In this document: positions 1 through 41,646 of the stretch, piece by piece
Numbering within the stretch: position 1 is the first letter of the stretch
Layout: each line of letters opens with the position of its first letter
From: Mycolicibacterium chlorophenolicum
Lineage (GTDB): Bacteria > Actinomycetota > Actinomycetes > Mycobacteriales > Mycobacteriaceae
Length of the DNA: 41,646 nucleotides
NCBI RefSeq assembly: GCF_001044235.1
Contig: NZ_JYNL01000005.1
Coordinates: 1 to 41,646, forward strand
Direction: 5' to 3'
The notes under the pieces: generated by a model
Database searches by the model: none
What the model was told of the DNA's origin: nothing
The model's input: only the letters and a program-made list of their open reading frames with translations
Program-made: the position numbers and the translations under genes

Positions 1-300
1 AGCGGATTCACGCTGCCCACCCACCGCAGCACAGCAAAATCAGTCTGACCGGACCTCAACAGGGTCGATCCACGGATTGAGGCTAAGTTCGACGCCGACC
101 CGGCGAACTACGCTGTTGCCTAACCCTTGATCGGCGATGGGTGGTGTGGCGCCCGGCGCAGATGCGCGCGGCGGGCATCACCCATCGCCGCATTTCGCGC
201 GACAATATCTGTGCACTACATCGGAACAGGAATCCGCTGGGATACGCGTAGGCCTGCGGTCCCGGGTGTCAATCCCGGGTGCACCATCTGGGAGGAACAA
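1..300. other. Left-edge region with no complete gene
   Basis: No complete gene is visible upstream of the CsoR-type gene. A short open frame at 49-123 on the plus strand reads as a plausible protein tail (ending ...DADPANYAVA) but is preceded in frame by a stop at 46-48, so it may be the eroded end of a gene lying outside the window. The last 40 bases hold a direct repeat, listed separately. Confidence 0.3.
261..281. promoter_or_regulatory. CCCGGGTG direct repeat before the CsoR-type gene
   Basis: CCCGGGTG occurs at 261-268 and again at 274-281, a 13-bp period, ending 19 bases before the ATG. GC-tract repeats just upstream of CsoR/RcnR-family genes are often autoregulatory sites. The role here is inference. 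The repeat does not match the ATACCC-type palindromes found elsewhere in the window. Confidence 0.3.
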
Positions 301-627
301 ATGCCCACATCAGCAACGAAACCCACACCCGCGCAGACGCCGCCGCGGCATGGCTACATGACGGACAAGGACCGCTACCTGGACCGTCTCAAGCGCATTG
401 AAGGACAGGTGCGCGGAGTGCACCGGATGGTCGCAGACGAGCAGTACTGCATCGACATCCTCACCCAAGTCAGTGCGCTGACCCGGGCACTGCAAGCGGT
501 CGCGCTCGGTCTGCTCGACGATCACCTCAAACACTGCGTACTAGACGCCGCGCACGCCGGGGGCGATGACGCCGACGCCAAGATCAAAGAGGCCACCGAC
601 GCCATCAATCGCCTGGTGCGCTCGTGA
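301..627 (+). CDS. CsoR/RicR-family copper-sensing repressor (DUF156)
   Basis: This 108-aa all-helical DUF156 protein is a predicted cytoplasmic repressor that leaves DNA when it binds Cu(I). The copper ligands of CsoR are present with exact spacing: Cys50, His75 and Cys79 (family pattern C-x24-H-x3-C; CsoR of M. tuberculosis uses Cys36, His61, Cys65). The N-terminal helix carries the typical YLDRLKRIEGQVRGV motif. The first 20 residues are a Pro/Thr-rich extension. The ATG at 301 was chosen because GGGAGGAA lies just upstream; a longer reading to 127 has no ribosome site. It is followed by the convergent Cys-rich DUF326 gene. Three ATACCC-type operators elsewhere in the window (2347, 28777, 29957) are candidate targets. 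Whether it is closer to CsoR or RicR cannot be told by eye. Confidence 0.93.
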   Translation: MPTSATKPTPAQTPPRHGYMTDKDRYLDRLKRIEGQVRGVHRMVADEQYCIDILTQVSALTRALQAVALGLLDDHLKHCVLDAAHAGGDDADAKIKEATDAINRLVRS

Positions 628-641
628 GTCGCGGGACGCGG

Positions 642-1049
642 TCAGCCCAGTGACGTCAGCAGCTGTCGGCAGGCTTGTTCACAACGCCGGCAGGACTCCG
701 CGCAAATGCGGCAGTGCTCATGGTGGTCGGCGTGGCGGTCACACTCGTCCCCGCAGGAGCGACATGCCGTGGCACACGCTTCTAGCATCAAGCGGGTCAG
801 GTTGGCGTCGTAACCGGTATGGCGGGACAGCACGTGCCCGGTCGCCGCGCACACATCGGCACAGTCGAGGTTGGTGCGCACACAGGTGGTGAGCTGCTGC
901 ACCGAGTCTTCACTGAGGCAGGCGTCGGCGCAGGCCGTACACGCTTGCGCGCACTCCAGACACGCCTCGATACAGGACGTCAACGCGGCGCGGTCGATAC
1001 CATCCAGGTCTTGCGGATAAGTTTCAAGCATCTTGCTCGCGGTACTCAT
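642..1049 (-). CDS. DUF326 four-helix Cys-rich protein, copper-storage (Csp) like
   Basis: This 135-aa protein has 18 cysteines arranged along helices in CxxxC and CxxC steps (for example CIEACLECAQACTACADAC) plus several His near the C-terminus (DRHADHHEHC). This is the DUF326 pattern shared with the copper storage proteins Csp1/Csp3, four-helix bundles that hold many Cu(I) ions in the core. No signal peptide is seen, so a cytosolic Csp3-like sink is most likely. The ATG at 1049 has GGAGGA four bases upstream; a longer open frame to 1424 is unsupported. The gene is convergent with the CsoR-type regulator, 14 bp away, which supports a copper role. Metal identity and stoichiometry are inferred from the family. 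Confidence 0.88.
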   Translation of the reverse strand: MSTASKMLETYPQDLDGIDRAALTSCIEACLECAQACTACADACLSEDSVQQLTTCVRTNLDCADVCAATGHVLSRHTGYDANLTRLMLEACATACRSCGDECDRHADHHEHCRICAESCRRCEQACRQLLTSLG

Positions 1050-1086
1050 ACCGTCCTCCATTTCCATGGCGCGTATCGCATGGGCT

Positions 1087-1134
1087 GACCGTGGCGTGGC
1101 CCACGGTCGACAGCCGCATACCCATCCCCCTATG
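1087..1134. promoter_or_regulatory. Inverted repeat and C-tract upstream of the DUF326 gene
   Basis: GACCGTGG (1087-1094) and CCACGGTC (1101-1108) form a perfect 8-bp inverted repeat with a 6-base loop, 38 bases upstream of the DUF326 start. Next to it, 1117-1134 reads CATACCCATCCCCCTATG, a C-tract flanked by CATA/TATG that resembles one arm of CsoR/RicR-type copper operators. It is a plausible promoter/operator; function is inferred. Confidence 0.35.
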
Positions 1135-1459
1135 GCCAAACCCCGTTTCGGTGATGGACAGGCGCCCCTGCAACGCACAACAGCTTCAGCGGCCCTCGCA
1201 CCGAATGCTGTTGATATGAAGCGGCTTTCGAATCGAAAGTCAGCACGCCTGGCCAACTTCTTGACCGCGTTGGACCCTGTGGAGGGTCGCGACGAACGAC
1301 GCTGCTGCCGCCGGGCCGTGTGCGCTAGCCACGCTGTGGTGGCACCGAGGAGTCGCGTCGAGCGTGAGGACGAATCGATTAGCATCTGTGTACCAGAACA
1401 GTAGATGTCGGTGCGGGCCGTCAACGCCGCGGTCCGCCGGTCCAGCCCAATGGAGGGAC

Positions 1460-1663
1460 GTGGGAAGGCTTCAAGCCATCGACCGCCAACTCGAACTGCT
1501 CAGCGCGGTCAGCGCGTCCATTCGCAGGCTCGGTGGCCACCCCGACACCTCCTTGATCGATGAGCTTCTCGATGAACGCTGGGAATGCCAGTGGCAGCTA
1601 AGCGATGTGCCGGCCACGGTGAGAACGGACCACGGTGCTGCAGCCTTTCGTGACGCCGGTTGA
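1460..1663 (+). CDS. Small hypothetical protein (67 aa)
   Basis: The reading frame from GTG 1460 gives a hydrophilic, mainly helical protein (starting GRLQAIDRQLELLSAVSASI; later DTSLIDELLDERWECQWQL) with one cysteine and no signal peptide or membrane segment. GGAGGG lies immediately upstream (tggagggacGTG), somewhat close to the start. The same frame is open back to 1364 but without a good start. I do not recognise the family. It is isolated between the DUF326 gene and the rhodanese lipoprotein on the opposite strand. The composition looks coding, but a chance frame in GC-rich DNA cannot be excluded. Confidence 0.42.
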   Translation: MGRLQAIDRQLELLSAVSASIRRLGGHPDTSLIDELLDERWECQWQLSDVPATVRTDHGAAAFRDAG

Positions 1664-1752
1664 CCCATGTCTTTGGGGGCGTCGGCGCGACTCAGACTTC
1701 CTGTGACGACGAGGCGCGCAGGCGGGCGTCGGTTCGTCGAACCCGCAGATGG

Positions 1753-2208
1753 TCAGCGCCACACCAGGGTGCGGCCGCTTTGCTCCCAGGCCTGCATTCC
1801 GCCCGCTAACTCCACCACGTCGTGATACCCCAGGTTGGCCAGAGTTGAGGCGGCGATAGTGCTCATCCGTCCGGTACGGCAGTAGACCGCCAGCGCAGTG
1901 CTGCGAACGGTCGGCAACCTGTTGATCTGCGCCTCGATTTGGTCGAACGGAATGCTGAGATCCGTGCCTGCGATGTCGCCTTCGTAGGGCACGTGCACAT
2001 TGATGGTGACCCGCTCGGGTGCGGCGATAGCCTCGGCGAATTGTTGCGGTCCGATTGAGCGCGGTGCGCGAGCCGCAGTATCGGTCTGTCCTACCGGCGG
2101 CGGTGTCGACGACGATGTCAGCGGTTCGGCGGGAGAACCGCAGCCAACCAGTGTCAGCACCGCACCGACGATGGCGACGTGGACACGGACGCTCGGGATC
2201 GACGACAT
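1753..2208 (-). CDS. Rhodanese-domain lipoprotein
   Basis: This 151-aa protein has an N-terminal signal peptide with lipobox LVGC (Cys about residue 18), a Ser/Pro/Thr linker, and one rhodanese-like domain ending in the active-site loop CRTGRMS with its catalytic cysteine. It should sit on the outer face of the membrane and handle sulfane sulfur or thiol chemistry; the acceptor is unknown. Start: ATG 2208 gives a clean signal peptide, and the preceding GGAGGTG is almost adjacent; GTG 2217 in the same frame is an alternative and would fit a near-leaderless mRNA. A BlaI-type operator (2223-2239) ends 14 bases upstream of the ATG, so expression is probably tied to that regulon. Confidence 0.85.
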   Translation of the reverse strand: MSSIPSVRVHVAIVGAVLTLVGCGSPAEPLTSSSTPPPVGQTDTAARAPRSIGPQQFAEAIAAPERVTINVHVPYEGDIAGTDLSIPFDQIEAQINRLPTVRSTALAVYCRTGRMSTIAASTLANLGYHDVVELAGGMQAWEQSGRTLVWR

Positions 2209-2222
2209 CACCTCCACTATCG

Positions 2223-2239
2223 TACTAAGCCCGATAGTA
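2223..2239. promoter_or_regulatory. BlaI-type operator: rhodanese lipoprotein
   Basis: TACTAA-GCCCG-ATAGTA, a 6-5-6 inverted repeat of the TAC-N11-GTA class. It lies 14 bases upstream of the rhodanese ATG, so it would cover the promoter or transcription start. Confidence 0.75.
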
Positions 2240-2346
2240 GGTCGAAGCCTCGCCCCACCACGTCATCGTGACGACGCTGAACCGGGATCGCACTCTCCCA
2301 TCCGCTGCCAGGACCGTCGTGGCCTGTACGCGGCACTGCTCAACGG

Positions 2347-2363
2347 ATACCCTCAGGGGGTAT
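2347..2363. promoter_or_regulatory. CsoR/RicR-type copper operator: 51-aa Cys protein
   Basis: ATACCC-TCAGG-GGGTAT is a perfect 6-bp inverted repeat with a 5-bp spacer, 25 bases upstream of ATG 2389. It resembles the TACCC/GGGTA palindromes bound by the RicR copper repressor in mycobacteria and matches the site at 29957-29973. Confidence 0.75.
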
Positions 2364-2388
2364 TTCGTGGTGTGGAGAGGAGATAGGG

Positions 2389-2544
2389 ATGAGCACAGAT
2401 GTGAAGCCCAAGGCGGCGGGGCTGGTACGAGTTGCGCGGCATCCTATGGTTCGCGCGGTCGTCAAGTGCGCGGTGATGTGTGCACTTGGCGCCAACACCA
2501 GGCAACGGCGCGCCGTGAAGCACGACAACAAGTGCTGCCCATGA
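2389..2544 (+). CDS. 51-aa Cys-containing small protein under a copper operator
   Basis: The frame opens with ATG at 2389 after GGAGAGGAGATAGGG and encodes 51 residues: a basic helix-like N-half (VRVARHPMVRAVVKCAVMCA), then a basic linker (NTRQRRAVKHDNK) and a C-terminal CCP. Possible metal ligands are Cys27, Cys31, Cys49, Cys50, His18 and His45. It is not MymT by sequence and I do not recognise a family. A copper-type palindrome (2347-2363) sits directly upstream, the arrangement seen for small copper-induced proteins of the RicR regulon such as MymT and SocAB. I infer a small Cu(I)-binding or copper-chaperone role. The frame is short and has not been checked for conservation. Confidence 0.6.
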   Translation: MSTDVKPKAAGLVRVARHPMVRAVVKCAVMCALGANTRQRRAVKHDNKCCP

Positions 2545-2740
2545 GGACCGGGCTCTGGGTGCCGTATCGCCGTCCGTCGATGGCGAGCGATCCTCCGCAT
2601 CTGAATTGAACACTTCAGCGGCAAGTTCAGTGCGACGTGGATGCACAGTGGCGGCGGAGTCCGTCACCACCGTGCCGCCGGATCCCAGAAGCGGGGAGGG
2701 CGTGGCCCCCGATGATGAGACCACCCCCGCCCCGCCATGG

Positions 2741-3040
2741 TCAGCAGGACGCGTCGACGTAGACCGTCGTGTATAAAACGCGCTCAACAGTTTGGTCCCG
2801 CCGATTCTGGCGAAACTCGGTGACCTCGCGGCCCGGGCGCACCCCGCTGACCGTGCACTTCTCCAGCGGTGCTGTCCCCACCTTGTTGAGGATCACCTTG
2901 TAGCCGTTGGACTCCAGTCTGTTGACAGTGTCCTGTACGGAATCGGGCCCGGCCGGCGCTGCGGCGGCCGGTTGTGCGGCCGCGATCATGAATGTGGCGA
3001 TACCAGACAGAGCAATAGTCGCCAGTGCGGTCATCTTCAC
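2741..3040 (-). CDS. Small secreted protein of unknown function
   Basis: This 99-aa protein has a clear Sec signal peptide (residues 1 to about 28, ending AAAAP) and a short mature domain with two cysteines (EKCTVSGVRPG and a C-terminal DASC), likely disulfide bonded. It looks like the many small secreted proteins of mycobacteria whose mature part starts with SVQDTVNRLESNGYKV; no function is known to me. Start GTG 3040 has AAAGGAG seven bases upstream. Two overlapping BlaI-type operators at 3073-3104 lie 33 bases upstream, placing this gene in the shared regulon. A noncovalent wall- or enzyme-binding role is possible but unsupported. Confidence 0.82.
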   Translation of the reverse strand: MKMTALATIALSGIATFMIAAAQPAAAAPAGPDSVQDTVNRLESNGYKVILNKVGTAPLEKCTVSGVRPGREVTEFRQNRRDQTVERVLYTTVYVDASC

Positions 3041-3072
3041 GGTTGTTCTCCTTTCGCGTACTTCAACGCATA

Positions 3073-3104
3073 TACGGCTGCGCTCAGTACGTAGCTAATC
3101 AGTA
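3073..3104. promoter_or_regulatory. Tandem BlaI-type operators: small secreted protein
   Basis: Two overlapping TAC-N11-GTA boxes: TACGGC-TGCGC-TCAGTA (3073-3089) and TACGTA-GCTAA-TCAGTA (3088-3104). They share a GTAC core and are offset by 15 bp. They lie upstream of GTG 3040. An additional exact repeat, GTAGCTA/TAGCTAC, lies at 3091-3109. Confidence 0.7.
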
Positions 3105-3465
3105 GCTACATCGAGAATACATGGTTGCGAACCCATGCCAAGACCCGCGCGCCACGATTCGGTAACGAGTTAACGTCATATGCGCCAAGGCTTTTCGAAG
3201 AGTCCACATAGCTGCTCGCAGTGGTGCCGTGGGCAGGGCAGCAGCAGGCCGTCACGACCGCTCAGCAAACGCCGCGGTTAGTCACCGGGGCCGCGGGGGT
3301 CCCCATGGGTCGGGCTGAATCCGACTGTGTTCCCGGTTCTGGCGGAACAGTTTGGAGTAAGGTGCGTTATCACATCGAATGGGCGGCCCTAGCTGGCGGC
3401 GACCCATTTCGGATTCCTATGTCGTGCTCACGCCGACGCACGCGCCGGCACCTGACCGCGATGCC
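3105..3465. other. Gene-free stretch between the secreted protein and the MFS gene
   Basis: I see no supported gene, operator box or repeat in this 360-bp stretch. Open frames running through it on the plus strand are antisense extensions of the MFS gene and have no ribosome site. Confidence 0.4.
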
Positions 3466-4725
3466 TTATCGTCGCGCCGATGTAGCCAGTACTGGCTGGG
3501 GCGCGAGATGGCCACGGCGGTCAAGTCGATGCAACGCAAGTGCCGCCACCAACCCAACCAATGCCAGTCCGCCCCAGAGCAGTTCGTCTGCACCGGCGTC
3601 GCGCGCGGCCTGCAGGAGTGCACCGGTGGCCAGATTGCCGGCCAGAATGCCCACTCCCACTATGGTGTTGTAGAACCCGTAGTGTGTCGCGACGAGGCGG
3701 TTGCCCGCCAAGGACACCACCGTGTCCATCTCGAACGGGAAGACCGCTGCCGATCCGACCGCCAGCAGCCCTGCTGCCATCAGCAATGCCACGATGGCCG
3801 CAATGGCACCAAAGCGCCCGCCATGGGGAACCACCAGCAGCGGCACGAACGACGCAGACAGGATGAGCATGCCGATCATCAGCGATCGTCCGGCGCCCCA
3901 GCGGGCCGCGAACCATCGCGTGATTCGCAGCTGCCCGCCCACCGCGACGAGCCCGGAGACGACGAAGACCGCGGCAACCAGCAGTGATTCGTGTTGCGGT
4001 GCCAACGCTGCAGCATGTAGCGGCAGGGCCAAATAGACCTGGAAACTCAACACATAGGACCCGATCATCGCTGCGGCGAACCACAGGAATGATCGGTTGG
4101 CCACGACGATGCGCCAGTCATCGAGGATCGCCGTCTTCTCGGCGACGGGGCTGGCGCTATGTTGTGGCAAGGCGAACAGCTGCGCCACGGTGAGCACGGC
4201 GAACACTGCGGCCGCGACGGCAGCGGCGATGCGGAAGTCCACCACCATCAGGGCCAGCCCTGCCAGCGGGCCCGCCAGGATGCCCGCCTGATAGAACATG
4301 TTGAACATGGCGAACGCTTCGACTCTGCGCTCTTGCGAATCGGCCGCCAGGTAGGCGCGCACCGCCGGATTGAACAATGCTCCTGCGAAACCCGTTGCCG
4401 CCGAGGCGATCAGAACAGCGGGCAGCGAATGCGCGAATATTAAGAGCCCAAACCCCGCGGTGCGCAGCAGGCAGCCGGCCACGATGAGCGGCTTGTAGCC
4501 AAGCCGGTCGGCCAGCGTTCCGCCGATGATGAACATGCCCTGCTGGGAAAAGTTGCGCACACCCAGAACCAGACCGACCGCCCACGCCGCCAGTCCCAGC
4601 GGCCCCGCCAGATAGCCGGCCAGATAGGGCATCAGCATGTAGAACCCGAGATTGATGCCGAACTGGTTGACCATCAGCAGTCGGCTGGGCCAGCCGAAGC
4701 TGCCGAATTGTCTGACGACACCCAT
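3466..4725 (-). CDS. MFS transporter, Rv0849-like
   Basis: This 419-aa integral membrane protein has about 12 hydrophobic segments and the MFS signature GGTLADRLGYKP in the loop after helix 2 (about residues 68-79). The length equals that recalled for M. tuberculosis Rv0849, and it follows a cysK2-like gene and an lpqS-like gene as in Rv0847-Rv0848-Rv0849. ATG 4725 overlaps the cysK2 stop (ATGA), so the two are translationally coupled. Substrate unknown; export of a sulfur metabolite made by the preceding enzyme, or a metallophore-type role, is plausible from context only. There is no gene between its 3' end and 3040. Confidence 0.9.
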   Translation of the reverse strand: MGVVRQFGSFGWPSRLLMVNQFGINLGFYMLMPYLAGYLAGPLGLAAWAVGLVLGVRNFSQQGMFIIGGTLADRLGYKPLIVAGCLLRTAGFGLLIFAHSLPAVLIASAATGFAGALFNPAVRAYLAADSQERRVEAFAMFNMFYQAGILAGPLAGLALMVVDFRIAAAVAAAVFAVLTVAQLFALPQHSASPVAEKTAILDDWRIVVANRSFLWFAAAMIGSYVLSFQVYLALPLHAAALAPQHESLLVAAVFVVSGLVAVGGQLRITRWFAARWGAGRSLMIGMLILSASFVPLLVVPHGGRFGAIAAIVALLMAAGLLAVGSAAVFPFEMDTVVSLAGNRLVATHYGFYNTIVGVGILAGNLATGALLQAARDAGADELLWGGLALVGLVAALALHRLDRRGHLAPQPVLATSARR

Positions 4726-5834
4726 CACCGCACACTCCGCACCGGATCGACCACATGGAGGCACCGCGTCCAGGAGTGAACGACCTGATCGGTCGGATCG
4801 GTGATGACGGCCGGCTCTTCCGGTGGTTGTCCACCGACAAGGCCGTGCTGGCGGCAATAGTCGTCGTTGTAGACGGTGTCGAAGTAGCGTTGCGGGCCGT
4901 CGGGGAAGACGGCGGCGATGGCCGTATCCACCGGGTGAGTTCGGGCGACCCAGCCGGCGACCAGCGCGACTGCGCCCACACTCCACCCGCCACTGGCGTA
5001 GTGGGTTGCCGCCAGCGTGCGGCAGGCCCACACCGCCTCGGCCGGCGCCACCCAGTGCACCTCATCGAAGGCGTCGTAATCCACGTTGCGCGGATAGATG
5101 CTCGAGCCCAGTCCACGCATCAACCGAGTGGCCGCGGGCTGGCCGAAGATGGTCGACCCGACGGTGTCCACCCCGATCAACCGCAGATCAGGATTGAACT
5201 GCCGCAGCACTCGCGCCACTCCGGCGGAGTGCCCGCCGGTGCCCACTGAACACACCAGCACGTCGATCTCGCCGAGCTGGGCGTGCAACTCGAGGGCCAG
5301 GCCCTGGTAGGCCTCCACGTTGTCGGGGTTGTTGTACTGGTCGGGGTACCAGGAGTGCGGGTGGGCGGCCAGCAGTTCGGCGACGCGGTCGCGGCGGGCC
5401 TGCTGCCAGCCGCCCTGCGGATGAGGCTCGGTCACCACATCGATGTCGGCGCCGTAGGCCGACAGCATCCGGTGCATCATCGGCTCCATCCCCGGGTCGG
5501 CGACCAGGGTCACGGGGTGGCGGTACACGGTGCCGGCGAAGGCCAGCCCCAAACCTAGTGTGCCGCTGGTGGATTCCACGATGCGCGCACCTGGACGAAG
5601 GTCACCGCGGGCCGTTGCCTGCTCCACCATGTGCATGGCTGGCCGATCTTTCATGCCGCCGGGATTGAATCCCTCCAGCTTGGCCCAGAAGCCGCGCTGA
5701 TCGTCACTGAACGGTGAGGATATCCGCAGCACAGGAGTGTTTCCCACCATCGTGGCTAGCCGGTGATTTCGGCCGAGCCCGCGGTGGCGCGAGAAGTGAA
5801 GATCGCTGGAATGGATGGACAGAACATCAGTCAT
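4725..5834 (-). CDS. cysK2: PLP-dependent cysteine synthase family protein, CysK2-like
   Basis: This 369-aa fold-type II PLP enzyme has the lysine motif GGMKDRPA, a phosphate/substrate loop [12 protein letters not shown], and the glycine-rich PLP phosphate motif [10 protein letters not shown]. Gene order (lpqS, this gene, MFS) and length match M. tuberculosis cysK2 (Rv0848, 372 aa), which makes S-sulfocysteine from O-phosphoserine and thiosulfate. The start ATG 5834 is chosen because the protein begins at the usual place; an in-frame extension to 5894 exists. The ribosome site is weak. It overlaps the MFS gene by four bases. The nearby rhodanese lipoprotein is also a sulfane-sulfur protein, which suggests a thiosulfate/persulfide theme. 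Substrate assignment is by synteny. Confidence 0.85.
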
Positions 5835-5954
5835 ATGAGTTATCGCTTCTGCATCGAAGCCGCGACTTGGACTTGGGTGCGCGGCAGCTGACAATGGGCA
5901 GCGGTTACCGACCGGCCGTGCCCGTCTGAGCGCGGTCGGTCTGGCGCTGCCCGG

Positions 5955-6401
5955 TCAGCGCCGCGAAATGCAGAAGCGGGCCAGCAACTGGCGGCCCGAT
6001 ACGACAGGGCCAAGTCCACGCGGTGGACCGCGCACCGCTGCCCAGATCCCGTGCCCGCGGTACAGCCACGCCGCCGCGACGGCGACGGCCAACCCCAGAG
6101 CCACCAGCACGGTGGCGACCCGCGGCACCACGGCGGTGGCGAAGGTGTCGGGTGAGATCGCCGCTGAAGCGTGTTGAAAATGTGGGTGGTCCATCACCAC
6201 AGCAAACTCGTGAGACACTGCTGTCGTCACTGCGTGAGGACCGTGGTCATCTGGACCGTCCGACCACGGCAACGCTACGTCACTGCCGATAAGCAGCACC
6301 CAGAAAACAACCGCCAGCGCTAACGCCGACTGCAGTCGCTTCCTCGTGGGGGCGTCGTTGTACCTCACAATGTCGCCCACTGTAGCAGCTTGTACGGGCA
6401 T
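5955..6401 (-). CDS. lpqS: LpqS-like membrane protein of the copper response
   Basis: This 148-aa protein has one N-terminal hydrophobic segment (LALAVVFWVLLIGSDVALPW), a His-containing outer segment (HEFAVVMDHPHFQH), a second hydrophobic segment, and a C-terminal tail RQLLARFCISRR. The tail with its conserved RFC and the HEF...DH segment match my recollection of M. tuberculosis LpqS (Rv0847), a RicR-regulated copper-induced protein. As in M. tuberculosis it precedes cysK2 and the MFS gene on the same strand, with a 120-bp gap. There is no classical lipobox. ATG 6401 directly abuts CGGAGG, so the true start may be downstream. A BlaI-type box (6581-6597) lies 180 bp upstream; I see no clear copper box here. 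Confidence 0.78.
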   Translation of the reverse strand: MPVQAATVGDIVRYNDAPTRKRLQSALALAVVFWVLLIGSDVALPWSDGPDDHGPHAVTTAVSHEFAVVMDHPHFQHASAAISPDTFATAVVPRVATVLVALGLAVAVAAAWLYRGHGIWAAVRGPPRGLGPVVSGRQLLARFCISRR

Positions 6402-6991
6402 CCTCCGTAGGTCCCCAAGTCGAGTCCATGTCGTTACGCGCTTGCGATTCGCGGATGTGAACCGGCCGAGCAGGCGATATATGCCGACTATGTGATCTGC
6501 ATGACTATCTCAGTGCGGCAACTCTTTTCACTAATTGTCTATGTGCGACAAGCTTGTGAAACTCATATGCGCAGTCCACCTACTGTTCTGGTACGTAGCA
6601 ATCAGCTGGCGGCAAGCGTGACGACTCCCGAAGTCGGGCCTCGACTGCCACCGCGCCCTTGCGTGTCGTATCCGCCATGTCTCACTGGCACCCGCAATCC
6701 CATTATTAACAGGCCGGTGGCTGGGGCGGTGCGGCGATCACGCGCATCGGCAAGCCGCTAGCCCATCCTGTGGCACCGCTCAACGGGTACAGAAATGCCC
6801 CATAAAGGAGCTCAGCCCCACACAGATGGGCGATTGGGGGCCGCTCAACGCGAGTATCCAGCTAACTTTTGCGCACGGGTGTGAGTGTTAACTATGCGGC
6901 CGTATGGGCGTCACCACGCCCGGGCGCGACAATCACCGGTTGACTGGGCGGATGCGGTGAGCCGCCGTCAGGATCCGGGTGTCCTGCTGAG
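6402..6991. other. Long gap between lpqS and the deacetylase gene
   Basis: About 590 bp without a supported gene. It contains one BlaI-type box at 6581-6597. The stretch 6480-6570 is clearly richer in A and T than its surroundings. Open frames such as 6492-6761 lack ribosome sites and coding character. Confidence 0.4.
6581..6597. promoter_or_regulatory. BlaI-type operator in the lpqS upstream gap
   Basis: TACTGT-TCTGG-TACGTA (TAC-N11-GTA). The only clear downstream gene is lpqS on the minus strand, 180 bp away; a plus-strand target is not evident. Confidence 0.55.
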
Positions 6992-7867
6992 CTACGCCGG
7001 TGGACCGCCCGGATTCTGGTTGGGAATGTCGGTGATGGGCAGGTTGGGCGCCGGTTTGGGTGAGGGGGTGTCGGGCAGTGTCGGAATCCGGTCGGCGGGA
7101 ATGTCGGCGATCGCGTTGGCTGGCGGGCCGTTTTCCCGGCCTCCGTAGCTGCTGCCGGGTGCGCGGTCGCCGAGCAGGTGGCTCACGGTCACCATGTGAT
7201 AGCCGTTGGCGATCAGTACGGGAAGAAATTGATACACCAGGTCGACTGTGCTGGAGTAGGTGTCGTGCAGTAGCACCACCGAGCCGGGTTTGATTTGGGT
7301 TTTGAGCATGTAGGTGGTGGCTGCCAGGTTGGCGTCGTTGATCCAATCGAAGGGAATGACGTCCCAAAGGATTTCAGCCAGACCCTGTTTTCCTGCTTCG
7401 GCGCGTACGGCGTCGTTGGATAGTCCGCCGGCCGGGCGGTACAGGTTGGGGGCGTGACCCGTTGCGGCCGCAATCGCCTCGGTGGCTTTGCGTAATTGGC
7501 TGGGGATATCGGCGACCGGGATGGTGGTCATGTTGGGGTGCTCCCAGGTGTGGCTGCCAACCTCCATGCCGGCGTCGGCGATGCGCCGTGCCGCGTCGGG
7601 GTCGGCGGCGACCTTGTTGCCGATGAGGAAGAAGGTCGCCTTGGCGCCTTGGTCGGCCAGGACTTGGAGCAGCCGGTCGGTGAAAGGTGTCGGTCCATCA
7701 TCGAACGTCAGGGCCACGCACTTGTATTTGGCGCAATCCACCTCGTCGGCGCCCAGCCGCTGTTGGCCGCGCGCCCCCTCGACCATGAACGCGGCCACGA
7801 TCACGATCACCGCGACCAGCACGCCCAGCTGCCACCACAGGCCCTCACTAAAACGCCGCAACCGCAT
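6992..7867 (-). CDS. Polysaccharide deacetylase (CE4/NodB), Rv1096-like
   Basis: This 291-aa protein has an N-terminal membrane anchor (residues about 13-32), then a CE4 deacetylase domain with all five motifs: TFDDGP (first metal Asp and catalytic base), SHTWEHP (metal His pair), RPAGG, WDVIPFDW and LLHD. The tail is Pro-rich (LPDTPSPKPAPNLPI). Length is the same as I recall for M. tuberculosis Rv1096, which deacetylates peptidoglycan and confers lysozyme resistance. It should act outside the membrane on wall sugars. ATG 7867 is preceded by AAAGG. A BlaI-type box (7911-7927) lies 44 bases upstream, putting it in the island-wide envelope regulon. Confidence 0.92.
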   Translation of the reverse strand: MRLRRFSEGLWWQLGVLVAVIVIVAAFMVEGARGQQRLGADEVDCAKYKCVALTFDDGPTPFTDRLLQVLADQGAKATFFLIGNKVAADPDAARRIADAGMEVGSHTWEHPNMTTIPVADIPSQLRKATEAIAAATGHAPNLYRPAGGLSNDAVRAEAGKQGLAEILWDVIPFDWINDANLAATTYMLKTQIKPGSVVLLHDTYSSTVDLVYQFLPVLIANGYHMVTVSHLLGDRAPGSSYGGRENGPPANAIADIPADRIPTLPDTPSPKPAPNLPITDIPNQNPGGPPA

Positions 7868-7910
7868 TCAAGGCACCTTTCCGCGCCCGCTTTTCCTGCC
7901 GGCGCGCTGT

Positions 7911-7927
7911 TACTGAGCGCGACCGTA
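7911..7927. promoter_or_regulatory. BlaI-type operator: polysaccharide deacetylase
   Basis: TACTGA-GCGCG-ACCGTA (TAC-N11-GTA), 44 bases upstream of the deacetylase start. Outer half-sites match; inner bases are less symmetric than in the best boxes. Confidence 0.5.
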
Positions 7928-8146
7928 AATGGTTGCAGGGCGCCCTGTCCAGCCAGTACTGGCAGCCGATTCACATGCTGGCGCGCCGTCCTCCGCAGGC
8001 GGGTACCGGAAACCGTTGTCCTCGCATGCTTTAGTCCGGTGGGAGTCGGCGACCCCGCCTGTGTCGATGCGGCCCCACAGCTTGCTGGTGCGGCAGCTCG
8101 ACGGACTCGTACCATGGCGGAAGTCCAGCCAATCGCGGGAGACCAC

Positions 8147-8608
8147 ATGGGCTTCATCACTTCATCGGCCGCTCGTCCAGGCCGGTGGCTGCCCGTGTCG
8201 CTGACGGCGCGGCGACCGGAATCGCCGGTGTGGACATGGTTGGCGCTGGCCGGGTTGCTGGGCGCGCTGGTGCTCGCCGTGCTGGGGGTTCCGCCGGTCG
8301 ATATCCACGGGCCGCTGCATTACGCCGGCATCATGGATCCGTTCTGCGGCGCAACACGATCGGTGTATCTGACAATGCACGGTCAATGGGAGGCCGCGCT
8401 GCGCTACAACCCCGCGGCTCCCCTGATGCTCGTTGTGGCGGCCGGCTGGGTACTGCGCGGCGCCGCCGGGTGGTGGACCGGACGCTGGATGCAGGTCCGA
8501 ATGCCGCGTCGCGCCGTGATCGCGGTCGCTGTGGTGGCGTTAGTTGCGCTCGAGGTCCGCCAGCAGTCCAGCGTGGCCCTGCTGACCGCACCATGGACGG
8601 GCGGCTAG
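8147..8608 (+). CDS. DUF2752 membrane protein
   Basis: This 153-aa protein has about three hydrophobic segments and the DUF2752 hallmark DPFCGATRSVYLTMHGQ followed by AALRYNPAAPLML. DUF2752 proteins are small inner-membrane proteins common in actinobacteria; their function is unknown. Start: ATG 8147 has GGGAG six bases upstream; ATG 8114 in the same frame has none. It is divergent from the deacetylase across a 279-bp gap and overlaps by two bases the stop of an antisense thiolase-like remnant. Confidence 0.8.
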   Translation: MGFITSSAARPGRWLPVSLTARRPESPVWTWLALAGLLGALVLAVLGVPPVDIHGPLHYAGIMDPFCGATRSVYLTMHGQWEAALRYNPAAPLMLVVAAGWVLRGAAGWWTGRWMQVRMPRRAVIAVAVVALVALEVRQQSSVALLTAPWTGG

Positions 8609-8700
8609 CTCTGTGTCAAACAGGGGATGGCGCCGGCGGCCGTGATGCCGCCGCCGACGCACATACCCCGCAGCTGATCGTTAGCACCAGCTGGCCGACA
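8605..8700 (-). pseudogene. Possible thiolase C-terminal remnant
   Basis: On the minus strand a frame ending at TAG 8607-8605 reads LRGMCVGGGITAAGAIPCLT, resembling the Cys-His-region tail (MCxGGG) of acyl-CoA thiolases. Only about 30 residues remain and no start or upstream domain is present. It may be debris from an earlier rearrangement or chance similarity. Confidence 0.3.
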
Positions 8701-8704
8701 CGAT

Positions 8705-9142
8705 TCAGGATCCGGGCGGCGTTGTTGCTCCGGCTGCTACGCGACGGCCCTGGCGCGCAACCAGTTCGTCCTCGTCGACCAGAACAAGCATCGGCTGACC
8801 TGGCGCGCACAGCATCGTCACGAGGAATCGCACCGGGATGTCCGGGCGGTTGTTGGCGTCCTGGTAATGGATCACGTCACCGCCGGGTTCCCAGAACGCT
8901 TCGCCGGCTTTGAGCACGCGCGGCGGCTCACCTTCCAGCTCGAACAGGATCTCGCCTTCGAGCACATAGCCAAACGCTGGTCCGCCGGGGTGGCGGTGTG
9001 GCGGGGCGCCCGGGTCGCCCGGCGGGTACTCAATCACCACGGTCATCACCTCCGCGCCTTCGGGAAGTGCCGGCGGTGTCGCGGTCTGTATGACGGTCAG
9101 TGCCGTCTGCCACGCGGTGCTGCGCTCGGGGTTGTTCGACAT
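8705..9142 (-). CDS. Single-domain cupin protein
   Basis: This 145-aa cytosolic protein has one cupin barrel: motif 1 PPHRHPGGPAFGYVLEGEI supplies the His and Glu metal ligands, and motif 2 includes DVIHYQDANN with the last His. Small cupins of this kind bind Fe, Mn or Ni and act as sensors or simple dioxygenase/isomerase enzymes; the substrate cannot be predicted. The start ATG 9142 has AGGAGAAC seven bases upstream. It is divergent from the Rpf-like gene and has no TAC-N11-GTA box, so it may be outside the main regulon. A tandem 11-bp repeat lies in the divergent gap. Confidence 0.85.
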   Translation of the reverse strand: MSNNPERSTAWQTALTVIQTATPPALPEGAEVMTVVIEYPPGDPGAPPHRHPGGPAFGYVLEGEILFELEGEPPRVLKAGEAFWEPGGDVIHYQDANNRPDIPVRFLVTMLCAPGQPMLVLVDEDELVARQGRRVAAGATTPPGS

Positions 9143-9960
<818 letters not shown>

Positions 9961-10038
9961 CCGTCGGGTAGTCCGCGACCACCGCGGGCGTCCGGATTGC
10001 GCAGCGGCGCAGACCACGATTGGCCGTGCGCATCGCAG

Positions 10039-10773
10039 CTAGACAGCTAAACGGTAGCCGATTCCGCGTACGTTCAACACCAGCAGTGGTCTGGCGGGGT
10101 CGTCTCCCAATTTTCTGCGCAGATGACCGATGTGCACGTGGATGTTTGTGATGCTGCCCGCCCAGCGCGATCCCCACACCGCGTCCAACATCTCTTGACG
10201 GGTCGTCACGGCGCCCGGCCGTTGAGCCAGCATCGCCAGAATCTCGAACTCCGTTCGGGTCAAGCTGATCTGCTCGTCGGCAAGGAAGACCTCGCGCCGC
10301 GCAATATCGACGCAAAGCCGCCCGAATACCTGCCTTGCTGGCGGATTCTCGGAATACGACCCGACAGTGTGGTCCGCCGGCGACGCATGCAAGCGGCGCC
10401 GGATTGCCCGTATGCGGGCGGCAATCTCACGACTGGAGATTGGCTTGGCGAGCACGTCGTCGGCTCCGGCGGCGAGCCCAGCGATCGTAGTGCCCTCATC
10501 ACGTCGTGCGGTCAACATGGTGATATGGCCATCAGATAGCGTGCGCATCCGACGGCACAGCTGCATGCCGTCGCCGCCGCGCACATCGGCATCAAGAAGG
10601 ATTATCCGGGGCTGCAAATTCTTGGCCGCGGTCAGTGCTTCATCGCAGTTGTCGGTGACCACCACCGACACCTCCTCAGCGCGAAGGTATTCGGCGAGAA
10701 GGTCAGTCCAGCCGGCGTCGCCATCGACAACGAGCACTTGCTGCGATGGTGCGGTGGGTGCGCTGTTATGCAC
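10039..10773 (-). CDS. Orphan OmpR/PhoB-family response regulator
   Basis: This 244-aa protein has a receiver domain (about residues 12-125; phosphoacceptor Asp in IILLDADV, Thr in MLTAR, Lys in LAKPIS) and a winged-helix DNA-binding domain (SLTRTEFEILAMLAQRPG ... HIGHLRRKLGDDP). No kinase gene is adjacent, so it is an orphan. The acidic pocket reads VVDGDAGW, so one of the usual paired acids is Gly; phosphorylation may be altered. Start GTG 10773 gives a normal N-terminus. A BlaI-type box (10782-10798) ends 8 bases before the start, which would make this a second-tier regulator controlled by BlaI. Its targets are unknown. Confidence 0.9.
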   Translation of the reverse strand: MHNSAPTAPSQQVLVVDGDAGWTDLLAEYLRAEEVSVVVTDNCDEALTAAKNLQPRIILLDADVRGGDGMQLCRRMRTLSDGHITMLTARRDEGTTIAGLAAGADDVLAKPISSREIAARIRAIRRRLHASPADHTVGSYSENPPARQVFGRLCVDIARREVFLADEQISLTRTEFEILAMLAQRPGAVTTRQEMLDAVWGSRWAGSITNIHVHIGHLRRKLGDDPARPLLVLNVRGIGYRLAV

Positions 10774-10781
10774 CCACTCAA

Positions 10782-10798
10782 TACTGCCCTACTACGTA
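10782..10798. promoter_or_regulatory. BlaI-type operator: orphan response regulator
   Basis: TACTGC-CCTAC-TACGTA (TAC-N11-GTA), only 8 bases upstream of GTG 10773, implying a very short leader or leaderless mRNA. Confidence 0.65.
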
Positions 10799-10846
10799 TT
10801 TCGTAGGTGGCCGGCGCGCCCGGTGCCGCGCATCTTCAACAAATCT

Positions 10847-11137
10847 TTATAGAACAACGATTGATTCGCGACATCGTTGGATCGGTCGCGCGATGACTTG
10901 CCGGCTGCCTTGAGGTTTATGACCGCGGCAGCGGTCAGCGCCGGTAGCGGGCACGGCGTCCGAGACGAACTCGGCTGAGCGGCGCAGCGCACCGCCGTCA
11001 TGACGCGCACCGTTATCCTGGCTGCTTACTCCGACATACTTCCCATCGGGCATGTGGGAGGAGACCAGGCGGACATCTTCCGGCTCCATGTTCGCGAAGT
11101 CAGGCAATCTGACGACAAGTGTGTGCGTGGCAGGCAT
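10847..11137 (-). CDS. Hypothetical protein, possibly decayed
   Basis: The minus-strand frame from ATG 11137 encodes 96 residues. The first 40 look protein-like (HTLVVRLPDFANMEPEDVRL), while the remainder is Arg-rich and looks like out-of-frame coding, suggesting a frameshift. There is no good ribosome site. The paired BlaI-type boxes at 11167-11198 lie 30 bases upstream and could serve this gene as well as the divergent lnt. I do not recognise a family. Confidence 0.3.
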   Translation of the reverse strand: MPATHTLVVRLPDFANMEPEDVRLVSSHMPDGKYVGVSSQDNGARHDGGALRRSAEFVSDAVPATGADRCRGHKPQGSRQVIARPIQRCRESIVVL

Positions 11138-11166
11138 ACCCGCGAAGATCGCCGGTCCTCAAGTTC

Positions 11167-11198
11167 TACTGTCAAGACTAGTACTAGCTGAGGTCGTA
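11167..11198. promoter_or_regulatory. Tandem BlaI-type operators between ORF 11137 and lnt
   Basis: TACTGT-CAAGA-CTAGTA (11167-11183) and TACTAG-CTGAG-GTCGTA (11182-11198) overlap at a GTAC core with a 15-bp offset. They contain the 10-bp palindrome CTAGTACTAG (11178-11187). Confidence 0.7.
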
Positions 11199-11334
11199 GA
11201 TTGTTGAGTGACGCCACGATGTGATGGCGAATCCGATGAGGACGGTGGTAAATGGTGTACAGACCAGGGATCGCGCGTGGCGGAGTCAGTCATCGTCTGC
11301 GCAGTGGTTCTGCGTGGTTTGGGCCGTGCGGGAA

Positions 11335-12969
11335 GTGAGCGCCGACGGTGGTTGTGTGCTGGGTCGCCGGCTGGCCAAAGCAGCCGGCGCGGTGGCCGCA
11401 GGGCTGCTGGTGGCGGCGAGTTTTCCACCGCTGGGCTGGTGGCTCAGCGCGATCGTGGGCCTGGCGCTGTTGGCGTGGGTGCTGGCCGATCCGTTGACCG
11501 GCGTAGCCGGCGGCTTCGGGTACGGTCTGTTGTTCGGGTTGGCGTTCTATCTGCCGTTGTTGCCGTGGGTCGGCGCCCTGGTGGGCCCGCTTCCCTGGGT
11601 GGCGCTGGCCGTCGTGTGTGCGCTTTTTCCCGCCATATTCGCCGTGCCGGCCGTGCTGCTGCGCGGACGGATCGGGTGGCCGTTGTGGTGGGCGGCCTGG
11701 TGGGCGGCCATCGAATGGCTCAAGAGTGTGTTTCCATTCGGCGGTTTTCCCTGGGGCGTGGTCGGATTCAGCCAGGCCGACGGCCCGCTGGCCGTGTTGG
11801 CGCGCGTGGGCGGGGTGGCGCTGGTGTCGTTCACGACGGCGTTGGTGGGCTTTTGTGTGGCCGGCCTTGCCCTGCTGGTTCGGCGCTCGGCGAGCACCGA
11901 TCTCAGGGTCACCGTCGCGGTGTGCGTTGTGTGCCTGGCGCTGGTCACCGTCGGCAGTGCGGCGATGGCGCCCCTGGTGTGGGCCTCAACCGGGCACGGC
12001 GGGCCCTCGGTGACGGTCGCTGTGGTGCAGGGCAATGTCCCCCGGCTCGGTTTGGATTTCAATGCCCAGCGCCGCGCCGTGTTGGACAACCATGTCCGCC
12101 AGACGCTGCGACTGGCCGACGATATCCGCTCCGGGCGAGCCGCCCAACCGCAGTTCGTTATCTGGCCGGAGAATTCTTCGGATATCGATCCGCTGCTCAA
12201 CGAGGATGCGGGGCGGCAGATCACGCGGGCCGCCGGGGCGGTTGGCGCGCCCATTCTGGTTGGCGCCGTCCTGGCTCGGCCCGAGTGGAGTCCATCGACG
12301 CCGGTCAGTGCCAACTCGGTGATCGTGTGGGATCCGGTCAGCGGGCCGGGACAACGGCATGACAAGAAGATCGTTCAGCCGTTCGGTGAATACCTGCCCT
12401 GGCGTAGCTTCTTTCGCCACGTTTCCGATTTCGCCGACCGGGCCGGATACTTCACGGCGGGCGCCGGCAGCGGCGTCGTGCAGGCGGGCGGGGTGTCGGT
12501 CGGTGTCACCACGTGCTGGGAGGTCATCTTCGATCGGGCCGCGCGCGAGGCGGTGCTCAACGGCGCGCAGATGCTGGCGGTTCCGAGCAACAACGCGACG
12601 TTCAACGAGCAGATGAGCCGCCAGCAGTTGGCATTCGCCAAGATCCGGGCCATCGAGCACGGGCGCAGCGTTGTTGTGGCGGGTACGACGGGTATCAGCG
12701 CGGTGATTACCCCGCAAGGGGAGGTCGTGGCGGGCACCGGCTTTTTCGAGCCTGCCCACCTGGTCTATCGAATCCCGTTACAGGCCAACGTCACTGCGGC
12801 GACGCGGTGGGCGGCGCAGGTGCAGTGGGCGCTCATCGCGATCGCCGCCGCTACGCTAACCGCGACGCTGATCGGCCGGATCCTCACTCCCCCAGGCACC
12901 GCGGGTGACATTGCCGGTCCGGCACGCCGCGTCAACGGCTGGGTTTGGCCGCCCACCCGACGAGCATGA
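11335..12969 (+). CDS. lnt: Apolipoprotein N-acyltransferase (Lnt)
   Basis: This protein of about 544 aa has an N-terminal bundle of hydrophobic segments (to about residue 200) and a periplasm-facing nitrilase domain. The catalytic residues are visible: Glu in VIWPENSS, Lys in HDKKIVQPFGEYLPW and Cys in VTTCWEVIFDR. Lnt adds the third acyl chain to the N-terminal cysteine of lipoproteins. It is a stand-alone gene here, whereas the M. tuberculosis enzyme is fused to Ppm1. Start uncertain: GTG 11335 is chosen to precede the first membrane helix; the frame is open from 11221, close to the paired BlaI-type boxes. Several lipoproteins in the island are potential clients. Its 3' end overlaps the convergent DUF-type pseudogene by 38 bases. 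Confidence 0.92.
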   Translation: MSADGGCVLGRRLAKAAGAVAAGLLVAASFPPLGWWLSAIVGLALLAWVLADPLTGVAGGFGYGLLFGLAFYLPLLPWVGALVGPLPWVALAVVCALFPAIFAVPAVLLRGRIGWPLWWAAWWAAIEWLKSVFPFGGFPWGVVGFSQADGPLAVLARVGGVALVSFTTALVGFCVAGLALLVRRSASTDLRVTVAVCVVCLALVTVGSAAMAPLVWASTGHGGPSVTVAVVQGNVPRLGLDFNAQRRAVLDNHVRQTLRLADDIRSGRAAQPQFVIWPENSSDIDPLLNEDAGRQITRAAGAVGAPILVGAVLARPEWSPSTPVSANSVIVWDPVSGPGQRHDKKIVQPFGEYLPWRSFFRHVSDFADRAGYFTAGAGSGVVQAGGVSVGVTTCWEVIFDRAAREAVLNGAQMLAVPSNNATFNEQMSRQQLAFAKIRAIEHGRSVVVAGTTGISAVITPQGEVVAGTGFFEPAHLVYRIPLQANVTAATRWAAQVQWALIAIAAATLTATLIGRILTPPGTAGDIAGPARRVNGWVWPPTRRA

Positions 12970-13192
12970 AGCCGGCGAGCACCAGCATCCCTGCCATGGG
13001 ATAGCCCAGCAGCAGATCCTGATAGCCCACGATGCGCAACCGTGCAAGGTGCGTGTAGACGTGCACGAGCGCCATCACCGAGCCGACACCGACGAGCAGC
13101 CAGCCCAGCAGTCAGCGCAACCGTTCACGCCGATATTCCGGCGTGTAGATCGACGGTTTCCGGCTGCGCGGCAGCCGCCGCTTGGGGCTCAT
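12932..13192 (-). pseudogene. Small two-helix membrane protein broken by an in-frame TGA
   Basis: From ATG 13192 (GGAAGG upstream) the frame reads a basic N-terminus (MSPKRRLPRSRKPSIYTPEY), then TGA at codon 27 (13114-13112), then continues open to TGA 12934-12932 with LLGWLLVGVGSVMALVHVYT and LLLGYPMAGMLVLAGFMLVG. The part after the stop aligns over its whole length with the intact protein at 18331-18612, so the TGA is an internal nonsense mutation rather than a gene end. Function of the family is unknown to me; it has two membrane helices. Tandem BlaI-type boxes lie just upstream. It overlaps the 3' end of lnt. Confidence 0.7.
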
Positions 13193-13215
13193 GAGTGACC
13201 GGCCTTCCCAACGAG

Positions 13216-13247
13216 TACGAAGCATCATAGTACTACCGTCATTAGTA
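13216..13247. promoter_or_regulatory. Tandem BlaI-type operators: broken membrane protein gene
   Basis: TACGAA-GCATC-ATAGTA (13216-13232) and TACTAC-CGTCA-TTAGTA (13231-13247), again with a 15-bp offset and a shared GTAC. They lie 24 bases upstream of ATG 13192. Confidence 0.75.
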
Positions 13248-13391
13248 CCTCGGTGCGGATAGGTGCGTGGCCGTCGACGATTCGCTCAAGTAGCGTCCGT
13301 CGCGTTATCGATGGTGCCCGAAAGGGTGGGTAGCCAACGGCTTCGACAGTGGTGCGTTGCGCTGAGCCGGGCCTTAAGCGCAGGTCAGTGC

Positions 13392-14396
13392 CTAACCGAC
13401 GAGATCTCCAAGGGTGAGGCCCCGCGCGGCCAACCACGGTGCAGGATCGACACGGTCGGTGCCGTTGGCGTGCACTTCCAGGTGCAGGTGGGGTCCGGTG
13501 GAGTTTCCTGTGCTTCCCATCGTGGCGACCTGGTCGCCGGCCATCACGCGCTCTCCGACGTTGACGGTGGTGCTGTTGAGGTGAGCGTACAAAGTGACTG
13601 TCCCATCGGCGTGGCGCAGCTTGACCCAGATACCGAAGCCCGACACAGGTCCGGCGGCGGTGACCACGCCGTCGGCGACGGCGTAGATTGGTGTGCCGGT
13701 CGCGTTGGCGATGTCGATCCCGCTGTGTAGCGTCCCCCAGCGGTAGCCGAATCCAGATGTGAGAATGCCCCGGGTCGGCACGACGAACAACGGCCGCTGC
13801 AGCCGTGCCTCCCGTTCGGCGCGCTGCTGGGCGAAAGCGACACCGCGGGCGAATTCCTCGGCCGCCACTGCTGGATTGACCGACGGAGCCGCCGCGATCA
13901 CCTGCATCCCGCCGCCGCTGGCGTCAGTACCGGTGTGTAGAACAGTTGCTTCGGCGGTCATCACCGCCGGCCCGGAATCCATGTCTGCAGCGCCCAGTGC
14001 GGATTGGGCGGCCGCGCCCACCGCGCCGGCGGCCATCGCTGCGATCAGAACACGGCTGCGCTCCGCGCCCGCGACGACGTTGCGGTGGCGCCCTCGCCGC
14101 GGTGGTCGCATCGGACCGCTGGAGTGCCCCACAGGCGGTAGCGGTCGGTGGCGCACTCCGGCGGGGTGCCGAGGGACAGGCCCGAGCAGCCGCAGCGGTG
14201 CTTGATCAGCGTCCAAGTCGAGATCGTCGCCCAACTCGCGGGCGTGTATGACCTGGAAGTCTTTGTCGAACGCGCAGTGCTCCCGAAACATGAGTTCAGC
14301 GAGTGCGCCGAACTCGTTGAACGGAATGACCTCGGTGATCTCGGCGTCCCAGTCGGTCGCGTGGCGCGGCTGCGCGGGCCAACGCTGCTCAGCCAA
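13392..14396 (-). CDS. M23 (LytM-type) peptidase
   Basis: This 334-aa protein has a cytosolic basic N-terminal region of about 110 residues, one hydrophobic segment (about 117-133, VLIAAMAAGAVGAAAQSALG), a short helical linker, and a C-terminal M23 domain with the zinc ligands HSGIDIA (His and Asp) and HLHLEV. The domain includes TSGFGYRWGTLHSGID, GPHLHLEV and ends DPAPWLAARG. Such proteins either cut peptide cross-links or activate amidases. Architecture recalls Rv0950c of M. tuberculosis. TTG 14396 has CGGAGG nine bases upstream. GTCACAGCG, an MtrA-like half-site, lies just upstream of the ribosome site. No BlaI-type box is close; the nearest (14598) points toward antigen 85. Confidence 0.9.
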   Translation of the reverse strand: MAEQRWPAQPRHATDWDAEITEVIPFNEFGALAELMFREHCAFDKDFQVIHARELGDDLDLDADQAPLRLLGPVPRHPAGVRHRPLPPVGHSSGPMRPPRRGRHRNVVAGAERSRVLIAAMAAGAVGAAAQSALGAADMDSGPAVMTAEATVLHTGTDASGGGMQVIAAAPSVNPAVAAEEFARGVAFAQQRAEREARLQRPLFVVPTRGILTSGFGYRWGTLHSGIDIANATGTPIYAVADGVVTAAGPVSGFGIWVKLRHADGTVTLYAHLNSTTVNVGERVMAGDQVATMGSTGNSTGPHLHLEVHANGTDRVDPAPWLAARGLTLGDLVG

Positions 14397-14597
14397 TCCG
14401 GGGACCTCCGCGCTGTGACCAAATCGTTACTTTGGATCAGGTGACTTAACCAAACTCACCGCCCGGTGACAAGCGATTCGACGAAACTCGTTACCCACGA
14501 ACGCTTTGGGGCGCCTTCGAGGCACAGCTCGAGCCAGCCCGCCGGGCTGGCGGCGGCGTCATCGGCGCCGGCTTGCGTGGAGTCCGAGCCAGTTTAG

Positions 14598-14614
14598 TAC
14601 TATTCGCGATAGTA
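14598..14614. promoter_or_regulatory. BlaI-type operator: antigen 85
   Basis: TACTAT-TCGCG-ATAGTA, a perfect palindrome and one of the best boxes in the window. TACTAT is also a good mycobacterial -10 (TANNNT), so repressor and RNA polymerase would compete. It lies 43 bases before GTG 14658. Confidence 0.8.
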
Positions 14615-14615
14615 G

Positions 14616-15650
<1,035 letters not shown>

Positions 15651-15777
15651 AGAGGGTTCTGGGGCTGCGCTGGATGCGGGGGCAGAACCTCGCCGGAAAA
15701 CGGTGCCATCCCCCGGGCTCGGCACCACCCGCGCCCAAGAAACGACACATGTCTTTCCACGCAGCGCTAACAACCAG

Positions 15778-16722
15778 CTAGACGCCGCACATAAAGACCC
15801 CAGATACGCCGAGCACAAGTGTGCCCAGCGGCGCGATGGCAATCATCGCTGTCGCGCTGGTAAGAGCGGCCTGCGTACGTACGCGGACATGATTCGCCGG
15901 CGGAAGGGCCAGTCGCTCAGCGCGATTCAACACCGCGACATCGGCGGCGCCCAGCGCGGCAGCCGGCGCGCCTGCGGCCAGAGCCATCAACCCGGTGAGC
16001 AGGGCACGCTTGCCGTGCCGGCGCGCGGCAGCATCGTCGGCACACATTTCTAACAACCGTGATATCTCGGCGGCACCGCGCGTCATCAGCGCAAGGCGGG
16101 GAAAGACCAGCGCCAAGCCGCGCAACGCCGTGACGATTCTGGGGTGGTGCCCGTCAAGATGGGCGCGTTCATGTGCGAGCACCGCTGCGAGTTCGCGCTC
16201 GTCGAGAGCCGCTACTGCTGCGGTTGTCACCACGATCGCAGGTGGCTTTCCTGCCACGCAATACGCGGTGCGCTCGGCGGCGTCGACGACATACACGTCG
16301 CGTTCGCCGGTCGGGCGGCCCACCAGTCGAACAGCTTCTGCATGCTCGTAAGCGTGCGCACGCAGCCGCCCAACGACGCGTACGAGCCGGATGCCGATGA
16401 CGGCGACGGTGCCCACCACGGCAACCGCCGAAGCCAGCAGCATCACTTGGGGTGCGCTACCCGCCTTGCCCGCAGCCAGATCACACAGCAACCGGACGCA
16501 GGACACAACGAATGAGCCACCGTCGTGCCAGTGCGCAACCACGTCGACGATCACGAGCACAACAACGGTCAGCCAGGTGAGCAGGACACTGCCGATCGCG
16601 ATTAACCAGGCCGCCACTCCCGATCGGGGAGCATGCCCGGCACGGGTGAGAAAGCCCAACGCCGGTGGTCCGAACACAATCACCGCGACGCTGTAGAGCA
16701 GCAGGCACGCCGCGACGTTCAC
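15778..16722 (-). CDS. blaR: BlaR-type M56 membrane metallopeptidase (first copy)
   Basis: This 314-aa integral membrane protein of the BlaR/MecR M56 family has hydrophobic segments at the N-terminus (about 5-25, 38-62, 92-115), then a cytosolic zinc-protease loop with LAHERAHLDGHH (HExxH) and the downstream ligand region LEMCADDAAAR, and a final hydrophobic segment. It lacks the penicillin-binding sensor domain of staphylococcal BlaR1, like Rv1845c of M. tuberculosis. It should cleave or inactivate BlaI when it senses envelope stress; the signal is unknown. GTG 16722 overlaps the blaI stop (GTGA), the usual coupling. Confidence 0.9.
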   Translation of the reverse strand: MNVAACLLLYSVAVIVFGPPALGFLTRAGHAPRSGVAAWLIAIGSVLLTWLTVVVLVIVDVVAHWHDGGSFVVSCVRLLCDLAAGKAGSAPQVMLLASAVAVVGTVAVIGIRLVRVVGRLRAHAYEHAEAVRLVGRPTGERDVYVVDAAERTAYCVAGKPPAIVVTTAAVAALDERELAAVLAHERAHLDGHHPRIVTALRGLALVFPRLALMTRGAAEISRLLEMCADDAAARRHGKRALLTGLMALAAGAPAAALGAADVAVLNRAERLALPPANHVRVRTQAALTSATAMIAIAPLGTLVLGVSGVFMCGV

Positions 16723-17108
16723 CGCTTCTTGGCCCTGCTCGACCGCCTCGCCAGCCGCCGCAACGCTTCCCTGAGTCGCTCGGATTCCTTGGGGCCGATC
16801 TGCTCGATAAAGTAGCTGAGCACCAGTTCTGAGCGGCCTCCCCCGTCGAGCGCGTCACGCATCAACCGGGCGGTGTGTTCCTCACGGGTCAGGGTGGCCC
16901 AATATCGGTAGGCCCGGCCATCGCGTTCGCGCTCGAGCCACCCTTTGTTGTACAAGTTATCCATGGTCGACATCACGGTGGTGTAGGCAATACGACGCTC
17001 GCCCGAGAGCTCTTCGAAAATGTCGCGCACCGTTACCATCTCGGGATCGTGATTCCACACGCGATCCATCACCACGGCTTCCAGCTCGCCGAATCCTCGT
17101 ACACGCAC
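16719..17108 (-). CDS. blaI: BlaI/MecI-family repressor (first copy)
   Basis: This 129-aa winged-helix repressor has the family region RRIAYTTVMSTMDNLYNKGW for DNA recognition and ERERDGRAYRYWATLT for the wing, then a C-terminal dimerisation helix and a Lys/Arg-rich tail. It is predicted to dimerise on TAC/GTA inverted repeats. GTG 17108 has TGGAGGC upstream. It overlaps blaR by four bases. No own box is seen in the 158 bp before it, but the LdtMt1-like gene directly upstream on the same strand has one (18062-18078), so Ldt-blaI-blaR may be one operon. The recognition segment is nearly the same as in the second BlaI (20328-20753). Confidence 0.93.
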   Translation of the reverse strand: MRVRGFGELEAVVMDRVWNHDPEMVTVRDIFEELSGERRIAYTTVMSTMDNLYNKGWLERERDGRAYRYWATLTREEHTARLMRDALDGGGRSELVLSYFIEQIGPKESERLREALRRLARRSSRAKKR

Positions 17109-17266
17109 CGTTTCGCCTCCAGCAATGTCGTTGCCGAGCCTACCTCGCGCCGCACGTTTCCCCGTGGTGTGACGCGGAAAATGTCAGCGGGACTGCCCGT
17201 GTAACGCGCGTTTGGTCACCGGGTGACGGTTTGGACGGCCCGCGGATTTTGCCGTGTGAGCGTGGC

Positions 17267-18022
17267 TTAGCTCTGGACGATCACTGGGTCGCCGACCTTG
17301 ACAGTGTTGAAATACCATTCGGCGTTCTCGGGACTGAGATTGATGCAGCCGTGGCTGACGTTGGCCGAGCCCTGCGACCCGACCGACCACGGTGCCGAAT
17401 GTACGTAGACCCCGCCCCACGTCACCCGCACGGCGTACTCTCCGTCGATCAGGTAGCCCTCGGGGTCGTCGAGGGGAATTCCGATGGTGCGCGAATCGAA
17501 GACCACGCTGCGTTGCTTCTCCAGCACTTTGAAGGTCCCGAGCGGGGTTTCGAAGCCCGGTTTACCCAGCGACGCGGGCATCTCGCGCACCACTTGGTCG
17601 TCGATTTTCACTGTGAACGTGTGGGCCGAGACGTCGGCTACGCCCACCACCGCCGCCCCGGTGGTGAATTCGGTTTTCATGCCGCCGACGCGCAACGTGA
17701 CCGTCGAATGCGCCGGCCAGAACCCGTCCGGATTCCACTCCACGAGACGATCGGTCAGCCAAGTGAATTCACCGTCCACCGGCCGCGGCGCGCCGACGGT
17801 GATGCTGCGCTCGGCTGCCGCGCGGTCGTCGACGGGCCCGCTGAACCCGACCAGCACCGGATGCCCAACTCCTACAACCTGGCCAGGACCTGGACGCACC
17901 ATCGCGACTTGGCCGTCCATGCCCGATGCTGCGGTCGCTCCCGACTTCGCCGGCGGTGGCGCCACTGCCACCGCGGCGGCCGTGACGGTCAGTATCAAAA
18001 GCCCGCGAAGCGTGCCGTGCAC
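17267..18022 (-). CDS. L,D-transpeptidase, LdtMt1-like
   Basis: This 251-aa secreted protein has a signal peptide, an Ig-like domain (about residues 40-125) and a YkuD catalytic domain with [13 protein letters not shown] and [16 protein letters not shown]. Catalytic Cys226 and total length are both the same as in M. tuberculosis LdtMt1. It makes 3-3 peptide cross-links that most penicillins do not block. Start: GTG 18022 has a strong AAGGGAGGG four bases upstream; a TTG nine codons earlier does not. It carries a BlaI-type box upstream and lies just before blaI-blaR on the same strand, giving a direct link between a beta-lactam-tolerant cross-linker and a beta-lactam-type signalling pair. Confidence 0.95.
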   Translation of the reverse strand: MHGTLRGLLILTVTAAAVAVAPPPAKSGATAASGMDGQVAMVRPGPGQVVGVGHPVLVGFSGPVDDRAAAERSITVGAPRPVDGEFTWLTDRLVEWNPDGFWPAHSTVTLRVGGMKTEFTTGAAVVGVADVSAHTFTVKIDDQVVREMPASLGKPGFETPLGTFKVLEKQRSVVFDSRTIGIPLDDPEGYLIDGEYAVRVTWGGVYVHSAPWSVGSQGSANVSHGCINLSPENAEWYFNTVKVGDPVIVQS

Positions 18023-18061
18023 GAGCCCTCCCTTCACCGCGGTGCGCAACTAGCACCATGT

Positions 18062-18078
18062 TACGTATGTACTACGTA
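18062..18078. promoter_or_regulatory. BlaI-type operator: LdtMt1-like gene and blaI-blaR
   Basis: TACGTA-TGTAC-TACGTA, a perfect palindrome in the TACGTA variant, 40 bases upstream of GTG 18022. Confidence 0.75.
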
Positions 18079-18193
18079 TGCCGCTGTGCGGCGCGCTCGT
18101 GTTACACGCGGCTATAGATGATCTAGCGACACTGCGACTTGGCCGCAGCACATGTTCTGGCGGTCACGCTAAAACGTCGACTAAATTCCTTGG

Positions 18194-18210
18194 TACTACC
18201 CGTGATAGCA
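18194..18210. promoter_or_regulatory. Degenerate BlaI-type box
   Basis: TACTAC-CCGTG-ATAGCA matches the 6-5-6 architecture except for a GCA ending instead of GTA. There is no clear target gene. The 270-bp gap 18050-18330 around it holds no supported gene, so this may be a decaying site. Confidence 0.3.
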
Positions 18211-18330
18211 GCCCTGCCCGTGTCAGCAGTGACGGCACTGCTTCAACCGTTGTCCTGCAACACCATTGCGCCGCTGACGCCGATTGCCTGGCTCGTGGAC
18301 GCCCTATGCGCGTTCACGAAGCTGATCACA

Positions 18331-18612
18331 TCACGGGTCTGCCGGGTGGCGACTTGATCTGGGCGGCACCGATTGCAGGCCTATCAATAGCAGGCCCACC
18401 AGGACTAAGAGCACGGCCATCGGAAAGCCGATCAGCAGATCTAGTGCCCCGACGACCCGCATGCTCGCCAGGTGAGCAATCAGATGGGCAACGGCCATTG
18501 CCGAGCCCACCACAACGAGCACCGAGCCCACCGCGCGTCTGAAACGCGCCCACCGGCGCGAGTTTCGATTCAGCCGCCGGGATCCAGCCTGGTATGTGTC
18601 GCCTGGCGCCAT
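18331..18612 (-). CDS. Small two-helix membrane protein
   Basis: This 93-aa protein has a basic N-terminus (LNRNSRRWARFRRAV) and two hydrophobic segments (SVLVVVGSAMAVAHLIAHLA and LLIGFPMAVLLVLVGLLLIG) joined by SMRVVGALD. It is the intact paralogue of the broken gene at 12932-13192 and keeps the shared GS-M-A--H---HLA--R-VG---LL-G-PMA core. Function unknown. ATG 18612 has ACAGGAG five bases upstream. A BlaI-type box lies 31 bases upstream. Both copies being BlaI-boxed suggests a role in the same stress programme. Confidence 0.75.
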   Translation of the reverse strand: MAPGDTYQAGSRRLNRNSRRWARFRRAVGSVLVVVGSAMAVAHLIAHLASMRVVGALDLLIGFPMAVLLVLVGLLLIGLQSVPPRSSRHPADP

Positions 18613-18642
18613 GGCGCTCCTGTTCCAACGCGGCCGATTATC

Positions 18643-18659
18643 TACTATCGAGATTAGTA
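18643..18659. promoter_or_regulatory. BlaI-type operator: two-helix membrane protein
   Basis: TACTAT-CGAGA-TTAGTA (TAC-N11-GTA, five-base core half-sites identical), 31 bases upstream of ATG 18612. Confidence 0.75.
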
Positions 18660-18751
18660 CTCAGCATAGTGTGGACCGGGTAGGCCCTCGGCGGGTCGCA
18701 ATACGGACGTGGTCTGCCACCGGCGTTTGGCAGCCTCTTCGTGGCATCAAC

Positions 18752-19347
18752 TCATTCGGGCGCGCCGGCTGCGGTCACCGCAGTGGATAGCTGGCGCTCG
18801 GCCAGGCGAGTGAGCCGCTTGAGGTGATCACGGCTGTACTTGAAGCCAGCCGAGCGCACCTCAATGATGAGCGGCCCGTCACGGGCCGCGATGGTTACAC
18901 CCATTGGGCCGACCAACTGTCTCGTGACGATAGCCAGCGCATCTTCACCGACATAGGGCCGCCCAGCCCTACAGAGCCGCGCGAGGATCGAAGGCCCTCG
19001 ACGAGATTGATGAAGGCCGTGAAGGCGCCCTCATCGGTTGGGTAATCAGCGACCGCCACGGTGAGCTGGACCATTGCGGTCAAGTCGCTGAACTGTGATC
19101 GCCGCGTTGCTTGTGGCGTACCCGGCGCCTCGGGATCCACACCTGTGCGAGCCATCCGGGTCATCATCGGGAATTCTTGGCGCACAACGGATAATGAAAG
19201 GACTTCGTTAGCAGGCAGCGCAGGTGGTGCCGCGGCATTGCGGTCCAGCAGGGTGTCCAGAATAGGGTTGGCACAGCCGCTGAGGATCGCCGCCGACACA
19301 ACGGCTAGGGCCAGAGCGCGGCGGCCGCAGCGTCGGCCGCACAACAT
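18752..19347 (-). pseudogene. Frameshifted lipoprotein gene
   Basis: From ATG 19347 the product begins with a lipoprotein signal (ALAVVSAAILSGC, lipobox LSGC, Cys about residue 25) and runs through QFSDLTAMVQLTVAVADYPT to a stop at 18895. Another frame then continues without a break from about 19000 to TGA 18752 with clear protein character: RPYVGEDALAIVTRQLVGPM, VTIAARDGPLIIEVRSAGFK and RDHLKRLTRLAERQL. The two parts together give about 198 residues, so one indel between about 18960 and 19010 has split the gene, unless it is a sequencing error. The family is unknown to me. The start codon abuts a BlaI-type box, suggesting leaderless translation. Confidence 0.68.
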
Positions 19348-19363
19348 ACTAACTACGCTAGTA
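19347..19363. promoter_or_regulatory. BlaI-type operator abutting a start codon: lipoprotein
   Basis: TACTAA-CTACG-CTAGTA (TAC-N11-GTA). On the minus strand it ends TTAGTA|TG, so its last base is the A of ATG 19347. A TANNNT element (TAGCGT) lies seven bases before the ATG, fitting a leaderless mRNA. Confidence 0.75.
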
Positions 19364-19428
19364 CTGGTTTTCTGCCGACAGAGGTGCTGGGTTATCGCTC
19401 CACGGTTGGAATGTCACGTCCGGTGTCG

Positions 19429-20331
19429 TCAGCCGGCGGTGCAGGACGCTAGCCCGGTCAGGGCGGCGAAGGTGAGGAGCGTGGTCATGCCCAGCACGAG
19501 CGCTGCCCCCCAGGCGGCGTTTGAGCCGGCGATGCGCCCCGCGGATGAGCGGCGCCCGTCGAGCCGGGCCAGTCGCAGTTGGATGCACTCGCTGGCGATG
19601 CCCAGTGCGGGCGCCGGTGCGGGAGCGCTCTGCAAGGTCTGCAGCGCCCGGTGCAGGCCCCTGGGGCCGTGGGAGCGGGCGGCGTGCGCGTCGGCGTCCA
19701 GTTCGACCAGTGTGCGAACCAATGAGGGTGAGTGACGCATCAGGGGCAGCCATCCCAATCCCGCGGCGGCGGCCTGGGCGACGGCTATCAGCAGATGATG
19801 GCGTCGGCGCACGTGGGCGCGCTCATGGGCTTCCACAGCGCGCACGGCTGCGCTGTCGAGGCACTGCCGCAGTCCGGTGCTCATCACCACCAGCGGCGGG
19901 GTGCCAGCCAGGCTGTAGGCCAGCGGCTCGGTCGCCGGCAGCCACAGCACCGCGCCGGCGTTGGGGCTGTGGCCGGTCAGCAACCAACCCAGTTCGACGT
20001 GCTTGTCGTGCAAGCGACGTCGATGCCGGCCGATGCGGCTCAGCTGCCAACCTCCGCGAATGGCGGCGGCGCCCAGCGCGGCAGCACTGAGGATTCCCGC
20101 GACGGTATCCACTCCTCCGGGCGGACCCGCGTGCAGCGCCAGCCAGCACCGGTGCAGCAGTTCGGCCAGCCCTGGCAGCGCGACCGCGGCGAGCGTGACG
20201 CATACGAGCACACCCCACAGCACCAAGAGCACCGCGGCGTCGGTGCCGCGGCGGGTCAAGGCCCGCAATATCGGTGGTGTGAGGACACCGACGGCGAGGC
20301 CGCCGACGGTCCACCACATCACTGCGGTCAC
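19429..20331 (-). CDS. blaR: BlaR-type M56 membrane metallopeptidase (second copy)
   Basis: This 300-aa M56-family membrane protease has hydrophobic segments at about 5-23, 33-55 and 75-95, the zinc motif VEAHERAHVRRRHH (HExxH), the downstream acidic ligand region LVELDADAHAARSHGPRG, and a terminal hydrophobic segment. As in the first copy there is no penicillin-binding sensor domain. GTG 20331 overlaps the blaI stop (GTGA). It is the last gene of a probable four-gene operon: CPVC membrane protein, TlpA-like protein, blaI, blaR, headed by a BlaI-type box at 21921. It should relieve BlaI repression after an envelope or redox signal. Confidence 0.9.
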   Translation of the reverse strand: MTAVMWWTVGGLAVGVLTPPILRALTRRGTDAAVLLVLWGVLVCVTLAAVALPGLAELLHRCWLALHAGPPGGVDTVAGILSAAALGAAAIRGGWQLSRIGRHRRRLHDKHVELGWLLTGHSPNAGAVLWLPATEPLAYSLAGTPPLVVMSTGLRQCLDSAAVRAVEAHERAHVRRRHHLLIAVAQAAAAGLGWLPLMRHSPSLVRTLVELDADAHAARSHGPRGLHRALQTLQSAPAPAPALGIASECIQLRLARLDGRRSSAGRIAGSNAAWGAALVLGMTTLLTFAALTGLASCTAG

Positions 20332-20753
20332 CGTCGTCGGCCCCGTTCTTTGAGCCCGCGGGTCAAGGCCCGCGATTCGGCGGTGGTGGCGCTGCGCGCG
20401 AAGTGCAGCAGCGCCGCGGCGGGGTCGCCGCTGTCAGCGAGTAGCTCGCGCAGCGCGTCGGTGGCCGCCTGAATGCGGTCGCGGGTGGCCTGATAGCTGT
20501 AGGCGCGCCCGTCGAGCTCGCGGCTCAACCATCCCTTGCGGTAGAGGTTGTCCATCACGGTCATCACGGTTGTATAGGCGGGCTTGCGGAGGGGTTCGAG
20601 TTCGTCGAGGACGTCACGGACCCGCACCGCGTCGTCGGTGCGCCAGACCACGTCCATGATCGCCGCCTCCAACTCGCCCAGCCCGGGCAACGGCCGAGTC
20701 TGGCGTGCTGCGGTGCGCCGCGATGCCCGGCTGGTCGTCTTGCGGGCTGTCAT
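20328..20753 (-). CDS. blaI: BlaI/MecI-family repressor (second copy)
   Basis: This 141-aa winged-helix repressor has recognition and wing segments PAYTTVMTVMDNLYRKGWLS and RELDGRAYSYQAT, nearly the same as in the first copy, so both may bind the same operator class. The N-terminal 20 residues are Arg/Thr-rich (TTSRASRRTAARQTRPLPG) and absent from the first copy. The ATG 20753 overlaps the stop of the TlpA-like gene (ATGA), and its own stop overlaps blaR. Being in an operon with a BlaI-type box, it is probably autoregulated. Confidence 0.92.
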   Translation of the reverse strand: MTARKTTSRASRRTAARQTRPLPGLGELEAAIMDVVWRTDDAVRVRDVLDELEPLRKPAYTTVMTVMDNLYRKGWLSRELDGRAYSYQATRDRIQAATDALRELLADSGDPAAALLHFARSATTAESRALTRGLKERGRRR

Positions 20754-21373
20754 GGTCTCTGCCTTTCCCCAAGCGCGGCGGCGACGGTTTCGGTGACCTC
20801 GTCGACATCGCGAAGCACCTGCATCGGCAGGCGGCGCACGGAACCGTCGGTATCGACAAGGTAACTCAGCGGCAGCAGTTGCGGTGCCCGCAACGCGCCC
20901 GCGACCGCATCGGCGTCGGTGAACGACGGATAGCCGATATTCAGGTCGCGGACCAGGGCCGCAGCCGAGGACGGCCGGTCGCGCACATCGACACCGATAA
21001 CCCGCACCGCGCCTGGGGTGTCGGTGTAGGCGTCGAGCACCGGCATCTCCTCGCGACACGGTGCACACCATGACGCCCACAGGTTGAGTAGTGTCGGCGC
21101 GCCGGCTACGGCTGCACCCACATCCACCGGCTGCGAGGACCCCAGGCACCGGGCCATCACCCCGGACAGTGTCGGCACCGGCGAGCCGCCGGGCAGTGGC
21201 GCCGGGCACGGCGCGGCGCCAGCTTCGGTGGCGGCGGGGTCTGCGCGCGCCTCCAGGTGGTTCTCTGCCAGTCGCTGCTTCGCCGGCGCGGACACCGGGT
21301 CGTGACTGATAAGTACACCAGCGACGGTGGCCGCCGCGACGGCGACCAACCCAGCCAACGCTCGACCCCGCAC
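20750..21373 (-). CDS. TlpA/ResA-like thioredoxin-fold protein
   Basis: This 207-aa protein has an N-terminal signal anchor (LAGLVAVAAATVAGVLI), a linker, and a thioredoxin domain with the active-site LNLWASWCAPCREEMPVLD and the later cis-Pro region LPLSYLVDTDGS. TlpA/ResA proteins reduce extracytoplasmic disulfides. The gene follows a membrane protein with a CPVC motif by three bases and overlaps blaI by four, so the redox pair and the repressor pair are one transcription unit. GTG 21373 is chosen because it lies immediately before the anchor; the frame is open further upstream. It may deliver reductant to secreted envelope enzymes with active cysteines such as the LDTs; that is inference. 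Confidence 0.85.
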   Translation of the reverse strand: MRGRALAGLVAVAAATVAGVLISHDPVSAPAKQRLAENHLEARADPAATEAGAAPCPAPLPGGSPVPTLSGVMARCLGSSQPVDVGAAVAGAPTLLNLWASWCAPCREEMPVLDAYTDTPGAVRVIGVDVRDRPSSAAALVRDLNIGYPSFTDADAVAGALRAPQLLPLSYLVDTDGSVRRLPMQVLRDVDEVTETVAAALGERQRP

Positions 21374-21375
21374 CG

Positions 21376-21903
21376 CTAGCTGTCGCGCTCGGGCGCTGGA
21401 CCGACTGCGGTCACCGGATGCGACGGTACTCCCTCGCCTCCCACTGGGCAGGAACGCAATGTCGTTACCCGCCGCCACAACGCCCACCCCAGCACTGCCA
21501 ACGACGCCGCCGCGATCGCGGGCTGAATCGGCGCCCACACGGTAAATGCCCCGCTGACGCCGACGGCGGCCACCACCAGTTTGTTACACACCGGGCAGCC
21601 CACCGCCAGCACCGAGCCGACGTTGGCCAGTATCCCGGCACGTCCCGGCGCCGCGGATACAGCCGCGCGGCCATGGACATAGGTTGCCGCCAGCACACCA
21701 CTGAGCAATGCAGTCAGCGCCCACGCGGCGTAGCTCCACCACGGCACCGGCGTCATGCGAACGAAAAAGGGGTTGGCCAGCAAGGCGCTGGGAACGCCCA
21801 CCGCCACAGCGACAACTGCGGCCGCCAACACTGCGACGGCGAGCTGCAGCCACACCACACGACGCGCCATCCTCTGACCACCATCCCGCACGCCCAGTCC
21901 CAC
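21376..21903 (-). CDS. Membrane protein with CPVC motif, probable redox partner
   Basis: This protein of about 175 aa has four hydrophobic segments; between the second and third it carries VLAVGCPVCNKLVVA, a CxxC pair within or near the membrane. Its C-terminus is short and hydrophilic. The following gene is a TlpA-like thioredoxin, so this protein likely passes electrons across the membrane, like CcdA/ScsB-type proteins, but I do not recognise the exact family. Start: GTG 21903 has CTGAGGA five bases upstream; ATG 21870 is the alternative. It is the first gene of the redox-blaI-blaR operon behind the box at 21921-21937. Confidence 0.75.
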   Translation of the reverse strand: MGLGVRDGGQRMARRVVWLQLAVAVLAAAVVAVAVGVPSALLANPFFVRMTPVPWWSYAAWALTALLSGVLAATYVHGRAAVSAAPGRAGILANVGSVLAVGCPVCNKLVVAAVGVSGAFTVWAPIQPAIAAASLAVLGWALWRRVTTLRSCPVGGEGVPSHPVTAVGPAPERDS

Positions 21904-21920
21904 AACGTTCCTCAGCTTAG

Positions 21921-21937
21921 TACTAATCCTCATAGTA
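21921..21937. promoter_or_regulatory. BlaI-type operator: redox-blaI-blaR operon
   Basis: TACTAA-TCCTC-ATAGTA. On the minus strand TACTAT can serve as the -10, with the leader carrying the ribosome site before GTG 21903. It provides autoregulation of the second BlaI. Confidence 0.8.
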
Positions 21938-22038
21938 TTTAACGGTGCGGGTGATCGTGCGATACGGCCTTGTCGCCGGCTTGCGCACCGATGTGGGTGG
22001 CCGGTGCGCGGTCAGCGCCGCAATGCCCACGTTTGCGC

Positions 22039-22164
22039 TCACCACGCTCCCAGCACCGCGGTGATCAGTAAAACGGCGGCAAGCACAAAGACTTTGAGCC
22101 GAAGATCGATGATCAAGCTCATCCTCCCTGTGTCCGATTGGGCATGTGTCACTGGCCGAGACAT
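22039..22164 (-). CDS. 41-aa single-helix membrane protein
   Basis: From ATG 22164 the frame encodes MSRPVTHAQSDTGRMSLIID followed by a basic RLKVFV and a hydrophobic helix (LAAVLLITAVLGAW), ending at TGA 22039. An internal ATG at 22122 directly after AGGGAGG would give 27 residues (MSLIIDLRLKVFVLAAVLLI...). Too short for usual gene callers. A perfect BlaI-type box (22181-22197) lies 17 bases upstream of the longer start, which is the main reason to believe it. It could be a small protein that tunes a membrane partner such as BlaR. No family is recognised. Confidence 0.45.
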   Translation of the reverse strand: MSRPVTHAQSDTGRMSLIIDLRLKVFVLAAVLLITAVLGAW

Positions 22165-22180
22165 CCCGGCCACCCCTAAC

Positions 22181-22197
22181 TACTATCCTACATAGTA
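22181..22197. promoter_or_regulatory. BlaI-type operator: small membrane protein
   Basis: TACTAT-CCTAC-ATAGTA, a perfect palindrome. The likely target is the minus-strand 41-aa frame; its position between divergent units also allows an effect on ripA. Confidence 0.75.
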
Positions 22198-22348
22198 GCT
22201 ACGTTGTGTAGGCCCGCGCCGCCGACGCCCAGCAGCTGCACTAGGTCACCGTTCGATGCGGATGACTCAACGGATCGCGCACGTGCCAGGCCCAGACCGT
22301 TATCACAATGAGACTGTGACCCATGTTTCCAGTGTGACAGTAGTGATG

Positions 22349-22365
22349 TACGTTGCGTGTACGTA
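22349..22365. promoter_or_regulatory. BlaI-type operator: ripA-like gene
   Basis: TACGTT-GCGTG-TACGTA (TAC-N11-GTA), about 103 bases upstream of the ripA-like start. TGTGAC repeats at 22315 and 22333 (18-bp period) lie just upstream and may be a second regulator site. The rest of 22200-22467 has no gene. Confidence 0.65.
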
Positions 22366-22467
22366 CTGGACAACTGCTTACTGGCTGGAGCCGTAGCTGC
22401 GCCAGGGGAGCTCTGACGGACGGCCGGCCGACGGTGATACGCCAGCGCCCCCGCTAAGGGAGATCAT

Positions 22468-23892
22468 GTGATGAGGCCCCTACGCCACTGGGTCAGCCGC
22501 CTCACCGCCGTGACGATCGGTGTTGCCGTGCTGGCCTGTGGTGGTGGCGTCACCGCGCAGGCCTCCCACAATGGCACCGGCCATTCGGGTTCGGAGATCT
22601 CCGTGCTGGTCGCCGACCTCGCGCAGGCCAATCAGCGCCTGGCTGACATCGGCGCGCAGATTCAGGGGCAGCAGGAAGGTGTTAACAAAGCCCTGGTGGA
22701 GGTTGCCAACGCGCGTGATGCTGCCGATGCCGCGCGCCGCGACGTGCAGGCCAGCGAGCAAGGGATGGCCGATGCGAACGCGGCGATCGCCGCCGCTCAA
22801 AGGCGCTTCGATGACTTCGCCGCCGCTACCTACGTCAACGGCCCACCGCAAGCGCTGGTTTCGGCGGCCAGCCCGGAGGACATCATCGCCACCGCCAGCG
22901 CCGATCAGACCCTGGCGCTCAGCCACCGCAACGTGCTGACCGATCTACAGCGCGCCCGTACCGAGCAGGCGAATCGGGCGTCCGCGGCGCGCGCGGCCCA
23001 GCAGCGCGCCGACCAGGCAGCCGCCGATGCCGAGCGAAGTCAACAGGCGGCGGTGGCCGCCCTGACCGAGGCGCAACGCCAATTCGGTGTCCAGCAGGCC
23101 GAAGTCGATCGGCTCGTCGCCGATCGTGACGCCGCGCGGGCCCGTCTCGACGCCGCCCGTCCGGCGCCCTCACCGTCAACCCAGGCGCCTGCGAACGCCG
23201 CGGGCGCCGAGTCTGCGGCTCCGGATCGGTGGGACCGGCAAGGTCCGGCCGGGGCACCGGCGCCCGCCGACACCGGTCAATGGGACACCACTTTGCCGAT
23301 GGTGCCCAGCGCCAACGTAGCCGGGGACCCCATCGCCATCGTCAATGCGGTCCTGCAGATCTCGGCGACCTCGGCACAGGTGACCGCCGACATGGGCCGA
23401 AAGTTCCTGACACAACTCGGGATCCTGCCGCAAGCCTCCGCACCCGCCGACCCCGGATTCACCAACGGGCGCATCCCGCGGGTGTATGGCCGCCAGGCAA
23501 TGGAATACGTGATCCGCCGGGCCACGTCGCAGCTGGGTGTGCCCTATTCCTGGGGCGGCGGCAACGCGAACGGACCATCCCGCGGCATCGACCAGGGCGC
23601 CAACACCGTCGGATTCGACTGCTCCGGACTGATCCTGTACGCCTTCGCTGGTGTGGGCATCAAACTGGAGCACTACTCCGGCACGCAGTACAACTCCGGA
23701 CGCAAGGTCCCCTCATCACAAATGCAACGCGGCGATCTGATCTTCTACGGCCCCAACGCAAGCCAGCATGAATCGATGTACCTCGGCAACGGGCAGATGA
23801 TCGAAGCGCCCTACACCGGCTCGGTGGTTAAGATCTCGCCGGTACGCACCAGCGGCATGATGCCGTATGTCACCCGACTCATCGAATACTGA
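22468..23892 (+). CDS. ripA: RipA-like NlpC/P60 peptidoglycan endopeptidase
   Basis: This 474-aa secreted enzyme has a signal peptide (to about 33), a long coiled-coil region (about 45-250, rich in Ala/Gln/Glu heptads), a Pro-rich linker, and a C-terminal NlpC/P60 domain. The triad Cys385, His434, Glu446 (FDCSGL, SQHESMYLG, MIEAPY) is offset by two from RipA of M. tuberculosis (383/432/444, 472 aa), matching the extra N-terminal residue pair. RipA cuts D-Glu-mDAP bonds and separates daughter cells with Rpf partners. GTG 22468 and ATG 22471 both suit AGGGAG. SQHES replaces SQHVT next to the catalytic His. A BlaI-type box lies upstream. It converges with mmcO. Its coiled-coil normally keeps the enzyme inactive until processed. 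Confidence 0.95.
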   Translation: MMRPLRHWVSRLTAVTIGVAVLACGGGVTAQASHNGTGHSGSEISVLVADLAQANQRLADIGAQIQGQQEGVNKALVEVANARDAADAARRDVQASEQGMADANAAIAAAQRRFDDFAAATYVNGPPQALVSAASPEDIIATASADQTLALSHRNVLTDLQRARTEQANRASAARAAQQRADQAAADAERSQQAAVAALTEAQRQFGVQQAEVDRLVADRDAARARLDAARPAPSPSTQAPANAAGAESAAPDRWDRQGPAGAPAPADTGQWDTTLPMVPSANVAGDPIAIVNAVLQISATSAQVTADMGRKFLTQLGILPQASAPADPGFTNGRIPRVYGRQAMEYVIRRATSQLGVPYSWGGGNANGPSRGIDQGANTVGFDCSGLILYAFAGVGIKLEHYSGTQYNSGRKVPSSQMQRGDLIFYGPNASQHESMYLGNGQMIEAPYTGSVVKISPVRTSGMMPYVTRLIEY

Positions 23893-23981
23893 GAGCTCTC
23901 GAAGCTTTCCGGGCTGACATGACCGTTCGCCGCTGAGGGCGGCTGTTCGATGTGAGCCACCTTGTCACCGCCGAGCTGCGG

Positions 23982-25496
23982 TCAGTTGATGTAGTTGAGG
24001 CTGGTCATCATCCCGGCTTCCTGGTGATAGGTGTTGTGGCAGTGCAACATCCACTCGCCGGGGTTATCGGCGACGAACGACACGCGCAGCTGCTGCATGG
24101 GCAGCACGATCACGGTGTCCTTGCGTGCGCCGGGGCGCCCGTTGGTGGTGAGCACCTCGAAGGTGTGGCCGTGCAAATGCATGGGATGCCACATCATCGA
24201 GGTGTTCTTAAATGACAGCGTGACGCGTTGACCCTCACGGACTTCCAATGGCCGGGTGTTGGAGAACCGCAGACCGTTGATCGTCCAGTCGTAGGGCATC
24301 ATCGACCCGCCCAGATCGGCCGGCAGCTCCACGTCGGCGCGCGCAGCCGGCAACGCCGCACCCGGGGCAGCGCCGAACATGTCAATGGTGCCGACACGAC
24401 CCTGCAGCTCCGGAGGCGCATAGTCGGCGGGCGGTGGCGAACCCGCCCCGCTGACCAACAGTGCCCGTGCCGACGCGTTCTTTCCTTCCGCGGCCGCAAC
24501 GAGCGGGAAGACGCCGTCGCGGGCGGTGACCACCACGTCGTAGCGTTCCCCCATCCCGATCAGCACCGCGTCAACTTCGGTGGGCACGACCGGAAAGCCG
24601 TCGGTGTGGGTCACCGTCAATTTGTGCCCGGCCAACGCGACCCGAAAGGCGGTGTCCGAGCCGGCGTTGATCAGCCGGATCCGCACACGCTGACCAGGCT
24701 TGACACGAAAACTGCTGGCGGCCTTCGGAATACGCCCGTTGATCAGATAGTAGGGGTAACTGACGTCTCCGGCGTCGCCACCGAGCAGTGAGCTGCGGCC
24801 CGCTCCCCCGACCCCCGGAACGGTTCCCCTTCCGGGCATGCCCGGCATGTCGCCCATCCCGGGCATGTCGTGTCCGCCCATTGAATTGCGAAGCCCGTCA
24901 TAGATCTGGGCCGGGCTCGATCCGACGCCGTCGGTCCAGTCGTCGAGCATGACCACCCACTCGGCGTCATAGCTGCCCGGGTCGTTGGGGTCGTCGACGA
25001 TGACGGGGAAGTACAAACCTGTGTCAGCGTCCAGTCCAGTGTGCGGATGAGCCCAGTAGGTGCCTGGATATGGAACGGAGAACCGGTAGGTGAAATCACG
25101 GCCGGCGGCAATGTCCGGTGTGGCCGGCGACGCGCCATCCATGTCGTTGCGCAGCGCGATGCCGTGCCAGTGCACCGACGTGGTGCGGTCGAGCCGGTTG
25201 CGCAGCGTGACGGCCAGTTCGTCGCCCACCGACGCGCGCACCAACGGGCCCGGAACCGTGCCGTTATACGAGACCGTCTGCGCCACCGTGCCGCCGAGAT
25301 CTACACCCGTGCGATCCGCGGTGAGCGTGGCCGACACGGTGCGCCCGCTGTGCGGGCGGCGTGCCTCCGCGCCGGCAACCGCGTTATTGGGCACGACGAC
25401 GGTGCTGCCGCGCGAGCACGCGGCCAGAGTCGCCCCGGCCGCCACCGTTGCGGCAAGAAAGCTTCGCCGACTCCACTGCCCGCGCAGTTCAGCCAT
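23982..25496 (-). CDS. mmcO: Multicopper oxidase MmcO
   Basis: This 504-aa protein has a Tat signal with lipobox (WSRRSFLAATVAAGATLAAC), then three cupredoxin domains. Copper ligands: TSVHWHGIALRND, TYWAHPHTGLDA, MWHPMHLHGHTFEV and LHCHNTYHQEAGM, giving the full type 1, 2 and 3 sites. A Met/Gly-rich stretch (GGHDMPGMGDMPGMPGR, about 285-300) probably binds Cu(I) substrate. Length is the same as M. tuberculosis MmcO (Rv0846c), which oxidises Cu(I) outside the cell for copper resistance. ATG 25496 overlaps the stop of the small membrane gene upstream by eight bases, so they are coupled. No copper-type palindrome precedes it here; instead the promoter carries the 23-bp direct repeat of the adjacent two-component system. 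Confidence 0.96.
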   Translation of the reverse strand: MAELRGQWSRRSFLAATVAAGATLAACSRGSTVVVPNNAVAGAEARRPHSGRTVSATLTADRTGVDLGGTVAQTVSYNGTVPGPLVRASVGDELAVTLRNRLDRTTSVHWHGIALRNDMDGASPATPDIAAGRDFTYRFSVPYPGTYWAHPHTGLDADTGLYFPVIVDDPNDPGSYDAEWVVMLDDWTDGVGSSPAQIYDGLRNSMGGHDMPGMGDMPGMPGRGTVPGVGGAGRSSLLGGDAGDVSYPYYLINGRIPKAASSFRVKPGQRVRIRLINAGSDTAFRVALAGHKLTVTHTDGFPVVPTEVDAVLIGMGERYDVVVTARDGVFPLVAAAEGKNASARALLVSGAGSPPPADYAPPELQGRVGTIDMFGAAPGAALPAARADVELPADLGGSMMPYDWTINGLRFSNTRPLEVREGQRVTLSFKNTSMMWHPMHLHGHTFEVLTTNGRPGARKDTVIVLPMQQLRVSFVADNPGEWMLHCHNTYHQEAGMMTSLNYIN

Positions 25497-25722
25497 TACC
25501 CGCACGCCCCTGTCGCGACTCATCTTGTCCGGGTTTGTCGCCGCGTACACCCCCATCAGAGGTGGCGACTCGGCGACTTTGGCGACCGCCCGCTGCGCCG
25601 AATAACGTCGCCGTGGCGACAACGACGAGCCCCCAACACAAGACCAGTACGCCGGTCAGCGCCAGCCAGAGCTGCCAGTCCCCGGCGGCGTCGAACGCCA
25701 CTGGCGCCCATCCCATACTCAT
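25489..25722 (-). CDS. Small single-helix membrane protein coupled to mmcO
   Basis: This 77-aa protein has one hydrophobic helix (QLWLALTGVLVLCWGLVVVATATLF) and a charged cytosolic tail (RQSRRVATSDGGVRGDKPGQ). ATG 25722 has GAAGGAGG eight bases upstream. Its stop overlaps the mmcO start by eight bases. Small helices of this type often accompany copper and silver resistance genes, but I do not recognise the family and infer no function beyond a link to mmcO. Confidence 0.75.
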   Translation of the reverse strand: MSMGWAPVAFDAAGDWQLWLALTGVLVLCWGLVVVATATLFGAAGGRQSRRVATSDGGVRGDKPGQDESRQGRAGNG

Positions 25723-25782
25723 AGCGGCCTCCTTCGCTGACCACGATGCGAGCCGCAAGCCGCCGAAACGATAAGGGTCGTG

Positions 25783-25805
25783 TGAAGATTCGTTGAAGAA
25801 TGCCG
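25783..25805. promoter_or_regulatory. 23-bp direct-repeat motif at the mmcO / two-component divergon
   Basis: TGAAGATTCGT followed by TGAAGAATGCCG, two TGAAGA units with an 11-bp period, typical of OmpR-family response regulator sites. It matches 29786-29808 at 19 of 23 positions. It lies 61 bases before the small membrane/mmcO operon and 34 bases before the response regulator start. Confidence 0.6.
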
Positions 25806-25811
25806 TGGGGC

Positions 25812-25830
25812 GTCACCGCGTAGCGGTGAC
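25812..25830. promoter_or_regulatory. Inverted repeat before the response regulator
   Basis: GTCACCGC-gta-GCGGTGAC is a perfect 8-bp inverted repeat with a 3-base loop ending 9 bases before ATG 25839. It could be an operator or a leader hairpin masking translation start. Function is inferred. Confidence 0.4.
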
Positions 25831-25838
25831 CCGGCACC

Positions 25839-26594
25839 ATGAACTCCATGAGCAACACATCAGTGCCCTCGGGTGAGGATGCGCGAGGCTACCGGGCGCT
25901 CGTGGTCGATGACGAGGCCGCGCTGGCTGAGGTGGTGGCCAGCTACCTGAATCGCGAGCACTTCACCACCCGCATCGTCGACAACGGTCCCGATGCTGTG
26001 GCCGTGGCCCGCGACTTCGACCCCGACGTGGTGATCCTCGACCTCGGTCTGCCCGGTATGGACGGGTTAGAAGTGTGCCGCCAGCTGCGCACCTTCTCCG
26101 ACGCCTACGTGGTCATGCTCACCGCCCGCGACACCGAAATGGACACCATCGTGGGACTCACTGTCGGCGCCGACGATTACGTCGCCAAACCCTTCAGCCC
26201 ACGCGAACTGGTGGCACGCATCCGCGCGATGCTGCGGCGCCCGCGCGCCACCCCCGAGCCCGAGAGCGACCGCGGCGGCGACTTACCGGCCCCGCTGTCG
26301 TTTGGGCCGTTGCGTATCGACGTGGCGGGCCGAGAGGTGTCTCTGGATGGTGAACCGATCCTGTTGACCCGCACCGAATTTGACATACTCGCCGCCCTGT
26401 CGGCGCGCCCGGGCGTGGTACTGAGCCGCCGCCAGTTGCTTGAGACCGTGCGCGAGGGGCCCTGGGTCGGTAACGAACACCTCGTTGATGTCCATATCGG
26501 CCATGTGCGACGCAAACTTGGCGACGATCCAGCCGCACCGCGTTACGTCATCACCGTTCGCGGCGTTGGATACCGCATGGGAAGCGGGCAGTGA
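25839..26594 (+). CDS. OmpR-family response regulator
   Basis: This 251-aa protein has a receiver domain (RALVVDDEAALAEVV; Asp in VVILDLGLPGMDG; VVMLTARD; VAKPFSPREL) and a C-terminal winged-helix domain ending RKLGDDPAAPRYVITVRGVG. Unlike the orphan regulator at 10039 the acidic pocket is intact. ATG 25839 or 25848 is possible; the ribosome site is weak. It overlaps the kinase gene by four bases and is divergent from the mmcO operon. I infer that it binds the 23-bp direct repeats at 25783 and 29786 and activates mmcO, the DUF305 gene and itself in response to copper or a related signal. Confidence 0.95.
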   Translation: MNSMSNTSVPSGEDARGYRALVVDDEAALAEVVASYLNREHFTTRIVDNGPDAVAVARDFDPDVVILDLGLPGMDGLEVCRQLRTFSDAYVVMLTARDTEMDTIVGLTVGADDYVAKPFSPRELVARIRAMLRRPRATPEPESDRGGDLPAPLSFGPLRIDVAGREVSLDGEPILLTRTEFDILAALSARPGVVLSRRQLLETVREGPWVGNEHLVDVHIGHVRRKLGDDPAAPRYVITVRGVGYRMGSGQ

Positions 26595-27751
26595 TGGCCA
26601 CGCCGATGCGTCGGCGGCCCGGCATCGGTATGCGGCTGCTGATCGCTCAAACCATGGTGTTGCTGGCCGGCGCCATCACCACCTGGGTGGTCGCCGCAAT
26701 CGTGGGGCCCCCGCTGTTTCGTGAACACCTACACCAAGCCGGCGTGGCTGCCGGTTCCGCCGAGGAGTTCCACGCCGACGAGGCCTACCAGTACGCCACC
26801 GCGCTATCGGTCGGCGGCGCGGTGGCCGTCTCGGCGTTGGTCGCGTTCGCTGTCAGCTGGTACGTCAGCCGCAGATTGCAGCGTTCCATCACTGAAGTGG
26901 CGTCGGCGGCCACCGCGGTCGCCGAGGGCCGCTATGGGATCCGGGTATCACCGCCGCACCTCGGTGAGGACTTCGACTCGCTGGCGCAAGCTTTCAACCA
27001 AATGGCAGCCCAGCTGCAGGCTGTCGACACCAGCCGGCGGCAGCTGTTCGCCGATCTTGCCCACGAAATACGCACTCCTGTATCGGTTTTGCAGGCCTAC
27101 ACCGAGGCCATCGAGGACGGTGTGCGGTCATTGACTCCCGACACCACCGCGATGCTGCGCGACCAGACTCAGCGCCTGGTGCGTTTCGCCGAGGACGTCG
27201 CCGCGCTGGCGCAGGCTGAGGAAAGCGCGACTTCGCTGGAGTTCGCCGACATCGACGTCGCCGAGCTGATCGCCAAGACGGCGGCCGCGCTGAGCGGGCG
27301 CTACCGCGCCAAGGCCGTGTCGTTGTCGACGCATCTGCCCACCACCGAGCTGCCGCCGCTGTGGGGCGATGAGCAGCGACTGTCCCAGGTACTGGCGAAC
27401 CTCCTCGACAACGCGCTACGGCACACACCGCCGCACGGGCGGGTCGACGTGCACGCCGACACCGATGGCACCAGACTCCTGCTGCGCGTCACCGACACTG
27501 GCGAGGGCATCGCCGCGGAGCACTTATCGCATGTGTTCGAACGGTTGTACCGCGCCGATGCGGCCCGCACCCGCGACCACGGGGGCTCCGGGCTCGGCCT
27601 GGCCATCGCCAAGGCGCTCGTTGAGGCACACGGCGGCCACATCAGCGCCACAAGTCGGGGTGCGGGGACCGGGACAACGTTCACCATCGCGCTTCCGCTG
27701 CAACGCAACGTGGCCTCAGCGCACGCCGGCACGGTTGAGCGGGCACTCTGA
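26591..27751 (+). CDS. Sensor histidine kinase
   Basis: This 386-aa membrane kinase has two hydrophobic segments (about 11-37 and 74-92) flanking a short outer loop of about 35 residues that contains LFREHLHQAG and AEEFHADEAYQ, with His/Glu that could bind metal; then HAMP, HisKA (FADLAHEIRTPVSVLQAYTE, phosphorylated His), and HATPase_c (NLLDNALRHT, DTGEGI, GGSGLGLAI). GTG 26591 and ATG 26594 both overlap the response regulator stop. The kinase is placed opposite mmcO. The signal is likely copper or periplasmic stress, inferred from neighbours and loop His residues. Confidence 0.95.
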   Translation: MMATPMRRRPGIGMRLLIAQTMVLLAGAITTWVVAAIVGPPLFREHLHQAGVAAGSAEEFHADEAYQYATALSVGGAVAVSALVAFAVSWYVSRRLQRSITEVASAATAVAEGRYGIRVSPPHLGEDFDSLAQAFNQMAAQLQAVDTSRRQLFADLAHEIRTPVSVLQAYTEAIEDGVRSLTPDTTAMLRDQTQRLVRFAEDVAALAQAEESATSLEFADIDVAELIAKTAAALSGRYRAKAVSLSTHLPTTELPPLWGDEQRLSQVLANLLDNALRHTPPHGRVDVHADTDGTRLLLRVTDTGEGIAAEHLSHVFERLYRADAARTRDHGGSGLGLAIAKALVEAHGGHISATSRGAGTGTTFTIALPLQRNVASAHAGTVERAL

Positions 27752-27789
27752 ACGTTCAAGCATCCAAAAGTGGTGGGCGGATGGAGTTC

Positions 27790-28749
27790 TCACACCCGCA
27801 GCAGCGCCTCCACGGTGGCGTGGGCAAGCTTCTCGCGGTCTACCGGACTGATCGGCGCCGTGTCCAGCAGCGCCCGTGCCGAGGCGTTGTCGGTGTAGGG
27901 ATAGTCGACCGAGAAGATCAGCCGGTCGATGCCGACCGTCGACAACGCGCATTGCAGCGGCGGGAAAGTGGTATAGCCACTGGTGGTGAACCAGACGTTG
28001 GTTTGGAAATACTGCGCGACCGGTTGGCGCAACTCGGTCATTGGGCTCAGCACAGTGTCGATGCGGGCCAGGGCGAACGGAATCATCTCCCCCATATGCC
28101 CCACGATGACCCGCAACTCTGGGAGGCGATCGAACACCCCCGTGCTGATCAACCGCAGGACATGTAGTGCGGTCTCGGCGTGCCAGCCCCAGCCGGCGGT
28201 GGCCAGCAGATCGGCCAGCACCGGCGGCAGTCCGCCGAAGTAGATCTGTGCCACCTGCGGCGGCGGAAACGACGGATGCAGATACAACGGCACGCCCAAA
28301 TCGGCTGCCGTAGACAGCAGCGGCGTGAAGTCCGGGTGATCGAGGAACCGGCCCTCGATAAGCCCGTTGATCATGGCGCCGCAAAAACCGAGAGTTCCCA
28401 CCGCTCGCTGCAGTTCGGTCGCCGCAGCCTGCGGATCGCGCATCGGCAGCGCGGCGAATCCCGCGAACCGATCCGGATGTGCCGCAATGACTTCGGCCAG
28501 ATCGTCGTTGGTTTGACGAACCACATCCACGGCTTGAGCTGCAGGCAGCGCTTCGGCGCCGGGCACCGTGTGGGACAACACCTGCATGTCGATGCCCGCG
28601 GCGTCCATGTCGGCGAGGCGGCCCGCGCCAAGGTCTTCCAGCTTGTCCTGGATTCGGGCCAGTTGAGGATGCTTGCGCAAGTTGGCCAGCGCTTCGGCCG
28701 GCTGCAGACCGGGATGGGCGTAGTGCTCTTCAATGGCGATGACCCGCAT
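27790..28749 (-). CDS. Amidohydrolase-2 (ACMSD-like TIM-barrel) protein
   Basis: This 319-aa metal-dependent hydrolase/decarboxylase-family protein begins MRVIAIEEHY. Typical motifs are IEEHYAH (start of barrel), LPLYLHPSFPPP-type strand with His (GVPLYLHPSF), IVGHMGEMIPF and FSVDYPYTDN near the C-terminus, which supply metal and acid-base residues. The family includes gamma-resorcylate decarboxylase and related aromatic decarboxylases; the substrate here is unknown. ATG 28749 has GAGGGAG six bases upstream; an ATG at 28770 does not. A copper-type palindrome (28777-28792) is 28 bases upstream, so it may belong to the CsoR/RicR regulon, unusual for this enzyme class. Confidence 0.85.
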   Translation of the reverse strand: MRVIAIEEHYAHPGLQPAEALANLRKHPQLARIQDKLEDLGAGRLADMDAAGIDMQVLSHTVPGAEALPAAQAVDVVRQTNDDLAEVIAAHPDRFAGFAALPMRDPQAAATELQRAVGTLGFCGAMINGLIEGRFLDHPDFTPLLSTAADLGVPLYLHPSFPPPQVAQIYFGGLPPVLADLLATAGWGWHAETALHVLRLISTGVFDRLPELRVIVGHMGEMIPFALARIDTVLSPMTELRQPVAQYFQTNVWFTTSGYTTFPPLQCALSTVGIDRLIFSVDYPYTDNASARALLDTAPISPVDREKLAHATVEALLRV

Positions 28750-28776
28750 ATCAACTCCCTCGGATTGCATGATCCC

Positions 28777-28792
28777 CTACCCGGTAGGGTAT
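28777..28792. promoter_or_regulatory. CsoR/RicR-type copper operator: amidohydrolase
   Basis: CTACCC-GGTA-GGGTAT, inverted repeat with a 4-bp spacer (the other two copies have 5). It lies 28 bases upstream of the amidohydrolase start. Confidence 0.65.
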
Positions 28793-28891
28793 CTGGGTTT
28801 CAAGGAGGTGGGTTCCCGTCGGCCCGTTTACACAAACGCGGTGCTGTCCGAGGCGCCGGGCGGCAACACCTGGGTCTCACCAAAGAGCGGT

Positions 28892-28923
28892 CCCCGTGCC
28901 GGAGGGACAACACCGGCACGGGG
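28892..28923. terminator. Strong GC hairpin 3' of the DUF305 gene
   Basis: CCCCGTGCCGG (28892-28902) and CCGGCACGGGG (28913-28923) form a perfect 11-bp stem with a 10-base loop. It lies 43 bases after the DUF305 stop on the minus strand. There is no T-tract, as is common for mycobacterial terminators. The surrounding 28793-28965 holds no supported gene. Confidence 0.6.
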
Positions 28924-28965
28924 ACACGGGGGAAAGTTCGCCGTCTGAGGTCGGCGGGCTCGGCC

Positions 28966-29631
28966 CTACAGTGAGCCGAGGATCTGCTGCATCGTGTCGA
29001 TTTCCTTCTGCTGAGAGGAGATGATCGCCCGCGCCATCTCGATTGCGGGCGCGAACTGACCGCTGTCGACCTCGGTTTGCGCCATAGTGATGGCGCCTTT
29101 GTGGTGTTCGGTCATCTGCGTCAGGAACAGCCGGCTGGCCTCGACACCTTGCGCGTCGCGCAGAGCGGTCATGTCTTGCTCAGACATCATGCCTCCGCCG
29201 CCGCTCATGTCTCCCATGTCATGTCCCGGCATGCCTGGCATGCCGCCGCCGGGCGACGTCGTGGCCATCCCCCAATCGGCCAACCAGCCCTGCATTTGTT
29301 GGATTTCGGGCCCTTGAGCCGCCTTGATCTGGTTGGCCAACGACACCACGCGCGGCTCGATGCCCTGCTTGGCCAGCAGCATGTCGCTCATCTCGATCGC
29401 CTGCTGATGGTGCGGGATCATTCCCTGCGCGAAGCTGGCGTCCGCGTCGTTGTGGGCTTGGGCCTGCGTGCCGCCACCGGCCGGCGCTGATGGTGCCGGC
29501 GTCGCCGCGGCCGAGGTCGTCATGGTCGCCATGTCATGCTCGCCCTGCGGATTGTCGCTGCTGCAGGCGCTCAACGCCACCGTGACCGCTGCCGCGGCCG
29601 CGGCGAGGGTAACGAACCGTTTGGTGTGCAC
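28966..29631 (-). CDS. DUF305 lipoprotein
   Basis: This protein of about 221 aa has a lipoprotein signal (LAAAAAAVTVALSACSS, lipobox LSAC), a low-complexity linker, and a DUF305 four-helix domain with the HHxxA-type motifs FAQGMIPHHQQAIEMSDMLL and MTEHHKGAITMAQTEV. Between the two halves lies a Met/Gly/His-rich loop (GGGMPGMPGHDMGDMSGGGG) like the one in MmcO, likely binding Cu(I). DUF305 proteins occur near copper resistance genes; function is probably metal binding in the cell wall. GTG 29631 has GGAAGGA upstream; ATG 29652 is an alternative. The 23-bp response regulator motif lies 155 bases upstream. Confidence 0.9.
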   Translation of the reverse strand: MHTKRFVTLAAAAAAVTVALSACSSDNPQGEHDMATMTTSAAATPAPSAPAGGGTQAQAHNDADASFAQGMIPHHQQAIEMSDMLLAKQGIEPRVVSLANQIKAAQGPEIQQMQGWLADWGMATTSPGGGMPGMPGHDMGDMSGGGGMMSEQDMTALRDAQGVEASRLFLTQMTEHHKGAITMAQTEVDSGQFAPAIEMARAIISSQQKEIDTMQQILGSL

Positions 29632-29785
29632 ACGAATTCCTTCCGTAGTCATCGGTGGTGATGCTTTGTCCCCGGTGGACGATGCGCCCGGCGGGCGAGC
29701 GCATGCCTGACATACCCGGCGATTGGCTGTCCACTCATCGGCTGCCAGCGTGGAGCCCAGACCTAAGGGTCGGCTCGTCATTCGA

Positions 29786-29808
29786 TGAAGAATCGGTAAA
29801 GACTGCCG
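29786..29808. promoter_or_regulatory. 23-bp direct-repeat motif upstream of DUF305
   Basis: TGAAGAATCGG followed by TAAAGACTGCCG: same orientation, 11-bp period and 19/23 identity to 25783-25805. It is a candidate site for the response regulator at 25839. The 356-bp gap 29632-29987 otherwise has only the copper box at 29957. Confidence 0.55.
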
Positions 29809-29956
29809 GCGGCGTCGCAACGCGATCAAGCCACTCATGTCGGAGCATGTCCGAGGTACGTCGAAGAATCGCCGCGGTCTGAGGGTTTCGGCCGCCCATA
29901 GTCGGGTGCGCGGACCGCACCTATCCGCACTTCAGCGGCCCCCGGGCGAGCCGCAT

Positions 29957-29973
29957 ATACCCTATAGGGGTAT
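29957..29973. promoter_or_regulatory. CsoR/RicR-type copper operator: alpha/beta hydrolase
   Basis: ATACCC-TATAG-GGGTAT, a perfect palindrome of the same form as 2347-2363, 14 bases upstream of ATG 29988. Confidence 0.75.
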
Positions 29974-29987
29974 TTCGGAGGGAACCG

Positions 29988-30782
29988 ATGTCTAGCGGCA
30001 GTGTTTACACGACCCCCGACGGGTCGACGATCGCCTACGAGCTCACCGGCCGGGGACGGCCCGTTGGTTATGCCCATGGAGTGTTGCTCAGCAGGGCGCG
30101 CGTGCGGCGCCTGGAGCTGTTCGACATAGATGCCGTTGCTGCCGGTCGCCGGCTGCTTACCTACGACCAGCGCGGGCATGGCCACTCCACCGGGCGCGCG
30201 GTCGCCGAGGATTACCGCTTCGAGCGCGCCGCCACCGATCTGCTGGGCGTACTCGAGGCCGCGGCGATCGATGAGCCCATTGACTTCGCCGGCTCATCCC
30301 TGGGTGCGGCGGCCGTGCTGTGCGCGGCCTTGGCCGCGCCGGAGCGGTTCGGCCGACTGGCACTGCTGATTCCGCCGGTTTCCTGGGAAGCAGGCCCGCG
30401 CCCGGCCCGCCAGTGGTACGCCGATACCGCGCGCCGCATAGACGAGATCGGCCCGGCGGTGTGGCGCAAAGAATGGGCGCAAGCTGCACCGTTGCCCATC
30501 TTCGCCGACTATCCGCAGGCGAAGTTCAGCCCGGATGTCCCCGACGAACTGCTCGCATCGGTGCTCCGCGGAGTCGGCCTGTCGGAGCTGCCCGACCCGG
30601 ACGCGCTGGCCGCGCTGCACCATCGCACGCTGATTTTGGCGTGGGACACCGATCCCCTGCATCCGGTGTCGACCGCGGCGCGCCTGCATGTGCTGATGCC
30701 CCACTCCACCTTGCACGTCGCCCGTTCGGTCGCAGACGTCAAGACGTGGACACAGCGAACCGCGGAGTTCTTTGGCGGCTGA
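29988..30782 (+). CDS. Alpha/beta hydrolase behind a copper operator
   Basis: This 264-aa cytosolic protein is an alpha/beta-hydrolase fold: oxyanion region GYAHGVLLS, TYDQRGHGHS, the nucleophile elbow FAGSSLGAAAV (Ser), and the acid strand TLILAWDTDPLHP. The usual catalytic His near the C-terminus (GH before a final helix) is not obvious; the matching place reads LHVARSVADVKTW, so it may be inactive or use a different His. Substrate unknown. ATG 29988 has CGGAGGG five bases upstream and a perfect copper-type palindrome directly before it. Confidence 0.85.
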   Translation: MSSGSVYTTPDGSTIAYELTGRGRPVGYAHGVLLSRARVRRLELFDIDAVAAGRRLLTYDQRGHGHSTGRAVAEDYRFERAATDLLGVLEAAAIDEPIDFAGSSLGAAAVLCAALAAPERFGRLALLIPPVSWEAGPRPARQWYADTARRIDEIGPAVWRKEWAQAAPLPIFADYPQAKFSPDVPDELLASVLRGVGLSELPDPDALAALHHRTLILAWDTDPLHPVSTAARLHVLMPHSTLHVARSVADVKTWTQRTAEFFGG

Positions 30783-30790
30783 CCTGACGC

Positions 30791-31894
30791 TTAGTAGCGG
30801 CGGGCGTTGTGGATCGGAGCGTTCGAGATGGGCGACACCTTCACCGGTGTGCCGTACGTCGAGGCGTGCACCATCATCCCGTCACCGATATAGATGCCCG
30901 CATGAGAGACATCGGAGTAGAACGTCACGATGTCACCGGGTTGCAGGTCCGAGACTGCGACCGGTTGACCTCCCTGCGCCAGCGCCTGACTCGAACGCGG
31001 CAGCGACTTGCCGTTCTGCAGGAACGCCCACTTGATCAGCCCCGAGCAGTCGAAGGCATCCGGACCCGTGGCGCCCCACGAATAGGGAGCACCCACCCGC
31101 GTCAATGCCGCCTGCACCACAGCCACTCCCTCGCCCGTCGGCGGTGCCGCAACGTCGCCCGGCGGCTGGCCGGGCATCGCGATAATCGCCGGGTCAGCCG
31201 GGGGCGGAACAGGCGGCAGTGGTGGAGGCGGCGGACCCGGATCGGCCAAGGCGGTGCGCTGATCGGGCGTCAGTGCGTCGTACTGTGCCTTCACCGCGGC
31301 GATCTGGCGCTGCAGCGCACTTTGCTTGGACTGCAGCTCGGCGCGCACCGCGGCCGCCTGCTCCGCAGCCGAACGCGCAGCGTCAGCCGATGCGGTTGAC
31401 GCCTGGGCCGCCATCACGGCCCGCTCGTTGGCTTTCTGGAAAGCCCGCATCTGGTCGGCCATCTCGGTGGCCATCGCCCGCTCGACCGAAAGCTGATCAA
31501 TCAGCTGCTGCGGAGAATCGGCGGAGAGCACCGCCGATACCCCGTCCGGGCGACCACCCATGTACATCGCCGCCGCGACCTTGTCGACGGCGCCCTGATA
31601 CTTGATCAGTTCCGCCTTGGCCGCTTCCAGTGCCGCCTCGTCGGCGGCCTTGCGGTCCTCGGCGTCCTTTTGCGCGGCAAGTTTGGCGTCCAAGTCCAAC
31701 TGCGCCGAGTGCATGGCCTCAGTGGTCTGTTCGGCCGTGCGGGATAACTCGTTAAGCCTGGCCAGCGCGTCGGTGGCCGGATCGGCGCTCACATTGCCGG
31801 CCACCATCGAGCCCAACACCGCCGCAGCCGCAAGCGCGCCACCAAGCCATCGCCCAAACGACGAACCCCTACGTGCTTTACGGTCGAGTTTCAA
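30791..31894 (-). CDS. ripC: RipC-like NlpC/P60 peptidoglycan hydrolase
   Basis: This 367-aa secreted protein has a signal peptide (to about 37), a coiled-coil region (about 38-205; starts ATDALARLNELSRTAEQTTE), a Pro-rich linker (PGPPPPPLPPVPPPAD) and a C-terminal NlpC/P60 domain with FDCSGLIKWAF (catalytic Cys), SDVSHAGIYIGDG (His) and MMVHASTYG. The order and key phrases match RipC (Rv2190c, 385 aa), which is activated by FtsEX at division sites. It lies tail to tail with the alpha/beta hydrolase gene. An imperfect BlaI-type box (31937) lies 43 bases upstream. Together with RipA and RipB copies it completes a Rip set on the island. Confidence 0.95.
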   Translation of the reverse strand: MKLDRKARRGSSFGRWLGGALAAAAVLGSMVAGNVSADPATDALARLNELSRTAEQTTEAMHSAQLDLDAKLAAQKDAEDRKAADEAALEAAKAELIKYQGAVDKVAAAMYMGGRPDGVSAVLSADSPQQLIDQLSVERAMATEMADQMRAFQKANERAVMAAQASTASADAARSAAEQAAAVRAELQSKQSALQRQIAAVKAQYDALTPDQRTALADPGPPPPPLPPVPPPADPAIIAMPGQPPGDVAAPPTGEGVAVVQAALTRVGAPYSWGATGPDAFDCSGLIKWAFLQNGKSLPRSSQALAQGGQPVAVSDLQPGDIVTFYSDVSHAGIYIGDGMMVHASTYGTPVKVSPISNAPIHNARRY

Positions 31895-31936
31895 AACGGA
31901 CGATCCTTAACTGCGATGGCCGAAGTCCGGTGAAAG

Positions 31937-31953
31937 TACGTAGGTCTCGAATA
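31937..31953. promoter_or_regulatory. Imperfect BlaI-type box: ripC-like gene
   Basis: TACGTA-GGTCT-CGAATA has one good half-site (TACGTA) and an ATA instead of GTA ending. It lies 43 bases upstream of the ripC-like start. It may be a weak site. Confidence 0.3.
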
Positions 31954-32033
31954 GGTTACGAAACGGACACGGAGTTGTCCATGCGGAGCGGGCAACTGGC
32001 GCAGCGCTTGCGGTCCCGTCCCTAGCGCACAGC

Positions 32034-32078
32034 GGCCCGCGACAGCGCTTCGCGGGCCGCGACAGCGCTTCGCGGGCC
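32034..32078. terminator. Tandem 20-bp repeat forming GC hairpins 3' of ripB
   Basis: The 20-bp unit GCGACAGCGCTTCGCGGGCC is repeated exactly at 32039-32058 and 32059-32078. The first copy with its flank forms GGCCCGCGA-cagcgct-TCGCGGGCC, a perfect 9-bp stem. It sits between the ripB stop (32219) and the ripC start, likely a double terminator or an insulator. The 324-bp gap 31895-32218 has no gene. Confidence 0.5.
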
Positions 32079-32218
32079 GTGGTGGCCTCACCGTTGTGGT
32101 GAAGTGTGTGCCGTCCCAACGGTGGCTGGGCGTGGCGACCCAATGCCGCGTTGCGTGTCCGAACACGCGTCGGGTCCGAATGCCGCACCAGTGATGGCTC
32201 GCCTCGCCGACTGTGCGC

Positions 32219-32935
32219 TCAGGACTCGATGATGCGCACCAGGTACGGCGACATGCCGGCGGTGCGCAGTGGATGAACGCCAACCTGGCCGTAGCTGCTG
32301 GCCGACTCCAGTACTTGACCGTTGCCGAGGTAGATGCCCACATGCTGGGTGCCGCCCGGCCCGTAGAAGATCAGGTCTCCACGCTTGGCTTGCGAGGGTG
32401 GAATCTTGCGGCCGGTGTTGTACTGGTCGCCGGAGAACTTGGGAATCAGCACCCCGACGCCGGCGAAGGAGAATTGGGTGAATCCCGAGCAGTCATAGCC
32501 CACGGTGTTCGCGCCGGAGTCCACGCCTAGCGACGGTCCGTTCGGCTTGCCACCGCCCCAGGAATAGGGAACACCGATCTGGGAGGCCCCGCGCCGGATC
32601 ACGTATTCGATCGCCTGGCTGCCCCTGACTCCCGTGAGGCGCCCGGGAACCGCGCTGGGCGGCACGGCGGTTTCGCCGCCGATCCCGAGGCTGCTGAGGA
32701 ACTTTCGGCCCAGCTCCATCGTCGTCTGCGTGGCGAGGCGGCTCACCTCGAGCGAAGCGTTGGCGATCGCGACCGGATCACCCGGCGCACCGGAACTGAC
32801 GATCTTCGGCAGCGTCGGATCCCACTGCGCGTCTCCCGGCTCCGCGGACGCGGGCGTGGCGAGTGTGGTCAGAACTAACAGCGCGCAGCAGGCTATCCCC
32901 ATCGCCCGGGTGAAGCGCAGATGCCTATGGCGCAT
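32219..32935 (-). CDS. ripB: RipB-like NlpC/P60 peptidoglycan endopeptidase
   Basis: This 238-aa secreted enzyme has a signal peptide (to about 32, ASAEPG), a short linker (WDPTLPKIVSSGAPGDPVAI) and an NlpC/P60 domain: GVPYSWGGG, YDCSGFTQFSF with the catalytic Cys, TQHVGIYLGNG with His, and VLESASSYG with the third residue. Length and layout match RipB (Rv1478, 241 aa), which lies next to ripA in M. tuberculosis; here the two are separated by 8 kb. It has no coiled-coil so should be constitutively active. ATG 32935 has GAGAGGG upstream. A long leader with tandem BlaI-type boxes precedes it. Confidence 0.95.
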   Translation of the reverse strand: MRHRHLRFTRAMGIACCALLVLTTLATPASAEPGDAQWDPTLPKIVSSGAPGDPVAIANASLEVSRLATQTTMELGRKFLSSLGIGGETAVPPSAVPGRLTGVRGSQAIEYVIRRGASQIGVPYSWGGGKPNGPSLGVDSGANTVGYDCSGFTQFSFAGVGVLIPKFSGDQYNTGRKIPPSQAKRGDLIFYGPGGTQHVGIYLGNGQVLESASSYGQVGVHPLRTAGMSPYLVRIIES

Positions 32936-32941
32936 GGACTT

Positions 32942-33193
32942 TCACCCTCTCCAGTCACAAGGCGTCTGACGACAGCTGCGGCGCGCCGCTATCCCGGCGG
33001 CCGAAACTCGCATCCCCGGTCGCGGCGTCGGTCGATCGTGCGCTGATCGCGAAGCGGTGGAAACGTTGCTGGCCTGCGGCTTACGGGTGCCCGGCGCATC
33101 GCGGCTCACCGCCGGACGCAACCTCCTTACGGCACCAAATGCTTCGGAGGTAGCCGGAAGCATCGACGCAGCGACGACATCAGCCCTTCCCAT
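32942..33193 (-). CDS. Possible upstream ORF in the ripB leader (83 aa)
   Basis: ATG 33193 is preceded by AAGGAG six bases upstream and the frame runs to TGA 32942, six bases before the ripB start. The product (MGRADVVAASMLPATSEAFG..., Arg/Ala/Pro-rich, two Cys near the end) does not resemble a folded domain or known family. The ribosome site and its tight spacing to ripB argue for a translated leader that could couple translation to ripB. It could equally be non-coding leader RNA. Confidence 0.35.
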   Translation of the reverse strand: MGRADVVAASMLPATSEAFGAVRRLRPAVSRDAPGTRKPQASNVSTASRSAHDRPTPRPGMRVSAAGIAARRSCRQTPCDWRG

Positions 33194-33397
33194 CGGAGAC
33201 TCCTTAACTGCGTAATCAGGCGCTGGGAAAGATCCGCGACGCTTTCAAAACAAGAGCCAGATGTGTTTTCCCACAACGCAACATACATCCCTTTCGCACC
33301 ATTAATAACGCTAGTCACACAATTGCAATCTTCGTAGTTAGCCCAGGACAACGCCTTTGATCAGGGCAAACGACCACCAAACCCGTGTTGAGACCGA
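33194..33397 (-). other. A+T-richer leader upstream of ripB
   Basis: Between the tandem boxes (33398-33429) and the upstream ORF lies about 200 bp that is visibly richer in A and T than the rest of the window. No gene is supported; a TTG frame (33351-33127) has no ribosome site. It could be a structured 5' leader. I searched for c-di-AMP (ydaO) riboswitch core motifs and did not find them. Confidence 0.3.
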
Positions 33398-33429
33398 TAC
33401 GTGAATCGCTAGTACTGAGAACCGCAGTA
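33398..33429. promoter_or_regulatory. Tandem BlaI-type operators: ripB leader promoter
   Basis: TACGTG-AATCG-CTAGTA (33398-33414) and TACTGA-GAACC-GCAGTA (33413-33429) overlap at GTAC with the same 15-bp offset as three other pairs. The nearest possible target is ripB on the minus strand, about 460 bp away. Confidence 0.6.
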
Positions 33430-33532
33430 CTGGGCCGAGCATCAGCGTCCCGACGGTTCTGCACCTGTTGGCAAGCTGGTGTACCGGACGGTGAGGCTTA
33501 GGCTCGGCACGGCGCTACATGGGCCGTTTGAG

Positions 33533-34738
33533 TTAGTGCCCGAGCAGCAGTATGTACTGAGCCGCGACTTGCTGATGTGCATCCTCGAGTGACGGTGATC
33601 GTGCCTCGATGACGTATCGGTCCACCGGTGCGACGCAATAGAAGCCCTCTGTGACTTGCATGCATTGGCTGGCGGGCATGAATTCGACGCGATCGACGAG
33701 CTTCCCTGCTGAAGCTTGGATATCAGCGGTGAACTCGTCGACCATGAGAAGCGCGGCGTAGGCGTCTGACAGGCGGTATATGTTCGTCTTGGCTCTAGCC
33801 GTCAAATCCATGACCGTGTCGTCGAACAAGGCAGACGACCAGATCGGGTCGTTTTGGAAATGCAATGCCCCGCGTTTGCCGAATCGTGCATTCTGTACCG
33901 TCGTGGCCTGGTCCGGCGGCAGCAGCAGCGTACGCGCCAATAAGCCGGTGGGATCGAGGGCGATTTCGGCGAAATCTGCTGGATCGGTCGCCGGGAACTG
34001 GTCGATGATGACGCGTTGGCGGTTGATGACGTTTGCCACGAGCCGTGCTGCTGGCGCCGGGCCGCCGACCGATACGGCAACCTGGGCAAGTACATACGGG
34101 CCGTGGAAAGCAAAGGAGCGCATAGCGATCCACTGGCGTCCCTTCTGGGAGTCCGTGACGGTATAGCTGATGGCCAGCGCCTCGGGGTGTCCGGGAATCG
34201 AGACTTGTTGTGGCGACGCCCAGTTGCTCGGTTCGGTCAATTTCGTTTTCCGGAGGTCGGAGACCGCTGCAGCCGCCGACGGCGGGTCGCCAAATCGCAG
34301 TACAGCGTTCAGCAGGCTCTTCCCATTTTCAGCCTGGCGCGCGGAGGCGAATCCGTTGATGAAGTTGTGTCGGCCCGACACGGCCGCCAGTTCAGGCGGC
34401 CCTAGTGTCGTCAGCGCGTCGGCGTCGGTCAGCACGCGTGCACCGAACGAGTCTTGCACCTTAAGGGCGGTATCGACTTCCCATGGACCGACGACAAAGT
34501 TGGCCATCCGCTGAGCCTCCACCAGTACCCCCCGTACATGCGTGCCCGCGGTTCCCAACGCTGGGCGCGGCGTGGTCGGGTAGGGGCCCACGTCGAGCAG
34601 CGTGGGGTCCACGACCATTTGCGGCCCGTCGACGGCACTGACCGGTGCGCCAGGTACCATCGTGGTGCACGCGCCGACAATCGACGCCACCGCGGTAAGC
34701 AGCGCCACCCACACCGCCGGGGCCGGTCCGATCGACAT
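33533..34738 (-). CDS. Lipoprotein, DUF7373-type
   Basis: This 401-aa protein has a lipoprotein signal (AVWVALLTAVASIVGAC, lipobox VGAC) and an extracellular domain of mixed alpha/beta character with the features VDPTLLDVGPYPTTPRP, FINGFASARQAENGKSLL and a C-terminal APVDRYVIEARSPSLEDAHQ. The mycobacterial DUF7373 lipoproteins look like this; their function is unknown. ATG 34738 is chosen to start the signal peptide; the frame is open to 34852. The ribosome site is weak. A 48-aa gene and a BlaI-type box (34995) lie upstream on the same strand, probably one transcription unit. Confidence 0.82.
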   Translation of the reverse strand: MSIGPAPAVWVALLTAVASIVGACTTMVPGAPVSAVDGPQMVVDPTLLDVGPYPTTPRPALGTAGTHVRGVLVEAQRMANFVVGPWEVDTALKVQDSFGARVLTDADALTTLGPPELAAVSGRHNFINGFASARQAENGKSLLNAVLRFGDPPSAAAAVSDLRKTKLTEPSNWASPQQVSIPGHPEALAISYTVTDSQKGRQWIAMRSFAFHGPYVLAQVAVSVGGPAPAARLVANVINRQRVIIDQFPATDPADFAEIALDPTGLLARTLLLPPDQATTVQNARFGKRGALHFQNDPIWSSALFDDTVMDLTARAKTNIYRLSDAYAALLMVDEFTADIQASAGKLVDRVEFMPASQCMQVTEGFYCVAPVDRYVIEARSPSLEDAHQQVAAQYILLLGH

Positions 34739-34848
34739 CCGCAACCCCGCAGTCCTCAATAATATGGCGGCCCAGACCCCTGGGGCTGCAACACCGGATT
34801 CCTGTTCGGCCGAGCTACATTCGGTGGTCGACAGCTGTGCAGGCCACG

Positions 34849-34995
34849 TCACGTGTCGACCTCACTCGCACTCGACACGATGTCGCGGAAGGCAAGTCGT
34901 TGGTGTCTCGTCATCCACAGATCCCGTGCTGGCACCCCAAGTTCCCGTAGCTGCGGATGGATGCCTACATCTCCCAGAACTACGGCCAGCGTGCA
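34849..34995 (-). CDS. 48-aa protein translated from a BlaI-boxed leaderless start
   Basis: From ATG 34995 the frame encodes 48 residues beginning MHAGRVLGDVGIHPQLRELG and continuing VPARDLWMTRHQRLAFRDIV, with an acidic end. It looks like a compact helical protein. The A of the ATG is the last base of a perfect BlaI-type box (on the minus strand ...ATAGTA|TG), the same junction as at 19347, so a leaderless mRNA is likely. Too short for ordinary gene callers. I do not recognise a family. The downstream lipoprotein begins 111 bases later. Confidence 0.6.
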   Translation of the reverse strand, partial: CTLAVVLGDVGIHPQLRELGVPARDLWMTRHQRLAFRDIVSSASEVDT

Positions 34996-35011
34996 TACTA
35001 TGGCACATAGT
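34995..35011. promoter_or_regulatory. BlaI-type operator abutting the 48-aa gene
   Basis: TACTAT-GGCAC-ATAGTA, a perfect palindrome overlapping ATG 34995. It also heads the downstream DUF7373-type lipoprotein. Confidence 0.8.
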
Positions 35012-35191
35012 AGTGACGGTTCCATTGCGGCTGACGAGTCGGCAATTCCTGATACAACCCCACACAGCCGCCTTGGCGGCCCGCACCCGTTCGACCAACG
35101 AGGGGCAGGCCGGACCTCCCCTGCAGCGCAGCACGGGTGCGTTGAGCGGGCAGTGTCAACTGAGTATTTGTACCGCAGGCCCGCTAGTATG

Positions 35192-35208
35192 TACGTACGG
35201 AAATAGTA
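35192..35208. promoter_or_regulatory. BlaI-type operator: LdtMt2-like gene
   Basis: TACGTA-CGGAA-ATAGTA (TAC-N11-GTA), 198 bases upstream of the Ldt start. The leader 35209-35406 contains only very short frames (for example 35210-35272) that I do not count as genes. Confidence 0.65.
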
Positions 35209-35406
35209 GATGGCGGGGACCGGCTCGGAGTTTGATGGCAGAGGATCGGGGAATGCTTTACCGAATCTTTAACGAAGGACTAGTGCAGCCATACACGAGC
35301 CAGCAACTCTGGAGTTGATCATCGCCGTCGCGCCGCGAACGGCCAGGGGTGAAGGCTGCTCGTACCTGCGGGTTGAAAGGCAGCGAAGGCAGAGAGGGGA
35401 AGAGCG

Positions 35407-36627
35407 ATGCGGCGGATCGGTTCGGTGACCGGTCGGCGTGGGTCGCGGTTCTGGTTGATCGCCCTGGTGACGCTATCGGCGGTGGCGATGGTGCTCACCG
35501 GCTGCACCAGCAAGCCGGCTGCGCCAGCACCTCAGGTGATCGCAGAAAAGGGCGATCCATATAGCGACCTGTTGGTGCCCAGGCTGCAAGCGTCGGTCAC
35601 CGACCAAGCCGTCGGCGTACCGGTGGACGCCCCGGTCACAGTCACCGCCGGCGACGGCGTCCTGGGCACCGTCACCATGGTCAACGAAGCGGGCAATCCG
35701 GTCGACGGACAGCTCAGCCCCGACGGACTGACCTGGGCGACGACCGAGCCGCTCGGTTACAACAAGCAATACACCCTCAACGCCGAGGCGCGTGGACTCG
35801 GCGGCATCGCCCGCAACAGCATGACATTCCAGACGGCATCGCCGGAAAACCTGACAATGCCCTACGTCCTGCCCAACGACGGTGAAGTAGTGGGTATCGG
35901 CCAGCCCGTAGCGATCCGCTTCGACGAAGACATCCCCAACCGGTTGGCGGCGCAAAAGGCCATCAAAGTGACCACCAACCCACCGGTAGAGGGCGCGTTC
36001 TACTGGCTCAACAACCGCGAAGTGCGTTGGCGCCCAGCCAAATACTGGAAACCCGGCACCACGGTCGAGGTGACAGTCAACACCTACGGCGTCGACCTCG
36101 GCGATGGCCTCTTTGGCCAGGAGGACATCACCACCCGGTTCAGCATCGGCGACGAGGTCATCGCCACCGCTGACGACAACACCAAGACACTGACCGTGCG
36201 GCGCAACGGTGAAGTGGTCAGATCCATGCCGCTTTCCATGGGCAAGGACAGCACCCCCACCGACAACGGCCCCTACATCATCGGCGACCGGTATTCGCAC
36301 CTGATCATGGACTCCTCGACCTACGGTGTGCCCGTCAACTCACCCGAGGGGTACCGCCTCGAGGTGGATTGGGCCACACAGATGTCCTACAGCGGCATCT
36401 ATGTGCATTCCGCGCCGTGGTCGGTGGGCAGCCAGGGCCGCGCCAACGTGAGCCACGGGTGCCTCAACGTGAGCCCGGCGAATGCAATTTGGTTCTACGA
36501 CAACACCAAACGCGGCGACATCGTCGAGGTGGTCAACACTGTCGGACCGACGCTCTCGGGTACCGACGGTCTCGGGGACTGGAACATCCCATGGGAGCAG
36601 TGGCGCGCAGGCAACGCAAACCTGTAA
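35407..36627 (+). CDS. L,D-transpeptidase lipoprotein, LdtMt2-like
   Basis: This 406-aa protein has a lipoprotein signal ([13 protein letters not shown], lipobox LTGC), two Ig-like domains (about 45-150 and 150-250) and a YkuD domain with [13 protein letters not shown] and [16 protein letters not shown]. The catalytic Cys352 and length match LdtMt2 of M. tuberculosis (Cys354, 408 aa), the main 3-3 cross-linking enzyme and carbapenem target. ATG 35407 has GAGAGGGGAAGAGCG upstream. A BlaI-type box lies 198 bases upstream. It is the membrane-anchored member of three LDTs in the window. The following F510_1955-type gene has its own box. Confidence 0.96.
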
Positions 36628-36664
36628 ACCCCCGGCCGAGCACGGGATTCATGGCTGCAGGCAC

Positions 36665-36681
36665 TACGATCCGGGTTCGTA
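36665..36681. promoter_or_regulatory. BlaI-type operator: F510_1955-type lipoprotein
   Basis: TACGAT-CCGGG-TTCGTA (TAC-N11-GTA), 31 bases upstream of ATG 36713. Inner bases are less symmetric than in the best boxes. Confidence 0.5.
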
Positions 36682-36712
36682 GCGGAACTTTGTGAGCGAG
36701 AACGGAGTAAGC

Positions 36713-37561
36713 ATGCGCTCAACACTGGTTGCGCTGCTGGGCATTACGGTGTTGGTGGCCGGCGCATGCTCAAACACCGAGACGAAGTCGAGCCAAGGCG
36801 ACTCCAGAGGTCTTGCACACATCCACGGCCTAGGCATCAATCCCGCCGACGACGCGCTGTACGCCGGCACGCATTACGGCGTGTACCGGCTCGCCAGCGA
36901 GCGCGATCCCGAACTCGTCGGCGGCGTCGTGCAGGATTTCATGGGCTTCACCGTTGCCGGACCCAATCACTTTCTGGGCAGCGGCCATCCCGGCGCGGAC
37001 GACCGCGATGCCCCACCGTCGCTGGGACTGATCGAGACCACCGACGGCGGACAATCGTGGGCATCGGTGGCGCTGAGCGGCGAGGTCGATTTTCATTCCC
37101 TCGACTACCGCCACGGCCTCGTCTACGGCCTTGACAGCGGCAGCCAGACCGTGATGGTGAGCACGGACAAACGCACGTGGGATCGACGCGCCGCCATCAG
37201 CGCCGTCGACATCGCCGTGTCACCGCGCAATCCCAACGAGATCCTGGCGACGACCGCCGACGGTCTGATGCGCAGCCTCGACCAAGGCAGGACGTTCACG
37301 CCAGTCGCCGCGCAACCCCAACTGGTCTTGCTCAGTTGGCCCGACGACGGCCCCTTGATCGGGGTCGATCCCACCGGAACCGTGTATGCCAGCGAGGATT
37401 CCGGCACGACGTGGCAAGCGCGACGGGCCTTGGGCGAGCGCCCACAGGCGGTTCTTGCACGAGGTGGTGGGGTCGTGTTCGTAGCGACCGAAACGGGAAT
37501 CCAGCGCTCGACCGACGATGGATCCACCTTCGAGTCGTTTTATGCCTTCGCCGCACAATGA
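36713..37561 (+). CDS. F510_1955-type beta-propeller lipoprotein
   Basis: This 282-aa lipoprotein has the signal TVLVAGACSNT (lipobox AGAC) and a repeat domain with LAHIHGLGINPADDALYAGT near its start and several BNR/Asp-box-like repeats (ETTDGGQSWASV, MRSLDQGRTF, YASEDSGTTWQ, QRSTDDGSTF). This matches the F510_1955 glycosylhydrolase-like family, often near copper genes; enzymatic activity is unproven. ATG 36713 has CGGAGT upstream; an earlier GTG 36692 is possible. It lies 85 bases after the LdtMt2-like gene but has its own box. Its end overlaps the cyclase pseudogene by 20 bases. Confidence 0.82.
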   Translation: MRSTLVALLGITVLVAGACSNTETKSSQGDSRGLAHIHGLGINPADDALYAGTHYGVYRLASERDPELVGGVVQDFMGFTVAGPNHFLGSGHPGADDRDAPPSLGLIETTDGGQSWASVALSGEVDFHSLDYRHGLVYGLDSGSQTVMVSTDKRTWDRRAAISAVDIAVSPRNPNEILATTADGLMRSLDQGRTFTPVAAQPQLVLLSWPDDGPLIGVDPTGTVYASEDSGTTWQARRALGERPQAVLARGGGVVFVATETGIQRSTDDGSTFESFYAFAAQ

Positions 37562-38759
37562 GCACGAACCGGACTTGAGCAGGCGCACCACGCCTGCCGA
37601 ATCCGGCCCGTGGAGTGCGGACAAGCTGGCAGCTGCAGCCGATGAAACCGAGACACGACTGCACAGGTATGCCGTTGCCGGCTTGCTGCACCGGCAACCC
37701 GACGGAGATTTTGAACCTGACTCTTTGCACCGCCTGAGGCTGATCCAGTTCGCGCAGAGCAGGGGCATAACCGACGAACACCTGGCCGCAGCGATCACCA
37801 GCCAAGGCGACCTGCTCAGCATTTTCGACGAACTCGTCCCCGCCGCCGATGCCACGGTCAGCCTCGTCGACGTCGCCCACGACCTCGGTCTCGACGACAC
37901 CACAATCACGGACCTAGCCAGGATCATGGACTGGGACGACGTCGGTGCTGGAACACAATCCGACGTAGCCACCCTGCAAGTAGCGGCCAAAGCGCTGGCA
38001 CTCGGGATGCCCCGCGATGCCCTGATGCAAATAGTCCACGTCTTCGCCGACGCCACCGACCGCCTGGCCGACGCCATCGTGCGCACCTTCCACAACTACG
38101 TCCACGAACGCTTCCGCGCCCAAGGACTCACGGGCCCGGACCTGCTGGCGGCCAGCGAGGCAGTCGGCAAACCACTGCTCGACCTCGTCGAACCCACCCT
38201 TGTGTATTTCCACCGGCGGGCCTATCAGCGCGCCAACCGCGAAGACCTACTTCGCCATCTCGCCGAGCCGACCACACCGCCGTCGACCACACCTGGCCAG
38301 GAGCAGGCCACCGTCCTCTTCGTCGATCTGGCCAGCTTTACCCCACTGACCGCGACCATGGGCGATCATGCGGCAGCTGAAGTATTGCGCAGGTTCGGCA
38401 TCACAGTGCGCAGCAGCGCCGCACAACACCGAGGAAGGATCCTCAGGCGCGCCGCCGGCCAGTTCCTGATCACCGAGACCTCCGCGACGCGACCGGACAT
38501 CATCCCCCAAGCCGACTTCACTGCCCTGCCCCGCGGCGACTCAGGGGAATTCCCGATCCGATGTGTCTTGTCGAAGTCCGGCAGCGCATAGGCAGCCGCT
38601 CTACCCGCACGACGGACCCCGTGTGCGGCATGCTCCTGCATCCCGCCGACGTCGTAACCCAAACACCTTGGATGGAACGGAATGCATTTCTGTAGCGAGG
38701 CCTGTAAGCAAGCATTCGTCGACCACCCCGATCGCTTCGTCACCACTGAACGCCGTTAG
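37542..38759 (+). pseudogene. Decayed adenylate cyclase-YHS fusion
   Basis: The N-terminal about 240 residues are intact and resemble the regulatory domain of Rv1264-type cyclases (SLHRLRLIQFAQSRGITDEH ... RTFHNYVHERF). A class III cyclase domain then starts (ATVLFVDLASFTPLTATMGD, first metal Asp) but jumps from QHRGRI directly to AAGQFLITE, losing the substrate Lys, second metal Asp and the Asn/Arg pair. At about 38535 a frameshift ends the frame at 38591; a second frame continues RRLRGIPDPMCLVEVRQR and reaches DPVCGM, the first YHS metal motif, and after a further shift the rest, GMHFCSEACKQAFVDHPDRF, ends at TAG 38757-38759. So an internal deletion and at least two frameshifts disable a cyclase joined to a metal-binding YHS domain. 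Confidence 0.78.
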
Positions 38760-38885
38760 GCAAGCCGCCAACTACCGCGCCCGCCACCGCCTACCAGAGC
38801 ATGAGTGTTCATCGAACACCATTGCTGTGTTCGCACAACACCAGACGCGCCGGGGACTGCCGTGACTGGGTGCTGCCATCTGAAC

Positions 38886-38902
38886 TACTGGCCGCGTACG
38901 TA
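38886..38902. promoter_or_regulatory. BlaI-type operator: proline-rich Ldt gene
   Basis: TACTGG-CCGCG-TACGTA (TAC-N11-GTA), 81 bases upstream of the Ldt start. The gap 38760-38983 has no gene. Confidence 0.65.
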
Positions 38903-38983
38903 CACAGTAGACTGGCCGGCGAGGCATCGCAGCCTGCGTACCGTACGACACTCGACAACACTCGCGTATGACCGGAGGTGACA

Positions 38984-40003
38984 ATGCGCAAGCACACCAG
39001 GTACAGGCTCGCCGCAGCGATCGTCATGGTCGGCCTGGCCTCGGTTCTGGCGATAGGCAGCCCATCTGCGCTGGCACAGCCCGGTGTGCCACCACCTCCT
39101 CCGGCCCCCATCGATCCGGCGGCGGCGCCACCTCCGCCAGCCGATCCGTTCGCGTTCCCGCCGCCACTTCGACCAGCGGATCCGTTTGCGCCACCGCCAC
39201 CGAACCCGTTCCTGCCGGCTCCGTTGGCGGCGACGTCTCAGCCGGTCCCGGAAGGCACCCCGGCGGGGCAGAACCCGACTCCGTACGTCGGGGAGCCGGT
39301 TTTTGCGCCGCCGTCGTTCAACCCGGTCAACGGGTCGATGGTGGGCGTCGCAAAGCCGATCTACATCAACTTCGCCCGGCCGATCGCCGACCGCGCGATG
39401 GCCGAACAGGCGATCCACATCTCGTCGAACCCGCCGGTGCCCGGCCGGTTCTACTGGACGAGCGACACCCAGGTGCGGTGGCGACCCCAGGACTTCTGGC
39501 CCGCGAACGCCACCGTCAACATCGACGCAAGCGGCGCCAAGTCCAGTTTCCGCACCGGCGAGTCGCTGGTGGCGACGATCGACGACAAGACGCACCAGAT
39601 GCAGATCCACCGGAACGGGAAGCTGGAGAAGACGTTTCCGGTGTCGTTAGGCAAGAAGGGCTTCGACACCAAGAACGGGACCTATTACGTGCTGGAGAAG
39701 TTCGCCGACATGGTGATGGATTCCTCGACTTATGGCGTGCCGGTCGACTCGGCGGAGGGCTACAAGTTGAAGGTGCAGGACGCCGTCCGGATTGACAACA
39801 GCGGCATTTTTGTGCACAGCGCGCCGTGGTCGGTGGCCTCGCAGGGCAATTCGAACGTCAGCCACGGCTGTATCAATCTCAGCCCGGCCAACGCGCAGTG
39901 GTTCTTCGACAACTTCGGCAGCGGTGACCCCGTCGTGATCAAGAACACCGGTGGCGGCCTGTACAACCAGCCCGACGGCGCCTCGGACTGGCAGATCTTC
40001 TGA
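38984..40003 (+). CDS. Proline-rich L,D-transpeptidase
   Basis: This 339-aa secreted protein has a signal peptide (ending ALAQ), a Pro/Ala-rich segment of about 70 residues ([20 protein letters not shown]), one Ig-like domain and a YkuD domain with [20 protein letters not shown] and [13 protein letters not shown]; catalytic Cys296. Its C-terminus is GASDWQIF. The proline-rich stalk resembles LdtMt4 (Rv0192); that assignment is moderate. ATG 38984 has GGAGGTG four bases upstream, better than ATG 38978. A BlaI-type box lies upstream. It may reach through the wall rather than sit on the membrane. Confidence 0.93.
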
Positions 40004-40222
40004 GCCGACGTCGTCCGCGGCGTTGAGAACCGCGATGCACGCGCGCTGCTGCATATGTGGGGTAGGCATGGAAGATTTGGGCAACCCTATGACCTCGCCA
40101 CAACGTCTATCGTGCGCTGTCGAGAACGCCGTTAGCCCGGGCCAGTTCAACGTTGACAAGATGGCGACATCCCCGCGTCGGACCACCGCGCTGTGCAGTG
40201 CCATGGTGGCCAGCCGGGACTT

Positions 40223-40264
40223 CTGTTCGACGCGGACAAGGACGACCCTGAGTTCGGGTACCGC
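40223..40264 (+). mobile_element. IS3-type transposase fragment (plus strand)
   Basis: The frame reads LFDADKDDPEFGYR, a characteristic segment of IS3-family OrfB transposases, then continues only with unrelated residues to a stop at 40336. Its natural N-terminal neighbour (…YYRWLAHPITEAYRANAL) lies on the opposite strand at 40319-40398, so an inversion has separated them. Confidence 0.55.
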
Positions 40265-40316
40265 TCACCTTTCATCCGGGAGTCGATGCTGTATCTGACG
40301 ATCCTGTTGGAGAACA

Positions 40317-40688
40317 CTAGGGCGTTGGCGCGGTAGGCCTCGGTGATGGGATGGGCCAGCCAGCGGTAGTAGGGCTGGCGGGCGAGCTTGAGGAACCCGC
40401 ACGTCCTAGCGCGGCGATCGCGTCGTTGTCATCCTCGTTGCCTGTGCGGGTACTTGCCAGAAAGACGTCGCAAAGTTTCGTCGCGATTCTCACGACTTCG
40501 GTATCTGGGATCAGGTCGCCTATGGTTTTGAGCGCTACGCACGCGCACGCACGGATGCTGCTCGATCTGCTCGGAAGGAGATCCGAGCAGTCGGAGTACT
40601 CGGCGAGCTTTGCCGCAGCGTCTCGCACGTCTTTCTTATTGCCGACCAAGATGAACTGACTTGTAGACCACGCATGCGAGTCGGCCAT
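40317..40688 (-). CDS. Hypothetical protein with IS-derived tail, probably truncated
   Basis: From ATG 40688 a hydrophilic, helical sequence is read (ADSHAWSTSQFILVGNKKDV; later ALKTIGDLIPDTEVVRIATK), consistent with HEAT-like repeats. After about residue 96 it enters the IS3 fragment in another frame and ends in a low-complexity tail (GWPIPSPRPTAPTP), so the native C-terminus is lost. ATG 40688 lies three bases after the stop of the TniB-like frame. Family unknown. Confidence 0.4.
   Translation of the reverse strand: MADSHAWSTSQFILVGNKKDVRDAAAKLAEYSDCSDLLPSRSSSIRACACVALKTIGDLIPDTEVVRIATKLCDVFLASTRTGNEDDNDAIAALGRAGSSSSPASPTTAGWPIPSPRPTAPTP
40319..40398 (-). mobile_element. IS3-type transposase fragment (minus strand)
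   Basis: On the minus strand LKLARQPYYRWLAHPITEAY and RANAL form the segment that normally precedes LFDADxDDPEFGYR in IS3 OrfB. It is inverted relative to the plus-strand piece and is about 55 bp from it. Both are relics. Confidence 0.55.
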
Positions 40689-40690
40689 CG

Positions 40691-41260
40691 CTAATGCGTT
40701 GCAGTCATCGAGTAGCGCGTTGTGTTGTGCTCATGCAGTCCGATACCGATGAGCAGCACGGTCAGGGGAAACTCGTTGGCGATGTATTTGAACTGGTTAC
40801 TCACATCGGTCATGCGTTCCTGGCGGCCGCGCAAGAAGTGCAGGTCGTCGATGATGAGCAGCCGTGTCTCACAGGAGGACACATCGTCAAGAGCGAACCG
40901 CAGCAGTTGTTGTGCGCTCGCCCGCTGCCCTCCTGGGTGGGCGTAGAAGTCGCATAATGCCGCGTTGAATTCGCGCGTGCCGGTGGAGGCAGTCATACCG
41001 ATCCGGCACACCGGCCACCGTTCATCTCCGGCGCGTGTTGTTGTCCCGTAACGCTCGATATGTCTGCGGTGCAGGCGTTTGCCGAACACCCGCGAGACGG
41101 TGCTTTTGCCCAGCCCGGGCAGTCCGCTGAGTGCGATCATCGGTTTGGTGTCCTCACCGGTCTGGCAGTTGCAGGCCACGAAGTCTTCGAGTTGCTCCAG
41201 CACGGATTGGCATGCGGCGGTCATCAGTGCCCATTTGGGCGTGCCAGCGGCATTCGTCAT
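40691..41260 (-). CDS. TniB-like AAA+ ATPase, C-terminally truncated
   Basis: This 189-aa protein has Walker A GLPGLGKST and Walker B RLLIIDDLHFLRGRQER, with QFKYIANEFPLTVLLIGIGL behind them. This is the TniB/TnsC-like ATPase pattern of Tn5053/Tn7-related transposons, which load target DNA for the DDE transposase. Full members continue for 60-100 residues; here the frame ends HEHNTTRYSMTATH and stops, so the C-terminal part is lost at a junction near 40740. ATG 41260 has AGAGGT upstream. No TniA or TniQ is seen in the window. Confidence 0.7.
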   Translation of the reverse strand: MTNAAGTPKWALMTAACQSVLEQLEDFVACNCQTGEDTKPMIALSGLPGLGKSTVSRVFGKRLHRRHIERYGTTTRAGDERWPVCRIGMTASTGTREFNAALCDFYAHPGGQRASAQQLLRFALDDVSSCETRLLIIDDLHFLRGRQERMTDVSNQFKYIANEFPLTVLLIGIGLHEHNTTRYSMTATH

Positions 41261-41365
41261 CGTCGTACCTCTAAGACACTCGAGGGCGCAGCGGTGTTGC
41301 GAGGTCGACCACGATCCTGTTTCCACAGCAGATGCATGAGGGCATTGCGCATCCGCAGAGGCGGA

Positions 41366-41470
41366 CCCAGCGGCGATCTCCTCGCCGGTCCGGCCCTCGG
41401 CAGCCAACTCATCGGCGCGGCGCAGTTTGCGCACGATGTCCTCCGCGGAATGCCGCTTCCGACCAGCCAT
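41366..41470 (-). mobile_element. IS3-family OrfA N-terminal fragment
   Basis: ATG 41470 begins MAGRKRHSAEDIVRKLRRAD followed by ELAAEGRTGEEIAAG, the helix-turn-helix start of IS3 OrfA transposase. After about 35 residues the sequence turns to unrelated coding, and the normal LGVSxxTLYNWR continuation is missing. It lies just upstream of the TniB-like gene. Confidence 0.65.
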
Positions 41471-41533
41471 GTGTTTCATCGTCCCTTCCAGCCCGACATC
41501 GGGCCACAGGACTCTAAAACCCGCCGGTCTCAT

Positions 41534-41646
41534 TCACGGGGAACACGCCAGGTGCTCGATCACAGCCGTGGCCAAATCGACCTCGACACCGCCAGTCACG
41601 TCGGACATCCACAAGTAGGCCCGTGCAATGCAATCCCGCGTCCCGG
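41534..41646 (-). CDS. Hypothetical protein, 3' part only
   Basis: The minus-strand frame enters from the window edge and ends at TGA 41534. The last 36 residues include CIARAYLWMSDVTGGVEVDL and ATAVIEHLACSP. The start lies outside. Family not recognised. Confidence 0.35.
   Translation of the reverse strand, partial: GTRDCIARAYLWMSDVTGGVEVDLATAVIEHLACSP

Follow-up and report, generated by a model that had tools for sequence, protein, structure and literature searches.

Candidate BlaI operators in front of a second set of envelope genes on a Mycolicibacterium chlorophenolicum plasmid island

The 41,646-nucleotide stretch of Mycolicibacterium chlorophenolicum DNA analysed here (contig NZ_JYNL01000005.1, hereafter the window) contains 25 intergenic TAC-N11-GTA palindromes. 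Judging from sequence comparison, these are probably BlaI operators that would hold a second set of envelope genes off until M56 proteases act.

Distribution of the palindrome

All 23 palindromes of the preliminary description are present in the sequence, one of them beginning at 34996 rather than 34995, and three more (6393, 22379 and 23674) bring the count to 26. In 500 first-order Markov shuffles of the window, the mean was 1.83 and the maximum 7, while 27 other spacings together gave 82 matches, or 3.0 per spacing, vs 26 for N11. The form TACT-N9-AGTA was seen 11 times against 0.03 expected. Intergenic calls were based on the NCBI annotation of M. gilvum plasmid pMSPYR101, which is essentially identical to the window (1 mismatch in 35 kb). 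By this annotation 25 of the 26 sites are intergenic, the exception being 23674, inside ripA, and 0.97 would be expected in intergenic DNA alone; when our own long starts were used instead, the coding fraction was 0.73 and 23 sites remained intergenic. The enrichment in gaps described earlier is thus borne out, whereas the statement that the sites lie mostly 10-110 bp from a start codon was too strong, this being true of 12 of the 26 (NCBI starts).

The AT content of the island exceeds that of three chromosome-like stretches, and transposase genes surround the island, so that the excess might be put down to chance, base composition or repeats spread by mobile elements. This explanation is refuted by the other spacings, the Markov shuffles and the intergenic excess, and the flanks of the sites have no sequence in common; it is almost certainly wrong. 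There is no simple genome-wide excess of the motif, as TACT-N9-AGTA (55 in the whole genome) is rarer than the reversed pattern (98), and what is distinctive is its concentration in the window and in a few small contigs.

The sites had also been said to overlap -10 elements. Among 64 oriented sites from ten plasmid stretches, the gene-side half-site forms a TANNNT in 30, compared with 11 of 64 when reversed (p = 6e-4), in agreement with that claim. No position upstream of these 64 sites was enriched for a fixed -35-like element.

BlaI repressors and M56 proteases

The presence of two BlaI genes was confirmed. BlaIa (16719-17108, minus strand; 129 aa; named BlaI/MecI/CopY in pMSPYR101) and BlaIb (20328-20753, minus strand; 141 aa in pMSPYR101, annotated there as a second BlaI-type repressor) match PF03965 (Penicillinase_R) with E-values of 6.6e-25 and 3.9e-22 (88.1 and 79.2 bits, above the curated cut-off of 22.6). 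The best PDB match of BlaIa is 2g9w, the M. tuberculosis BlaI (1.7e-19), and the window BlaI proteins match S. aureus BlaI/MecI at E 1e-5 to 1e-6. The partner genes encode the predicted membrane metalloproteases M56a (15778-16722, minus strand; 314 aa; PF01435, 2.7e-10) and M56b (19429-20331, minus strand; 300 aa; PF01435, 4.1e-6), both annotated as M56 and both with a HERAH motif of the HExxH type. M56a also aligns with PF05569 (6e-4; 19.5 bits), under the 31-bit cut-off, and M56b matches PF01435 alone.

Palindrome TACGTATGTACTACGTA (18062-18078) heads the Ldt1-BlaIa-M56a gene run, whose first gene encodes the L,D-transpeptidase Ldt1 (17267-18049, minus strand; PF03734/PF17964), and the palindrome at 21921-21937 heads the orf21376-TlpA-BlaIb-M56b run. 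Because each run is headed by its own palindrome, both would be autorepressed. A third repressor, BlaIc, is encoded on the same plasmid outside the window. The earlier attribution of the sites to one repressor family holds in the broad sense but does not extend to BlaIc, whose operator is a variant with a lengthened spacer; as BlaIc genes carry this different palindrome, BlaIc is an unlikely reader of the N11 sites.

The proposed link between motif and BlaI was supported by relatives of BlaIa in actinobacterial GTDB genomes of several genera: among the best 80 of 564, an N11 palindrome lies within 400 bp upstream in 58, and 22 have no close site. In the same upstream regions, spacings N19 to N30 were found at only 0-8 loci each. 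N7 (37 loci) and N18 (31) were also frequent, and a half-site overlaps with an N11 palindrome in 49 of 61 N7 matches and 32 of 35 N18 matches.

The main reader of the sites might instead be the chromosomal BlaI (Rv1846c type), in which case the plasmid would exploit the beta-lactam or cell-wall response of its host. The chromosomal BlaI gene of this genome is preceded by TACGACACGCGGTAGTA with the same spacing, and TACTAC...GTAGTA sites recur in other genomes of the genus, among the places listed. Several observations make this reading unlikely. Strict sites average 1.2 in 114 genus genomes without a plasmid-type BlaI vs 5.1 in the 10 other genomes whose BlaIa is at least 80% identical (p = 1e-5), the site is present at plasmid BlaI genes of several records, and the segment that we presume to be the recognition helix differs (TTVMSTMDNL vs TTIMTVLQRL).

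Across all 83 genus genomes with any plasmid-type BlaI, sites divided by the control pattern gave p = 0.06, and BlaI copy number correlated with sites at rho 0.25 and with the control pattern at rho 0.16. The genome with the most BlaI genes (13) has 4 strict sites, and two BlaI-bearing contigs of the M. chlorophenolicum genome have few (C32, none; C41, three, control 1.3). A genus-wide rule of more sites with more BlaI genes is weak and partly a genome-size effect; the statistical link is moderate across the genus and clear only for close BlaI relatives.

Genes preceded by the palindrome

At the left of the window, palindromes precede the gene for a rhodanese-like exported protein (2223-2239) and, as a tandem pair starting at 3073 and 3088 (3073-3104), a 99-aa ORF with an N-terminal hydrophobic stretch. 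The site at 6393-6409, missing from the earlier list, falls in a gap by NCBI annotation, and that at 6581-6597 is in the gap preceding a small ORF (395 bp). Polysaccharide deacetylase (6992-7867, minus strand; PF01522) has a site upstream at 7911-7927, and response regulator RR1 (10039-10773, minus strand; PF00072/PF00486) has one at 10782-10798, whose footprint is identical at 17 of 17 positions in M. chubuense vs 29 of 120 in the flanks. The gene for the apolipoprotein N-acyltransferase Lnt (11221-12969, plus strand; PF20154/PF00795; TIGR00546) follows a tandem pair with a common GTAC (11167 and 11182; 11167-11198), and lnt of M. chubuense is likewise preceded by a palindrome pair.

Another tandem pair (13216 and 13231; 13216-13247) lies about 150-165 bp upstream of a 47-aa ORF. 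Palindrome TACTATTCGCGATAGTA (14598-14614) is upstream of a gene for an esterase with an N-terminal hydrophobic stretch (14631-15650, plus strand; PF00756, 5e-60), which we take to be antigen-85-like; the divergent M23 gene counts as site-bearing only through this common site. The palindrome at 18643-18659 lies in a gap, more than 400 bp from any annotated start, and that at 19347-19363 is upstream of an unassigned small ORF (18895-19347). Between the BlaIb run and the gene for a RipA-type NlpC/P60 endopeptidase (22468-23892, plus strand; PF00877; ripA in pMSPYR101) lies TACTATCCTACATAGTA (22181-22197), and two further palindromes (22349 and 22379; 22349-22395) are upstream of RipA.

On the right, a tandem pair (33398 and 33413; 33398-33429), present also in M. 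vanbaalenii, is about 465 bp upstream of RipB. Palindrome TACTATGGCACATAGTA (34996-35012) lies between DUF7373 and the gene for L,D-transpeptidase Ldt2 (35407-36627, plus strand; PF17964/PF03734), with another site 207 bp upstream of Ldt2 (35192-35208). The remaining two precede an F510_1955-family gene (36665-36681) and the gene for L,D-transpeptidase Ldt3 (38886-38902; gene 38978-40003, plus strand; PF03734/PF17964).

It had been suggested that nearly all envelope genes here are controlled through the palindrome. Among island envelope genes with an upstream gap, 9 of 12 have a site within 300 bp, the exceptions being ripB, ripC and the RpfC-like gene, which makes the suggestion slightly too strong. 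Riboswitch control of rip genes was rejected, as an Rfam search of the window gave nothing at gathering score, nor did the ripB gap up to E 0.1.

The sites might belong to another regulator encoded in the window, such as RR1, RR2/HK or a metal-sensitive one of CsoR type; a site stands in front of RR1, and on the M. gallinarum plasmid ArsR, CopC and CsoR-type genes bear sites. We consider this very improbable. In the window, the genes of the multicopper oxidase, the DUF305 protein and the four-helix copper protein, as well as the csoR-type genes, have no site, and BlaI genes of several genera are preceded by the site. On the plasmids, it was present at 33 of 54 envelope genes and 20 of 30 cytochrome-oxidase or thiol genes, vs just 5 of 47 metal genes and 1 of 23 mobile genes, in classes that were assigned after seeing the data and with divergent genes sharing sites and orthologous sites not being independent. 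Of 96 proteins with a site, 69 have an N-terminal hydrophobic stretch, compared with 96 of 258 proteins that lack a site.

Extra copies of lnt (C35) and ripA (C39) elsewhere in the M. chlorophenolicum genome have sites within 100 bp upstream, and for another extra lnt (C26) the closest upstream site is about 750 bp away. Of the chromosome-type loci in this genome, one was read for lnt, one for ripA/ripB and one for ldt, and none of the three has an intergenic site.

Recurrence on other plasmids

Six other mycobacterial species and one Rhodococcus carry plasmids with gap-bound sites; two more plasmids show little. On M. chubuense pMYCCH.01, where the island has diverged and gene order has changed, all 13 of 13 sites are intergenic. 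Intergenic shares were 13/14 in M. aubagnense, 13/14 in M. rufum, 11/13 in M. gallinarum, 9/12 in M. poriferae and 11/12 in Rhodococcus WAY2, and low in R. rhodochrous (3/7) and M. lentiflavum (1/4).

Proposed mechanism and signal

BlaI dimers would bind the TAC-N11-GTA palindromes and, once bound, block RNA polymerase at the -10; tandem palindromes with a common GTAC would take two dimers. The targets presumably kept off comprise L,D-transpeptidases, the Rip endopeptidase, Lnt, the esterase and the polysaccharide deacetylase. The partner M56 membrane proteases are predicted to destroy or release BlaI, with M56 cleavage acting as the switch, and the predicted signal is envelope damage, perhaps inflicted by copper.

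BlaI and BlaR are textbook beta-lactamase switches, and the signal might be a beta-lactam as in the classical BlaR1/BlaI system, the L,D-transpeptidases bypassing penicillin-inhibited enzymes in a tolerance system. The BlaI/M56 pairing and the presence of L,D-transpeptidases among the candidate targets are consistent with this, as is a PF13354 serine hydrolase whose gene, on two plasmids, follows a site at a distance of about 100 bp. On the other side, Pfam searches detected no penicillin-binding sensor domain in M56a or M56b, no beta-lactamase is annotated in the site-bearing stretches of pMSPYR101 (an incomplete annotation), and the neighbours are copper genes. We find a beta-lactam signal rather unlikely.

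A broader proposal on copper, which we put forward tentatively, is that BlaI/M56 pairs on metal-resistance plasmids of Mycobacteriales might sense extracytoplasmic copper damage and switch on spare copies of copper-poisoned machines. Efflux would remain mostly under separate metal sensors, and paralogous BlaIs would avoid cross-talk through the spacers of their operators, with N5 or N12 separating the TACTAT half-sites. The machines in question would be L,D-transpeptidases, Rip endopeptidases and lipoprotein acylation, with cytochrome oxidase and thiol enzymes added on the sister plasmids.

Relation to known BlaI-family systems

The M. tuberculosis BlaI (Rv1846c)/Rv1845c regulon reportedly covers five chromosomal loci, including blaC and ATP synthase. 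The island resembles it in the BlaI fold, the partner protease gene and envelope-related targets, and differs in being a plasmid island with about 20 promoters and spare envelope genes and in having no annotated beta-lactamase (the annotation being incomplete). CopY copper repressors belong to PF03965, like BlaI, and have a C-terminal cysteine metal-binding motif. The window shares with CopY the Pfam family and nearby copper genes, but its candidate targets are mostly not copper genes, and BlaIa and BlaIb contain no cysteine, hence no CopY-type metal site, which led us to reject this identity.

Clostridium thermocellum BlaI_0696 has the motif GTCTAT-N5-ATAGAC, with two sites per target and three operons (PMC8457756). 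The 6-N5-6 inverted repeat geometry is the same here, whereas the half-site is different and the plasmid island has both single and paired sites. S. aureus BlaR1 has an extracellular beta-lactam sensor domain and is the zinc metalloprotease partner of BlaI (PMC9834060). The island likewise pairs BlaI-family repressors with predicted zinc metalloproteases, but, unlike BlaR1/MecR1, the window M56 proteins lack the C-terminal penicillin-binding sensor domain. At the level of titles and abstracts, with subscription papers thinly covered, we found no plasmid BlaI regulon of this kind in the mycobacterial and actinobacterial BlaI literature.

On this island, BlaI-type repressors seem to control about 20 promoters, in a regulon of spare envelope genes, joined on sister plasmids by respiratory ones, which adjoins the metal genes yet is mostly apart from them. 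If this is true, metal-resistance plasmids would carry a repair programme besides efflux, and the sensor-less M56 proteases of Actinobacteria would gain a role as sensors of damage to the envelope. The abundance of BlaI genes in certain genomes of the genus, up to 13, and the additional Lnt and Rip copies of M. chlorophenolicum would then have an explanation too.

Distribution of the palindrome in the window and on pMSPYR101

The palindrome observation is confirmed. All 23 TAC-N11-GTA palindromes of the preliminary description (N11 sites, candidate BlaI operators; the number gives the spacing between TAC and GTA) are present in the sequence, one of them shifted by a base, and a pattern count retrieved 26 in the 41.6-kb window. 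In 500 first-order Markov shuffles the mean was 1.83 and never more than seven were obtained, and the 27 other TAC/GTA spacings gave 3.0 matches each. The expected enrichment in gaps was borne out in the matching 50-kb pMSPYR101 stretch, with 25 intergenic N11 sites against 0.97 expected (never more than five in 500 shuffles); the next commonest intergenic spacings there were N0 (9), N7 (7) and N26 (6). The variant TACT-N9-AGTA occurs 55 times in the whole 7.38-Mb genome, 11 of them in the window, which is 0.56% of the genome. Among the matches listed (50 of 55), seven small contigs (C15, C26, C35, C39, C43, C57 and C63) account for 25 of the 39 remaining places. The reversed pattern is commoner than the motif itself (98 matches), so there is no genome-wide excess in the 7.38 Mb, and the signal is one of concentration. 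Three 20-kb chromosome-like stretches contained one N11 match each, and contigs C32 and C41, which carry BlaI genes, only 0 and 3 (controls 0.7 and 1.3).

With one mismatch in 35 kb, the window matches a section of the 212-kb plasmid pMSPYR101 from Mycolicibacterium gilvum Spyr1. The annotation of pMSPYR101 describes a metal-resistance island (CsoR-type regulator, four-helix copper protein, multicopper oxidase, DUF305 proteins and heavy-metal P-type ATPase) interspersed with envelope genes that form an unusual set: ripA, ripB, ripC, L,D-transpeptidases (three by Pfam), a transglycosylase, an M23 peptidase, a polysaccharide deacetylase, lnt and an esterase. The transglycosylase is RpfC-like, at 125 bits, below that model's cut-off of 200. 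Two BlaI-M56 pairs lie mid-island (BlaIa 16719..17108 and M56a 15778..16722; BlaIb 20328..20753 and M56b 19429..20331; all on the minus strand). By the same annotation 25 of the 26 window sites are intergenic, the remaining one (23674) being inside ripA. Beyond the window, pMSPYR101 was read from 10 to 210 kb. The stretch adjoining the island has 4/5 sites intergenic, and 10–60 kb, where an additional BlaI-M56 pair neighbours a second ripA, has 10/12; the single site at 160–210 kb is not intergenic, despite a further BlaI. A strict site (TACTA-N7-TAGTA) at 210832 falls outside the part read.

Some 465 bp separate ripB from a tandem operator on its upstream side (window 32935-33429); no gene is annotated in this gap, and it yielded no Rfam match. 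The arrangement recurs in M. vanbaalenii. Elsewhere on pMSPYR101, an Ms_IGR-7 sRNA match (126 bits; L047 24390-24507) lies directly beside an IS1380 transposase gene.

Recurrence on other plasmids and across the genus

pMYCCH.01 of M. chubuense carries a diverged island in which the gene order differs; 12% of the query aligned, at 75.6% identity. All 13 of its sites are intergenic and precede, among others, response regulator, ripB, deacetylase, transglycosylase, lnt and ldt genes. The site before response regulator RR1 (10039..10773, minus strand, in the window) is identical at 17/17 positions, with only 29/120 in the ungapped flanks, and the deacetylase site at 15/17 (flanks 37/120); at lnt and ldt3 the half-site pattern is kept more than the letters (9–12 of 17). 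The 96% identical M. vanbaalenii plasmid has 22/23 sites intergenic. The stretch around BlaI was read in seven more plasmids, where other spacings give 1.4–3.0 matches per stretch. Intergenic sites made up 13/14 in M. aubagnense, 13/14 in M. rufum, 9/12 in M. poriferae, 11/13 in M. gallinarum and 11/12 in Rhodococcus sp. WAY2, just 3/7 in R. rhodochrous and just 1/4 in M. lentiflavum, where it lies 59 bp ahead of the BlaI gene. Whole plasmid records contain 11 strict sites in pMSPYR101 (control pattern 0), 15 in M. vanbaalenii (1) and 17 in pRWAY03 (0), and 0–3 each in seven others (control 0–1); half-site preference thus differs among islands.

On sister plasmids L051, L053 (M. poriferae), L054 (M. 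gallinarum) and L055, a palindrome stands ahead of genes for subunit I of cytochrome c oxidase, and three of these plasmids also have one ahead of subunit III (L051 18221-18262 and 25974; L053 18212 and 25195; L054 18478-18519 and 27033; L055 26726 and 29259). A serine hydrolase with a palindrome about 100 bp upstream is encoded at L053 2571-3332, where it matches PF13354, and at L054 4005-4766, where the copy is far under NCBI's class A cut-off.

Across 198 genomes of the genus, compared by motif, family and protein data, strict sites averaged 5.1 in the 10 other genomes with BlaIa at ≥80% identity and 1.2 in the 114 without plasmid-type BlaI (p 1e-5). The control pattern averaged 8.2 and 6.9 in these two groups (p 0.3), and the strict-to-control ratio differed at p 7e-4. 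When all 83 genomes that carry a plasmid-type BlaI of any sort are included, the averages move closer together (2.05 vs 1.21, p 0.005), and since the control is also higher there (8.2 vs 6.9, p 0.001; strict sites divided by control p 0.06), genus-wide support for the BlaI link is limited to close BlaIa relatives. In G092, a genome with two BlaI genes, three consecutive strict palindromes lie 23 bp apart (contig C1, 4436842-4436904).

Probable link between the palindrome and BlaI

BlaIa relatives were sought with an alignment of 12 plasmid BlaIs that included two BlaIb sequences, in one-genome-per-species contigs. The 400 bp upstream of the best 80 of at least 564 confirmed loci (59–99% identity) contained 85 N11 palindromes, in 58/80 loci, many of which come from related Nocardia and are therefore not independent. 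Upstream of these best 80, 20 of the 27 other spacings had at most 10 matches, the exceptions being N3 (18), N4 (21), N7 (61), N8 (11), N14 (16), N15 (23) and N18 (35); N19–N30 occurred in 0–8 loci each. A half-site is shared with an N11 palindrome in 49/61 N7 and 32/35 N18 matches, as expected of composite operators built from a pair of N11 palindromes at a distance of 7 bp. Palindromes offset in this way (TACTATNTACGTACGTAGA type) precede blaI in, for example, L073 and L097 (Nocardia), L098 (Rhodococcus) and L107 (Amycolatopsis).

In the host, TACGACACGCGGTAGTA stands upstream of the chromosomal BlaI gene. BlaIc, another BlaI of pMSPYR101, and the preceding gene MPT63 carry instead palindromes of the TACTATCTCGGTACCGAGATAGTA kind, with identical half-sites 12 bp apart (TACTAT-N12-ATAGTA). 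These precede MPT63 on pMSPYR101 (L046, upstream of 35626; ~195.6 kb) and both MPT63 and BlaIc on pMYCCH.01 (L049, upstream of 35818 and of 38541). After AYTTV, BlaIc reads LSTMENL, BlaIa MSTMDNL and BlaIb MTVMDNL. Given this spacer variant at BlaIc and N11 before BlaIa relatives, operators appear to track BlaI type. The geometry agrees with that of Clostridium thermocellum BlaI_0696, for which PMC8457756 gives inverted GTCTAT repeats separated by five nucleotides, with two matches at each target. That BlaI would be the reader of N11 palindromes, as the preliminary description assumed, is well supported by these comparisons.

Genes downstream of the sites

In 12 annotated stretches (L048, the M. 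vanbaalenii plasmid, left out), an N-terminal hydrophobic stretch was found in 69/96 proteins whose genes have a site in an upstream gap of their own vs 96/258 without (p 6e-9). By hand-made classes, assigned once the tables had been seen, sites are present at 33/54 envelope and 20/30 cytochrome-oxidase/thiol genes, and at 5/47 metal, 1/23 mobile and 30/185 other genes; 5/16 BlaI/M56 genes with their own gap have one. One repressor family had been proposed to control nearly all envelope genes here; 9 of the 12 island envelope genes have a site, which makes 'nearly all' a slight overstatement.

The host has further copies of lnt (C30, C35, C26), ripA-like genes (C20, C39, C63) and ldt (several contigs). 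For each gene one place was inspected on a large, presumably chromosomal contig, and no intergenic site was found for lnt (C30), ripA/ripB (C20, two matches, both within genes) or ldt (C64). The extra lnt (C35) and ripA (C39) have sites at most 100 bp upstream; for lnt on C26 the nearest is about 750 bp away. The island envelope genes thus look like spares, marked by the operator as far as examined.

Proposed mechanism

Among 64 sites assignable to one gene, the gene-side half-site reads TANNNT, a mycobacterial -10 hexamer, in 30, compared with 11 for the opposite reading and a background of 0.4 per offset. The noted -10 overlap thus holds, and the operator often contains the -10; a BlaI dimer sitting there would keep RNA polymerase away. 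No -35 element was found upstream of the 64 sites. The window holds four tandem pairs in which the palindromes are joined through a shared GTAC and lie 15 bp from centre to centre, an arrangement that would suit two BlaI dimers.

The partner M56 proteins have HExxH and are only 300–314 aa long, and Pfam detected no penicillin-sensor domain in M56a or M56b, which argues against a built-in beta-lactam trigger of the classical type. In the plasmid proteins M56a, M56c and M56d (window 15778-16722; L046 36767-37723; L047 29787-30707) the stretch LLEMCADD contains a cysteine; the chromosomal M56 reads LLIEALADD there and M56b LVELDADA. The cysteine may possibly serve metal or redox sensing. Our best guess, a speculation, is that copper-inflicted envelope damage would be the signal, because copper inhibits the L,D-transpeptidases of two Gram-negative species and the islands are metal islands. 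The relevant section of PMC11390936 (Peters 2018 cited therein) reports this inhibition for the enzymes of E. coli and V. cholerae, names no mycobacterial enzyme among those tested, and describes lowered LD-crosslinks in other Gram-negatives. Regulation of the BlaI/M56 kind is known; the large plasmid-borne form proposed here is new.
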